Positions 1-64,000 of a stretch of DNA of 64,000 nt are shown here, one piece after another (position 1 is the first letter of the stretch; each line of letters starts with the position of its first letter). The stretch covers positions 49,032,281-49,096,280 of the forward strand of contig OY735202.1 of assembly GCA_963457665.1 (NCBI GenBank). Reading direction: 5' to 3'. This DNA comes from Thysanoteuthis rhombus. Lineage: Eukaryota > Mollusca > Cephalopoda > Oegopsida > Thysanoteuthidae. The notes beneath the pieces are model-generated. The model ran no database searches and was not told where the DNA came from. It was given only the letters and a program-made list of their open reading frames with translations. Both the position numbers and the translations under genes were made by a program.

Positions 1-156
1 CTAACATTCATCGGGTATATTTCCTTGTATTTTTTTTAATACATATATTGATAGCTCTATTTACTCTGTTGTATATTGAACACTGTGAATTGACATCAAC
101 AACAGATAAAACCTGTTTTCTATTTCTTTCTTTTTACAAGCTGAAAATACGTCATA

Positions 157-198
<42 letters not shown>

Positions 199-453
199 GT
201 ATGCACGAGGATTTACGAATGCGTGCGTGCGTTCCTACGACTGTGCAAGCGTGTGTTTTTACGACAGAGCGAGTGTGTGCTTCGGTACGTGCATGTTACA
301 GATTATGTGGGTTTTTGTACAAGTTCTGTATGAACAGAATATATGCATGTGAGTATATGCTTACTATGTGATCGTGTGTTAGTATGAATGCGAACACACA
401 CAAACACGCACACATACATACATTGCATATACGTGCACGTCCTCTTATGTCAT
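1..453 (-). other. Predicted 3' UTR and downstream flank of the Sel1-repeat gene
   Basis: This lies downstream of the TAA. It holds a (TA)n run at 160-196 and GT/GC-rich simple sequence at 200-440. No AATAAA is seen on the minus strand; the variant ATTAAA occurs at 40-35 and is only a weak poly(A) candidate. The transcript may end outside the window. Confidence 0.4.
160..196. repeat. (TA)n microsatellite
   Basis: Perfect TA run near the predicted 3' end of the Sel1-repeat gene. Confidence 0.9.
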
Positions 454-553
454 TTAGGTGTCGCATCCACCACGAGAACACACGTGGTGAAGTGTGTCGT
501 GGGCCTCGGGCATCCCTTTCTGTGCTGCTTCAGCAATCAGCGAATGGGCCTCA
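454..553 (-). CDS. Sel1-repeat membrane protein, exon 5 with stop codon
   Basis: Codes residues 147-178: EAHSLIAEAAQKG closes the second Sel1-like repeat, MPEAHDTLHHVCSRGG is a half repeat, and the protein ends CDT followed by TAA at 456-454. The acceptor is TTTTAG after a pyrimidine-rich tract. Two cysteines (171 and 176) near the end could pair if this side is lumenal (inference). The 3' UTR must lie in 453-1 or beyond. Confidence 0.82.
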
Positions 554-1110
554 CTAAAACAAAACAAAACAGAAAAAAATAAGAGAATCATATCAATATT
601 GCAACAATTTGTCTACCATAGATGATAGACATACGTACAAAAATACACACGCACACATGTATACATACATATATAGCTGATAATATATTTTCAATTTGTA
701 AGAATACAAAAAGAAAGAAATAGAAAACAGATTGTATCAGTTGCAGGTGTTTAATCACAGAGCTCAATATTTAACACAGTAGATAGGGCTCTTAATCTAT
801 ATTTAAAAAAAGATTGGCAAAGATATATACGCATTGAATGTTAACATTTCGATCCTCGTAATTCTTATTATAACTTTAATCAACATGGAATAGAGTACTC
901 TGATGGATGAGGAATAAATACGATAAATAAATATATCGCTTAAATTCAACCTCACTGACCGTCTAGTTCCGTGGAGTAGAGAGAGGATACCAGCCTCTGG
1001 GTCTGAAGCTAAGGTTTCGATTCTTCCTCGTGGTACTGGATCGGATAATCGATAATAGCCACACTGAAGAGTTGTAATACCACGAAACAGCTGTCTTTGA
1101 ATGACACAAT

Positions 1111-1166
<56 letters not shown>

Positions 1167-2847
1167 GTGTGTGTGTATGTGTGAATGAATGACATGGCTT
1201 CGCGAACGAAAATTTTTGAAAGGCTTTGCAACAGCTGTGGGAACATAGACGGCGAGGCCTGTGTGCGAAAAAATCCCTCCGAGCAAAGTTTTGAGGCGAA
1301 GAGTGATTTGCCCAGGGTCGACCCCACAGGGTTCTGTAACCTATGGTTCACCTTAACGGTTCAAATAGAAGCAGTGCCCAAGGTCGTAGGTTTGACAGTT
1401 GGCAGATGCGAGCTAGCTTTGGGGTCTACCGCCCCTTCGTGGGTGTGTTCCGACGGAACAAGAACATTCTTAGGTTAGTAGATGCCTGAGTTATCTCTAG
1501 GGTGCTACCGTTCCTTAAGAAGTGAGGTCAGGACAGTACAGCTACTTGCCACTTTGAGCCCAGATCATTGTCACTCAAACAAAAGCAGATGTACGCTTAC
1601 TATGGGGTCTACTATCCTCAGAGTGGTGACCCGACAGCATATTAGCCAGAGCATATTAAGACCTAGGACTCAATAACAACCATAGAAGAAAATAACGTCT
1701 ACCTATCAAGTTTTAACTCAATATGCCCAGACTTCTTCACCCCGGACAATCCCAGGCCAGCCAATCCCCGTTTTTATTGTCTTTCCCATCTAACCAGAAA
1801 ATCTTTTAAAAATAAACAGACATCAAGTTCGTTTTTTTTTATAAATGAAGACAAGTAAGATTCACAACAAGTTCGTCATATTAAGAACCGGATCATGTTG
1901 ATTATAAATGAGAAATAATTTCAGAAAATAAAAGATTCCAACTTAGCTTCAAGAGATTGTAGGTTGGTCTGGGTTGACAAGAAACACAATCGAAAATAAC
2001 CAAACTCCAGAATAGAATTTTTAAGCAGAGAAACTATTTGTTGTGAGACTACTGACAGTTTGACTCAGAAAGATAAACATTCAAATGAATACTAAACCGG
2101 TACCGTATTGTAGATCCTGATGGTAACCTAAACAGAATTGACTGAGAAAAAGGTTTTTCTGTGTGTGTTTGGCGGGATTTGAAAGAGGGGTTGTTTATTA
2201 CAAACTGATAACCTAGACAGACAGTTACTGTGCAACACTACAATGAGCAATTACCTCGGTTGATTTGGAACGGAAAAGACCTTTTTTTTCTAGCAAGGAA
2301 GTCGATCGGTTATTTTGTTGCAAGACAACGCCCGTCTTCCTCTTGCTACTGTGACGCAAAGGGAAAATCTTCCACGTCTATTACCTCCAGACAAACACTT
2401 TTTTCGCTCTTTGAAACACTTTCACCGATTTCAAGATATTGAAACATTCTTTGAAGAGTCCATCAAATCAAAACCGGATTAATGTATACGACTTATAATA
2501 TATATTTCACCTACACACACAATATATATATATATATGTATATAGTCTATAGACACACTGAAGAGATGTATTACATCTACACAATAATATATATATATGT
2601 AGACTTTCCATTATCCCATCCAGGCAGAATTGAAACCTTCACATCAGACCCGCAGGCCGATATCCTACCTCTGGACTACGGAACTGGACAGTCAGCAGGG
2701 CTGAATTTAAGCGATATATTTATTTACGCAGAAATTCCTCATCCACCAGCGTGCTCTATTCCTATGGAAGAGCATTGCATAAGCTGACAGTGGATGAGTA
2801 ACCTCACTTAAAGAATGCTCAACCCTCAACCCTGAATAGAGGAGCAC

Positions 2848-2889
<42 letters not shown>

Positions 2890-5800
2890 CGTGTGTGTGT
2901 GTGTGTGTGGTAAGTCCACTGCTGGAAAGAGGCCTTTTTCATTTTCTCTTCGTGCTGAGCGTCGTCGCGCTAGCCTCTGCCATGCCTAACCGGCAAACAT
3001 TCCTATCTCATTCTTCCATTTTGTATCTGGTCTTTCGCTGTTCCATGGGCACCAATAGTTTTGCCTTTTGTTTCTTCCTACTAAGCTCCCTGCCATTTTC
3101 CTTGCCTAATTATACAATACCCTTCACCCTGGTCCTCTCTCTGATCTATTTTGGTCTATTGTTAAGAGATATCCCTAACAATTCTCTTTCCGTTGCCCTC
3201 TGTGTGGTTCTGAGTCGGTTTTTGAGTGTTTTGCAAGTTTCCTTGTTGGACACCCGTACGTAATAGCCGGCATCCTTCATTGATTGTATACTTTACGTTA
3301 TGAGCAAAACGCTTTTCAGTACGTCTCTACTTATACCAAATGCTTTCTGGCCAATCGTTACGCGTAGTCATATTTCTTTTCCTTACCAGCAAGAAAAATG
3401 ATTTGTTATATTCTGATTAACTAGTTTAATGTGTGAGTAGGTAGACTTTTGTCGAATAGACACCTTTAAAGTCTGCCTGTTCACGCAGTTGGATTTCATC
3501 TAGAGTATATGTTAATCAGTTCGTTAGTAGTTTCGAGAATAGTTTTATACGTGTTAGACAGTGAAGTTATACGACGGTTATTGCCATGGCCTATATCGTC
3601 CCCTTTTTTGAGTAGTAGGATCATTATTCCTTGGCAGGAATTTTGGGACACTTTCCTTTTTCGTAAGTATTGTGTAAAGAGTTGCGCTAGTCCTTTGTGA
3701 TAGACTTCTGCAATTTCTTCTAAAAGATCTATCATCATGCCATCTTGGCCAGAGGCTTTCGCACGTTTTTTATATTTCGTAGCCTTGAAAGAAACAAATA
3801 GAGCATGTATAGACCGTGAATAAACAAAATGAGAATTTGTAGTTTAGAACATTTGTTTGGGCCTTAGCATTACCGGTGGCTGTTTAGCTCACTTGTAAAA
3901 GCAAAGCTACGATGAAGCGGTTCCCCTATCGGTCACAGGTTCGATTCCTACAGCAACCCCATTTCCTTTCATTGTTTATTCTATTTACGTTGTCTAGGCC
4001 AAATGATATATTCACCGTGTAATAAGGGGAAATCATTTCAATTTAGGTTTTCATATCATATAACGCAATTTATAATCACATAAACATATATACGCACACA
4101 CATATGCACACCTCCACGAACATAGATAGAGAGACAGAGACAGAGATGTGTGCACGTATGTGTGTGCTGCGGAGAAAAACATTTTTCGAGAATGTAGTAC
4201 TATTATTGACACTGCTTAATACACGAACAACGCAAATATTTCAATCGTTCTTTTTAAGATAAATGATTAAAACTGTCAAATTGACTGAATCAATTAACGA
4301 CTCGGACTTTTGTCGCCTAATTCACGGACAGCATTTATTAAAGGCCAAGATAAAATGATACGCCTTATCTACCAAGACCTGTCGCCTCTGTGGCGTCCCA
4401 ATTACACAATTTCGACTGCTTTTGAGTAGTTTCTGCTTGATTATCGAAGATGGGTTTGTGTGAGTCTAAAAATAAATGAAATTTACTCCGAGAAACATAC
4501 TTGCTGGGAATCAGAAATGAGCAAAATTAAGATAGTGTTGTTCCAACAGTCAACAGTCAACACATTCTGTCGTGTAGAGCTGTTACGATCGGGCTGTCAC
4601 ATGATGGAGGCATTTGGTATTAGTCACGATTTCCCGTGGTGATACAATCACATGATGACTTTTTAAAAATAGAACTATCTTCGACAGTAAAGAGGTAAAC
4701 ATCAAGAAGAGAAGCCCGAGCAGCGTAAAGCATAGAACAATGTACATGCACGGGAGGCCATCAGATCAATACAAAAATTGTAAATAAATTCTTTTTTCAA
4801 AAAGGTTTCCAGACGATCAAGCTCCCTCTCGTTATTCGTGTTGTTAACACGACGTTTCAGCCGATCCATTCTACGGCATTCTTCATCGAGTTGACAAAGA
4901 GATTTTTTTTCCAATTGTAGCAACACTATAACGTTGGATACGGGTTGTATATTCTTCTACAGCTTGTTAGGCCTTGATTTCCATGCCATGTTCCTGTTGA
5001 GTAGAGGAAACGACACGGGTTTGAACTCCGCTCTCGTCTGGCATACATTCACTCGACTTGTTGATGTTTGCTACGTATGATATGTTAGCCTTTGTAAGGA
5101 ACTTCGGAATTACTGAAAAAATGTTACACACTAAGTTAGCCAATGTATTGCATACGTATCATGGATTGATTTATAGTAAGTCTGCTTCAGCTGCCAATAG
5201 TAAGGGTTTACGAATTCATACTAAGATTAGGTTTCGAGTTTCGAATTTCGTAGCAGACGCACACTCTTTTACTAATACGTGATATGATAAATTAGCCTTA
5301 GAAAAGAGCTTCGACGTTTCTGAAAGAACGTTACACAGTAATTTAGCCCACAGTAAATTGAGTTTGTCTTCTGGAGATTCTACCCGGGTTTTCATGACTC
5401 TTTGGTACATATTTTATGTCTTAATCGTTGATATGAATATCTTTGTGGAAATTTAAAGTTCCTCTCATTTGTCTCACGGCCTTTGGACTGAAATCAGTGG
5501 AGTATCTTATCCTCAATCGTGTTCTCGTTTTTGGGCGAAATTGCATAAATTAGGCGACCCTAGCCCCGAAGATTCCAACTCCAGGGTAGCATGTCCTTAT
5601 TGCACTATAATGGGAAGTCAGGAGTTATCCTGATACCTTTGTGACACTGGGAAATTCTTATCCTCGCACATGCGTATGCATGTGTGAACCCACAATAAAC
5701 CTGACCTTGTGTAGTATTCGCCATCGCCAGAGGGTAAATACATTTCCTTCTTATTGTACACAGACTTCATCCTAACGTAACTATTACCTATTTATAGCTT

Positions 5801-8006
5801 GACTTTAAATCTTTACCTAAAACTTTTTGAAAAATCGACTTATATTACAGTATATACAATACGTAAGATATAGATTTGCGCAGTCTATAATTTTGAGAAG
5901 AGTCATTGACATACTAACTTTGACAATCTAATATCTTCTTTCCATCTTTTTTATTGACACAACGTTTTTGTTGATTTGCTTTACGAAAGAGACTCTATTT
6001 TCTTACGAATATTACATTTAGCACACTAAGAAGGCCATAGAATGAATCAGCCGAAACATTGTGTCAACAACAAAGATGGGGAGAAGAGACTAGATCGTCT
6101 GAACAAACGTTGGTATATATTTGCTCAATTATGGTAAATACTCGGTAAGTCTCTGCAAGATATTTTTTTTTTAAAGGCAAGAAGACGAAAGACAACGAAT
6201 GCCAATTGGACTCTCTTTCAAAAGATTGAAACTTAATTTTAAATGACCTTGTTTCTTCTCTTCAGCCGAGCCGATAAGATAAAGTGCTCCAGATTTCATG
6301 AAGGGCTTTTGTAATGATAAATTAATCGGTCGAAATACGCCAATCGCTTATCTTCTCAGCTGCAGATTTTCCAGTTGAAAGGTCAAGCCTAAAAGATAAT
6401 GGAAAGGCTGAGGAGAAGGAAGAGGAGGAGGAGGTCAAGGATCTGAAAGAAGAAGGCAAGATGGGTGGAAGGAAAGAAGGAATAGAAGAAGAAGAAGAAG
6501 AAGAAGAAGAAGAAGAAGAAGAAGAAGAAGAAGAAGAAGAAGAAGAAAAAGAAGAAGAAGAAAGAGGAAAGGGACGAAGATATGAAGAAGAAGAAAGAGG
6601 AAAGGGACGAAGATATGAAGAAGAAAAGAAAATAAAGGATGAGAACGTGAAAGAATAATTGTTGTTGCAGCAGGATGATATATAAAAGAAGAAACTAGGG
6701 TGTGCAGACAAAGAACGGATTTTAACCTGTATTACATTGATTTATTCTTTACTCCTTCTAGATCCTGACCCCCCAAGTACAGAAATGCAGAAAGACAGCT
6801 GATTTTAGCCCTCACGATTATAATCCGATGGCTATAAACGATAGAGGCTAACAAAAACAAGTACGTGGTCTGTTCGATGTCTGAAATAGTTACATATCAT
6901 ACCAGAGGTCGATGATAAAGCTCAGATGAAAGCCAGGATTTCAAATGCTGATTTTCTGTAGGTAAGCTCTACCTACTTGAAAGATAGCCGTAAGACAAGT
7001 CTTCTCATTCCTCCCATTTGTCCTTGGGCTGAAGTAAGCTAAGCCAAGAAAAGATCAAGAATTCAAGTCCCAGTTTAAATCGTCGATATCTACCAGAAAG
7101 AGGATTTTTCAACTTTATCATTGTCGATATTTGGTGTGCTAGTCACTTACGTTTTCTCTCCTCTAAATATAATAGGCATGTGAACACACTTTGAAAAATC
7201 TTCGAAACCCTATTTTTAGAATGTATCAGAAATTCGAAAAATTTCGTCCTGAATTTTTTTGTTTTGGTTATAAATAAATTAACCCAATTTTTTGTCTAAG
7301 AAAAGTAAATGGACGTATCTATAGACTGCTATGAATTGAATATTTACTTTAATTGGCAATAAGCCAATCGTAACGCCATTTTCGATGACTGTTAAATAGA
7401 AGTTTCAAGACATTGTAAACTCGACAGTAAAAAATCTATCAAACCAGAGTGATCATTGCAAACAATTTCATGATGTTGAAATGCATTATAAATTATTTTA
7501 CTATACAAATGCACAAAGAATAAGGAAGAAAAGGTTTGTCAATGGCCAAAAAAAGGAAGCAAGTGTAACTGTCAGAATAAAGTTACTATATGTCGAATTT
7601 TTTTCCCGTACAAACATCATCAAATACCATAGCTCTGAGTCAATAACATGAATAAGCCATCCGGATTCTAAAATCAAGAATTAAAGAATTGAATAAATTA
7701 CCCAGTCTTCAGTGGTGTTTTAATGCCTTTTAAATGTCCAATAGCCAAGTTGAAGCTTGCATGAGGGTGGCCCTGATCACTGGCTTTCCTAAAACAGAAT
7801 GTAACAATAAAAAGAGGAATATGAACAATGTTTTGTAGATTAAACTCATATTTGTTTCATTTCAATTATTAAACTGAGTAATGATTCCTAGACAGAAAAT
7901 ACAAGTAAACAAACCTTTTAGGATTACCTCAATCTTTGTTTTTCAAATATGTCGTTTTCAAGTCAATAAATGGCTTATATTTCACTATACATCTTACTTG
8001 AACATG

Positions 8007-8066
<60 letters not shown>

Positions 8067-9869
8067 TCTGGAATGGAGCACTCTACTGGATGAAGAATTG
8101 TGCGTAGGTAAATATATCACTTAAATTTGGTCCTAGTAACCGTCCAGTTCTGCGTAGGTAAGGGGGTATAATGCCAGCCTCTGGGACTGAAGTGAAGGTT
8201 TTGATCTTACCTAGCAGAACTGGATGGGATATTGGATAGTCTATAGTCACACTGAAAAGTTGTAATACAAGGTAATAACTGTCTAATAAGTGACTCAAAC
8301 TTGAGATTTTTTCGTAGATATTCTGTGATCTGTTAATGACCATTCAGTCAAGGACTCCATCTGCATATCTTTAATTTGACTTCTTTCATGATTTTTCCGA
8401 AGATCTTCTCACAGGGAAGAGGTGCCGGTGGCCTAACGGTGAACGATACGGAACCGAGTTTAAACTCCGGCTGTGACAGTTTGCGTTTATTTTAAAAAAA
8501 AAAACCTTGGAAGAGGCATGGATTCACCCTCAATCTGCGTTGGAATCCTTCATCACTACAAGGCAGTCTATCGTGGACATCGAGTTAGCACTCAGACCGT
8601 GTGAAAATCTACAATTGCAACAGAAGAAAAATGATTGGGCCTCCATGGGTCGTTCAGGGAACCTCTCCGTACCGCCCGACACAGGTGCAGTTGAATTTGA
8701 GAGTCTGCTGACGGGGAGCATAAGCTTTCTGGAAATCGTATTCCTGATTTGAAATTCTTTTCACCAAGTGATCAAGGCATTTTAATCGGTTTTTGATGCG
8801 TATAACACACGTGCGCACATTCGCAGCGATATTATCATTGAATTTGGCCAAGGCAAATGTTTTAAAGCAACCTTTGAAAGAGGGAAATCAGTACTGACAA
8901 CGGCTACAGAACTAGATAAATAAACCGTGTTCCGTGGATTTGTACAAATATTTTGGAATTAATGAAGGACAACAGATCTAACACGTAGCAATGAAAGATA
9001 TAATTAGACAGGAACGGACTGGACGTGTTGCTAGGGTGGCACATAACTGCTGGACATCACAACTCACAACGTTGATCCCCAGAGATCAGGTGCGAGGTTG
9101 TGACCGACAGAAAATGAGGTGGCGTGACGAGCTAGATAAGTTTTGAAAGTACTGGCTCAGCAATGCCCTTGATAAAAAGGTCTGGATCATCTTTGAGAAG
9201 GTGTATGTCGCTAACAGACTGATAATGATAATGATGGAGATGATGATGAAGGGCGATAAACAAAACTGAGATATATGCACGAAATAAGTTCGAAGCTATC
9301 AACCTCTTGGCACCATCTGTTTTTACATACACTTTCGATGTGATAAATTGGAATCTTGAAGAGATGCAGAGAATAGACAGAACTACCAGAAAGCCTCTAA
9401 CCATGTATAACATGCATCAACACAAGCCGAGCACCAGACCCTGATATTGATAAAAATCTGATTCACCAGTGGATGCAGGGCCTTGGGCCGAAAGGAGAAA
9501 CAGAAAGGTTTTATCCCAGCCGCTCAAAGGCAAAGCTTGCGAACAAAATCTTACCAGGCACGTATTCTGAGAATCGAGGCGAACCCTAAGTGTCACTTCT
9601 GTACACACGATGAGTAGACTACTGGCCATTAAAAATCTGGCTGCTCTACCCATATGAATTTCAAAAGAGGCATGATAAAGTAGGGCTACCCCTTCACTGG
9701 AGGGTATGCCAACATTATAACCGACTCTACACAGAAAAGTGCAAGTAGATCGAGGCGTTACTTTATGGTACCCCACCATACATACCGACCCCACTACACG
9801 AATGAATAGACGAAATGAAGGAGTTCAAAGATCATTAGGAAAAACAAAATTTATTTTCATCTTCATTCC

Positions 9870-9943
<74 letters not shown>

Positions 9944-12900
9944 ATATTTTTTTAATAAAATAAAAAAGAGGCCCATCCACACCGTGGACATGGCAGTAAC
10001 AGCTGACTACAGTGTGAAGGCGAAAGAAAACAAAAGATTGGGAAAATAACAGGACTTCGCCCGCGAACCGAGGGAACTGCGACACATGAAGGTTGGGGCC
10101 GCACCCATGATATATTTGGCACGTTTGGAACCGTACCAAAAATACCAGGATCGAAATCGGATTGCTTGAAAATTCGTGGGGAGAATTCCGACTGTCAACA
10201 TCACGGCTTTGTTAAGGCTTGTGAGGATGCTGAGAAAGATGCTGGAGATTTGAGGAAAACTCATCTCCAGCGATGACTACCAAACATCCTGCGTTGGCAT
10301 GTAAATATATGGAATATGATGATATTAAATCCAAGGTGGAGTCTGTCTAGTAGCCATAGTAGCTGTGTGTTTATCACTGAAGTCAGTGGTCAATGTTTTT
10401 GCCCCGGAAAAAAAGCCCGAATTTCGAATATTGATTTTGAAGGCATATTTACCTCTCGGGGAGGATTGATGCAACAATTTTCTTCCCCACAGGGTAGGTA
10501 GTAAGCTAAGTATAGTGAATATCAGTCAAGTATTCAACCATCATCACTACAACTACTGAAAAACGGTTTCTGTCCTCTCCTCTTGACAGATAACCATAAA
10601 ATCCAAATATGTAAATTAGTATATCTGTTAATTATAACGGATTGGTCTTTGTGAAATACATTAGCAGAGCTGATCCACACACACAACAACTACCAATGTG
10701 TAGATGTTTTCAGTCATGCCAAGGGACGTAACTGATGTAATAACATGGAATTCCATTCGCGTAACTGATGCTGCAACATAGTATTTCGTCCATGCTTTGT
10801 GGCCAACAGAACGTTATTCTCCAAGCTCATTGCAATCCAAATCTCTATTATCCACACTCATAAATAAAGTGCAATGTCTACATTCATATATTTCATATAT
10901 GCCGTTATTTTTGACGGCATGAGTGAACTACTCCTATTAACATATCAATAGGTTGTTTTCATACAGATTAAGTGACAGCATGTCTATTCAATACTCCTAC
11001 ACTCTCCTCAGTTTTCTGGCCGATTTTAGTAATGCTGTCGAATTGATAGTTACAATTCTTCCAGTCTCTTGGTATGGCTGGTTCGAGACTGTTCCAAGCA
11101 TGCCAAGAATGATAAGCTAACCGTCACCTTCTAGTTGCACAATTGTTTCAGTTCTCATGCAAGGTCTAGATATTTTTCCAGATTTTGTCTTTCTTTCTTT
11201 CTATTTTTCTTTCTCTCATTTTCTTCCTTTCTTTTTGTCTCTCTTTTCCTTTCCAATTTTATTTTTCTATCTTTCTTTCTTTCTTTCTTCCTTCCGTTTT
11301 TCTATCTGTCTTTTTTTCTCTCTCTTCTTTCTTATCTTTCCGTTTCTTTCTCAGCCCTCTCTCTTCCTTCTTTTCGTTTTTCTGTCTCTCTTTTCATTTG
11401 CCTTTCTTTCTTTTCCTTTCTGACTTTCTCGCTTTCTTTCTTACTTTCTAACCGTGTCACTATTTTTATGCTTTTGTTTGTGGTGTTTACTCGATGAGAA
11501 GGCAAGTGAAAAGGTGAAATAACTGCACGTATGAATCTCATCACATACACGCTAGTACCGGTTTTTCAACATTTGAAAACGAGCCAGTTTGTAAAAGAAT
11601 GTTTGGTAGAGGGGAAGCGAATGGCAGAGGATTCTATACTGCACGTCTGCTGTTATCTCCAATGAAACAGTCACATGCATACGCGTATGAGAAAGGAAAG
11701 ACGAAATCATCTTATTATGTAACCAGCGTGCTTGACTTTCAACTTGTCTAACTACTTGTTTACTTGAACTTATTTTCAGTGACACGGCTTTTTAGAATTA
11801 AACTGTTATCAAATCCTTATCAAAAAAATTGTTATAAAAGTCTATGAATATGAGATACTTGTTTGAAAAAAAAAGTCAAAAAGATGCCAAAATGCTACAT
11901 TGTAATCCTCGGAATCTCGACTTTCCTGGAATAAACACCAATTTTCCAGTAAGCGTTCGTTTCTGTTGTAAAAATCCTTTCAGTAAAACTGGCTCAATTT
12001 GACGATATTCTGAGCAACTTTGGTCTGATGGTTTTAACGAAAAGTAGATGAAAAGATCCATCGAAATCAGTATCATAAATGATACTAATTTTTGTCCGGT
12101 ATTTCTTTTATCATATTTCTGTTGCTTTTTATCGCCAACCCCCAGATCATAATTCTACGCTCGTTAAGTAAGGGGCAACGGTGGAAAAAAATGACTATCT
12201 GATGAGATTCGAACTCGCATCCCTTATCCTAATCAAAAATCGTCGGGGCTTAATTGATTACTAAAGGTCCATAGAATTGAGTTGCGATAAAAAATAAATA
12301 AATAATAAAAAGCAACAAAAACAGAATGAAATAAATACCAGTAAAAAAGATAATGATAACAGCCAATGTTTCATCCAAGATATTCGAACAATCTTACATA
12401 CGTGTCTGGTTAGTCACTCAATAGAAAACGTCTCGTGACCATGCTGCGTTGGGAGTGATCAATGATCAAGTAACCTCTCTTGCATCTTGATAGGAAATGA
12501 TCACGAATTTTCAAGAAGAAAATAACCAACAAACAAGAGTGAACACGGCCGAACGCAAGCTAAGGGATCAATTTAGCAGAAACATACATTGAAAATTGAG
12601 CCCCCACTTAAAACACTACTAAAAACACGTGTTATATAGCCAGCCAGCCAAACCAGCTTACATACTGAAGAAACTTATGTTGATAGTTTTAGTTGACAGA
12701 TTCTAATAATAATTCGAGTCTAAAATGTAAACAGAAGCTATCGTTTTATCACATAATAAAGTGTCACTCCCCGGCTCTTTTGCTAAGGACCAGAGTGTAG
12801 TATCTGCACACACGCGCGAGCGCGCGCGCGATCACACATACACCACATTCTATAACACATTTTATAGTTATTTATCAATATTCTTATCTTATAACAAATT

Positions 12901-15900
12901 GTTTTTGCAAATTCTACAAACAGAAAATTTGAGGGAAAAACCATCTTTGGTCATTGTCTTCAGCTGGAAAACAGACTTTTTCTCCTTATAGACGTTAATG
13001 GTATGAGTGTCCACTTTTCCAGGCAGTGGAGGGTTGATAACATAATGTACGTGGGAACATCACGTTTGCGTCACATAACATGATTTTGCTACACCATTGT
13101 CCATTATTGAAAATACAGTGATTTCGAAACCGGGGACCAACCTTCAACTTCCATTACCGAGAATGGCCTGATCCAGGGGTAGAGGAAAACGCAGCTCGTT
13201 TTCCCACCCTCCCACCAGCGGACGCCCATTGTTAATGGACTTCGTTTCCTAAGTATCTGATATCTCATCTTTCAGTAGTGTGATGCCCAGCCAATAACCT
13301 TTGCCAAAAATAATTACTTTTAGCTAGGCGGGCTGAATACACTCAAGTGGTTGTCACTGTTGCCTTTTACGGTAGTCCTTTTGGCGTCGTGTTGGTGATG
13401 TGTCGGAATTTAAGAGGCACTTGAAAGTCTGGAGATACTTTGGAGACTCTGGTCGAGGAGTCGCTTGGAGATATCTTCAACGTGCGGACGCGGCACATGC
13501 GTCTCGCTAATAGTCGTTTTCGGCTAAAATCTCATTCTAATCTATAGATATGTCACACTCACCTCAACAATAATGATCTGATTTCCAACTATTTCTATAG
13601 AGAACTAAATGCCTGATTCTGTTCATCTGTATGTGACTTACAAGTAGCTAGAGCGGTATATTGCTGCTAGAAGTATTGAATCAAGTTGTCCTTAAAAAAC
13701 AGTTTTGAAATTCTATCTATACTTTCCGCGGGTACTAACTGAAAACCTGAGCTTTCAGACAGTACCTCCCCCCTCTAAACTTTAATCCCGTATAACATCT
13801 ACCAAAACTGTAAGCAAGTGTAAGGCTTTAATATTTCTAAATGTACATAAAATTTGATTGGAATATCCCACTAGACCCCAAAACAGATAGATCTGAAAAC
13901 AAAACAAAATAAAATTTTTTTAAAAAGACAGAAAGGAAAGACCCCCCCCCCCTTTAGCTAGGGGTAGACCAGCCATAAAACTATTAGATTAAAAGACAGA
14001 ACATCTTCAAACATCCTGGTGATAAATTCTTGCTGCTTTTAGCTTGGGTGACCGATGAATTCTTCAACAATGTAAGGAGACCCCTCTTCAACACGTCATG
14101 GGCCAGCGTGACAGGGGTATGGCCCAACACTCCCCATGGCTCGCACAACGAAAATTATACTGGCCGTTCCAGCTGGGTCCTTGTTCCGAAAAGGCCCAGC
14201 CACATCATTCGGTTTGGGTGAGGGTGATGTGCTCCAAATGCGACCACCCAAACACTACACCAAAAGGCCCAGCTGCATCTCTTGCCTTGGGTGGGAGTGA
14301 TGCGTCCCAACATCGACCACCCAAACAAAACCCAAACAGAATCCTTAAACCCAAACAAAACCCTGAAACCCTCAACAAGAGAACAGGGTTATACATCAGC
14401 ACCGACAACATTAGGACACTCTCAACAGACTCTCACCTAACATATCTAGAAAACGAACTCAAAAACATCAAATGGGACATCATAGTTTTAAGCAAAATGA
14501 GAAGACCAGGAGAAGAACAAATAGTATTGAAATGCAAACATCTTCTCTACAGTTACGGAAGGTGAAACAAAGTGGAGTAGGCTTTCTCATCAATAAAGAC
14601 CTCAACGTCAACGTGGTAGACTTTAAAGCTATCTCAAACCGCATGGCTAGTGTCACCATACAACTCTCTAAGAAATACAAGCTAAATGTCATCTAAGTCT
14701 ACGCTCCCACTTTGGAATCAACCAGAGAAGAAATAAACAACTCCTATGATGACTTGAACTCCCTATTACAAGATACCAAAAGATACTTCACTGTCATCAT
14801 TGAAGTAGGACAAGGAAACGAACGCTGCGTCGGAGAATTCGGATACAAAAGACGGAACGAGTGAGGTGAAGATCTTGTAAATTTTGCAACTGCAAACTAC
14901 TTCATCAATACATTCTCCAAAAAGAAATCCAATAGAAAATGGACTTGGAAGAGTCCCAACCAAAAACGAAATAGACTACAATTTAATGGACAAAAGCTAT
15001 ACCATCAAAGACATACAGATTCTAAACCAAATAAATGTAGGAAGCGACCATAGAATGGTAAGATGTAAGATACAAATAAACACAAATAATGAACGCAGGA
15101 AAATGTTCCACGCCAGACCGCACCCTCTAAACGTACCAAATGAACTCACCCCAACCTTCAAGCTAGAATTGAAAAACAGATTTGATATCCTTACCGACGA
15201 AAACGACACCAACATCAACGAACTCCACAGCAAAATAACAACCTCTTTATTAGAACGTGCCAGTATGTTTAAACCAAGAAACACAGCAACCATATCTCTG
15301 ATGAAACCAAGAAACTTATTGAAAAGCGCAGAAACCTCAAACCACCAACAACCACAAGGGAAAAAATAGAAGAAACCGAACTGAAGAAAACAATAAAGAA
15401 GAAACTAAGAGAAGACAAAAGAAGGTACACGGCAGCCATCATCAAGTCCAATCTCGAAAAACATCGAGGATTTAAAGCAATAAACAAGCCTCTCATTACA
15501 GGACAGAAACAGATAATTTGTATTCCCGAAGCAAACGGAGACATAACAACAGACAGAGACAGAATTGTTGAACGCACCCAAGAATTTTACTGGGAATTCT
15601 ACTCTTCAAAACACGGACAATATAACAACGACCAGAATACACAAGTTGCCGACAATCAGTTCGAGGACGTCCACGAAGTTACACCATGGGAAGTAAAGCA
15701 AGCAATCAAACACTGCTATCATAATGCTTCTAAATAAAAAAGGAAACCCCAAAGACCTCAACAATTACAGACTTATAAGCCAACATAACTGCATGTACAA
15801 ACTTTTCACAAAAATCATCACCAACCGAATTACTAGAAGACAAGATGAAAACCACGAGGACAGGCTGGATTTAGAAGAAATTACTCGACCGTAGACCATC

Positions 15901-16880
15901 TTCAATCAATAAATAAGCTGAAAGAGAAGTTGGCAGAATACAAAATGCCATTCACTGTAGCATTTATAGATTTCAAGAAGGCATTCAACTCTGTAGAAAT
16001 TCCCATGGTCATGAAGGCCATCACTCTACAAGGTGTAAACCCTGTACACGTCTAAGTACTGCAACATATAAACAATCACAGCAACTCATCCATTAGGCTA
16101 CATAAAAGGAGTAAGGTAAGGTGATACCAGCTCACTCAAACTCTTTATAGCCTGCCTCAAGATGATCTTCCGAAACATGGACTGGGAAAACAGAGGAATC
16201 AAAATAGACGGCGAATATCTGAGCAGCCTTAGATTTGCAGACGACATCATCTTTTTCGCTGCGAACTTACACGACTTCCAATTAATGCTAGATGAATTAA
16301 ACGGAAAAAGCAAAAAAGTCGGCCTACACAAGAACTTCAGTAAAACGAAGATCATGTGCAACAATCATATTGAGAATAAGAACATAACTGTCAAGATAAA
16401 AGATGCAAAACTCGGCAAAGTAGACCACTACATCTACCAAGGACAACAAATCTCCATGAGATCCTCAAAAGAGGAGGAAATCAAGCGAAGTATCACTCAA
16501 CTTTCAAAAACCAGACGATCCCAATAATCCTAAAAAGAAGAGTATACAACCAATGCAGTCTCCTGATAGTCACTTATGGAGCTGATTACATGGAGGGATC
16601 ATTATACAGCACAGTATATCAGGAAGAAAACGGTAGTCCGAGACATCATAGAAACTATTTAAAAAAAACAACTCAAATGGCAATGGGCAGACAACCGATG
16701 GACATCACGACTCACAACATGGATCCCCAGAGATCACATGAAAAACCAGGGTCGACAGAATACAAGATGGAGAGATGAACTAGACGAATTCAGTAAATAC
16801 TGGCTCTGCGAAACCCATGATAGAGAATTGTGGCGAATCCTGGGGAAGGTCTATGTCCAACGACGGACGTTAAAAGAATA

Positions 16881-16924
<44 letters not shown>

Positions 16925-19900
16925 CAATAGTGAAATTTAGTTTCTTACCTATTACATTTATAACTAGCGATCGATGTTACTTGTGATATCACGGGTAGGA
17001 GTTACTAAACTTTCATTCACTCTAATGATTACATATATAACGGGTAGGATTCATTAACCAAATTCGTCAAGAGTATCATTCATTCAAAGAATTAACGGGT
17101 AGGCTTTATTAAACGAATACGTAAAAAGCTTCGTCATCTGTGCTGATCACATGCGTAATAAGTAGGACTTGATAAACAGATGCGTTAACAATTTCATTCA
17201 CTGTAACCATTACATATGTAATCATGACATATATACTAACATATTATGACCCAACAAATTCTAGCGGTAGGGGAAGATAACGAAACAATAATCACAGATG
17301 TATTCAGGTAAATTTGCACTCGGTATACGTCGGCGAGATTTCGACTTTTCTTGTCGATATTCCACAACTCCTCCTGCTTACTTCATTTCGTGCGTTAAGA
17401 AAGTAAATATTTCTGGTGGTTAGGGGAAAAAAATAGGCATCGAATTTAGAAAGATCTTTTTTCAATCGAAGATTTCTTTTTAGCGAGTTAGGCACTCAAT
17501 CGATATCTTGTGTGCCGAAAATCAGCCGAAAGCACTAGATCCCAAACGTTTGTTAGATATTTACATTCACTGAATTCAGACATGCGTTCTCTTGTATATG
17601 GAAAAGAGAAGTTGACTAAAAATCAAACCTTTAAAAAATTCCTTGTCTATGGGTTTTAACCGAAGATAGTTTAGATTATGGGAGTGTATAGATTGTATTA
17701 TCTGTATAAGAGTTTTCAGTTCAAAATTGGTTCTCAACTGCATAGTTTTCAAAAAATAGCGGCGGGAACTTTTGCACACACCTAATATAATAGAGGAAAT
17801 ATACATGCCCATATATATTTGCCATTTCGAAGACTTTCAAGAACAAGAAAATCCCTCTCGTCTTGAAAATAAGGACCAATTCATCCTCCCGATAGTCACC
17901 TATGGAGCTGAAATAGGGAACTTAACTAGGATCGGAGATTGTGTGGCAGCCAATGAGGCAACACTGAGGCTTCACATTGCCAAGCACATTGGGAACCTTT
18001 GGACTTGTCCTTGGGGTTTCCTCATCATTACTCGGCCCCGCTGCAGGGACAGGTTGGGCTCGCCTCGACGCCTTCCATACCTCGGTTGCGTCGGCTGGAG
18101 TTATTTTTTTCGACTTCGTGTCACATATCGCTCGCTGTGGGAGCCCGAGTAAATAGGTGCTCAGCCTCAAATGGTGAGATTATAAGAGAGCACAGTAATT
18201 CAGAGAAAAGGCAGGAGTCTGAGATATCATAGGAACCATAAGAAAAACTCGAATGGCGATGCCAGACAACCGCTGGACACCAAGACTCACAACATGGATC
18301 CCTAGAGATCATATGCGAAATCGTGGCAGATAGAAAGTAACTTGACAAATTCAGTACTGGCTCTGCAACGCCCATGATAGAGAGGTCAGGCCTGTTCACT
18401 CTTGTTTGTTGGTTATTTTTCTCTTGAAAATTCGTGATCTTTTCCTATCAAGAGGCAAGAGAGGTAACTTGATCATCGATCATCCCCAACGCAGCATGGT
18501 CACGAGACGTTTTCTATTGAGTGACTAACCAGACACGTATGTAATATTGTTGGAGAAGGTCCATGTCCAACGACGGACGCTAAAAGACTGCTGATGCTGT
18601 TGGTGATGATGATGATGATGACGATGATCTTTAGCTGCTTAGTTTTGGGGCACGAAATATAAACATCTATATGATATTGCCGTTGCAATCGTTTTTGGTG
18701 AGAAAATTCCTCAAATACGTTCTGATGAAAGCCGAAGTTAGAACCTAAAACTTGGCTTCCCCAATTCTTTTGAACTTTTCCATTGAGTCTATTTTTTGCG
18801 GACTTCTTTTTATTGCAGTTTTTTTTAAATAGCGTCAGACAGAAGAGAAGCTTTGTACTTTTGGTAAATTTTATTTTTCTTCTAAAGCACTGATCTTGAA
18901 CGAATTTTCTCAAAATATATTATGTAATAAGAGAGTCTCAATGTTGAGACCCTTCTGACCATGCACTTTTGAAATTTTGGCAGATGTGAGTCCTTTATGC
19001 TCTATTTCGTTTACAACAAACTCAATGCATAGCCTTGACATATGTTTCAATATGGACAGAGCGCAGTGTAAAATTATTTTATGGAAAACGCCAATACTTC
19101 AGTGGGGCGTATATTTACCCCATTCGTCATTTCATTCGCGTTTTTGTTATGTTCTGAATCCTTCCTAAGAATGGAACACACAATACTTTCTCTTCGTAAC
19201 TTTTTTCCCCGAACAATCCTTCATATAGAAACCACATAGGTCTTCCCACAAGGTGATCTATTCCGTGCGGGAAACCTGTCAAGGTATTTGTGGTTTGTGG
19301 TTTGTTTTTGTTTTGTTTTTTGTTACTGGCTGAAAAAATAAGTTACTGGAGGTGTGTTTATTTATCAGTGGGGAATTACTAACCCTTCACCAACTGGATG
19401 CCTGGCTGATAATGGCAGATAACACACGGGTTGTTATTCTACTGATAAACAACACTTCTATGATAAATGAACTGAGGATTCGAAGTTCAGCAGTGTTGTT
19501 AATAAGTTATTTTTATAAAACTACCAACAAGGATACCCGGTGTTGCCCGAGGAAACTAACAGCAAATATAACAGCAGATGATCTTTGATTTCTCTTCATC
19601 ACAACAGAACACATAAAACCATATTTACTTCAATTACACATGAAAAAGTAGCTGAAACCGAAAAAATATTTTGATGCACAGAACGAATTGATGTAGTCTC
19701 TTGATTTAACGGGACTTCTGGATAAGCAAAAGTAGCTGTTTATTCTGCTGAAATGAAGCTACTTTAATCCTAAATTGACCTCTGGTGACCTTCAATGACC
19801 CTGAAGGTCAATACCACCTACACTGTCATCTTTTTTTTAAGTTAATCCCACATACCCATTTACCACTAAAGATATAATTGTTTGGCTGTAATTCGTCTGA

Positions 19901-22900
19901 AAAATATTTTATTCCAAAATTCATTTTCAGTGACCTTCATTGCACTGCCTGTTGTAAGCAGCGTTTCAGAGTATTGGTACTGTCATATGTATTGTTTCAT
20001 CAATGCGAAATTCCAAACCCCTAAAATGTTATTTAACAAAAGTGAAAAATATTGATAAATTACTAAGTTTTTTACGCAAGAAGGTAATGAAGGGAGTCTG
20101 TTATCTTCACTGAATACTTGCGCTAATATTGTTCCCGTGCAATCACTTAAGAGACATTCATTATTTAATATCCTTAATATGATATTATATCGGAAGAAAA
20201 ACCTTTCCATTTCACACGGGGAGTGTTTCATCTATCTCTTTGATTTCGTCCTGGTCAAATAAAACAACTTCACACACATAGCTCCCATTGAAGATGTTTT
20301 GAATCTCAAACCTGCTTCCCACTTAGATTTACTTCATTGCAATGAATGCGTTGAAAAAAATCTCTGAATATTCAATATTACATAGATACATAAAAGTCAG
20401 ATCATTATTAACAGGGAGAGCACAAAAACAGACCCCACATCATCATCATTTATTTTAATTTTTAGAAACCTTTCTTTCATTTTTCCTTTTAATTTTAAAG
20501 ACTAATATGCGAAAAATATGCTCTGAGGTCCTATTAGTAATCATAAAAAATCGACGGTCATAGCTTTAGCCGTCCTTGAGTTATGCTAATGCGTACTATA
20601 ATTCAACAAATGTCTGTCCATCCGTAATGGTAATTTTTCAGCTTTGTGTGAATGCTGCCGGACACAAAGAGACCAATTCAGCATAAATCTAAATTGTAAA
20701 TTACCCCCCCCCCCCACACACACACATACAAAGCCTGTTTTGGGTAATTAAAAAACGAACTTGCCATAAACCTGCCCTGAGGCCCTATTAATAACAGCGA
20801 ATTTGGTAGCCATATTTCTTGTTGTTCTTGGGATTTACTATCAAGGACGTGTGGGTATTTTGTGAATTAGGGTAAAAGGTAGTCATTTTTAGGTAAGCTT
20901 GAACTCTGCCAGACATAAACTAAGAGACCAATTTAGCATAAACGTCAATTTTAAATTGACTCCCCAAACACACACTGCAAAAACCTATCTGGGTTTTTTT
21001 TGGGGGGGGGGGTTAAAAAGTAACCAAGTAAATCAATTTGGTGGCCATAGTTCTGGCTGTCCTCGGGTTCTGCGATCACTGATGGTGAATTATAGTGAGA
21101 TTGTTGGCCACCCAGCTCAATAGACTCGAATATGAAGTTTTGATGCTCAAATCAGTTGATTTTTCACTATTAATGCCCTTAAACTATAAATCCAATAATG
21201 CGCAAGAAGTACAGACCTATGTAATGCAATGTTTTGCAGAAAAAAAACTGCACGAGACTTAAAGAATGGTCAGACTTGGTCATTATGGATTGGAAGACCA
21301 AACAATACACAAGCTCACTCCATGGTGTCTCACTGTCGACTGAGAAACTGTAAGTGCCCCTTCACGCATGCGTAGTAAAGGATTGGTTGCCAAGTTAGAT
21401 CAAGGCTGGGCAACCAGTTCTCGAAATACTCAAAATGGTTGGATACTGACCGGATAGACTTCGTCCATAGGTTTTGTAATAAAATAGATAGGTTCACACT
21501 GTACTCTGTGAATAACTCGGTGTAGTAACACGCAAGAGTTCAAATAGTGTTTTCGATTTTGACCACCTTTCTGAACTTGTCTAGTCCGTCATCTTATATA
21601 TTGTCAACCACGGTTTCAAATGTGATCTTTGGGGATCCACGTTGTGAGTAGTGATGTCCAGCAGTCATCTGCCATTTTCACAACATGACTAGCCCATTGC
21701 CATTTGAGTTTTCTAATGGAATCTATGATATCTCAGACTGTTTATTGCGCTGTCTTGTAATCACTCCGTGTGATATTGAACATCATCCTATCATGAGCCT
21801 GTTGCATGTCTTCCGGTTTGAGGTCAAGTTTCAGCTCCATAGGTGACTATCAGGAGAATGCATTGTTTGTATACCCTACTTTTTACGACTGTTGTGATTT
21901 TTCTAGTGCTTGAAGATTAATTTTGCTCGACCAAAAGCTTACCATCCTTGTGATTCTTCGCTTGATTCCTTCTTCATTTGAGGATTTCATGGAGATTCGA
22001 TGTCTTAGCCAGATGTGGACATCTACTATCCCCAGTTCTGCATTTCAGATTTTGATTGTTGTGTCGTAGACTTCAACATGTTCCTTCATTTATTTTTTTC
22101 GAGTTCATGGGGAGACCAACTTTATTGCTTTCTTCATTCAGTTCGTCTAACATGATTCGGGGGTCATGAAGGTTCTCAGCAGAAAGGATGATGTCGTCTG
22201 CAATCTGAGTTCTTTTGGTGGGAATGTCACTCGTGGTCAAACGTTGAGATACAATTCTCAGCAATATAAAATTTTGGTTCTACCATATTCATCTAACAAA
22301 AGTTTTACAGAATATGGATTCGTAAAAGACAAAAAAATCTTCGAAGGCATGTCTTGGTTGGCATGCATTATCAAGGGGCCTACGGAAAGGTTTTCAAGTA
22401 GAAAAAAATGTTTTGAAAAAAAAAATGTTTTTTTTTTTTTGTGGGGGAATATTTACATGTATATATGATGCTAAACTGGACCCATACTTTCTATTCAATA
22501 TTCACACATACATCTTATTTCTCATGCTTATGTATAATTCTTTAAGGGTTGCAAGTGTAAGGAAACCTTTTCACAAGTCTGAAAGCTTTATTCCTTTCTT
22601 TATTCCTAATATATTCAACCCAGCGTTGACGTTATTTCAGCAAGCATCTTGATATCGCAACTAGGTTGTGTTTCTTGGATGAATCTAAAAAAGATTATCC
22701 GCATTTGCCTAGATTTCCTATATTGTTTCTCGGCTTGCACCAGATAAATCGATCGATTGCTTCAACTATAAAAGTGGTGGGCGTACACAGTCATAATGAA
22801 TCACTTTTGAAAAGATGTAGTTTTGCCCGACTTTCACAGGCAGAAGGCAACTGCACTCATCACTTGAACTGGAATGTTTATTCTAGTAAGACTATAGAAA

Positions 22901-25900
22901 TATATAGGTAGATTTCTGCTACCTGGTTGCTTACTGTAGCTTGATGGTTAGCAAGAATTTCACGCAGATCAATTCGCTAGTGTAATCAGCTTGCTAAGCT
23001 AAACTAAACCTAGTAAATGATAACGGTTGTTCCTTGCCTTTCGCGGATTTTTCAGTCGCAGTTTCTTGAAAGATTAGGGAATCATAAATGCATATAGCAA
23101 CTACCGCAGACTTTTGTGTCGATAAAAACGTATGGAACTTGTAACCTATTAATTTTATCGTTATTGCGTTAAGAAGAGAGATGGTAGAAAATTATCGACC
23201 AAGTATTATTTATGTAGACAATACAAACCCAGTGATAACCATGGTTGGAAACTTGTTCGCACTTGACAACCATTTAACCATGAGCAGTCTCCGAATTTGA
23301 ATTTAAATTGGCTACAAATCGGAGAATAAGAATTGAATGGAAGGTTTTTCGTTGCTTTTTTTTCTTTTAAATCAAAATACATTTCTTCTTCGTTATTCAC
23401 CCTAGACACATTTTTCAAAGGTTTTGTTTTATAGCGTCAAGTGTGCTTGATAATATGATCTGAATTTAAATATATCTAGGTATATCAAAGTATATATTTA
23501 AGTATATGTCTAAGATGGCTGCCAAATCTTAAAAATAACTATTACTCGTTCATTATTTACCCCAGACAAGTTTTTTCAACGGTTTCTTGTAATGTCAAGT
23601 GTGAATATCAAGATGCTACCCTAATCTGACAAAGGAAAGGTATAAATTCAATGTGGCGTCCATCTTGACGGCTAAATTACTTGGTTATGAAAGAAAAATC
23701 ACCGTACCCACCAAAAAAATACAACAAAGAATTAGTCAACGATCTTTTGCAGAATCAGCCACATACTAAAAGTCTACAACAACCTGGTCACTGGGAAGGT
23801 AAAACTTTCAAGATGGTGTCCAGAGTGGTCACCAAATTCTTGAAGTACACTGTGTGGGGGGAAACTACCCCCCATTCAATTCCAGGGTCCTGTCATACAC
23901 AGAATTGTCACATACGTCTTGGCAATACCTGTCAGTTTTCTCTTCTTCCTTTAACGGAAACCCGTTGGCAAAGATCCTCGAGAATTTCCCTTTTTCATCC
24001 AAGACTTTATCATCTAAATCAGTTCTTATATTGTCGATGCTTTTAAAATGTTATATACTGACTAACTATGCCAAAATGGAATCACCAATTCCTACTATCT
24101 TTAGTTCACTCAGTTTCTTGTTTAATCCTTCATCTAATTCTAGTTACACAGGCATTTCTCGAAAAGTTACACTGGGCAAGCTTCATCCAAGAAGCTTCCC
24201 TAACCTGTTCATAACGATTCTTCAATGCATACGCGGCCACAACATAAACTCAATGATACCTTTTTGACAATCTAGAGCAAATTTCCAAACATCGCTTCAA
24301 CTCTTTGTAATAAATTCCCAAAACTGAATTCTGTGATAAATCCTAATTATCAATCATCATCAGTCTCTTAACGTCCGTTGTCGGACGTAGACCTTCCCCA
24401 GGATTCACCACACTTCTTTATCGTGGGCGTCGCACAGCCAGTACTTTCTGAATTTGTCTAGCTCGTCTCTTCATCTAATTCTCTGCCAGCCTTAGTTGCA
24501 CAAGTGATCTCTGGGGATCCATGTTGTAAGTCGCGATATCCATTGGTTGTCTGCCATTCTTGCGACATGGCCAGCCCATTGCCATTTGAGTTTTTTAATG
24601 GATGCTATGATATCCCTGATTCCTGTTTTCTCCGGAGTGTATTGTGCTGTCTTGTGGTCTCTCCATGTGAGGTTAAGCATAATTTTTTCATGTGTGCGTT
24701 GCATGCTTCTCAATTTGTGGGTTTGCCTTTTTGTCAGTTTCTATGTTTCAGCTCCATAAATGATCTATTGGGGGATGCATTTTCGGTATACCCTTCTTTT
24801 TAAGATCTTCTTAAATAATTTTCAAAATCAATTTTTCCTACACGCCTATAAATTTAGTAGTTTCCTATTCTTATAACCGACCCCCAACACTTTTGGAGGA
24901 AATTTTCCAATATCCGATATTAAACACATCTAAACAGTTAATGATAAAATTACCGCACATTTATTCCCTTATCACAGTCTAAAAATTACTGCACAATGAA
25001 ATTCTAAACACTTGACAACTTTCCAATTATTTACTTTTGCTGAACATCCTTCAAAAATTATATGAACTTATTTGTATCACTTTAAAATAACTAACAAAGG
25101 GAGAGAAAAGAAGAGATGGCGACAGACGGAAGGGAGAGGGGAACAAGAGATTGCAACTAACAAAGAGAGACAAGTTGCAATCTCTTGTTCTTTCCTCTCT
25201 TTGTAAGAACGAAAGATTGCAACGAACGAAAGAGAGAAGAACAAAACTCAATCGATGAAGTGATGGAAGAGAGAATGCAACTTACAAATCAAGTAATAAA
25301 AACAAATAAGCTTGGCTTCGCTAGGGTCAAACACTCTATTTTCATTAAAATCGGAAAGCTATTCAAAACTGAATTCATTTCTCCATACAATACTAATGTA
25401 TAACTATGTGTCCCATTTCGATTCCTTTACTAGTGATTACTGTAGCAAAACAAGTAAACTCGAGTTGAAAGAGCAAATTCGTCATCATTTTTTTGCGTAC
25501 AACTTTAATGGGGTAGTCATGACGTCACTGGTTTTTGGTGAGGTCATTGCCACTGTTGTGACAAACGAAAATGAAGTCAAAACTCAATAGTAGGAGTTTG
25601 ATATAATGTTTCGTGGCATAAATTCAATGTTTACGAAAGAAATACCGCAAACTCGCAACAACAACAAAAAAAAAACAGCAGAAAAAAAAAACGAGTTGAT
25701 ACGACATGATGTCATGGCATCACTCTTTCTTTTACCCACTCTCTTTTCATGTCTTGAATTCCAATGTCTAACAAATTCATGACAGTAAAGTTAACTCTGG
25801 GAGTTTGACGACAAGAGTTAGGCAAAAAAGGAAAGAGAAGTCAACAAAAATGGATGAATGAAAAGATTTGATATGAAAGAAAAAGGAAATGAATCAGATA

Positions 25901-28900
25901 AAGGAAAAAAAAGGGAAAGTGTAGATTAAAGAGAAAATAAACAATCTTATCAAATCGTTTTTAAGAATAACTTCGATAAATTTAGATCCTAGTATTTAGA
26001 AAATAAATTGATGGGACGGTTTTTGGAGCAATCACCTGAAATATATGGAGGAATTTAGGAAAAATAGATGAATAAAATGTGCCTGTTGAATATTGAATAA
26101 GTAACGGAAAATATAGGATTCTTAAGAGTGGAGCAAGGGAGGCAACTCTGACTCGTGAATACAAGAGAGTGACGTTCACGGTTTTATTTTGGTAATCAAC
26201 ACTTATCTATATAACGTGACAGAGATCGGTGGTTAACAGTGAGGTGTGTATTGTCCATTTGATACAATTTACCTAAATTCAATACCAAAAGATGAAGCGG
26301 AAGGTTCTTTACATACACATAGACTCAAAATTTAAGTCGAGAATACACAAAGCGGCATCAGTAAACTTTTGCATAATGTTTGCTATGTATGCATAAAAAT
26401 ATTATTTCACATAATCACTACATATATTGTAGTATGTAATAAAGTGTTTGTTGAACCTATGAGCATATTTTCAGAGTTTTATGCAAAATTAAGAATTGGA
26501 GTGCTGGCATACATAAAAGGAAAGTTTTGTCATCCGGCTGATTCACCGACAACAATTGAACTACAACGCTTTACCGATAACAATTCAACGAAATGTACAA
26601 TTTATTGACAAACAAGTTACCGAGAAGTTCAAAATGAAATAAAGTTATAAAATAGAATAAATTTCAGAAATAAAATTTTTTGATTTTTCTTTACGTTTAA
26701 AAAAGTTAAAATGCTAAATTTGAGGGATATATTTGAGTTTAAACAGGTTTTCGTCAACTGATTTTCACATCGTGGTCAAGCCTCATTTCTTGATTTAAAT
26801 GTTTGTAATCTAATTTCAGATATCTAAATCAAGTATTTAGTTATTTAGTTAGTGATCAAGTATGCAGTTATTGACAACATTTTACCTTCATCTAGATATT
26901 TCAGTTACTTTTTTTTTTAAATCAGAAATTAAGATAAAGGTAAATTATTCATTCAAAATTTATAGCCCATTCCGTTCTTCTATTAAATTTGATGACTGTA
27001 AGATGGATTGTCAAAAAACAGGAGATAAAATCAGCAAAAATAGATGAATAGAAAGCAAATCTAGTCAGAAATGTGTTGTGTAGTAAATGATGGTTTTGAA
27101 TTACTTATGAATTATTGCAGTCTATTCAAGATCTAAAACAGTTCTTTAAACTGCCAGATACGTTATCTGAAACTTGAATAGGGTATGTATATAAAAATAA
27201 GGGTCTACAAATAAATCTCACAAATAAACATTTTCATTTACGCTAAAAAAGTTAAAATACATAAAATCTAAGTTTCAGGTGTAAGTTATGCAGATAAGTA
27301 ATTGTTTCTATTTTCAAAAAAATTCCACAAACATTTTTATTTACACAAAAAATAGTCAAGAGACATAAATTTGAGCTTTAGAAGTAAGTTGTAAAAAATT
27401 TAATTCACAAACGAACAATTTCATATAAACAAGGAAGGTTAAAAGACTTAAAATTCAAGTTACAGGTCTGGTATATGATTATCTAAAAAGCAAGGTTATG
27501 CGTAATCAAATATTCAATTTAATTTTCAAAAGAATAAAAGTGTTTGACAATTCTATTCTCTTTATGCGGTCAAGAGAGTTACAATACTTTTTTCTTTGGG
27601 GTTTGCGATGTCCTTCCAGTCAAGTACTCGTCAATGCAAAACTCGTAATAATTTTGTCCTTTCGTGCATTGTAAATTCAAAAGTAACGTTAATATAAAGA
27701 TACACGTATATAAATAGATAAAGTAATGAGACATTATTTTATATTTTAAATATTAAAAAACATTTCTCCAAATCCTCCATTCCTTTTTTTATGAAAGGAA
27801 TAAATAAAAAATAATTCTTGCACAGATTTTTTTAAAACCTTTTCATTCTAACGTGTTTTTTCGACAAATGTTCAGGCAGTGCATAAATAGCTGGAAATGA
27901 CTGTACGTCTGCCAAATCTCTCAATATATTTTCGGTGCAGTAACTTCACATTTTTACAATTTTAAAGATCTCGATAAATTGTATCTGAAGGAATTATACG
28001 TCTCGATAAATGTCAGCAATTTTCTATCAGTAATCTCCACGTCCCCAAGTATTCACTGATATTTACGGAAATAAAGAAATTTACTTCTTGTGAAAATTTA
28101 AAGGAATCCTGAGGCTGCCGGAAGGACATTAATTTGGGCGTCTATAACCTTAAGGGGCTTCCACTTTTGGAGTCTGAGTTGTCCTCTTACTGATTGACCA
28201 GAGAGACCAATCAACCCTGCTAATATACCCATAGTGAATTCATAACTTCTGAAAAAAATGTATTTGTGAGAGGTGACTAGAGTTTGAACTCAAGTCGCCG
28301 ATTCCATTATCAGCGCCGTTACCGATTACACCAATCACACCTCCCAGTTAGCGAATGCAAGGGAGATAACTTTCTATATAAGTATGAACAAATGGACGTA
28401 AATTTTGAAAACGACACATGGAGATATCTTAAAATTTGGAAAAATCAGTAGATGATTCCATTTCAATAAAATTTTCCATTTCAATAAAATTTTCCATTTC
28501 AAATTTCCAAGACGAACATATTTTTTTAACATTATTCTTAAATAATTTGATGATTTATTCTATTTATATTTCCATGCCTTTGTTAATTTTCACACAATTT
28601 ACAGATATATACCCTTGAAATATGTTCACCTTTTTCAGAAAGATATCCAGGAACTGGTCGAACAGAAATCATACTTTGTGATTTGAAAGAAAGGAAACGG
28701 GAAATTATGTAAAATACATTTCTTCACGGAAAATCTTTAGTTTTTTTTTGATCAATTATAATATATGACTTTGATCGGGTTGGGTGGGGTGGGAATCACT
28801 AAATATCTAAAAAAAAAAAACAAAAAAAAAACAGATTTGCATCATTTTTATCAATTATTTCGATTAATTACAGAACCTGGGCTGTATCCCAGCATCAATG

Positions 28901-31900
28901 AACAGATCTGCCTTCTTTCACCAGAGCCATCTTGGATGCTTTTCTCGGCTGCATTTACGCTGGTGGAAATGGCTCTCCTTCTCTCCCTTGATTCTGAGTG
29001 TAATGTATGCTCTGCGAAGTGACAGACTTGCATAGCCTGATACCCAACCTTCATGGGCCCTCTGCTCGTAGGCCTTCTCCAACCATTCTTCCCATGGCAA
29101 AGTGAGCTCGAACATCATAACCTGCTTTGATGAGTCAGACCCTAATACTATGTCAGGCTGTAGTGTCGTCTTTGAGACATGAGGAGGAAACTGCAGCTAA
29201 TTTACAAGTCCTGCCTTCAAGTCCCAGTCCTGAGCGGTAAAGAGTAGCCAAATAACCTTCTGATTTTCTTTCCCTCTCTTTGACGAAGTTGATGACGTTC
29301 CTGCTTAGCTTTGTCCTCCAGCAGAGGGTACTGCCAAGAGTATCTGCAATTGTCTAAATAACCTGGTCAAGTCACCACTGATAGTGAGTATCAGCAACAG
29401 CTCTAGGGGAAAAGTCCAGGATATGTTCCAGTAGGCTAGTTTTATCACATAGGGAGTGGTTGGTTGTTCTGCAAAGCCCCAGCAAGCAAATTGGATGGAC
29501 TAGGAAGGACCTCATAAACAGTCCGGATGAGGAACTTGATGCATGGATCTATCTTTCAGATATTTCACCTCATCTCCTGTTCCCATTTGGTCCAGGTACC
29601 TCGCTGTCTCATTGCTACTGCTCTTCAACTACGTCTCCTTCTCCACAGCCACACTGATTTTGTCCTGGATCAGCTGTTGCTATTTCCTCCCCGTTGCTTT
29701 GTCAAAATGGAGACTTTAACCCTTCCAAGACCAGTTCTTCCTTGCATGACTGTCCCCTCCAGTACTTCATGGTGTAGTTGTGCGCCAAGTGCTTTCACTA
29801 AGGCTTCTGCTCTCCACTTCCTTTTGGCTCTTACAACCACTTCCACTCCAGCAACCTTTGGATCTGGAGATCCTTGGTACTGCAGCACTTCACTAGCTCA
29901 TGTAACCTAGAACTCCTCCTCAACAGATCATTTGTAGCTGTTCTCATACCGAGCAATGTTTCTGATCACTAAAATTATCTGAATTCGAATAAACCTTATT
30001 TTTGTACAGAATTTTAAATTCATAAAAATTTTTTACAGTCATCAATACTGAGTGCTGATTTCATTTATCTATTAGATATTTATTTAATAATGATGTTTAA
30101 ATTGATAAGCAATCAAAAGTGATAAACAAATAAGATTGATTACTTACTTGAACCATTCCATTGCCTTTTCCGGATGAGCACTGACACCAATGCCTGTCAG
30201 ACACAAAGAAAGATAGTTATCCTTTCCAAAAAGAAATAATTCAATAGGGTGTGCACATGTCTGCGCATACACACGAACATACACAAACACTTCTGATATA
30301 AATGCAAATATTAATGGATATAAAAATTAATGGTTCATGATGTTGTACAGTATGTTTCAGAAGCTGAATACACAGGAGAGAAATCTGAACTGGAAACACT
30401 TAGCTCTAAGAAAATCCTATTATCCATTACATTTCTTTCCCTCTATTAATCTTTTTAAAATTTCATTTTAGAGAATAATAGAATGTAGAACTGTTATGAG
30501 AGACTCAATAAGAAAGATATGATGACAAAAATAGACTTTTCATAAATTGTGTTGCCTGTAAAGGAGGAGGGGAATGGTAGCAACGACCGATGAAGAGCCT
30601 TAGGAAGGGAACGATGTTTAATATTTCCGTATTCCTTCCTTACTCTGATCAAGAACGATTATGAGAACGATCTTATACCAAGTTATCTCCCTTGCATTTG
30701 CCAGCTGTATCTACTCTGTTAAAAGAATATTTGCACCAGTGTTGCTATTCTTCCGACAATAAAAACACCCATATTATCTAAAAAAAGAAAAAAAATCTAA
30801 CCTAAATTGTGGAATAACTACCAACTGCATAATTCAAGGTGCATAATGCGATAAAAATTGAACTTATCATTCAATTGATACTTACATTGCAATATACAAA
30901 GTACCACTTCTATTCTGTGGTCTGTTTTTGAATGTTGTTTATGTCACAGAAATGAGTTACTACTAACACTGAGAGTAAGAACAGGAATCCTCTCCCCGTT
31001 GTTATAAATTTATTTCTTTCATGAATTCTCTTCCCTTCATATGATTTTATGTATTTTTATTTTTTCTGCTAACAAATTAAAAGCTTACAAGCTAAAAGTC
31101 TTTGAAAAAACTTTATATTTCCAAATTCCAATATTATCTGTTACATACTTTTCAGGTTTCTTCTGTGCATTACATGAAATAGTTGCTATCAGGCGTGCGC
31201 ATTCTGTTTAACTCTGTATTCTAATATGAAAAATATTTTTTGTTTGGCATTTAAAGAAAAAAACAAACATTAGATTTCTATTTATGTCTGGTGTACATAG
31301 AATCATTACTTTGAATAGATTTACATTAAATAGTTGGTGGATAAAAAGTATGACACCTTGGCAATCAGGGGTTAATGGGTTAAATACATACATTGATCCC
31401 TAAACAAACAAAAAGCCCTCATTTTAAGGAACTCCAGCTAAACAAACACTAGCTTTAACACAACTATTAACCAAGTATAAAGATATACTTTAAATTTTTG
31501 AGGTAGATATGCCCAGACATAGACAAAACCCCAGATTTTATGGAATTATAGAAATAAAAAACTCCAAACTCTACGTGACACTGAAAAAGCTCAGATCTGG
31601 GTGGAAAACAAAGCAGTGGCAATAAAAAATTCTTTATCATTAATTCCAACAAGTTTTTTCACAGTCATCCTAACTTTCAATTACTTCTCATCGCAACTTT
31701 TACTCAAACCTTAAGTCTACAACAACAATTAAACAGTGCAATTGGAAATTAGAGAGCAAATCCACAGTGAGAATTGAACTTACACCTTCTTGCCAGAAAG
31801 GGTCCAGTATATGCTTGGCTGCTTTAAACAATTCAGCCACAGGGACTTTATAACTAAATGGAAGCTGATTTTACACCTTCAACAGAACTCATTACATCAA

Positions 31901-34900
31901 ATATTTGATACTTGTTGATGCTTACAATTGTAATTTTTCATCCAAGAATGAATTTTTTTAAAATCTAAAATGTTGTTGTATTAAAAAACTACTAGGTCTT
32001 AATTGTAAACATTGACAGGGTGGAATATCAGCTACAAAGAGTTGGGTTTCAGGTGTAAAATCAGCTTCTATTCTCATGACTAAATGGTTAAGAGTAGCCA
32101 GGCATAAGCTGAACCCCCTCTGGCTAGAGGGTGTGAGATTGATTCTCACCATGGGCTTGCTCTTTATTATCTGTGTGCACTGTTTAATCATCGCTGTCGA
32201 ATTACAGTCTACTTCAAATATGCAATAAAAAGCAACTAAAAGTTAGACCATCCCCTCTTACTATGTCTACGAGTATAAATAAATGCTTTTGCCAGTTTTG
32301 TCTAGGGTTGTTGAAAATCTTCACTCCAACTGTCGAATATTATAAGTTTGCATGAAATAATTTCATCAAAGAATAAATATGATCAGACTAAATTCTATTT
32401 ATTACATGACTGGCATTTCCCACTTGACAACATCTAAAATAGGGAAAAAAAAAATCTAGAAACATCAAGATTTCGGGAGAATTTAGATATCATCAATAAA
32501 TAAGGCCCAAAAGAGCTTTTTTTTTCAAAAAATCAACAAAGTTTTTCTAACATTTTATCCATTGTGCAATCAATTAATTATATTATATCATTCACAAGCT
32601 CAAGAAAAATTTCTAAAGCTATTAAGATGGGTTCCAAATGAACTTACAGAAATGAAAATCAGTCTGCATTTAAATATTTGTCTTTCTCCTCTTGCGCAGC
32701 ACAAAAAAGTTATTTTTTGACAAGATAGTCACATGTGATGAAAATGGATTTGTTACAAGAATCTATAACAAACAAAATCATAGCTAGATCCAGAATAGCC
32801 TTCAACATCTAAAACTATGGATAAAAGTTCTTGGATTGCTTTAACATCCTCCCACCTAGAGAGGAAATCTACACATCTCCCCACTATGTTTTGCCAATTA
32901 AGTATCCTCCCCATCAAAGGGGAGAGAAATATTTTATTGACAAAACTTTTTTTTTAAAAAGAAGATATTGTTCATGCATTGTTTACATAAATTTGTAAAT
33001 TGGGTTCTATTCAATTTTTCATCAGACTTGTAACATTTGGCTTTGTATTTGAAAAGTCCATTTTGAGTAACAAACAATTAGCTGACAATTGGCCATCCAC
33101 AAGCAGGGGAAGAATAGGTTATGGCTAGGAATATGTTACCAGCAATGGGTTCTCTTCATTCAGTTCTGACAATTGGATATCCTCCCCTTTAAACCAGTCT
33201 CAGGGATGAGGATGTTGAAGTGATCAGAGTTCCTCTTTGTTATTTGGAGAAAATCCTTTATTCAAATTAATGGAACCTCAACAAACCATTGCAGCACAAT
33301 GCAAAGACCTTTTACTGAGCGAGTCAATCATCAACTTCTATCCTGAACATTATAAATGCAATACAACAAATGATCCTTTTGCTGGGATGGGCAGTTTTCC
33401 CCATATGCCGCAATGGGGTTTCAACTATTTCGAGATATTGTATTCCAAAGACATTAATGATGCTACGATTTTATATGAATGGAAGAATTCGTCTAAAACA
33501 TGCTGAAACTTTTGCATCAACCCATTAAATGGAAAAAAAAATCATTAAAGAATCTTTGTATCTAAGGGACGCAATTTCGATTGTAGAATTTTTTCAAGAG
33601 TTACGTCCCTTTATAAGAACATCATCCATCGCCATGACTGCATCAAAATGTGTAGTTTTAGGTTTTCAAAAATTCAAAATTCTCTAAAACTAATTTAAGT
33701 TTGCAAGTTTAGTATATCATAAGAGGTAAATATCTCATTCTTGCTATGTTAAGCAGAAAATCTTTTAAAAAAACCAAGAATTCATTGTAATTCAATGGTA
33801 AACACATATGTCACATCTAAACAACTTTCAATTCTCTACATTTGTTTTGAGGTATAAGTAATGCTGTGAATATGAAGCTTCCATACAAGTTTGCATTTAT
33901 TTAGTGTCAATGAGACAATTTAGTACTATGAAAAGCAGATGAATCAGGGCTCTTGGAATGAGCTTTGAAATCTTATTCAGATTTTACGGAAAAAGATGAT
34001 TTTGCTCATCTTTTGAGGTACATATTCTTGTTAAGTAAAACCTAAAGATTACCTACTATGATATCATCTGTAGAAATTGTGAAACCTACCATGAAGATAT
34101 CTTTGTCCAACTTGGTGCTGTGCTTCTGAATATCCTAGATGAGCATAGGCATGGATAGCATGGAAATGGACATTCTCAAAATATAAGTAAGAGTAGATAG
34201 CAAACAAGATAGTACCAATAACAACCAAAGCCTGCAACCAAAATAAGAAAGAAAGTCAAGATCAAATAAATGAAAAAAAAACAAATAAGTCTGGTTAGTC
34301 ACATGATAGAAACCATCAAGGTCTTTAGGCAGCATGCTGTGTTGGAGGTGATCTACTTGAACATTGGGAAAAAGGGGTGATCAATGAATAAGTTACTTCT
34401 CTCACCTTTTGTTGGGCATTGATCACTATGAAAAGTCTGAAATTTCAAAAAAAAAAACAAAAACAAGCATGCGTGCGTGCTGCTGGACACAAACTAAGGG
34501 ACCAATTTAGATGAAACTTACATTGCAAATTGAACCTGCCGCTGAAAAACCTACTTAGGGGAGGAATTTGAAAAAAAAAAAAAAAAGTTGTTTTTTCTAG
34601 CCATAATAAGGAGTAAGTGTTTAAATTTTCAGCTCTCTAGCTCCATTGGTGTGGCCTGTACACATGATGCATACATAGCCAGCCAGCCAGACCAACTTGA
34701 AAACTGAAGAAACCTATGTTGATAGTTCTGGCTGACGGTTTCTTATTAAATTTCTTATTGAGTTAATAAAGTTTAATAAATTAATCATATCTATATTCAG
34801 GGCCTTACAAAATAGACAGACTGGAACATCTGGACATGTCTCAGTATTTTTGCTTGAAAGAGACAGAACCTTTATTCAAAAAATAAATAATCAGTTAATT

Positions 34901-37900
34901 TTCTTAATGAAAACAGAAAATGCAAAATAAACCAAATTACTTATTCGCTCGTGCCAAATTTTCTGTCGCAAAAAAATTACACACCGAAACAAACATTTTT
35001 TTTAAATTCAAATTTCCTACGCATCAACAATATTGTATCAAGTGGCCAATTCTCATCAGCTTGAACATTGCTATTCAAGTTTGTAGCCTGCAACAATGTT
35101 CCACCCAGTGTCCTGTTTTGTACTTGTACCATAACATACAGGAACTGTCATAAATACTCACATAAGGCCAAAGACTGTTTTTCACCACAGACAGACTTTC
35201 ACAAACACTTTTCCTTCATCATACTTTTTATCAATTCATGTTGTGTCATTTTTGCATCTTTTATGTGTTATTTTTTTAAAAAATTACATATTGTCAATTA
35301 GCCTCTTGTGAGTTCTTTGCTTGTCATCAGTTAATGTGGGATATCTTCTAGTTAGAGTGAAAGGTTTGTAGATAGTATGGTTCTGAATAGTTCTTGTAGT
35401 TCTGGTTGAGGAATGGGTAGTTCAAAGAATGTTGGAGATAAAGGATTTTGTCTCCTCATGGTTTGGTGTTAGCAGCAACATATCAAAGGATGTGGAAGGA
35501 GAAAAGGGAGATATTTGAAGAGAATGCACACTAAATATGAACAGAGACGCAGAGATGAAACAAAGTAAAAAAAAAGATCACATACAACTACTTGGATGGA
35601 CAAATAAAACATACATTTGATACAGGAACATTAATGACAAATAATGAATGGAAATGAAGTACATGTAATGATAACATAAATACAATCAATCGCGTAAATG
35701 GATGAGAAGAAATAGCTATAGGTGGGAGCCTTTATTGCCATGATAGTACAGACGTCGGAGTCAAAGCAGAGATGTCTGAACTGTTTTTGAATCCATATGG
35801 CTTGGTGTGTACCAAGGAATGATTATGGAGACAGGGTTTAGTGTGTATGCCAAACTGCCAAGTTGTGCGTGTGACTCGGGGGGGGGGTATTCTCTGATGC
35901 TGATAGACACTTGACGGACAGACCCTGAAAGATAGAGAACACTGAGTTTTACCCGTGTGTGTTTCCCAGAAGTAAAGAGAATTAGGAGAGATTGTGGTGA
36001 CTGTCAGATAGTAAAAGGCTATGCAATTTCATTCATGAGTGTGAGGGGTGCATACGCGTTTGGATCACATGGTGATGACACAGTTGCCTAGCTGCGTAAC
36101 TGTGCATATGTGAGATGCCTCAACATCAGTGAAGCAAAATGGGCAAAGTTAGTTCAGAGATAGGTCACGCTGAAAAAATGGTTAAGATCGGATTGGTTTG
36201 GAGGTTGGCAAAATGATACCAATCTTAGGGAGAAAAAAAGAGAGAGTAATAATAGCAGGCAATAAGTACCGGGGCCAAAAGTGTAATCAGCTAGAGGGTG
36301 CAGCGCAAATGAGTGTTTGACAATGTGTGTCCAGGGATTTTATATAAGGGACATCGTCAGAGGTGACGTTTTCTATATCTAGCTAAAAGAAGGGTTTTAT
36401 ACTTGAATCTTAAGTAAAACTACAACTCTATATTTAAAAAACATTGTATAACTTTTTAGACCTTGTATTTTTCAGCAATTCTTATTTATTGCAAAATTTC
36501 CAGAGACCAAAAATTCATCTGGCAAGGAGAGTATTTATAACAACCTAACACCAACAGCTTGAAATAGCTTGTAAACAACTTTTTACTATGTTCAAATTGA
36601 TTAAAATTTATATAATTTCAACCAAGTTCTGAAAAATGAAACTTACAGTGTATTCAGAAAAAATGTAGATACATTTTCTCTCTAAGTTATAGCTAGTTTC
36701 CAAATTACCCTCACACCAAGCAAAATAAAATCAGAAAAAAAAACGGAAATGAATTCATTTTGCTCAAAATCTGTTTGAGCGTCTATGCTTGGCTTGAGCA
36801 TCTGTGCATTACATATAAATTCAACAGTAGAATTAGCAAATAGAACACTGCATAAAACATTGTTGCAGGCAACAGTAGCAAAGTTCAAGCTGACAAGAAA
36901 TGACCATTTGATACATATTGTTGATGCCTGTGAAATTTGAAATTTAAAAAAACAATGTTTGTTTCAGAATGTAATTTTTTTGCAACAGTGGGAATTTTGG
37001 CATGAGTAAATTAGCAAATCAGTTTATTTTACTATCTAATTATTTATTTTTTTAATGAAATTTCTGTCTCTGTTTGAAGCAAAGATTGACAAAGATGTGT
37101 TTGGATGTTGGAGATTGCCCATTCAGTTAAAAAGGTTGCATTTAATGTGTTCTTTTAGAAAGGAATAGAATTAATGTAATTAATACTTACTGTCAGGGCT
37201 GAGTACATTTTTATTAAATCAGATCTACTAATTCATACGAGCAATATTTGGTGCTCTTGAACTTTGAATCAATCATTAGAAAAACTCTCTCCAAAATTGT
37301 CAACATAGGTTTCTTCTGCTTTCAAGTTGGTAAGGCTGGCTATCTGTGTATATATCATGTGTGCAGGACATACCAATGGAGCTAGAGGGCTGAACATTCA
37401 AATATTTACTCCTCACATATGAAGGCATAATTAGTGATTTTCGTATCTGTTATCTCTCACGGATCCTTGGTAAGCACATTTTAGTCAATCATCTGTTTTA
37501 TTTATACAAGGCATACTTTTACCCCTTCAGTGTTAGCAGAATCTTTGATACAAAAACATAACACTTGTAAAATTTTCAACAACTATTATCATTATTCACT
37601 ATAAGATTATTTGGAATGAGAGAGAGAGAGAACATGTGAATAAATATATAATTCAATATTTCATTTCTTTTTAAATTACATCCTTTTTTAAACAATCATC
37701 TCCGTTTGAAATTGACAACTCCAATCAGCCATGTTTCGACCTTTTTGACCGCTGTCCATAGCATAGGTTTGGGTAGGTAGGCCACTGAGAGGTAAAATAC
37801 ACAGTGGGACTATTGTAACAAAAATGTAGCTAAAATGATAATGATTCATTTTTAGTCAAACGAGGCAATATTGTTCTAAAATTCATAATCCATGAATATA

Positions 37901-40142
37901 ACTATCACTCCTTCACCTCCTTGTGTTTACCATCCAAAAAGAAAATTCAACTGGAGTATGTCCCCCCAAAATCATAGGCACAGGTCAAATGGCTCCACAG
38001 GCCTGCCCTCTGCATGGCCCTGTCTATATCTATGTACACACACACACACATACACACACCTGGAAGTCAATTATCAATAGTCTACTCATAAACTGGAAGC
38101 TGCGTGTCTTTTGAGGGCCTTCAACAGAACAACTTTTGATATAGAGGCAGCCCCAGCAGAGCCATGTGGCTCCATCTGGTAGACAGCTTATGCAACAGAG
38201 TTAGAGAGATAAGGAAAGGGAAAATATTTGGAAATTCAATGAGATAAATGATTTCATCTCCATGATTTCATTCAAATGTTAAGCTAACATGAATTAGTAT
38301 CATATGTGAAAACTTTCCCACTTCCTCATTAAACTACCTACATTTTTCCTACCCTCTCCCTTACTATCCTCTTAATAAACTACCAAATTTTATTTCATCC
38401 TCTCACTCTTCCTACCTTTTCAGAAAACTACCAAACTTTCTTTCATTCACTCTCTTTCTATCCCCTTATAAAACAACCTAACTTACCTTTATCTACCTCT
38501 CTCTTCCTACCCTTTCAATGAACTACCTAACCTCCTTTTTCTCCCCTTTCTTCCAAATGAAATAAGTAATATTTTGATTTATCTATCTTCTACTAATATT
38601 AAGATGACTATATGCAAAATCAATAATAGTTATCGCACTAACCCTGCATTTTTCCCTTCCTGCCTGTCAACTGCCCCTACCTGTCTGATCTCTTGTATTT
38701 TTCAATTAAAGCTCTTCTTAGTCTATTTGTTGGGGGGGGGGTACTCTGTTTACAATAAAAACCTGTACTGGAATGAATATACATTTTGTGACCTTCTAAA
38801 AATGACACAAACATGCTGCAAATCGTCTCTCTAATGATTTTGAAGTAGAACAGAGAGAGAAACTTTTTACAGTTGAGTGAAAGAAAGAGAATTGAAGCTT
38901 CCAAAACAATTCTCTGCAAACAAGGTTTTCCCATTCTCAATACTAAAACAATAAATTATGCATGTTTTTTTTCTATAAGAAGAAAATTTTGAGGTAGCTT
39001 CTTTCAACTGGAGAGATAAAGATTTATTAAAATTTTGCAATAAACTTTTTGCCCAAAGAATGTGTTTCAAAATAAATTGATAAAAGAATACTTTACAAGG
39101 CAGATTTGAAATATCTAAATATTAAACAATACTCTGTGAAATATAGCAGCTGTTCAGAGCATTGTTTTGAAATAATGGTCACAATTTCTTTCTTCATAGT
39201 CATCATTTGGTAAAGAAAAGATTTTCTGCAACACTTAAAACTGAAGTTTATTTGAGATTTCAATTCAATTACCATGACATATTTCTCAACGTATCTGCTC
39301 TAATCAGTGCAAAAGACTCATATCTTATTGCTAAAGACCTACCTTCAACTGAGTGACTTTAATACAGTGGTGGTTACAATTTTGAAATAATCCTGCTTAC
39401 TACTTTTTTATAAGAAAAACAAAATTTTTACATTTCATTTAGATCATTTGCATTAAATCATGCCACAACATGTAGGTCTTAATCCTGCTTCCACACAGCA
39501 GTGGTGGCTTCATCATCAAATAAACATTTTGCACGAGGCTGCATTGCAAGAAGAACCAAACCATATGCAGCCATTCCTTCTTCAAATGCAACTTCAAGCT
39601 GAACCTCCAGAACAACATATCCTTGTTCAGCATCAATAACAAGAAGAACATGTTCATCCAACAATTAACAAATATCTCTACAAGGAGCTTCAAACGGAAG
39701 CTCAAACTGCACCTCCAGAACTATATATTGCTGATCATCATCATCATCATCAACATGTTCACCACATTGCCTCAAATTGAGACTCAGTCTGTCCAAACAG
39801 AACAACATCTCACTGATCAGCAATTATTTGACTGAGAGAAAAAAAAAACATAACCTTCAAGCTGCCTAACTACCTGTTATTTTAGACAACTTTCCTTGTT
39901 TACCAACAAAAGAATGTATATCCTGATCTAGTCAATATAAAAATTCTCCAATCATTTGGGATCTAGCACTTATGACCATACATTTTCCCCTGGTCTTGAT
40001 GATTGCTGGAAGTACCACTGAAAGTGCTATATTTAGTTATATACTTACAGTTATTGGATCCAAACATGTGTATATAAATTAGAAAACTTGACTAGATAAT
40101 TTAAAAAAAAAAAGCATTCCTCGTCAATGGTATTTATTATCA

Positions 40143-40214
<72 letters not shown>

Positions 40215-40721
40215 CATACATATATATATAAATATATTAAAGCAGCAATTTTTCCTCTATGCAAGTTTCATTGAACAGTATATTTTTTCGGAATTTTTTG
40301 TTGGCTTGATTTTCTTGAAAGTCTTTTATAGTTTTTGCATACTATTCTTTATAGCTGGTTTGGAGGAGAGTATGAACTTTCCCAAATTAATTTTGTATGT
40401 ATCTATATTAAGTTTCCAAGTACTTCACTAGTCTTTTTCAAGGTTAGTTTTCAAATTGCAGAGGTGTTTTGTCCCAATTTTCAATAGTATTTAACCTTTA
40501 GTGCAAGCTATGTCACTTCGGTTTGTAGTAAGTGGTAATCAGCTCTGTTATTTCAAAACTAACCTTGAAAAAGACCAGTGATGGTTGAAAGTACTCAGAA
40601 AATTAATAAAGATAGATACAACATGAATTTTGGAAAATTTACACACACTCCTTCGAACAGGCTATAAAGAACAGCACAAGAAAGCTTGAGAAACTTACAA
40701 AAAACTAAACCCACCAAAAAT

Positions 40722-40759
<38 letters not shown>

Positions 40760-43700
40760 CACTTATGCAAACCTCACGACTAATTTGTTCCACACATCCT
40801 TGTGATAATCAAGTGTCATCAAAATACATACAAGATCTTATATATACCCTATTTTGTACTTGTTTATTCTCACATAATACTATAATTAGAATATATACAT
40901 ATACATACATGCTGACTGGCTGGCTATATATGTATGTATTACATGACCAGGCCACACCAATGGAGCTAGAGGGCTGAAAGTTTCAACATTTACTCCTTGT
41001 TATGTCTAGAAAAAACAACATTTTCTGTTTCTTGAAAAATTTTCCCTCAAAATAGGTTTTTAGTAAGAGATTCAATTTGCAATTGTAGTTTATGCAAAAT
41101 TAATCCCTTAGTTTGTGTCCAGCAGCATTCACACTTGTTTTTTGTTTTCAATTCTCATTTTTTAAATGATCACTGCCCAACAAAAGGCAACAAGAGTAAC
41201 TCATTCATTGATCACTCCTTCTTCTAATTTCTCAACTGATCATCCCCAACACAGCATGCTGCCAAACGAGGTTGGTCACATGCCTGTTTCTATTTAGTGA
41301 CTACCCAGACTTATTCTGGGGATATTTGCAAAGTCAACAAAACTGTAAATTTCTGTTAATTAAAAAAGCCTTTGCACAAACAAAGGATAATTATATCCTC
41401 CTCATTGTCTGTCAATTGATTCTGTCAAATGATTTGATTGATTAGATAAAGTATTAGAGATGTGGAATGAGATGAGAAAGTTATCAATTATCTGATTGAC
41501 TGATATCAGGAGCTGCACCACTTGATGACAGGTCGGCAATTAGGGAGTTGATTAAAAGCTATTTTAGAGGCTTTTAGAATTGCAATGATTAAGTGTCAAG
41601 GCAGTGAAACACTCGAATCAATAAGTTATTTTTTTTAGCGTTTTGAAATCTATATCATAAAAGCATGAAAGATGTGACCTGCAACTGACTAATCACTGAA
41701 AAGAAGGGAACTCCAGGTGACAGATCTATAAGATAGTTTCTAGATGTATCTGCACATCTCAATAAGATATATTTTGATTGGTCGGTCAGTTCCATTCACG
41801 TTAATCAACAGAGAGAGGAAGCAAGGAAGACGCATGATGTCACAGAAGTCTATATTGATAATTTTTTTTTTACCATTTTCTGTGATGTTATAACTTTGGT
41901 ATTTTAAAAAAGCTGAAAATGGCCCAAAACTGCCAAGAATGGCCATTTATGATTTTCATTTAAAATGATATTTGCGGAATATTCCCATACCCCAAATCTT
42001 CACAAGTATGAGGATCAATTGACACAAACAAAAACTATTTGCTCTTCTTCCTGCTACAACAATGGATAGTGGACACATCTTTGAACTTATGGTTCTTGTT
42101 CTTCTCTATGAATTTATAGGATTGCTAATTATAGGTATTAGAGTTGTGGGAAGTAATAATAGGAGTTATGAAATTAGACATATCATGTGACAAAGTTGCC
42201 ACCAAATGTATGACATCACAGAGAAGAGTTTAGGAAAAAGACAGATGTCAATAGTCAGCCATGACAGTTCTAGAGATAAACATCTGATAACCATGTTATC
42301 TTTGTAAGAAGCACATGTGGCAATTTTGAATGTATAGACACAAATAACAATGTTCAATCAAAGAATTCATAATTGGAATAAAAACAGATGCAGATGTTTT
42401 TAGACAAACAATGAAACGTACGTTTATTAGACAAATAAGACATTTTTAAACACTATGTACATTTCAGCAGAAAAAGAAAACAAATGAACATTCATGTACA
42501 ATCATTTTTGTCAAGGCTGGATTGGTAAGTAATTAAAGGAGATATGATTTAAGATAGAACAGATTTGAAGTGAATACAGCAAGATCTATTGAATCATCAT
42601 AGAGAAGTTGAATATACTATATAAAGTTCGGGTGATTGCACAAATTATGTGACTGTTGTGTAGCAACATTTTGTTGGTTAATCCATTTGGACAAGGTAAT
42701 GGAGATGAATGAAGTCACATCCAGCAAGGCTGAGTTTAATACAATCGCCCAGGCTGTAGTGTTAGACATTCCTTAAGGATTTCAGGCATAAAAGAGAAAG
42801 ATCCCAACATCAATGCCAAGGTTTGTGACAGTGATTGGTCATGATAAAAAAAAGTGAAGAAAGCAATATACTTATTTGTGTTTATTTTTTGTATTTAATT
42901 TTTATTAGAAATAAACGAATTACTCCAAAAGTTTTGAGATTAAAAATCTCATCCATGTTTTTTTTGTATCTCAGATCCATTCTACTGTCATGAATAGTGG
43001 TGTCATTATTTTTGCTAAATATGAGAAACATTGAATTTATAAGAGTCAAAATCTACGTTATAATTGATCTTTCTGTTTAGACAAAAATTGAGGCTAATTT
43101 ATTTCAAGAAAAACTTTGGAAAATCGATAATGAAACGTTTCTAAAAATTTTGTTCATGCCTACATAATAGTCTCTATATTTCCTGATTTTTTCTGCATGA
43201 TTCATTACAAAATAATAATTTCATAAAGATAAAGTCTGAATTCCACGTGAGCAACTCGGTAGAATATGAGAACAAAAAGAAAAATTTGATGTAAAAATAA
43301 CTGAAAAGAAAAAACGAGTTTAAAGCAAAGGAACATCGTCAAACAAAGTGTAATGGAGAGGGAAAATGAAGGGTTGATGAAGTGAGACAAAATCATTTTT
43401 TTCTTTCTGGCTTCACAATTTTCTTAGATATTATTCATTATTTATTTTCAAGCGGTTTCTTAAGTCATAAAGGCAGTCCATCTCCAGGTTGGGGCTAGCA
43501 ATTCAACTTCCGAAAACGTACCTGCATCTGAAATTGCACTGTGCTCCAAGCCCACAAGGAGACCCAAGACAAACATAAAAGCGAAATCTAACGCAAAAAT
43601 GTTTTGAATTTAACACAGAAAAGATAACAATCACCTATCCATGATTATAATAAGTGGCTCCCTCTGTCACGTATGAATTAATTCACGATGAAAATAATTT

Positions 43701-44343
43701 GGTTCAAATGATCAAAACAAATGAATGAAGTAAACAAGTCAAGAAACTCTTCACTTTTTCCCCAAGAAATAAGTATTTTTAAATAATCATCGTATAAAAA
43801 TTTAGTCACAAGAGCAAACATTTTCGCTTTACTATTTTTTATAAAACGTTCCCGATGTTTTGTAGTAATTATCTTAAATATATAAGTCAAGAGACTAAAC
43901 TAAAAAAATAAAAAAGCTATTTATTATTATTATTGTTGTTGTTATTGTTATTATTATTACTATCATAATAGCTGTTTTGTTTAAATAATTCTCTTTAATC
44001 ATGACAACCATCGAAACAAAGAAAAAAGGAAGATAAATCTTGAAACTTGAAATATGACAAAAACATTTTTTTTAAAACGAACAGATCAATAAATAATACA
44101 AGTAATTGTTTATATGTCGCCATTGGCAACGTTGACACGATATAGATCAGTAAATTAATTGAATATGCATTTTTTAAATACCTCAATTGCCTTGATGTGG
44201 AGAGGATCTGGCTTTTTTCGACGTGCAAGATAAACCCTGGCATATTCAGGAATATTTTCACTCCAATGTTTTTTGTTTTCTGATACGTTCCTCTTTCTAA
44301 CTGTCTCTTCAGTAGCACCCAACAGAGGTTGCCTGTCCTCCAT
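454..44343 (-). CDS. Small membrane-anchored Sel1-repeat protein, 5 exons (gene span, start codon to stop codon)
   Basis: Five exons join in phase on the minus strand: 44343-44182, 34231-34090, 30193-30148, 7788-7702 and 553-454 (537 nt, 178 residues plus TAA). All four introns begin GT and end AG. The predicted protein has a basic N-terminal tail (1-54) with DRQPLL at 3-8, which matches the [DE]xxxL[LI] endolysosomal sorting pattern. A hydrophobic helix follows at about 55-73 (ALVVIGTILFAIYSYLYF), then Sel1-like repeats at about 88-123 (GYSEAQHQVGQRYLHGIGV, then EKAMEWFKKASDQGH) and 124-159, and a half repeat at 160-175. Sel1 repeats are alpha-solenoid scaffolds; in SEL1L they lie in the ER lumen. 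Basic residues before the helix suggest a cytosolic N-terminus and lumenal repeats (inference). Residues 55-178 read as one continuous solenoid across four exons, which is the main evidence that the gene is real. I do not recognise a named orthologue. An upstream in-frame ATG at 44370 would add nine residues. Confidence 0.85.
885..1112 (-). repeat. TA-associated dispersed repeat (family A), copy 1
   Basis: About 230 bp, alignable by eye to 2600-2785 (opposite orientation) and 8066-8290 (same orientation). Shared blocks include gaatttaagcgatatattta and the 'cagcctctggg..tgaag' core. It abuts a (TA)n array at 1113-1165. One frame stays open in each copy (residues like NLSDIFIY) but without an ATG-defined gene. 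Probably a non-autonomous mobile element. Confidence 0.7.
1113..1165. repeat. (TA)n microsatellite beside family A copy 1
   Basis: TA run ending in a short GT stretch, directly bordering family A. Confidence 0.9.
1185..1680. other. GC-richer unassigned block
   Basis: About 500 bp distinctly richer in G and C than its surroundings, starting right after the (TA)n(GT)n tract. Short open frames exist on both strands but show no domain I recognise. It may be part of an unidentified mobile element. Confidence 0.3.
2600..2785 (+). repeat. TA-associated dispersed repeat (family A), copy 2, inverted relative to copy 1
   Basis: Reverse-complement relative of 885-1112 and 8066-8290. It carries the same gaatttaagcgatatattta block and the same open frame (RIETFTSDPQ, NLSDIFIY). 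A (TA)n(GT)n array follows at 2852-2909. Confidence 0.7.
2852..2909. repeat. (TA)n(GT)n microsatellite
   Basis: TA run to 2878 followed by GT-rich sequence, about 65 bases after family A copy 2. Confidence 0.9.
3420..3785 (-). mobile_element. RTE-like LINE, reverse-transcriptase fragment
   Basis: Minus-strand translation shows the RT fingers/palm approach: KASGQD, EEIAEVYHKGLAQLF, then QGIMILLLKKGDD, RRITSLSNTYK and LDEIQLREQADF. These correspond to the usual PGPDG...IIxLLxKKGD..NYRPISLLS...EQAGFR order. Both ends of the element are missing. A non-functional fragment. Confidence 0.8.
3877..3965 (+). repeat. tRNA-like SINE fragment
   Basis: A box A-like TTAGCTCACTTG and a perfect box B-like GGTTCGATTCC lie about 60 bases apart, with no convincing cloverleaf or anticodon arm. 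I read it as a tRNA-derived SINE head or tRNA pseudogene, not a functional tRNA. Confidence 0.5.
5073..5350. repeat. Diverged tandem duplication, period about 205 bp
   Basis: The segment at 5073-5138 (gatatgttagcc ... gttacacactaagttagcc) recurs at 5278-5350 (gatatgataaattagcc ... gttacacagtaatttagcc). Two units only. Confidence 0.55.
6487..6560. repeat. (GAA)n microsatellite
   Basis: Near-perfect GAA repeat followed by two copies of a roughly 33 bp purine-rich unit (6560-6626). It creates a long poly-Glu frame on one strand and a poly-Ser frame on the other; neither is a gene. Confidence 0.9.
7702..7788 (-). CDS. Sel1-repeat membrane protein, exon 4
   Basis: Codes residues 117-146: KKASDQGHPHASFNLAIGHL, then KGIKTPLKTG. 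This completes helix B of the first Sel1 repeat and starts the second (HPHASFNLAIGHLKG). Acceptor is TTTTAG and donor is GTAATT. It is separated from exon 3 by a 22.4 kb intron, yet the repeat register runs on without a gap, so I join them with good confidence. Confidence 0.82.
8008..8064. repeat. (TA)n microsatellite beside family A copy 3
   Basis: Perfect run of about 28 TA units. Confidence 0.9.
8066..8290 (-). repeat. TA-associated dispersed repeat (family A), copy 3
   Basis: Same family and orientation as copy 1. It begins directly after the (TA)n array at 8008-8064. It is more diverged (NLSDIFTY in the shared frame). Confidence 0.65.
8417..8510 (+). repeat. tRNA-like SINE candidate with A-rich tail
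   Basis: Contains gccggtggcctaacggtgaa (box A-like) and, 35 bases on, a box B-like gagtttaaactccgg. An A-rich tail ends near 8505. The order resembles a short tRNA-derived SINE. Confidence 0.4.
8995..9240 (+). mobile_element. RTE-like LINE, 3' end
   Basis: Plus-strand translation gives GRVARVAHNCW, SQLTTLIPRD, then RQKMRWRDELDKF and KYWLSNALDKKVW. This is the C-terminus seen in the other copies at 16680-16860 and 24420-24710 (WAGHVARMADNQW). It ends in a degenerate ATGATG tail. Confidence 0.75.
9325..10258 (+). mobile_element. Non-LTR retrotransposon C-terminal region, interrupted by (TAA)n
   Basis: Broken plus-strand frames give YTFDVINWNLEEMQRIDRTT, KGETERFYPSRSKASLRTKS, the zinc-knuckle-like CHFCTHDE, DMAVTADYSVKAKENKRLGK and ALLRLVRMLRKMLEI. 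These follow, in order, the C-terminal part of a common animal LINE polyprotein (VINW...RKLLT; CxxC; LIDMAVPxDxxV; ALLGTARILRKVL). It is a different LINE from the RTE-like copies. A (TAA)n(TAG)n array at 9871-9942 sits inside the former coding region. It carries several stops and frameshifts and is dead. Confidence 0.7.
9871..9942. repeat. (AAT)n(AGT)n compound microsatellite
   Basis: Perfect trinucleotide runs embedded in the decayed LINE C-terminal region. Confidence 0.9.
11188..11448. repeat. Polypyrimidine (TTTC)n-like tract
   Basis: About 260 bases almost purely T and C on the plus strand. Overlapping open frames of F, L and S in several registers are by-products of composition. Confidence 0.9.
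12180..12270 (-). repeat. tRNA-like SINE candidate
   Basis: Plus strand reads gagattcgaactcgcatcc, the complement of a GGxTTCGAAxC box B. A box A-like sequence is less clear. Treated as SINE debris. Confidence 0.4.
12386..12720 (+). repeat. Dispersed repeat family B, copy 1
   Basis: Shares gtctggttagtcactcaata, the gatcaatgatcaag block, the 'aagctaagggatcaatttag' block and the terminal 'gttgatagtttt..ttgacag' with copies at 34290-34745, 40905-41315 and others. A full copy runs about 350-450 bp. No coding frame; probably a non-autonomous element. Confidence 0.7.
14186..16925 (+). mobile_element. RTE-like LINE, nearly full length but decayed
   Basis: A 5' part has two tandem monomers of about 74 bp (14186 and 14260). 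Then come AP-endonuclease remains (YISTDNIRTLS, SGVGFLINKDLNVNVVDFKA, VGSDHRMVRCKI), a basic linker (15330-15480) and RT blocks (NYRLISQHNCMYKLF, AFIDFKKAFNSVE, RFADDIIFFAANLHDFQLML, GLHKNFSKTKIM). A 3' region (near 16690) and a (ATG)n tail at 16882-16923 complete it. The RT catalytic FADD motif is readable. At about 15715 the frame jumps from AIKHC straight to MLLNKKGN, so the usual PGPDG segment is deleted. Numerous stops and frameshifts. Family assignment to the RTE/BovB-like group rests on motif style. Confidence 0.8.
16882..16923. repeat. (ATG)n tail of the LINE
   Basis: Perfect ATG trinucleotide run forming the 3' tail of the RTE-like LINE; similar tails end the copies near 9235 and 18620. 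Confidence 0.9.
16991..17225. repeat. Short minisatellite, unit about 50-63 bp
   Basis: Units start at 16991, 17040, 17095 and 17158 with the shared head acgggtagg (last unit ataagtagg) followed by 'ttaaac', 'cattcact' and 'attacatat' blocks. It lies just beyond the LINE tail. Confidence 0.65.
17925..18173. other. GC-rich insert inside the LINE fragment
   Basis: Roughly 250 bp clearly richer in G and C than anything nearby. It splits the LINE 3' coding region. Open frames exist on both strands (for example LRLHIAKHIGNLW on plus) but match nothing I recognise. Confidence 0.5.
18389..18551 (-). repeat. Dispersed repeat family B, copy 2, inserted in the LINE
   Basis: Reverse complement of 12386-12546 with only around ten differences over about 160 bases by eye. 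It lies between 'catgatagagag' and 'ttggagaaggtc', which are close together in the intact LINE at 16818-16850. Confidence 0.75.
19525..19990. repeat. Unassigned dispersed-repeat candidate
   Basis: Contains 'ggatacccggtgttgcccga' and, further on, repeated 'tgaccttcaatgacc'-type words. I recall similar wording from animal interspersed repeats, but no second copy in this window confirms it. Confidence 0.3.
20521..21090. repeat. Tandem array, unit about 245 bp, 2.3 units, related to family B
   Basis: Units begin near 20521 (ctgaggtcctattagtaatc), 20779 (ctgaggccctattaataaca) and about 21020. Each carries 'gccagacataaactaagaga'-like and 'accaattcagcataaa'-like blocks shared with the middle of family B, and a poly-C or poly-G run. 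Confidence 0.6.
21570..22265 (-). mobile_element. RTE-like LINE, RT palm to 3' end fragment
   Basis: Minus-strand frames give ADDIILSAENLHDPRIMLDE, then ESNKVGLPMNSKK, and downstream the RLKWQW/HVVKM and TTWIPKDH-like C-terminal blocks (21580-21740). The ADD catalytic motif is visible. It carries frameshifts and stops. Confidence 0.75.
23389..23860. repeat. Diverged tandem repeat, period about 160 bp
   Basis: The block 'ttcgttattcaccctagaca' at 23389 recurs as 'tcgttcattatttaccccag' at 23548. Each is followed by a 'tcaagtgtg' block and an 'aagatggctgccaaat'-like word that also appears near 23650 and 23812. Confidence 0.5.
24355..24835 (-). mobile_element. RTE-like LINE, 3' end
   Basis: Minus-strand frame reads NLTWRDHKTAQYTPEKTGIR, then IIASIKKLKWQWAGHVARMA and SRLTTWIPRDHL. 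This is the least decayed C-terminus of this LINE here. The 3' UTR ends in the conserved 'cttccccaggattc ... aacgtccgttg' words and a short CATCAT tail. Confidence 0.8.
25141..25190. repeat. Perfect 18-bp stem hairpin
   Basis: gaacaagagattgcaact (25141-25158) and its exact complement (25173-25190) surround a 14-base loop. Related words recur at 25205-25240. Confidence 0.85.
28262..28365 (-). repeat. tRNA-like SINE
   Basis: On the minus strand: ATTGGTGTAATCGGTAACG (box A-like), then GACTTGAGTTCAAACTC (box B-like), spaced as in a tRNA. The neighbouring 'aagggagataact' word also occurs in inverted form near 30680. Confidence 0.5.
28890..29920 (-). mobile_element. LINE C-terminal fragment with restriction-like endonuclease remains
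   Basis: Minus-strand frames read PDPKVAGVEVVVRAKRKWRA, QLHHEVLEGTVMQGRTGLGR, and later TTLQPDIVLGSDSSKQ running on into FELTLPWEEWLEKA. The PD...ELT spacing and the following LPWE...YEQRAHEG resemble the C-terminal endonuclease of REL-endo type LINEs (R2/NeSL-like) rather than the AP-endonuclease type. Several stops and frameshifts; both ends missing. Confidence 0.6.
30148..30193 (-). CDS. Sel1-repeat membrane protein, exon 3 (46-nt micro-exon)
   Basis: This 46-base exon supplies IGVSAHPEKAMEWF, exactly the GxGVxxDxxKAxxWF half of a Sel1 repeat needed after exon 2. The acceptor is CTGACAG and the donor is the strong GTAAGT. Phase is 1 in and 2 out, matching both neighbours. Its size explains why it is missing from any list of long open frames. 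Confidence 0.85.
31731..31932 (-). repeat. tRNA-like SINE, left arm of an inverted pair
   Basis: Aligns by eye with the reverse complement of 31998-32185 over most of its length (shared aaacagtgca, gagagcaa/aagagcaa, tgagaattgaacttaca/tgagaatcaatctcaca, gaagctgattttacacc, ttacaatt). The 'gagaattgaactt' block is a box B complement. Confidence 0.75.
31998..32185 (+). repeat. tRNA-like SINE, right arm of an inverted pair
   Basis: Contains gactaaatggttaagagtag (box A-like) and gtgagattgattctcacc (box B-like). It pairs with 31731-31932 across a loop of about 65 bases. Confidence 0.75.
34090..34231 (-). CDS. Sel1-repeat membrane protein, exon 2 (membrane helix)
   Basis: Codes residues 55-101 plus the first base of codon 102. 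It opens with the hydrophobic run ALVVIGTILFAIYSYLYF, the only membrane segment. It then enters the first Sel1-like repeat with the typical pattern LGxxEAQxxxGxxYLxG. Acceptor is TTGCAG and donor is GTAGGT. The family-typical A, G and Y positions of the Sel1 helix A are present. Confidence 0.85.
34290..34745 (+). repeat. Dispersed repeat family B, copy 3 (longest copy)
   Basis: Runs from gtctggttagtcac through 'gatcaatgaataagttac', 'acacaaactaagggaccaat' and 'agctccattggtgtgg' to 'gttgatagttctggctgacg'. Ends are defined by agreement with copies 1 and 5. Confidence 0.7.
34920..35240 (+). repeat. Left arm of a large inverted repeat
   Basis: Shares with the reverse complement of 36720-37030: gcaaaaaaattacac/attacat, gaaacaaacatt, 'tcaaatttc', 'gcatcaacaatat', 'cagcttgaac', 'tgcctgcaacaatgtt' and 'cagtgt'. 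Similarity looks moderate to high with small gaps. Confidence 0.7.
36720..37030 (-). repeat. Right arm of a large inverted repeat
   Basis: Partner of 34920-35240. The same frame is open in both arms (VACNNVLCSVLF here, VACNNVPPSVLF in the left arm). Confidence 0.7.
37305..37440 (-). repeat. Dispersed repeat family B, copy 4 (partial)
   Basis: The end of the family only, inverted: caacataggtttcttc ... ggctggctat ... accaatggagctagagggct. Confidence 0.65.
39437..39830 (+). pseudogene. Q/H-rich coding-like stretch with internal tandem repeat
   Basis: The plus frame reads MPQHVGLNPASTQQWWLHHQ, then LLQMQLQAEPPEQHILVQHQ, stop, QEEHVHPTINKYLYKELQTE, AQTAPPELYIADHHHHHHQH and ends at VHHIASN. The unit LQxQxQAEPPEQHILV / LQTEAQTAPPELYIAD is repeated. 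The composition resembles an activation-domain tail of a transcription factor. The opposite strand is also open (LEVQLEVAFEEG). It could be a relic of a processed copy; I cannot identify a parent. Confidence 0.3.
40146..40235. repeat. (TA)n array with interruptions
   Basis: AT dinucleotide run with TAAA and TACA interruptions. Another (TA)n lies at 40725-40757. Confidence 0.9.
40905..41315 (-). repeat. Dispersed repeat family B, copy 5
   Basis: Inverted, nearly full-length copy: ggctggctatatatg ... caatggagctagagggctga ... ttagtttgtgtccagcagca ... ttgatcactcctt ... tttagtgactacccagac. Confidence 0.7.
41760..42140 (+). repeat. Dispersed 350-380 bp repeat (family C), copy 1
   Basis: Aligns with 48055-48400: aatcaacagagagaggaagc / gatcaacagaaagaggaatg, then 'tttaaaaaagctgaaaatgg' / 'tttaaaaaagacctgcaatt', 'tttgctcttcttcctgc' / 'tttgctcttcctcctcc', 'tatggttcttgttctt' / 'tatggttcttgttttg'. 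Confidence 0.65.
44182..44343 (-). CDS. Sel1-repeat membrane protein, exon 1
   Basis: Codes residues 1-54, ending in phase 0. It begins MEDRQPLLG, continues through the basic stretch RKR and ends LARRKKPDPLHIKAIE before a weak GTATTT donor. I chose the ATG at 44343 because the DRQPLL motif then sits at the extreme N-terminus. The alternative ATG at 44370 is in frame (adds MGVTWQQVN) and cannot be excluded. The exon carries no membrane segment; the positive residues at 41-44 sit just before the helix coded by exon 2. Confidence 0.8.
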
Positions 44344-44673
44344 GTTTACCTGTTGCCAAGTGACTCCCAATCAGGATTTTCTCATTTTATACATTAGAGT
44401 TATCTCCCCTTCAGGAAGAAAATAACCGGAAGTCGTCAACAACGTTTATAAAATGGCGGAACTTTGAATAGATAAGAAGAGAATTCAATTCAACTTTTTT
44501 TTGAACTCAAGTTTCACTTCTTTTTTTTTTTTTTCTTGCTTTCAAGTTTATCTTGCGCGCAACTCCGCTCTATTCACTCAAAGAGTAAAGGGCAGTCATA
44601 AATTCTATCGTTGAATCTATTTATTGTGATCTTTTATGTCTGAGAACTTAAGGAATAAAAAGCGAAGTCCATT
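44344..44673. promoter_or_regulatory. Bidirectional promoter region between the Sel1-repeat gene and TAF8
   Basis: The two start codons lie 330 bp apart in divergent orientation. Inside are ACCGGAAGT (44425-44433), a consensus ETS/GABP site, and AAAATGGCGG (44450-44459), a consensus YY1 site. No TATA box stands at a convincing position for either gene. ETS plus YY1 without TATA is typical of housekeeping promoters that fire both ways. A homopolymer T run at 44521-44534 lies nearer TAF8. Confidence 0.65.
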
Positions 44674-44815
44674 ATGATGGCTAGTACTAGTGAAGAAGAA
44701 AGCGACCCTCGGCGAAAGATTTTACGAATGGTTGTATGTTCTTTGTGCTACGATGCCGGTTTTTCTACGGTGCAAAACACTGCAGTGGAAACATTGACAG
44801 AAATGTTGCAAAGCA
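44674..44815 (+). CDS. TAF8: TAF8 exon 1
   Basis: Residues 1-47 plus one base. Starts at the first of two adjacent ATGs (MMASTSEEESDPRRK); the second would shorten the protein by one residue. Codes helix 1 of the histone fold up to ETLTEMLQS, then the donor GTGAGT at 44816. Confidence 0.95.
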
Positions 44816-45713
44816 GTGAGTTTTATTTCTGTTACTTTCTTTTTCTCAGCTTCTTATTTCACCCGCTTTCTTCTCTTCTTGCGTTATTGTTTTCTCGTCG
44901 TGTTGTTGACTAACTCAAAAGTAAACATAACATTAATCATTCACTTTGAGAACATAGTTATTTACTATTATATATTCTAACCAGTGAAATTTCATTCTTT
45001 TTTTTTCTGTAAATTATATAAATAATTTAGGTTCAAAGGCCATTCTGGAGTTATGGGGTTCTTGTCTCCTTAAAGGACTCCTCGAACATTTAGTTAGATT
45101 CTTTATTGTTAGTTAACGAAATGTCGTTGATGAACGGCTGAACTACTATGAATTAATAAAGCTTGGGGGGGGGCTAAGGGGTGATTTTGAATCACCTCCA
45201 GCTATGCCCCTGTTCGTTTTTGTTTTGTCTAGAAAAAAATTGTAAAACAGGAGCAGGATTTAAATTTTCTATTACGCTTTTAAAGTGTGTGAATGATGAT
45301 TGTTTTTAAAAAAATAGTGCATAATTTGTTCATTTATGTTAATGAGAGCTCTTGTTACTTGTTGTTGATCTCTGCCCATAGCAATATCGTTGCATCGATG
45401 CTATAAAATAACTTTAGCCCTTACCTTAATAATTTTCCGTTCATTCAAACGAATAGCTTTTAGTTTTTTAATTTATTGACTGTTTAATATTTAAAAGTAA
45501 CTTTGACCTTGAGGGTCCAAAACGACACAAAAGATTTACAGGTAAATCTTGTTTCACTTCCCTGAGGGTTATACTTTTTATTCCCTTCTGGTGTTCCCTT
45601 CTGCCTGTCAAAGGAAGATAATTTGATTGGTCAACTGGAGATATTTCATAGATGCTCATTGTGTTTTCTATGTGTGGATTTTTTTGCATGTATTCAAAAA
45701 TCTTTTGTTAAAC

Positions 45714-45751
<38 letters not shown>

Positions 45752-48594
45752 GGAAAGTAATTGAATTAGTTTTGCTGATCTTTATACGGTTTTCTTTCCA
45801 GCCTTAGGGGAGATTGGACGGAGTGCACAGGCATATTGTGAGCTGGCAGGCCGGACCACACCCATGTTAAGTGATGTAGCTATAGCATTAGTTGAAATGG
45901 GTAAGTAATGTTGCTTCTGAAATCCTCAAACCTCTCTGTAACATATCCACAGTTGCTATCTTGTTTCTCTCAAAGACCCTAGGGCATAAAATCATGGTCA
46001 AATATTCGATATGCCCATTCGGATTCGTTCTCATCAATATAGAATTACAATACAGGCAGCATTCCATGTTGGGGGTGGGGTGGGGTGATCAATTAAAAAA
46101 CAAAAAAAATTAAAAAAAGGTGATCTATGAATTGAATCTCTGACCCTTTGTTAGGCTGTGATCACTAAAAAGGTTAAAAATGAGGTACCTATGGGAGAGA
46201 GAAGTATAATCTCCATTGATTGCCCCCCTTTTCCAATTTTTCAATTGAACATCCCAACACAGTATGCTGCCAAAAGACATTGGTCACATGCCGGTTTCTA
46301 TTGAGTGACCAACCAGACCTGTTTTCCTAATAAACAGTTCAACTTATTATTAATGTTATTAGTTTTTCTTTTTATCTTTATGGTTGCTTTTTATCACAAC
46401 TCTCTGGTCATTTTACATTTTAGGACTGTTATGTAAGCAGCATGGATCAGAAATGAGGAAGTAGCCTCCACCAAGATTTGAACTCTCATTCCATATCTTT
46501 GAGAGCTTTTATAAACTATCTTGTTTCTCCCAAAGACTCCAGGGCATGAAATCTTGGTCAAATATTTGATGTGCCCGTTCAGATTTGTTCTCATCAATAT
46601 GAAATTACAATAAAGGCAGCATTCATTTTTGACCGATCTTTCTTTCACCTTGATATTAGATATTTTCCATTGCAATTATTCAGATCATCACTATTCATCA
46701 TCACGACTGTCAGCATGGATCGAAGATAAAGAATAAGCTCTTGGCAAAACTCGAACACGCATCCCTGGGAGGGGGGCTTATCAATGTGCAAACGGCTGCT
46801 CTATTGCTTGATATACAAGAAGCAACAGTGCTAAAGATCTAACCATATAGACTTATTCCTTTTTTATTTTCTGAGGAGTGCTATTTTAATTTTCATATTT
46901 TTCAGACTATTTTCATCAGCTTTGTTGTTTTTAACACATTTTGGCTGATACATTCATTGATCTTCCTCGGGTATATGAAAAAATAAATTCACCTGCAGAA
47001 CACCATTGAATGAATTGGCCAAAACACCAGTGCGGAAATGTTGGTCTTACAATTTAGTTGTTCTATGGTCTACACTGATCACGTTTGGAAACCTTGCTCT
47101 TAAAATTAAGCTGTTTCCTTAACATCTTCCTTTGTATCTTATTTCCTTTCTCTGTTTCCAGGTACCAAAATTGAACAAATTCCCGTTTATGCCAAGAAAC
47201 CAAACAAAAATGTCTTCATACCGCGTAAGTTTTCTCCTTTGATCATTGCATTACGAAAATATGAAAATTGCCCTCTCGCAACATACAGTAGAGAAAATGC
47301 TTTATATTGTTGACAAATTCAATTTGTAAGTTACAAAAATGTACCTTTGAGATATGTTCAAGTTTCAGATTATTTTTCAAGTATATAGGATAAAAGTATC
47401 TCTGGCAAAGTAGAAATGAAATTATGCTTTATACAATAAGAGTTTTTTGTGCATAAATTTATTAAAACACCCTCCTCCACTGTTTTTGCATATCAATCTC
47501 AAAATCCCGTTACAATTACATTTTTTCTATACCCAACACCAATCTCAGTATACCATTTGCTACACATTTTTTTCTATTCAGAAGAGAATGATGTGAAAGG
47601 CTTCCTTAACAATGTGAAGGCTGATATTAATAAAAATTCTTACAGTTTCTGGTTTTTTGCTGCGATATCAGTTTTACGATCTTATCTCGAAATATTGTTT
47701 TTTTCTACATTCAAGATATTTAATGCTAACGCTTGCAGTGTCTTCACACATTGATTGTTTAGTTGTTTACTCTTTAGAAAACTACTGGTTTTAACTGTTT
47801 TAGTAACGACAGAAAAAAATAGACAAAGAAATGATTTGTGATTATCATGACTGGCCGCTGATCCAGTGCAGCTTTCAGCTACTGAGAACAAGGTCTCTGG
47901 TTGTGACTCCCACAAGTATGGCTATGATTAGGTGCAGTTGCTTCCCTTCATCCATATTCAAACCCAGAAGTAAAAAAAAATGGACATGGACATTACACCG
48001 CTTAGGTATTATTTTTTTCTAGATGTGTCCACCATTCTTAATAATATGCTTTTCAGTCAGTTGGTTCAGATTAATTTGATCAACAGAAAGAGGAATGAAG
48101 GACGAGGTGGCATTTCATTAAAAGAACATCTATTCAAATTGTTATACCAGCTGCTATGATGTATGAGGTTTGCATTTTCGTCTTTTAAAAAAGACCTGCA
48201 ATTCCAGAAATGATCATTTACAATTTTCATTGAAAATAATACTTGCTGAATATTTCCATCACGCAAGATTTTACAAGTATGTGAATCAATTGAGTGAAAG
48301 AAGAGGTATTTGCTCTTCCTCCTCCTCCTCTTACTACTACCACACATGATGTTTTATGGTTCTTGTTTTGTTTTGTTATACAATTTATAACACACTAATT
48401 ACGTTTCTGAATATCTATCAAGTTTCTTGATCACTGGATATGAATTTTGTCTTGATGTTCAATATATCTATATTTCTACAATAGGCAAAGTGTATTTTCA
48501 TTTTTTTCTGTTTTATTATACTACTGGCTATAAATTATATGGAAATGATAAATGTTAATGTATATGTGTTTGTGTGTATATATATATATGTGTG

Positions 48595-48634
<40 letters not shown>

Positions 48635-49912
48635 CCAAAAGAGATGGATTCAGTCTTAGTCAGTGTGAAAGATCATTGTATTGACTGGAGCCAAGGAAAG
48701 GGGAAAACATTTGGCTCTGGTCCATTTGTGTGACTGATAAGTAGTTGAGCAGGTGGGAGATCAAACATGGAATGCCATGTAACAAATTGTCCAAGTATAT
48801 TAATGGAATTACCTATTGAGGTGTTACTACCTGCTAGAAAGTGGTTTGGCATCGTTTCAACCATGTATAAAAACATTTAGTATGATAATTAAAAGTTATG
48901 GTACACGATGTGAAAAAATTGAATTGAAGGTTAGTGGAAAAAATTGTCAAATTCTTTGCTTTGATATAGTGATAGAGAATCAACTGTTTTTCTGTGTAAT
49001 TTGTATTCTTAAAGGTGATATAAATTGGTTTGCGTGCAGTTTGATCTTGAAACCGACCCAATAGATTTAATATTCACATGGGTGAACATTCAATAGAAAT
49101 GACACACACAGCGAGTCACATCTGTTGTTATACTTACTGATCCTTCAATGTTAAATATGTTTTTTGGCTAACCTACCTAAGTAATCCCTGTTTCAAAAAA
49201 TAAATGATATGTAATATAAAATGATATCAATATACAATACACATGATGCCCCTGTGTAAATGACAAACTGAATGTATGACATAAGCTGAAAAGGAGGTGG
49301 TGTTTGATCAACACTGCTGGGGTGCCATGTTAATATAGATATTTTGTTTTTAAAATCCCTGGAACGGCTAGAAAACAACTAATGATCCCAACAAGTGAAA
49401 GTGTATACATTGTTTCATAATAACAAAATATATGTACAAACGGGAGAAAATACTGAAGAAAATTATATAAATTGCATTGATAGATATTGGGAAATAAGTG
49501 ACAGAGGTGACACAAAAATTTGTATTTCAATATATAGTGTTTGAAGCTGTAAAGATTTCTTATATATATTTACAGTAAGTAAAATCATCCTTCTCTCTTT
49601 CTTTACTTCTCTCCTCCATATTGATTTCTTTCAATGATATTGTTCTGGAAACAATAATAATTTCTGAATGTAGGTCTTGTAAAATTAAACAATGCTTAGT
49701 CTTTATGACCCACATTGATCTCGATGCTCCATTTGCTACATATCATTTAAATCAGCCAACATAGGTATCAGTGTTCCTTATCATTCTTAGCCTTATATCT
49801 ATTTCAATTGTAGCATTTGCCACTACAACGGAATCATGCCCAGTTGAACACCACTCTTACTTCTATTCCAACTGAAGATGATTACTGCAACTTTTGTATT
49901 TATACATACGTA

Positions 49913-49974
<62 letters not shown>

Positions 49975-52900
49975 AATAAATCTGTAGATATATAAGGCTC
50001 AGCAATCAAGCTCAGTTGGTAAGAGAGCCACCTACCTGTCACATTGTTGTGATTTCTTCAAATCACGGTAGGGGAATATTTGTATATAGGTTTGGTTTAA
50101 CGTGACTTGATTGACCAACAGTAGAGAGTTCACTCCCCTAAATTTGATGAGGATTGTTCTTGTTTTCATTACCTGGGGAAAAAACAAGGACAAATCCAAC
50201 TTGGATTGTAATTTGACAAGTATGCTTGGCCCTATTTGACCCATGTTGGTGTTTATGTGCCAAAATACTACTTCATGTATGGATATCTGTTTTCCTTTCA
50301 GCCACTCATAAACATGTTCCGCCTGTACCTGGAATATTAGAAACTGGGGAGAGAAAGCAACATCCCTCTTACATCCCAGATCACTACCCACCTTTCCCTG
50401 GACCCCACAGTTACATCAGAACACCTGTAAGTATGATCCATTACTCGTCTTCATTTGACTCTTTGGAAGAATTGAGCAAGGAAACATACTTATGTTTCAT
50501 CAGCAATTTGTTTTGTTTTGGAAGTGCATCAATAAAGTTGTTAAATGACTTGTGTAAAGTGTCTTGAGCTTCTGGCCTTCTTACTGACAGGACAGTAATA
50601 TTAAGCAGGTCTGGTCAGTCACTCAATGGAAACTCATAGCCAATGTCTTTTGGCAGCATGCATTTTTGGGAAGATCAGTTGAAAAAATTGGGAAAAGGGT
50701 TGATCAATAGATAAATTACTTCTAAATTACTGTTTTTTTTCTAGACATAGTAAGGAGTAGATATTGAAATGTTTTGCTCTCTGGCTCTATTGGTGTGATG
50801 TGTATGGTGGAAAGGACAGTGACACTAACAAATGCTACCCTAGAGTTGGTTACATCTGAAAAAGATGGGAGAAATTTTTTTTTCCTCCGTTTACATTTTT
50901 ACTTTGACTTGCAACTGAATGTACCCAGATATATATTGTACATCGCCATTCAGCTTATAAATTCTCCAATATGATTACTGGAATGGTCATGTCTAATTTG
51001 TTTTTTGTTGTTTTGTTTTTTACTGTTGGTGGGGCCTGATTGAATAGGGATCTTTCTATTTTTGTATTCAGCTATTTTTCTGAGAGCCAAATTTAATATT
51101 TAAAAACTGGGTTCCATGCTCAAACTGTAACAGGTCTACAATGTTCATTTGATAGCCCTATTCTGTCAGTAACACTAGCATTAATTTGTCACCACTGACA
51201 ATGCCTTTTTTTCCTGATTTTTGATGCACATTTAAGATTCAAAGTTGGAGTTAAGAAAAAATCTCATGAGTCTACAAGCTTTGCTCATTCTTTAAATTTA
51301 CAGTTTGTCGTCTCTTGGTCTAAATACACACACACACACACAAAATGTGGTGATACTTATATAAGTCGTTCAGCCCTTGAGATGTAAGGGACACAACTCG
51401 TTTTGATAATTGATACTTTTCATCGTTATCCTAATTTTCTTGTTTCTTTTTTATGGTGACTTCTACGAAAAGGAGGCATCCCTACTCACTATTATGTGAA
51501 AAAATTTTGATTAAACTAGTTTTGTCCCTTACATCTGAATGACATGAAAAGATCACTTCTTACATATTCTAATCATTTGCCAGCATTTGCCCCGTCTTTT
51601 CAGTTACTTGCTTTTGCCATGTCAGTTCTTCACATACAACCATATATCTAGATAAACCTAGGAGGGAGGATTCCTTATTGCTAATATGCAAAATATCAAC
51701 TGAATTTTCACTGGTTCTATGGGTCAATTATTCATGTTTTGAAGTTTCATATTTTCTATTAAATGTTGTATATACTTTGAGAAATAAAATGGATTTTTTT
51801 TTTCTTCTTTTTCTTCCAAGACTCATCGAGACCCCATTAATGATTATCAACTTGTACGAGAAAAAGCAGCCACCCAAAAGCGTGACATTGAACGGGCTCT
51901 TACTCGCTTTATAGCAAAAACTGGGAAAACGCAAAAACTCTTCAACGATGACAATGGTGCTTTCCCTTGTGAGTAAAAAACGATTTCTTTTGCTTATATT
52001 AGTTTCAGGATTGCTGTGAATCTTCAGTAAAAAAAAAAGACCTTTGACTATTTTCATTTTTCTAATGTATTTATTAAATTTCTTAGTTTATTACTATTTC
52101 CTGTTTGGATTAAAATTTCGTTCTTCACTTCTCCTCATTGCATGACCTCAAAAAAGAGGATTTTTATCAAGTTACATGAGGTAAAATCCAAAAGTATAGG
52201 GAGTTTGTACAGATTGACCAAATTGTTCATGTCATGTGACTTTGTATATCCAGATATTTCACTGATCTCACTAAATCAGTGGAGATAAAAATGATATTTT
52301 CTATCAATTTTTTTTTTCTTTTGAGAAGGCCCCTCTTTCTATTCTGACTGCAGGTGATTACAGCAACTTTTATTTTGTATATATAGTAAATAAATTCATA
52401 GGTATATGAGACTTGTCAGTGTAGTCAGAGAGCTACCTTCCAATCTCATGGTTGTGATTTCAAATCACGGTAGGGGAATGTTAATCCAGATGACTTGAGG
52501 AAGTCTGAATAATATAAAATGGTTACGACACTTGGTTTTGGGAGTTTTTCTTAATTGCAGACTGTAATTGTCAAACTCTTACTGAGGTAAGGAAAATAAA
52601 GTCAAAGTGAAAAGGTTATAAAATTTAATTGATGAATAGAGAGAGAAAGAAAAAGTGTGAGACACATTCTCTTCTCATGTCATCAATCAATGAAAGAAAG
52701 AATGAGAGGAAAGAGTGATAATGGAAAAGGTACAATAGCACTTTGGAGGACCAAATTTGAACAATTAAAAAAACTGATTTTTGGTCATCACTATCAGGGC
52801 TCAAGAAAGTTCAGAGTTTCTGACGAGTGAAAATTTTTCACTGGAAAATTTCCAACGCTTCCTGATCAATTATGAAGTGCATAGAAAAAATTCAAGTTTA

Positions 52901-53868
52901 GCAGATGGAAAATTTATACATGTGCGTGTATGTGTGTGTACGCAGACCTTGCTTAGCCACTTTCTTGAGCCCTGTTCACCAGTAGTTATTTATTTCATTG
53001 CACAATCTTTGCTTTGATTAAAGTTTTCTAAATTTTATGCCGTTGAAAGCTATGCACATTAGATTGAATTAACTGGTGTCACTAAACAGATTCTTTTAAT
53101 CAGAATTCATTACTTTTTCTTTCTTTTTCATCTTTACGATAATCCTTTTTTTTTTCTTCACTCTTCTCAGCCCTAACTGTCCATAGTGGAAACTTGAAAT
53201 TTTGCTTACACATACCCTCTCTCATAAGTAGGGAAATTTTTTTTTTTTTTTTTTTTTTAGCTCAGTTACTGAAATATTTGCATTCAGAATGGAAGCAGCC
53301 AATCTTGTCCATCTTCTGTTTTTTTTTTTGTCTGTCACATTTCTATTTATTTGTTTTTACTTATTTTGGTTATACTATTCCTGGAACTTGAATTTTCTTT
53401 TTTTTCTCACTCTCTCAAAAACTTTTCATTTTAGTGATTGCTGTCAAGCCTATGACGAAGGCCTACCTGAACGCCTTATTACCGAAAGATCAAGATCTGG
53501 ATGCTCAGCTACCTGTTGAAAACCAGTGGGCAAATATTATGCACAAGTACAGAGAGGAACACGTTCCCCCTGAAGGTGCACCAGCAGCATCTGTCAACAA
53601 CAATGCATCTACAACGGCAACCACTACCACCACCACCACTACTTCCACTACTACCACTTCCACCCCCACACCTCCTGTCACAGGATCGGCCATAAATGTG
53701 ACTGCCATGGCATCTACCCCCCCTGGAGCACCTCCAACCGGTGATGCTGCCACTCTGATGGACAAATACGACTTTTCCCAAGCATTTGTAGATTCAAGTG
53801 GGGATTCTGAAGCCATTGATAACCCTTACTTACGAGCGGTGAAACCCCCACGTAAAAAAAAAAGGTGA
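44674..53868 (+). CDS. TAF8: TAF8, TFIID subunit 8, 6 exons (gene span)
   Basis: Exons 44674-44815, 45802-45900, 47162-47224, 50302-50426, 51821-51968 and 53435-53868 join in phase to 336 residues plus stop. TAF8 pairs its histone fold with TAF10 and also binds TAF2 in the TFIID core that positions RNA polymerase II at promoters. The histone-fold (Bromo_TP) domain lies at about 13-83 (AVETLTEMLQS, EIGRSAQAYCELAGRTTP, LSDVAIALVEMG). The TAF8-specific central domain lies at about 108-177 (YIPDHYPPFPGPHSYIRTP, NDYQLVREKAATQKRDIERA, LTRFIAKTG). A Thr/Pro-rich low-complexity tract lies around 245-285. The conserved tail IDNPYLRAVKPPRKKKR is the nuclear-localisation end. All introns are GT-AG. Human TAF8 is 310 residues, so the length fits. 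No breaks seen. Confidence 0.96.
44816..45801 (+). other. TAF8 intron 1
   Basis: About 1 kb, AT-rich. Contains a poly-G run (45165-45172) and a (CA)n(TA)n tract at 45716-45751. Nothing else recognised. Confidence 0.8.
45802..45900 (+). CDS. TAF8: TAF8 exon 2
   Basis: Acceptor TTTCCAG. Codes LGEIGRSAQAYCELAGRTTP and MLSDVAIALVEM, the middle and last helices of the histone fold. Donor GTAAGT at 45901. Confidence 0.95.
45945..46630. repeat. Direct-repeat pair, unit about 118 bp
   Basis: Copies at 45945-46065 and 46511-46630 share 'gctatcttgtttctctcaaa' / 'actatcttgtttctcccaaa', 'gggcataaaatcatggtcaa', 'tgttctcatcaatat' and 'ggcagcatt'. Around 85-90% alike by eye. Confidence 0.7.
46050..46322. 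repeat. Two opposed family B fragments
   Basis: 46050-46175 is forward (ggcagcatt ... gatctatgaattgaa ... ctttgttaggctgtgatcac). 46205-46322 is reverse (caattgaacatcccaacaca ... tggtcacatgccggtttcta ... gaccaaccagac). Confidence 0.6.
47162..47224 (+). CDS. TAF8: TAF8 exon 3 (63 nt)
   Basis: Acceptor TTTCCAG, donor GTAAGT. Codes TKIEQIPVYAKKPNKNVFIP, the linker after the histone fold (human counterpart FNVDTLPAYAKRSQRMVI). Confidence 0.93.
48055..48400 (+). repeat. Dispersed repeat family C, copy 2
   Basis: Partner of 41760-42140 in the same orientation; see that entry for shared words. One copy lies in each gene of the divergent pair. Confidence 0.65.
48579..48633. repeat. (TA)n microsatellite in TAF8 intron 3
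   Basis: TA run with a GTGTGT interruption. Confidence 0.9.
49858..50090 (+). repeat. SINE-like repeat with internal (TA)n, copy 1
   Basis: Shares with 52335-52490: 'ctattccaactgaagatgat' / 'ctattctgactgcaggtgat', 'tactgcaacttt', 'aaatctgtagatatat', and 'caaatcacggtaggggaat'. A box A-like agctcagttggtaagagagc and a box B-like end make it tRNA-like. The (TA)n at 49917-49971 has grown inside it. Confidence 0.65.
49917..49971. repeat. (TA)n microsatellite inside SINE-like copy 1
   Basis: About 26 perfect TA units inside the repeat described at 49858. Confidence 0.9.
50302..50426 (+). CDS. TAF8: TAF8 exon 4
   Basis: Acceptor CTTTCAG, donor GTAAGT at 50427. Codes THKHVPPVPGILETGERKQH and then PSYIPDHYPPFPGPHSYIRT, the signature of the TAF8 central domain (human PPHIPSHFPEFPDPHTYIKT). 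Confidence 0.95.
50605..50815 (+). repeat. Dispersed repeat family B, copy (internally deleted)
   Basis: Forward: aggtctggtcagtcactcaa ... ttttggcagcatgca ... ggttgatcaatagat, then directly 'ctagacatagtaaggagtag' and 'tctggctctattggtgtgat'. The central 'acacaaactaaggg' section is absent. Confidence 0.65.
51379..51536. mobile_element. Small MITE with about 27-bp terminal inverted repeats
   Basis: Left end gagatgtaagggacacaact pairs with right end gttttgtcccttacatct, spanning about 160 bp with no coding capacity. Superfamily not identifiable. Confidence 0.65.
51821..51968 (+). CDS. TAF8: TAF8 exon 5
   Basis: Acceptor TTCCAAG, donor GTGAGT. Codes THRDPINDYQLVREKAATQK, then RDIERALTRFIAKTGKTQKL and FNDDNGAFP. 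Close to the human segment DYQVLREKAASQRRDVERAL. Confidence 0.95.
51969..53434 (+). other. TAF8 intron 5
   Basis: 1.5 kb, AT-rich, with SINE-like copy 2 (52335-52490), a T-run at 53238-53259 and pyrimidine-rich sequence before exon 6. Confidence 0.8.
52335..52490 (+). repeat. SINE-like repeat, copy 2 (without the long TA array)
   Basis: Homologous to 49858-50090. At the place of the TA array it has only a short tatatatag. Lies in TAF8 intron 5. Confidence 0.65.
53435..53868 (+). CDS. TAF8: TAF8 exon 6 with stop codon
   Basis: Acceptor TTTTAG. Starts IAVKPMTKAYLNALLPKDQD (human IAARPFTIPYLTALLPSELE). A Thr-rich run of ACC/ACT codons (53610-53680) is lineage-specific low complexity. Ends IDNPYLRAVKPPRKKKR, then TGA at 53866. 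AATAAA at 53966-53971 and 54007-54012 are the likely poly(A) signals, giving a short 3' UTR. Confidence 0.95.
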
Positions 53869-54959
53869 CTCTGCCGATTTTTCATGCCTGATGGAACTGA
53901 TTGATTGATGTGTCGCATGAATAGAATGTGTGAAGGAATCTTGAAAAATCGTGAATCCGATGGAAAATAAATTGGTTCAATGTGAAGGTTTCAACTATGT
54001 CGACTTAATAAAACGAAAGATTGGTGTTTTTAATTTTTATTTGGAAAAAAAAAAGAAAGATCATTACTCTACGCTGGGCATGTTGCGATCCATCCACCAT
54101 TCCATTGATAATCTCCATGTTGTGTGTCTCAATCGATGATCAATGGCAACGCTGGATTCGGGGATGCCAAGCGTGTGGGTCTAATTGGTTTAGTAACTTG
54201 ACGGGTGAAATAAACGCCAATTTTTAGTTGGTTGTCCAGTCCCAAGTAGAAAAGGTTTGTGGGTTATAATGGAAGGCAACTTGACTGCTATCTCTGAAAG
54301 GACTGAATGAATATCAGGGAAATTTTGTTGAATGGAATAAGGAAGAGGTGCTTAAATTTGGGGGCAAATATTTTTTTTTTTTTTTTTTTTTTTGAAAAAT
54401 TTTTCTGTGTATTTTTTTTTCTCATACATTCATGTATGTATGTGCACAATATCCCTCAAAATTCTGTATTAATTTTCATGAAATTTTATGGAGAGTTGGA
54501 TAATAGACTACAAAAGAAGTGATAAAACTTTTGAGCAGATCCATGCTCAATTACCTCCTCTACCTCGTAGTTATGTTGTTGGCAGAAAGATGTCCTCTCA
54601 GTGCTTTCTAGTTTAATACTAGTTTTTGAAGGCACAAGACTCCTGTACCTTACAAGTAGGTTTGATGTATTTTATTTGGATTTGTTCATATATTCTCTGC
54701 TTTTACTGATCAATATCGATGAAAGCCGGCAAGTATCCTGGATCAGTTCAATTTCCCAGCCTTAAAGGGAATCACATAGTGCAACCAATATTTTTTTCTT
54801 TTCTTTGTTGTAAGCAACATCAAATCGATGTACCATCAATATCTTAGATTGATTTCGCAACAGAAACCATCATAAAATTCAGTCAAAAGGGTGTCTCATA
54901 ATAAATCCAACTCTTTTAAATCTAACCTAGTTTCAAACTAGCAAAGTACATATCTGATC

Positions 54960-55390
54960 ATTTATCACCCTTTTAATTCCTCTTAAACTTTGCCAATCAG
55001 CTGTGTCAAATGCTGTTGAAAATGGTGCTGTTCTTTATGCAAGTCTATGAGGACATTTTCAACATGCCTCTTCATGAAGGCTGAAAGATTCTTAGTGAGA
55101 TTGAGGTCAGGTGAGTTTTCTGGTTACTTTCCAAATCCATATTATTGGGAAAAAAGTCAAGCTCTCCCAACCTGTGTGTGACTCTGACAGATGATATGTT
55201 TCTTCATCAATGAGACAGCAATTGAACTCCACAAAGAGAAGTGAAATATTTGTTAATGCAAAGCTTTCATGATGTTCACAATTCCAATCAATGTCGAGAA
55301 GATCCGAGAAGACCACATGCACAATTGTCAATGTTCCCTCACAAGTAATATGCACACTTATTTCGAAGCAAAACATCTGGCTGTAAAAAA
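54960..55390 (-). mobile_element. Tc1/mariner-like transposase relic
   Basis: Minus strand shows ENSPDLNLTKNLSAFMKRHV, the hallmark NSPDLNPIENLWxxMK block around the third catalytic residue of Tc1-like DDE transposases. It is followed by NVLIDLHKEQHHFQQ. Upstream in another frame, LTFFPIIWIWK and ISLLFVEFNCCLID correspond to the VxFPxxxxD and FQxDNxPxH regions, with the second aspartate lost. Stops and a frameshift show it is dead. No terminal repeats identified. Confidence 0.65.
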
Positions 55391-55716
55391 GTCCATTTAT
55401 TATGTGATACCCTTTGAATTCTAATGACTACTTGTCTAAAAAATGCAGAGTTTTTGTAATATAAGATTGATAACTATCCTCAAGAAAGATAGCTGAACTG
55501 ATGTCATTTGTTTCAATTTTGGTAAACTTTGGGTTCCTTCCCAAATTTTATTCATATAATCATTTCTCACTCCATACATTTTTCTACCTTTTATGTCTTG
55601 AGGAATTAGTGAACGTGAAACATGTAATGCTTGATAATCCGTAATTGGATAGATAAAGTATCCTGAATCAATTATGATAGACTAAATCACCCAGCTTAGA
55701 TAATAGCTCTCAGACT

Positions 55717-56020
55717 TTTTGCCAGTGGACATTTCATTGAATGACGTATTTTGTCAGAAGGGCGTTTTGCTGAATGGATGTTTTGCTGACTGGGCTCTTC
55801 ACGGATGTTATGCTGAAAACCTTTTTGTCTGAAAAATATTTTCATTTTGGCTTTTTTATTCATGAATAGGCATGTTTATTACCTCAAAATATTTGTAGAA
55901 ATATTTATAACAGGAGAAAAAAAAAACAAACATGAAAATACTCTTCTGAAAAAAAGTTTTGGGTGCGAAATTTGGGGGCAAAACAAAGTCTGTTGGCTAT
56001 CTGCCAGTTGGCAAAACGTC
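55717..56020. repeat. Possible fold-back element with short TTTTGC repeats
   Basis: tttttgccagtgg (55717) is mirrored by ccagttggcaaaa (56005), and inside lie near-tandem 'ttttgctgaatggatg' / 'ttttgctgactgggc' units. The terminal match is short, so this is tentative. Confidence 0.35.
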
Positions 56021-57144
56021 AGACCACATGAATGATAAGACCAGATTTAGAAATTTTTTTCCCCTTAGTTTTAAGCCTTCATTCAGTAATCACAAAAGCA
56101 ATTTTTTTGTGACTCACTTTTATAATTTTAATTGTACATGTCTGTGTCCGTATCACTTCCCTCAACACTTGATTTTCCCAGAGTACGTCGTCCTCCGTTT
56201 TAAAACCTTGGATGGACAATGTAAAAAAACAGTACAAATAAAATAGATATTAAAAAAAAAACAACTCTATTCTCATACATGCTGCTCAATGTTAAAAACA
56301 GAGCAACGCTTGATGATGAAAACTCAGGACAAATAAGATTTGAACAAAAAATTCTTTATGAACACATATTGCTATACACACCCGCTCACTCAACGCACAA
56401 ATGGAAAAAATTAATCAAATTTATTCAAATCGATTACGGGAGATTTTCTTTCAAGGAGAGATAATCGTCAATTTGGAAGACGGGAGTGATCTCCCTTCTA
56501 CGCGCGTTATCTTGAAAGAGAGACAATACGTGTTTTGTTTTCACCTTGTAATTTTTTAATTTGGTGATCACATAGCCACATCAATAAGTCCATTACTGTC
56601 TAATCCTCACCGTATGTCACACTCTTGTGGCTTTGTAACAGGCTTATATTGGTGAATATGGTCTGTGTGCATTGTCAAAAGGTGATGGATATTCAGCTAG
56701 TCTTGTAGACTATTACTAGTACGTAGTGGGTTGGGTTGTCACTGGTTTTCTCACTCTTGGGGCTTTGCATCAGTCTTGAATCGAAGCTAAGCTTAGTTTA
56801 TACCTGTGGGATGTCTTAATGTAGAGCAAAAGCTGGCCTGTTGCCTCCTTCCATTCAGCTCACCAACTTCATTGAATTTTGTTCACGAAAATTCTCCTCT
56901 TCGCCCCTCTTTGGTTAACACAGTAAAATACAGTATTGGAAAATAGAGTAAAAATCTCAATTTTTGCAGTGACCTCGAACAAATAAAGCTAAAAACGTTT
57001 TTATACAATGTCTTTAGTATTTTACTAAAGTATACAAAATTTGAACCAGAATAAAACAATGTTTTATCCCATCACAACACCATCCAGAAAAAAAATGTTT
57101 GATTGATACTACTTGGAAATTAATGTGTTTATACTCCTATAAGG

Positions 57145-57146
<2 letters not shown>

Positions 57147-57179
<33 letters not shown>
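57147..57179. repeat. (TA)n microsatellite, intergenic
   Basis: Perfect TA run downstream of TAF8. Confidence 0.9.
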
Positions 57180-57181
<2 letters not shown>

Positions 57182-59544
57182 ACAATGGAACAAGCTGATT
57201 CTATAGCCTCGTATGATCCTTGTTTCATTTTGTATTTGATTTGGCCTTCAAGATATAAAAAAAAAATCTAATACTGTCTGCCTCAAAACAAATTTGCTAA
57301 CCCCTGTTGTAGGGTAATTGTCAGCAACTTAGTCTAGCAACTTACCATTACTACTGTGTGGTTGAGTTCAATCTTCACTGGATATTCTACTTTTATGATC
57401 TCGTGCATAGATTAACCACATTTAGTAAATGCCTATTATACACATGTACACAGAATTCAAGAGGAATCGAATTAAACTTCTTTTCTTTTTTTTTTCTTTT
57501 TTTTTGTATATCGACATAATAATTCCATAATCCTTCATATTCTATCAAAGAGAATCTTCCACAGGATCAATGTATCTATCAATGAATGTCGACATCAACA
57601 TAGATTCCTTCAGTTTTCAAGACCAAGACAAGTAACTTATTCATTCATCGGCCCTTTTTCAATTTTTTAAAATCTTTTAATTAATCCCTACAAAAAAAAA
57701 AAAGGCACAAATATATTTGAATTCTTATGAGATTATTTTTTTCTTAATTTGTTTCAGTGGAAGGGTCCATTGTTTCAAACATTGGGTGGGAGATATCTTT
57801 ACAAAATTGTTGCTGTTGTTATAGACATGGAGCAAAAAAATCAATCCTCATTATAAAATTACGTAAGACTACAACGTGGTTTTTGGTTCTGAGTCGCGAG
57901 TTATTTTTTGGTTATATTATGAGAAAAACGTATGGAAAATGGTTTTCATTCCCTTTAAACTTTGGTTTTGCAGGATAGTGAGAATCATATGAATGTTTTC
58001 CTCTTGATTTATGTGATAAAAAATGTGCCGATTCGCCTGTTGTCCAATTGAAAATAAACTGATTTCAAATTATCACTGTCCTGGTCTTTGAAGCAAAGTC
58101 TGGAAGTAATAATTGATATTTTCTGAACTTTTAGATATAATCAATAAGAAAATAACACTTATTACCAAGGTAAGAATTTTTTTTTCCCCAAGTTGCGCAG
58201 TGTATTGGGATTTGTCCGCATTTTTCAAGTAAATCAGTCATAAAATTACTGGTAGGAGTTCTTCCCCTTCATCTAATGAATCTGGAAGAGTAATTTGCCT
58301 TGGATCTTTATTTTATCACCCGGAAGAAATTGACAAAAAATGTTTTGATATTCATTCCTTCTCCAGAAGTTCTCAATCAGTTTCAAAGAAACTTTGTTGA
58401 AGAGTAAGTGACGTGATGAGAAGTGATTAAATTGGGAGGAGGGGGGGGGTTATCTCTTTTTTTTTCATTTTTTTTCATTTTTTTTCATTCTTTTCGTTTT
58501 TTCCATCTTACATTCCTGTATTCACTCATGTCTGTCTATACAATATCTGCGAAAGTTCTCAATATATTTTTTAAATTTTGACGAAAGGTGGGCCGTAGGG
58601 TGAGGGAGAAGTGATTAAATTTTCAGGTGAATCCAGAAATGTATCTTTATAATGTGTATCTGTGTATGAAAGCTCATGCACCAAAAGACGATAGTTATTA
58701 TTGATAGCATGAAATTAGGTTGTGGACTAATAACGTGTTGAAAATTTGAATATGAATACATCAAAATCTAAAGAATTTGGTGATTATTTTCAGTTTCTCT
58801 ATATATAACTGATGGTCATAATAAGAAGAAATGTACATCCGCAGTCGTCCATTTTGAATTTCAAAATGTCCATTCTTAATGTTTTTTCTTAATCTGGATG
58901 GTTTTTAGGTGTGATTTAACCTTGTTGCCAAGATTCTACCAGCTCCTACGAAATGATAACTTCCAATTTCATATTGACTAGAAAACAAATATTTTTCAGT
59001 TTTTATAGTTTTTTTCAACCTTTAGCCTTGACTGCCTTAATTAAATGCAAGAATGGTGAGATCGGTTGATGGATGAATTGGCATATTTTCAAGGTGTACC
59101 TAGTATTATAGAGTAAATATAAGCTAAGATATAATCGTTTATATTTATCCTATCTCCACTATCTTTTATGTCTTATCTTTCCCATTTATTCGATAAAATG
59201 TTGCAATTTTTACATAGAATGCACGGGTTAACAGTTACATATTCGGATTGCTCGTACTTTAATCTACTTAGGTCACCAATCAAGCATTGTGCACACTAAA
59301 CCAATAAAGTAGTCTCAGCTCCTCGACTGATTAAGTAAATTTCCAAATTCGAAACAAAAACACGCATGATAAAACTCTTAAAATACCGACAGAGACATAT
59401 AGGTTGATCAAAACAGTGACAAGTGGGCAACATAGGACCAAACCATGACATTTCAAATTTTCGCTGCTGCGGATTCTAAATGTCGGATTTTAATACAAAT
59501 GTGATTCATTTTTTGAGCATTGTAATTGTAGATAAATGATCGTG

Positions 59545-59888
59545 CAGTAGACTCCCGTTATTATGGTACCATCGGAGATTTTGGAGTCCCCTTATAACGA
59601 ATTTTCTGTTATAACAATTTCGTTTTATAGGCAGTGTGTTGATAATGAGAAAACGTGAAGTACCAACAAAAACGACTTATTTATCTCCCCTTCGTCATCT
59701 TAATCCCCGTATGTGGTATTATTTTAAGGCTTTACTAATTTTACTTTTTAAAATAATACACCCAAATCTTTGTGAACTGTTACTGAAAACTAATCTCCGA
59801 TAATAATCTTGCGTGGATATAAAAGCAAACGTGTCGTTAGAATGCGTGAGTTACTAAAATAGTGTTGTTAGGATGCACGTTTACTGTA
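59545..59888. mobile_element. Pogo/Tigger-like MITE candidate
   Basis: Left end cagtagactcccgttatta with following 'ccccttataacgaattttct' words typical of pogo-like ends; right end reads, inverted, cagtaaacgtgcatcctaac. The first bases agree (CAGTARAC). No coding capacity. Confidence 0.4.
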
Positions 59889-59989
59889 TTTGTCTATAAC
59901 TATGTTCATGAGCTGATTCACAAACAGATACACTCACACATATCACAATATACAATAGGTCAGATTTTATACAATTCAATGTTTTCACA

Positions 59990-60235
59990 ATAAAACTAGT
60001 ATCAAGTGATTGTCTATTTCTCTTTAACCTCTCTGTCTCTTTGTGTCATCTATTCCTTACAAACGCCGTTAACCAATTTAAATCTGATCTCAGCACGAAA
60101 TTTTCCCGTCCTGAGAACTATCGACTTACGTTGCAAAATAAATATCAATAACTCTACAATTATATATACTTATTTACAAGATGAGGAAGAGCCCTCAAGT
60201 TGCATAATAAAAAATCTCACACCACTTGTTGGTAA
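59990..60235 (+). repeat. Duplicated intergenic repeat, copy 1
   Basis: Aligns with 61570-61815: 'ttccttacaaacgccgttaa', 'ccaatttaaatctgatctca', 'gagaactatcgacttacgtt', 'aattatatatacttatttac', 'ctcaagttgcataataaa'. Around 85% alike by eye, same orientation. Confidence 0.8.
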
Positions 60236-60524
60236 AACTTTCAGTACATACTTATATTTATGTAAACGGGCAATATGTCAAATTAGTTTCACATTATAGT
60301 ATCTATCCTAATCAAAAAATATTGATAACTTGTTCCGAATGCGTCCGATTCTATTATGTAAACAAAAAGTGCAACATTCATTTTTATTCGTTAATATATT
60401 CAAAAGATATAGGCCTCAAAAACTTGATCAAAATGTCTCATATACCTGAATGAATTATTCTTTCATTTTTTACATGTTAATATGGACTCCGTAACGTTCT
60501 ATAACCTTCACCTGTCTTTCATCT

Positions 60525-61040
60525 ATTGATTTTGTTGAAGTTCTTGCTGTTTTGGATTTGTTTTAACATTAACTGGAACAGTTTTTATTGCTTCGCAGAG
60601 ATCTTTGCTTGGATATTGTTTTACATCCTCATACAAATCTCATTCAATGATGGATCACAGCTGTCTTCTAAGTCGTGTTGGTTGACTTTTTCCTCGAAGG
60701 ACCCAACCTCTAGCCCAGTCGTCAGGCCTATCCAACGAAGCTCTACAATCGTCTCTCAAAAATATTGTTGAGAAATCATTTTTCTTGTATTTCTTTGCTC
60801 ATCTTTCACGTTTCTCTCATTGTGATGTTTACTTGGAGATGGTACTTAGGTTGCTAACGTGTCTTCAGCCATTGCTCTCAACAGTCTCCATCTTTGATCT
60901 CTATCAACATTCGCAACACTAGCTTCTCCGAACATTTTCTTGCTAGTCAATTCCCTTTTCTTGCTTATTACCTCTCTAATTTTTCTCAAATCTCTTTTTC
61001 TCTTGAAGCCAGTTTTTTTCTTCTTCTTATCTTGCAAATA
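60525..61040 (-). pseudogene. Coding-like minus-strand stretch, identity unknown
   Basis: A minus frame reads KKKKTGFKRKRDLRKIREVI, then SVANVDRDQRWRLLRAMAED. Further down another stretch reads VELRWIGLTTGLEVGSFEEK and SCDPSLNEICMRM with a few stops. The composition is protein-like (charged, few low-complexity runs), but I recognise no family. Possibly the linker region of an old retroelement. Confidence 0.25.
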
Positions 61041-61569
61041 CTTTCAATTTCTTTCTTGATTTTTCAGTGAAGTCTGTTCAACCTTTTGCAATTTCCAACG
61101 TTGTTTCCCCATCACTCAATAACTTTGCAGTATTTTATTTCTCTTTTCAAGTTATATCCTTCTTACTACTCATGTTGATCTTGATGTATCTGGAATGAAA
61201 TAAGAAAAAGAACGAACTCTGTTCAAAAACTGCGACATTATAAGTACAATTATTGACAGCATTCGACAACTTTTATCAACATTTGTTTCTGTAAAAAAAA
61301 CTGTTTCGTTCAAAATGAGTTTTTTCAAGTTATCTCCCGTTAAAAATGTATAATCGTTACATAAAAAAATATATATCGTCTGAAATGTAACATAATTGAA
61401 AAAGTCAAATGAAAAAATTATTTGATGTTTTATCTCTAGAATTGTTTGTTAAAAAAGGAAACACGAATTATGAGGTAAGAACAATACACTTTCTTTGCTC
61501 ACTCTTTACCAACGCTTTATCTCTCTCTCTCTCTTTCTTATCATCCCCTTCTTTTCAAGATAAATTTTC

Positions 61570-61815
61570 ACTCTTTGTTACGAACATTGTCTATCTCTGT
61601 TTAACCTCTCTCTCTCTCTCTCTCTCTTCGGGTCATCGATTCCTTACAAACGCTGTTAACCAATTTAAATCTGGTCTCAGAACGAAATTTCCCCGTTCTG
61701 AGAACTATCGACTTACGTTGCAATTTAAAATGAATATCAATAACTATACAATTATATATACTTATTTACAATATGATGAAGAGACCTCAAGTTGCATGAT
61801 AAAGAATCTCACACC
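61570..61815 (+). repeat. Duplicated intergenic repeat, copy 2
   Basis: Partner of 59990-60235. The (TC)n run at 61600-61627 has expanded where copy 1 has only ctctctgtctct. Confidence 0.8.
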
Positions 61816-63194
61816 ACAAAATAAATTACCGTACATGTTAATAAAAAAAGATATTATATGCTGAAATTCGCATGGCGTATTTATCATACGAATATGAATA
61901 TATCATGAAAACCTGACCAATAAGGATTGGTAAATACCAACTTAACTGTGAAAACACTGACCAGCATGATGAAAAATCTCATCCGCTGTAAAGCGTTGGA
62001 ACCGTCTTTTCACGTGTCGATACCTGGAATGTTTCCAGGTGATCTTAGAGTTTCTAGCATCCGACCAAAGTCTAGCTTATAAACACTGACAGGAAGAACC
62101 CTTTGATATTTGGACCCACTAAGAAAGAGATTGAGTTTATATGGACTTAAACAGAGCTTGAATTAGCTTCAATCCACACGTCTGGAAAGCGACATTTTAG
62201 TGACCGCACACACGTACATAGGAAATGACTGGCCAACTTTTCTCTCTCAACGTATGACGCTCTCCGTCAAAGTAAAGCAGATTCGTGTTTTGAAATATGG
62301 GTTCTCTTGATTAACACCGTGAAAAACGAGAATTATATCTTTTTATATCTCGTGTTAACGTCACTATACCGTAATGGTATAAGAGGGAGTTCTGCAGTTC
62401 ACGTTTTTACTAATCTTCTAAGGAATTTTTTCCATGAACGTCTCTTGCAAGACGACAAATACTGAAAAATAATTCGATTTGGTGCTGCACGCCGACACTC
62501 TTGGATTATGTGTGTGTGTGGGGGGGATCACTGGACTCTGTTAGTGAATGTATCAGTATCGGTATGAGTTCTTATCAATGATTCATCCCACATTTCCCCG
62601 CCATAGCAGACCCTTTAAACTGAGTTCAGTCGTGCATATGCCAAACCAAAATGGACAAATAGATCGCAGCAAGCTTTTGAATTTTTAAAAAGATAGCCTA
62701 ACCTCAGTATCATATAATTAGTTGATTAATTGATTGATTGATTGGCCCCAGTCAAGGTTGACAATGAGGATAACAGCTTTTTTGCTATTACCTAACATAG
62801 CTACCTTGCCTGTCTGGGCACGTAAAGTAGTTTGCCCAAGAGCTCATCACTCACTTTCCGTCGACAATTATGACATGACAGTAACGAGGCATTTTGTAAA
62901 AGAATTATGCAATGGTATTATGTGATGGTAAGAGTGTATGTAAAAGTAGATTCTTGTCTTTTCCTGAGGTCATCAAGTCTGGGGCAAAGCTGATAATAGA
63001 CCAAGGCCAGATGGGAAATGTAGGCCCCCCTTTCAAACTGCTCATTAAGTATTTTTTTTAAATCAGTGCAAAATACGTATGATTATGGGTATGTACATGC
63101 ACGTAATTAGAGTAGGCTACCTTCAAACCGTACGCCAAGGTCAAAATGGCCCAACTGGACCCCGTCCCCTCCCTAGGCCTGGGGGACATCAGTT

Positions 63195-63265
63195 TTATTC
63201 GAACGCAGTTCGCTGATTATGTTTTCCGGGCTGTGTAACTGTTACACCACCTCTCACTTTTATAT
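63195..63265 (-). repeat. tRNA-like SINE head
   Basis: Minus strand: GGTGGTGTAACAGTTACACA (box A-like), then GAACTGCGTTCGAATAA (box B-like). No CCA-proximal pairing; not a tRNA gene. Confidence 0.45.
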
Positions 63266-64000
63266 TCAGTATCTTAGCACTATATTTCCTCTCTAATTCC
63301 CAGCCGTGGCTTTAACGACCGATTGCACACGTACACCGATTAATCCTGTATGCTTTCAAGAATATCAAGTATACAGGCTGCACGACAGCTTTTTGCCAAG
63401 CAATGTTATTTATTTACCGAAATGTGTACCACAATCTGAGTCTCTAATGACAAAAAAAAAAAGTATTGATGACCATCTACGGATTGTTTTGCACTTCCTT
63501 GACGGGGAATTTTAGTATTTAGAAAAAAATCAGTTGTAAGAAATATGCGTTTGAGTACGAGAACAGATAAGCTGAATTTCTTGTAACCATATAACGTGAT
63601 ACACACATCCGAGTCGACACCGAATAAAGAAAGAGATTTGAAGAAATACAACATAGATAGGTCATAAATATAAACAAAATTCGGTTTAAGAGGCTAATTC
63701 TGCAATCATTCTGAACAATAGCAACACATAACACCTTTTTTTTTCTTTCCTTTTCCCCAGATGTTATGATGACTATCTCTTTTTTTGTTAATAAGTAGAC
63801 ATTGTTTCTGTCTTTTTCTCTTTCACGCACGTATAATCACTTTTGTCGATGATGACGACGGCGATACTTCAATGCATCCTGCTTTATCCCTACGTCAAAG
63901 GATTCTTCAGCCACACAAAAACTGTCGATATTGAAGAAGTGGCGGGAAAAGAGCACTCGGAGAAACGCTAAAAATAAAACAAAAGCTACATACTTGGTCA

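Follow-up and report, generated by a model that had tools for sequence, protein, structure and literature searches.

Whether five short open stretches scattered along the minus strand of a contig of the cephalopod Thysanoteuthis rhombus belong to one gene, and what the product of such a gene might do in the cell, was the question raised by this locus. The window, i.e., the whole stretch of 64,000 nt that was analyzed (C5:49032281-49096280), lies within an 80-Mb contig. After extraction and splicing in silico, the five joined exons comprised 537 nt, corresponding to 178 codons and a stop codon. Exon 1 (44182..44343, minus strand as for all five; 162 nt) contains the ATG, encodes a predicted cytosolic tail (residues 1-54) and ends in phase 0; it is the least secure exon. 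Exon 2 (34090..34231, 142 nt) encodes a predicted membrane helix (about residues 55-72), the helix that follows and the first half of Sel1 repeat 1, and ends in phase 1. The loop and helix B of repeat 1 are encoded by exon 3 (30148..30193, 46 nt; phase 1 to 2), and the end of repeat 1 together with the first helix of repeat 2 by exon 4 (7702..7788, 87 nt; phase 2 to 2). Exon 5 (454..553, 100 nt) adds helix B of repeat 2, a last helix with the motif CSRGGC and the stop codon TAA. All four introns, which span 3.9-22.4 kb, showed GT-AG borders, the exon phases were compatible (0, 1, 2, 2), and the gene covers 44,000 bases. The GC content of the exons was 0.37-0.57, as compared to 0.28-0.34 for their flanks. 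Beyond the stop codon, a probable 3' UTR (1..453, minus strand) contains a (TA)n run and, 414 nt past the stop, an ATTAAA poly(A)-like signal. Thus, the exon positions, splice borders, phase fit and length of 178 residues given in the original prediction were all confirmed by extraction; its description of the gene as hidden in tiny exons was an overstatement, since 46-162 nt is an ordinary exon size.

The spliced protein was compared with the Pfam Sel1 model (PF08238), a check proposed along with the original prediction. Residues 89-124 matched all 36 of the 36 model positions with 43.9 bits (E 2.9e-11), well above the curated cut-off of 30.7 bits, and PF08238 was the sole Pfam family found in the protein. 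The matching residues are encoded by exons 2, 3 and 4, and two junctions lie inside the match, which therefore tests these junctions. Joined pairs scored 24.6 bits (exons 2 and 3) and 27.1 bits (exons 3 and 4), and no Pfam Sel1 match was obtained for exon 2 alone, exon 4 alone or exons 4 and 5. A phmmer search of solved structures returned 45 sequences at E <= 10, with the top chains named Sel1 repeat protein or similar, and included an E. coli Sel1 chain that aligned without gaps over 93 residues (74-166); the junction of exons 4 and 5 (residue 145/146) lies inside this ungapped alignment. As one repeat exceeds the curated cut-off, the protein can be assigned to the Sel1-like superfamily. The second repeat was weak (3.0 bits with a home-made Sel1 profile derived from the other Sel1 genes of the same genome). 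Of the two and a half repeats described earlier, one thus scored over the Pfam cut-off and another was weak. NCBIfam yielded four families, none of which came near its cut-off. The idea of a small Sel1 protein with a single helix was borne out by the open frame, the Pfam match and one hydrophobic peak. Because of the Sel1 evidence, exons 2-5 are firm, and their part of the gene model is almost certainly correct; exon 1 is less firm and is likely correct.

Since introns of 3.9-22.4 kb allow many alternative joins, the five exons might be a chance assembly of unrelated open frames, or might belong to different transcripts. Random three-exon chains were drawn from both strands of the window (100-180, 30-70 and 60-120 nt; open; GT-AG borders) and scored with the home-made profile. 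None of 200,000 reached the score of exons 2-3-4, the best attaining 11.1 bits as compared to 28.9 bits. Together with the Sel1 match, which spans the whole model over two junctions, this makes a chance assembly extremely improbable. Codon usage was scored with a table of 822 codons, 444 of them from a haemocyanin unit, 294 from five exons belonging to other Sel1 genes and 84 from two TAF8 exons. In frame, the joined coding sequence scored +0.186 bits per codon, as compared to -0.112 and -0.138 for the two alternative frames. The fractions of 5,000 random open stretches that scored as high were 0.094, 0.036, 0.026, 0.017 and 0.0002 for exons 1-5, respectively; these figures are rough because the training set is small and its 294 Sel1 codons favor exons 2-5. 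When the 2,892 open frames of the window that are 15 aa or longer were scanned in six frames with a profile from the genome's other Sel1 exons, exon 4 ranked first (E 0.067), followed by a frame with E 1.4; the frame of exon 3 came out at E 4.1, and exons 2 and 5 were absent from the list. The scan is therefore weak for single exons, and it may have missed further Sel1 exons in the introns.

The copy number was addressed by searching the protein against the 2.73-Gb assembly (514 contigs). Four of the five own exons were recovered at E < 1e-10, and exon 3, which is short, reached E 0.06. Outside the gene itself, the highest-ranking place was an exon on contig C34 (E 0.024; 32-35% identity over 74 residues). 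At this search sensitivity, the Sel1 gene has no second copy. PF08238 gave 13 matches in the genome at E <= 10, one of them above the cut-off; the Sel1 gene was missing from this list, presumably owing to the division of its repeat among three exons, and the matches found on C26 and C37 resemble noise. A bacterial origin or contamination was considered and rejected, as the gene contains introns and has TAF8 as its neighbor within a contig of 80 Mb. In the same context, a non-exhaustive scan of the genome_contigs collection with six peptide patterns yielded 27 stretches, five of which encode relatives with 28-36% identity; four of these match from residue 72 or later and one from residue 55. 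The Sel1 gene is a real, small, single-copy nuclear gene, an ordinary one with nothing strange about it.

The window contains few other features. At gathering scores, Rfam gave nothing in the window, nor did ARAGORN run with the bacterial code. In intron 3, the region 14059-16778 (plus strand) holds the probable remains of a LINE-type element: the open frame 16120-16527 resembles a reverse transcriptase (RVT_1, E 1.1e-6), just under the curated cut-off, and three neighboring frames showed no RVT_1-like match.

Elsewhere in the genome, the haemocyanin genes, one unit of which had served for the codon table, formed large arrays. PF14830, a haemocyanin domain of molluscs, had 52 matches, which marks the genome as molluscan. 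Nine functional units, between 2,174 and 2,188 bp in length, are arranged head to tail at C25:56607034-56626656, together with an incomplete tenth. Each contains an open frame of 464 aa; compared with the first unit, the remaining eight show 99.27-99.82% identity over their full length, and a 324-nt stretch of the domain is identical in all nine. This array resembles the gastropod mega-hemocyanin, as far as the accessible text of PMC2881123 describes it, and looks very recent or homogenised; it is also possible that it is an assembly artefact. Five further haemocyanin-domain clusters of seven to eight units each are located at C32:26.21-26.27 Mb and 48.04-48.17 Mb.

The relation of the Sel1 gene to known Sel1 proteins was analyzed next to the other Sel1 genes of the same genome. 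The protein shares with the Sel1-like repeat proteins (PF08238) one full repeat above the cut-off and a weak second one; it differs in having only about two to two and a half repeats, with a single signal-anchor-like helix in front of them. To our knowledge, most animal Sel1 members have more repeats. SEL1L, a long type I protein, is similar in combining a membrane anchor with Sel1 repeats, which are predicted to be lumenal in the window protein. Two exons on C46 matched SEL1L with E 7.3e-61, whereas the window protein matched SEL1L with E 2.7e-20, behind five chains named Sel1/TPR repeat proteins or E. coli c5321. The C46 gene is thus SEL1L-like and separate, and the window gene is not the SEL1L orthologue. 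By eye, one intron of the SEL1L-like gene (phase 1, just before GLGV) lies about one codon from the junction of exons 2 and 3, and the other introns differ.

LRP2BP, which has Sel1 repeats and lacks a membrane anchor, was matched by residues 61-127 with E 2.6e-9, behind 13 other chains. The one C17 exon that was searched had LRP2BP as its best PDB match (E 7.6e-15) and points to a separate LRP2BP-like gene; judged by these similarities, the window gene does not appear to be the LRP2BP orthologue. The DELE1 chain was matched with E 4.9e-6, but the window protein lacks a presequence-like N-terminus and the C34 gene fits DELE1 better. One C34 exon matched DELE1 (62/81 residues, E 7.6e-13) above SEL1L and below five other Sel1-type chains; for a second, DELE1 (3e-11) was outscored by SEL1L (4e-16) and LRP2BP (2e-11). 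As this second exon is nearer to SEL1L and LRP2BP, the C34 gene is only possibly DELE1-like. The window gene thus differs from both the SEL1L-like and the LRP2BP-like gene found in this genome. The text available of the open-licence literature on Sel1 repeats (mollusc, invertebrate, transmembrane) contained, among the matches listed, nothing recognisable as the window protein; the scallop Sel1 protein named in the accessible part of PMC6460854 is 'Sel1 repeat-containing protein 1'. The Sel1 gene may well already be annotated somewhere as an uncharacterized protein.

Upstream, the neighbor of the Sel1 gene is TAF8, located head to head on the opposite strand. Its first coding exon (44677..44815, plus strand; end set by eye) encodes the first half of the histone fold (Bromo_TP, E 1.4e-6), with an alternative in-frame ATG at 44674. 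The second half is encoded by an exon at 45810..45902 (plus strand; Bromo_TP, E 1.1e-7; ends set by eye), and the two exons joined matched Bromo_TP with E 3.6e-17. Part of TAF8_C (PF10406, E 1e-5) is encoded at 50313..50426 (plus strand; ends set by eye). An open frame at 53392..53868 (plus strand), with a weak match of 22 residues to TAF8 in PDB (E 0.11), is the probable C-terminal exon. The divergent ATGs of TAF8 (44677) and the Sel1 gene (44343) are about 330 bp apart. The gap between them (44344..44676) is a probable shared divergent promoter, with ACCGGAAGT at 44425-44433 and AAAATGGCGG at 44450-44459, presumably an ETS-type and a YY1-type site, respectively. Sites of both types are common in divergent promoters. 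Each motif occurs as an exact, sole copy in the window; the numbers expected per window were 0.21 for ACCGGAAGT and 0.11 for AAAATGGCGG, and at least one copy was present in 18 and 11 of 100 shuffles, respectively, counts that are post hoc since the motifs were sought after the sequence had been read. The GC content of the gap was little raised (0.34-0.41 in 200-bp windows). The Sel1 gene and TAF8 probably share one promoter, and the divergent arrangement suggests broad expression of the Sel1 gene.

This arrangement also bears on the start of the protein. The junction of exons 1 and 2 is the weakest, with a weak donor (GAG/gtattt); exon 1 joined to the start of exon 2 gave no Pfam match, its codon score was ordinary, and 162 ATG-led frames open over at least 54 codons (nested ones included) occur in the window. 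Exons 2-5 might thus be real and exon 1 wrong, in which case translation would start elsewhere and yield a different N-terminus without the two sorting motifs described below. Set against this are the phase fit and the initiation context, with A at -3, G at +4 and an in-frame stop codon 30 nt upstream. In addition, the head-to-head position of the TAF8 start at this short distance, with the two promoter-like motifs in between, supports exon 1 as the true start. A wrong exon 1 is therefore considered quite unlikely.

The topology was predicted from hydropathy and charge. The protein has one hydrophobic peak, the best 19-residue mean being 2.04 from residue 48. The hydrophobic run ALVVIGTILFAIYSYLYF is encoded by exon 2, and therefore the predicted helix is independent of exon 1. 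Six K/R residues are present in residues 29-53 and none in residues 73-97; with this basic flank in front of the helix, the N-terminus is predicted to be cytosolic (type II). Beyond the helix, there are two cysteines (Cys 171 and Cys 176) and no N-glycosylation sequon. The single sequon, N19, is on the predicted cytosolic side. The product is most likely a membrane-anchored small protein with a helical binding domain. It would be a type II membrane protein in which a cytosolic tail of 54 residues precedes a single signal-anchor helix; the lumenal domain would comprise about six short helices and may be closed by a disulphide between C171 and C176.

An endolysosomal or ER adaptor had been suggested in the original prediction, which pointed to the tail motif DRQPLL. 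This motif is indeed present (residues 3-8) and fits the pattern [DE]xxxL[LI], so that, provided exon 1 is correct and the topology is as predicted, the tail is of the kind found in the class of dileucine-sorted endolysosomal type II proteins. Dileucine motifs of this class are bound by AP-2, according to the portion of PMC2882754 that was available, and a TMEM163 dileucine motif binds AP-3, according to the excerpt of PMC13195334. A competing motif was overlooked in that prediction: VRKR at residues 15-18 fits the arginine-type ER-retrieval pattern [hydrophobic/R]RxR. Among 20,000 shuffled tails, the dileucine pattern occurred in 7.2%, the arginine pattern in 21.9% and both in 1.5%. The endolysosomal reading thus amounts to one six-letter pattern that 7.2% of shuffles also contain, and 15% of the type I protein set in the accessible text of PMC2882754 carry a dileucine pattern. 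Both this commonness and the location of the two motifs in exon 1, the least supported exon, speak against endolysosomal sorting. An endolysosomal adaptor is possible, with a single short motif from the least secure exon in its favor and a competing ER motif close by.

Alternatively, VRKR may hold the protein in the ER or early Golgi, where it would serve on the lumenal side as a small adaptor, e.g., in folding or degradation. In the available part of PMC2799409, a type II protein is directed to the ER of plants by N-terminal arginine signals together with a lumenal signal. Among animal Sel1 proteins, SEL1L is the best known; it acts in the ER, and the genome contains a SEL1L-like gene; this gene is separate, which argues that the Sel1 gene does not encode the ERAD scaffold itself. 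The arginine pattern is frequent in the shuffled tails, whereas a dileucine at the extreme N-terminus is rarer, since only 1.3% of them had one within the first 15 residues. Residence in the ER or early Golgi is accordingly somewhat unlikely, and an endolysosomal location was judged to be slightly more likely.

A third location was considered because DELE1 and COA7, the latter presumably the 'Sel1 repeat-containing protein 1', are mitochondrial. The helix would then be a mitochondrial membrane anchor with the Sel1 domain in mitochondria, and the C34 exon, which is possibly DELE1-like and ranked highest in the genome outside the gene itself, would fit this. That exon, however, itself fits the SEL1L and LRP2BP chains slightly better than DELE1. 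Moreover, the N-terminus MEDRQPLL is acidic and unlike a presequence, and the similarity is generic for Sel1, as the best bacterial segment attains 39.6% identity over 91 residues. A mitochondrial anchor is thus improbable.

The preferred reading remains a type II protein that holds a Sel1 clamp in the lumen, is sorted by its tail to the endolysosome or to the ER/early Golgi and is encoded by a single-copy gene beside TAF8. It is proposed tentatively, with a probability of about 0.4. In the lumen, a single partner, either a protein or a peptide, would be clamped by the short Sel1 domain, and the tail would determine the site within the secretory pathway, either through binding of the acidic dileucine to adaptor complexes, leading to the endolysosome, or through binding of the arginine motif to COPI, leading to the ER and early Golgi. 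A more far-reaching version is unlikely: that the gene represents an undescribed, short type II Sel1 family, linked to the TAF8 promoter and not known among vertebrate Sel1 proteins, whose lumenal Sel1 clamp is carried to endolysosomes by the dileucine of its own tail and acts as a small adaptor outside ERAD.

At the level of annotation, the analysis yielded a plausible uncharacterised gene with candidate sorting signals and a likely promoter shared with the gene of a general transcription factor. If its product were endolysosomal, it would represent a new compartment and a very small size for the Sel1 adaptors known in animals.
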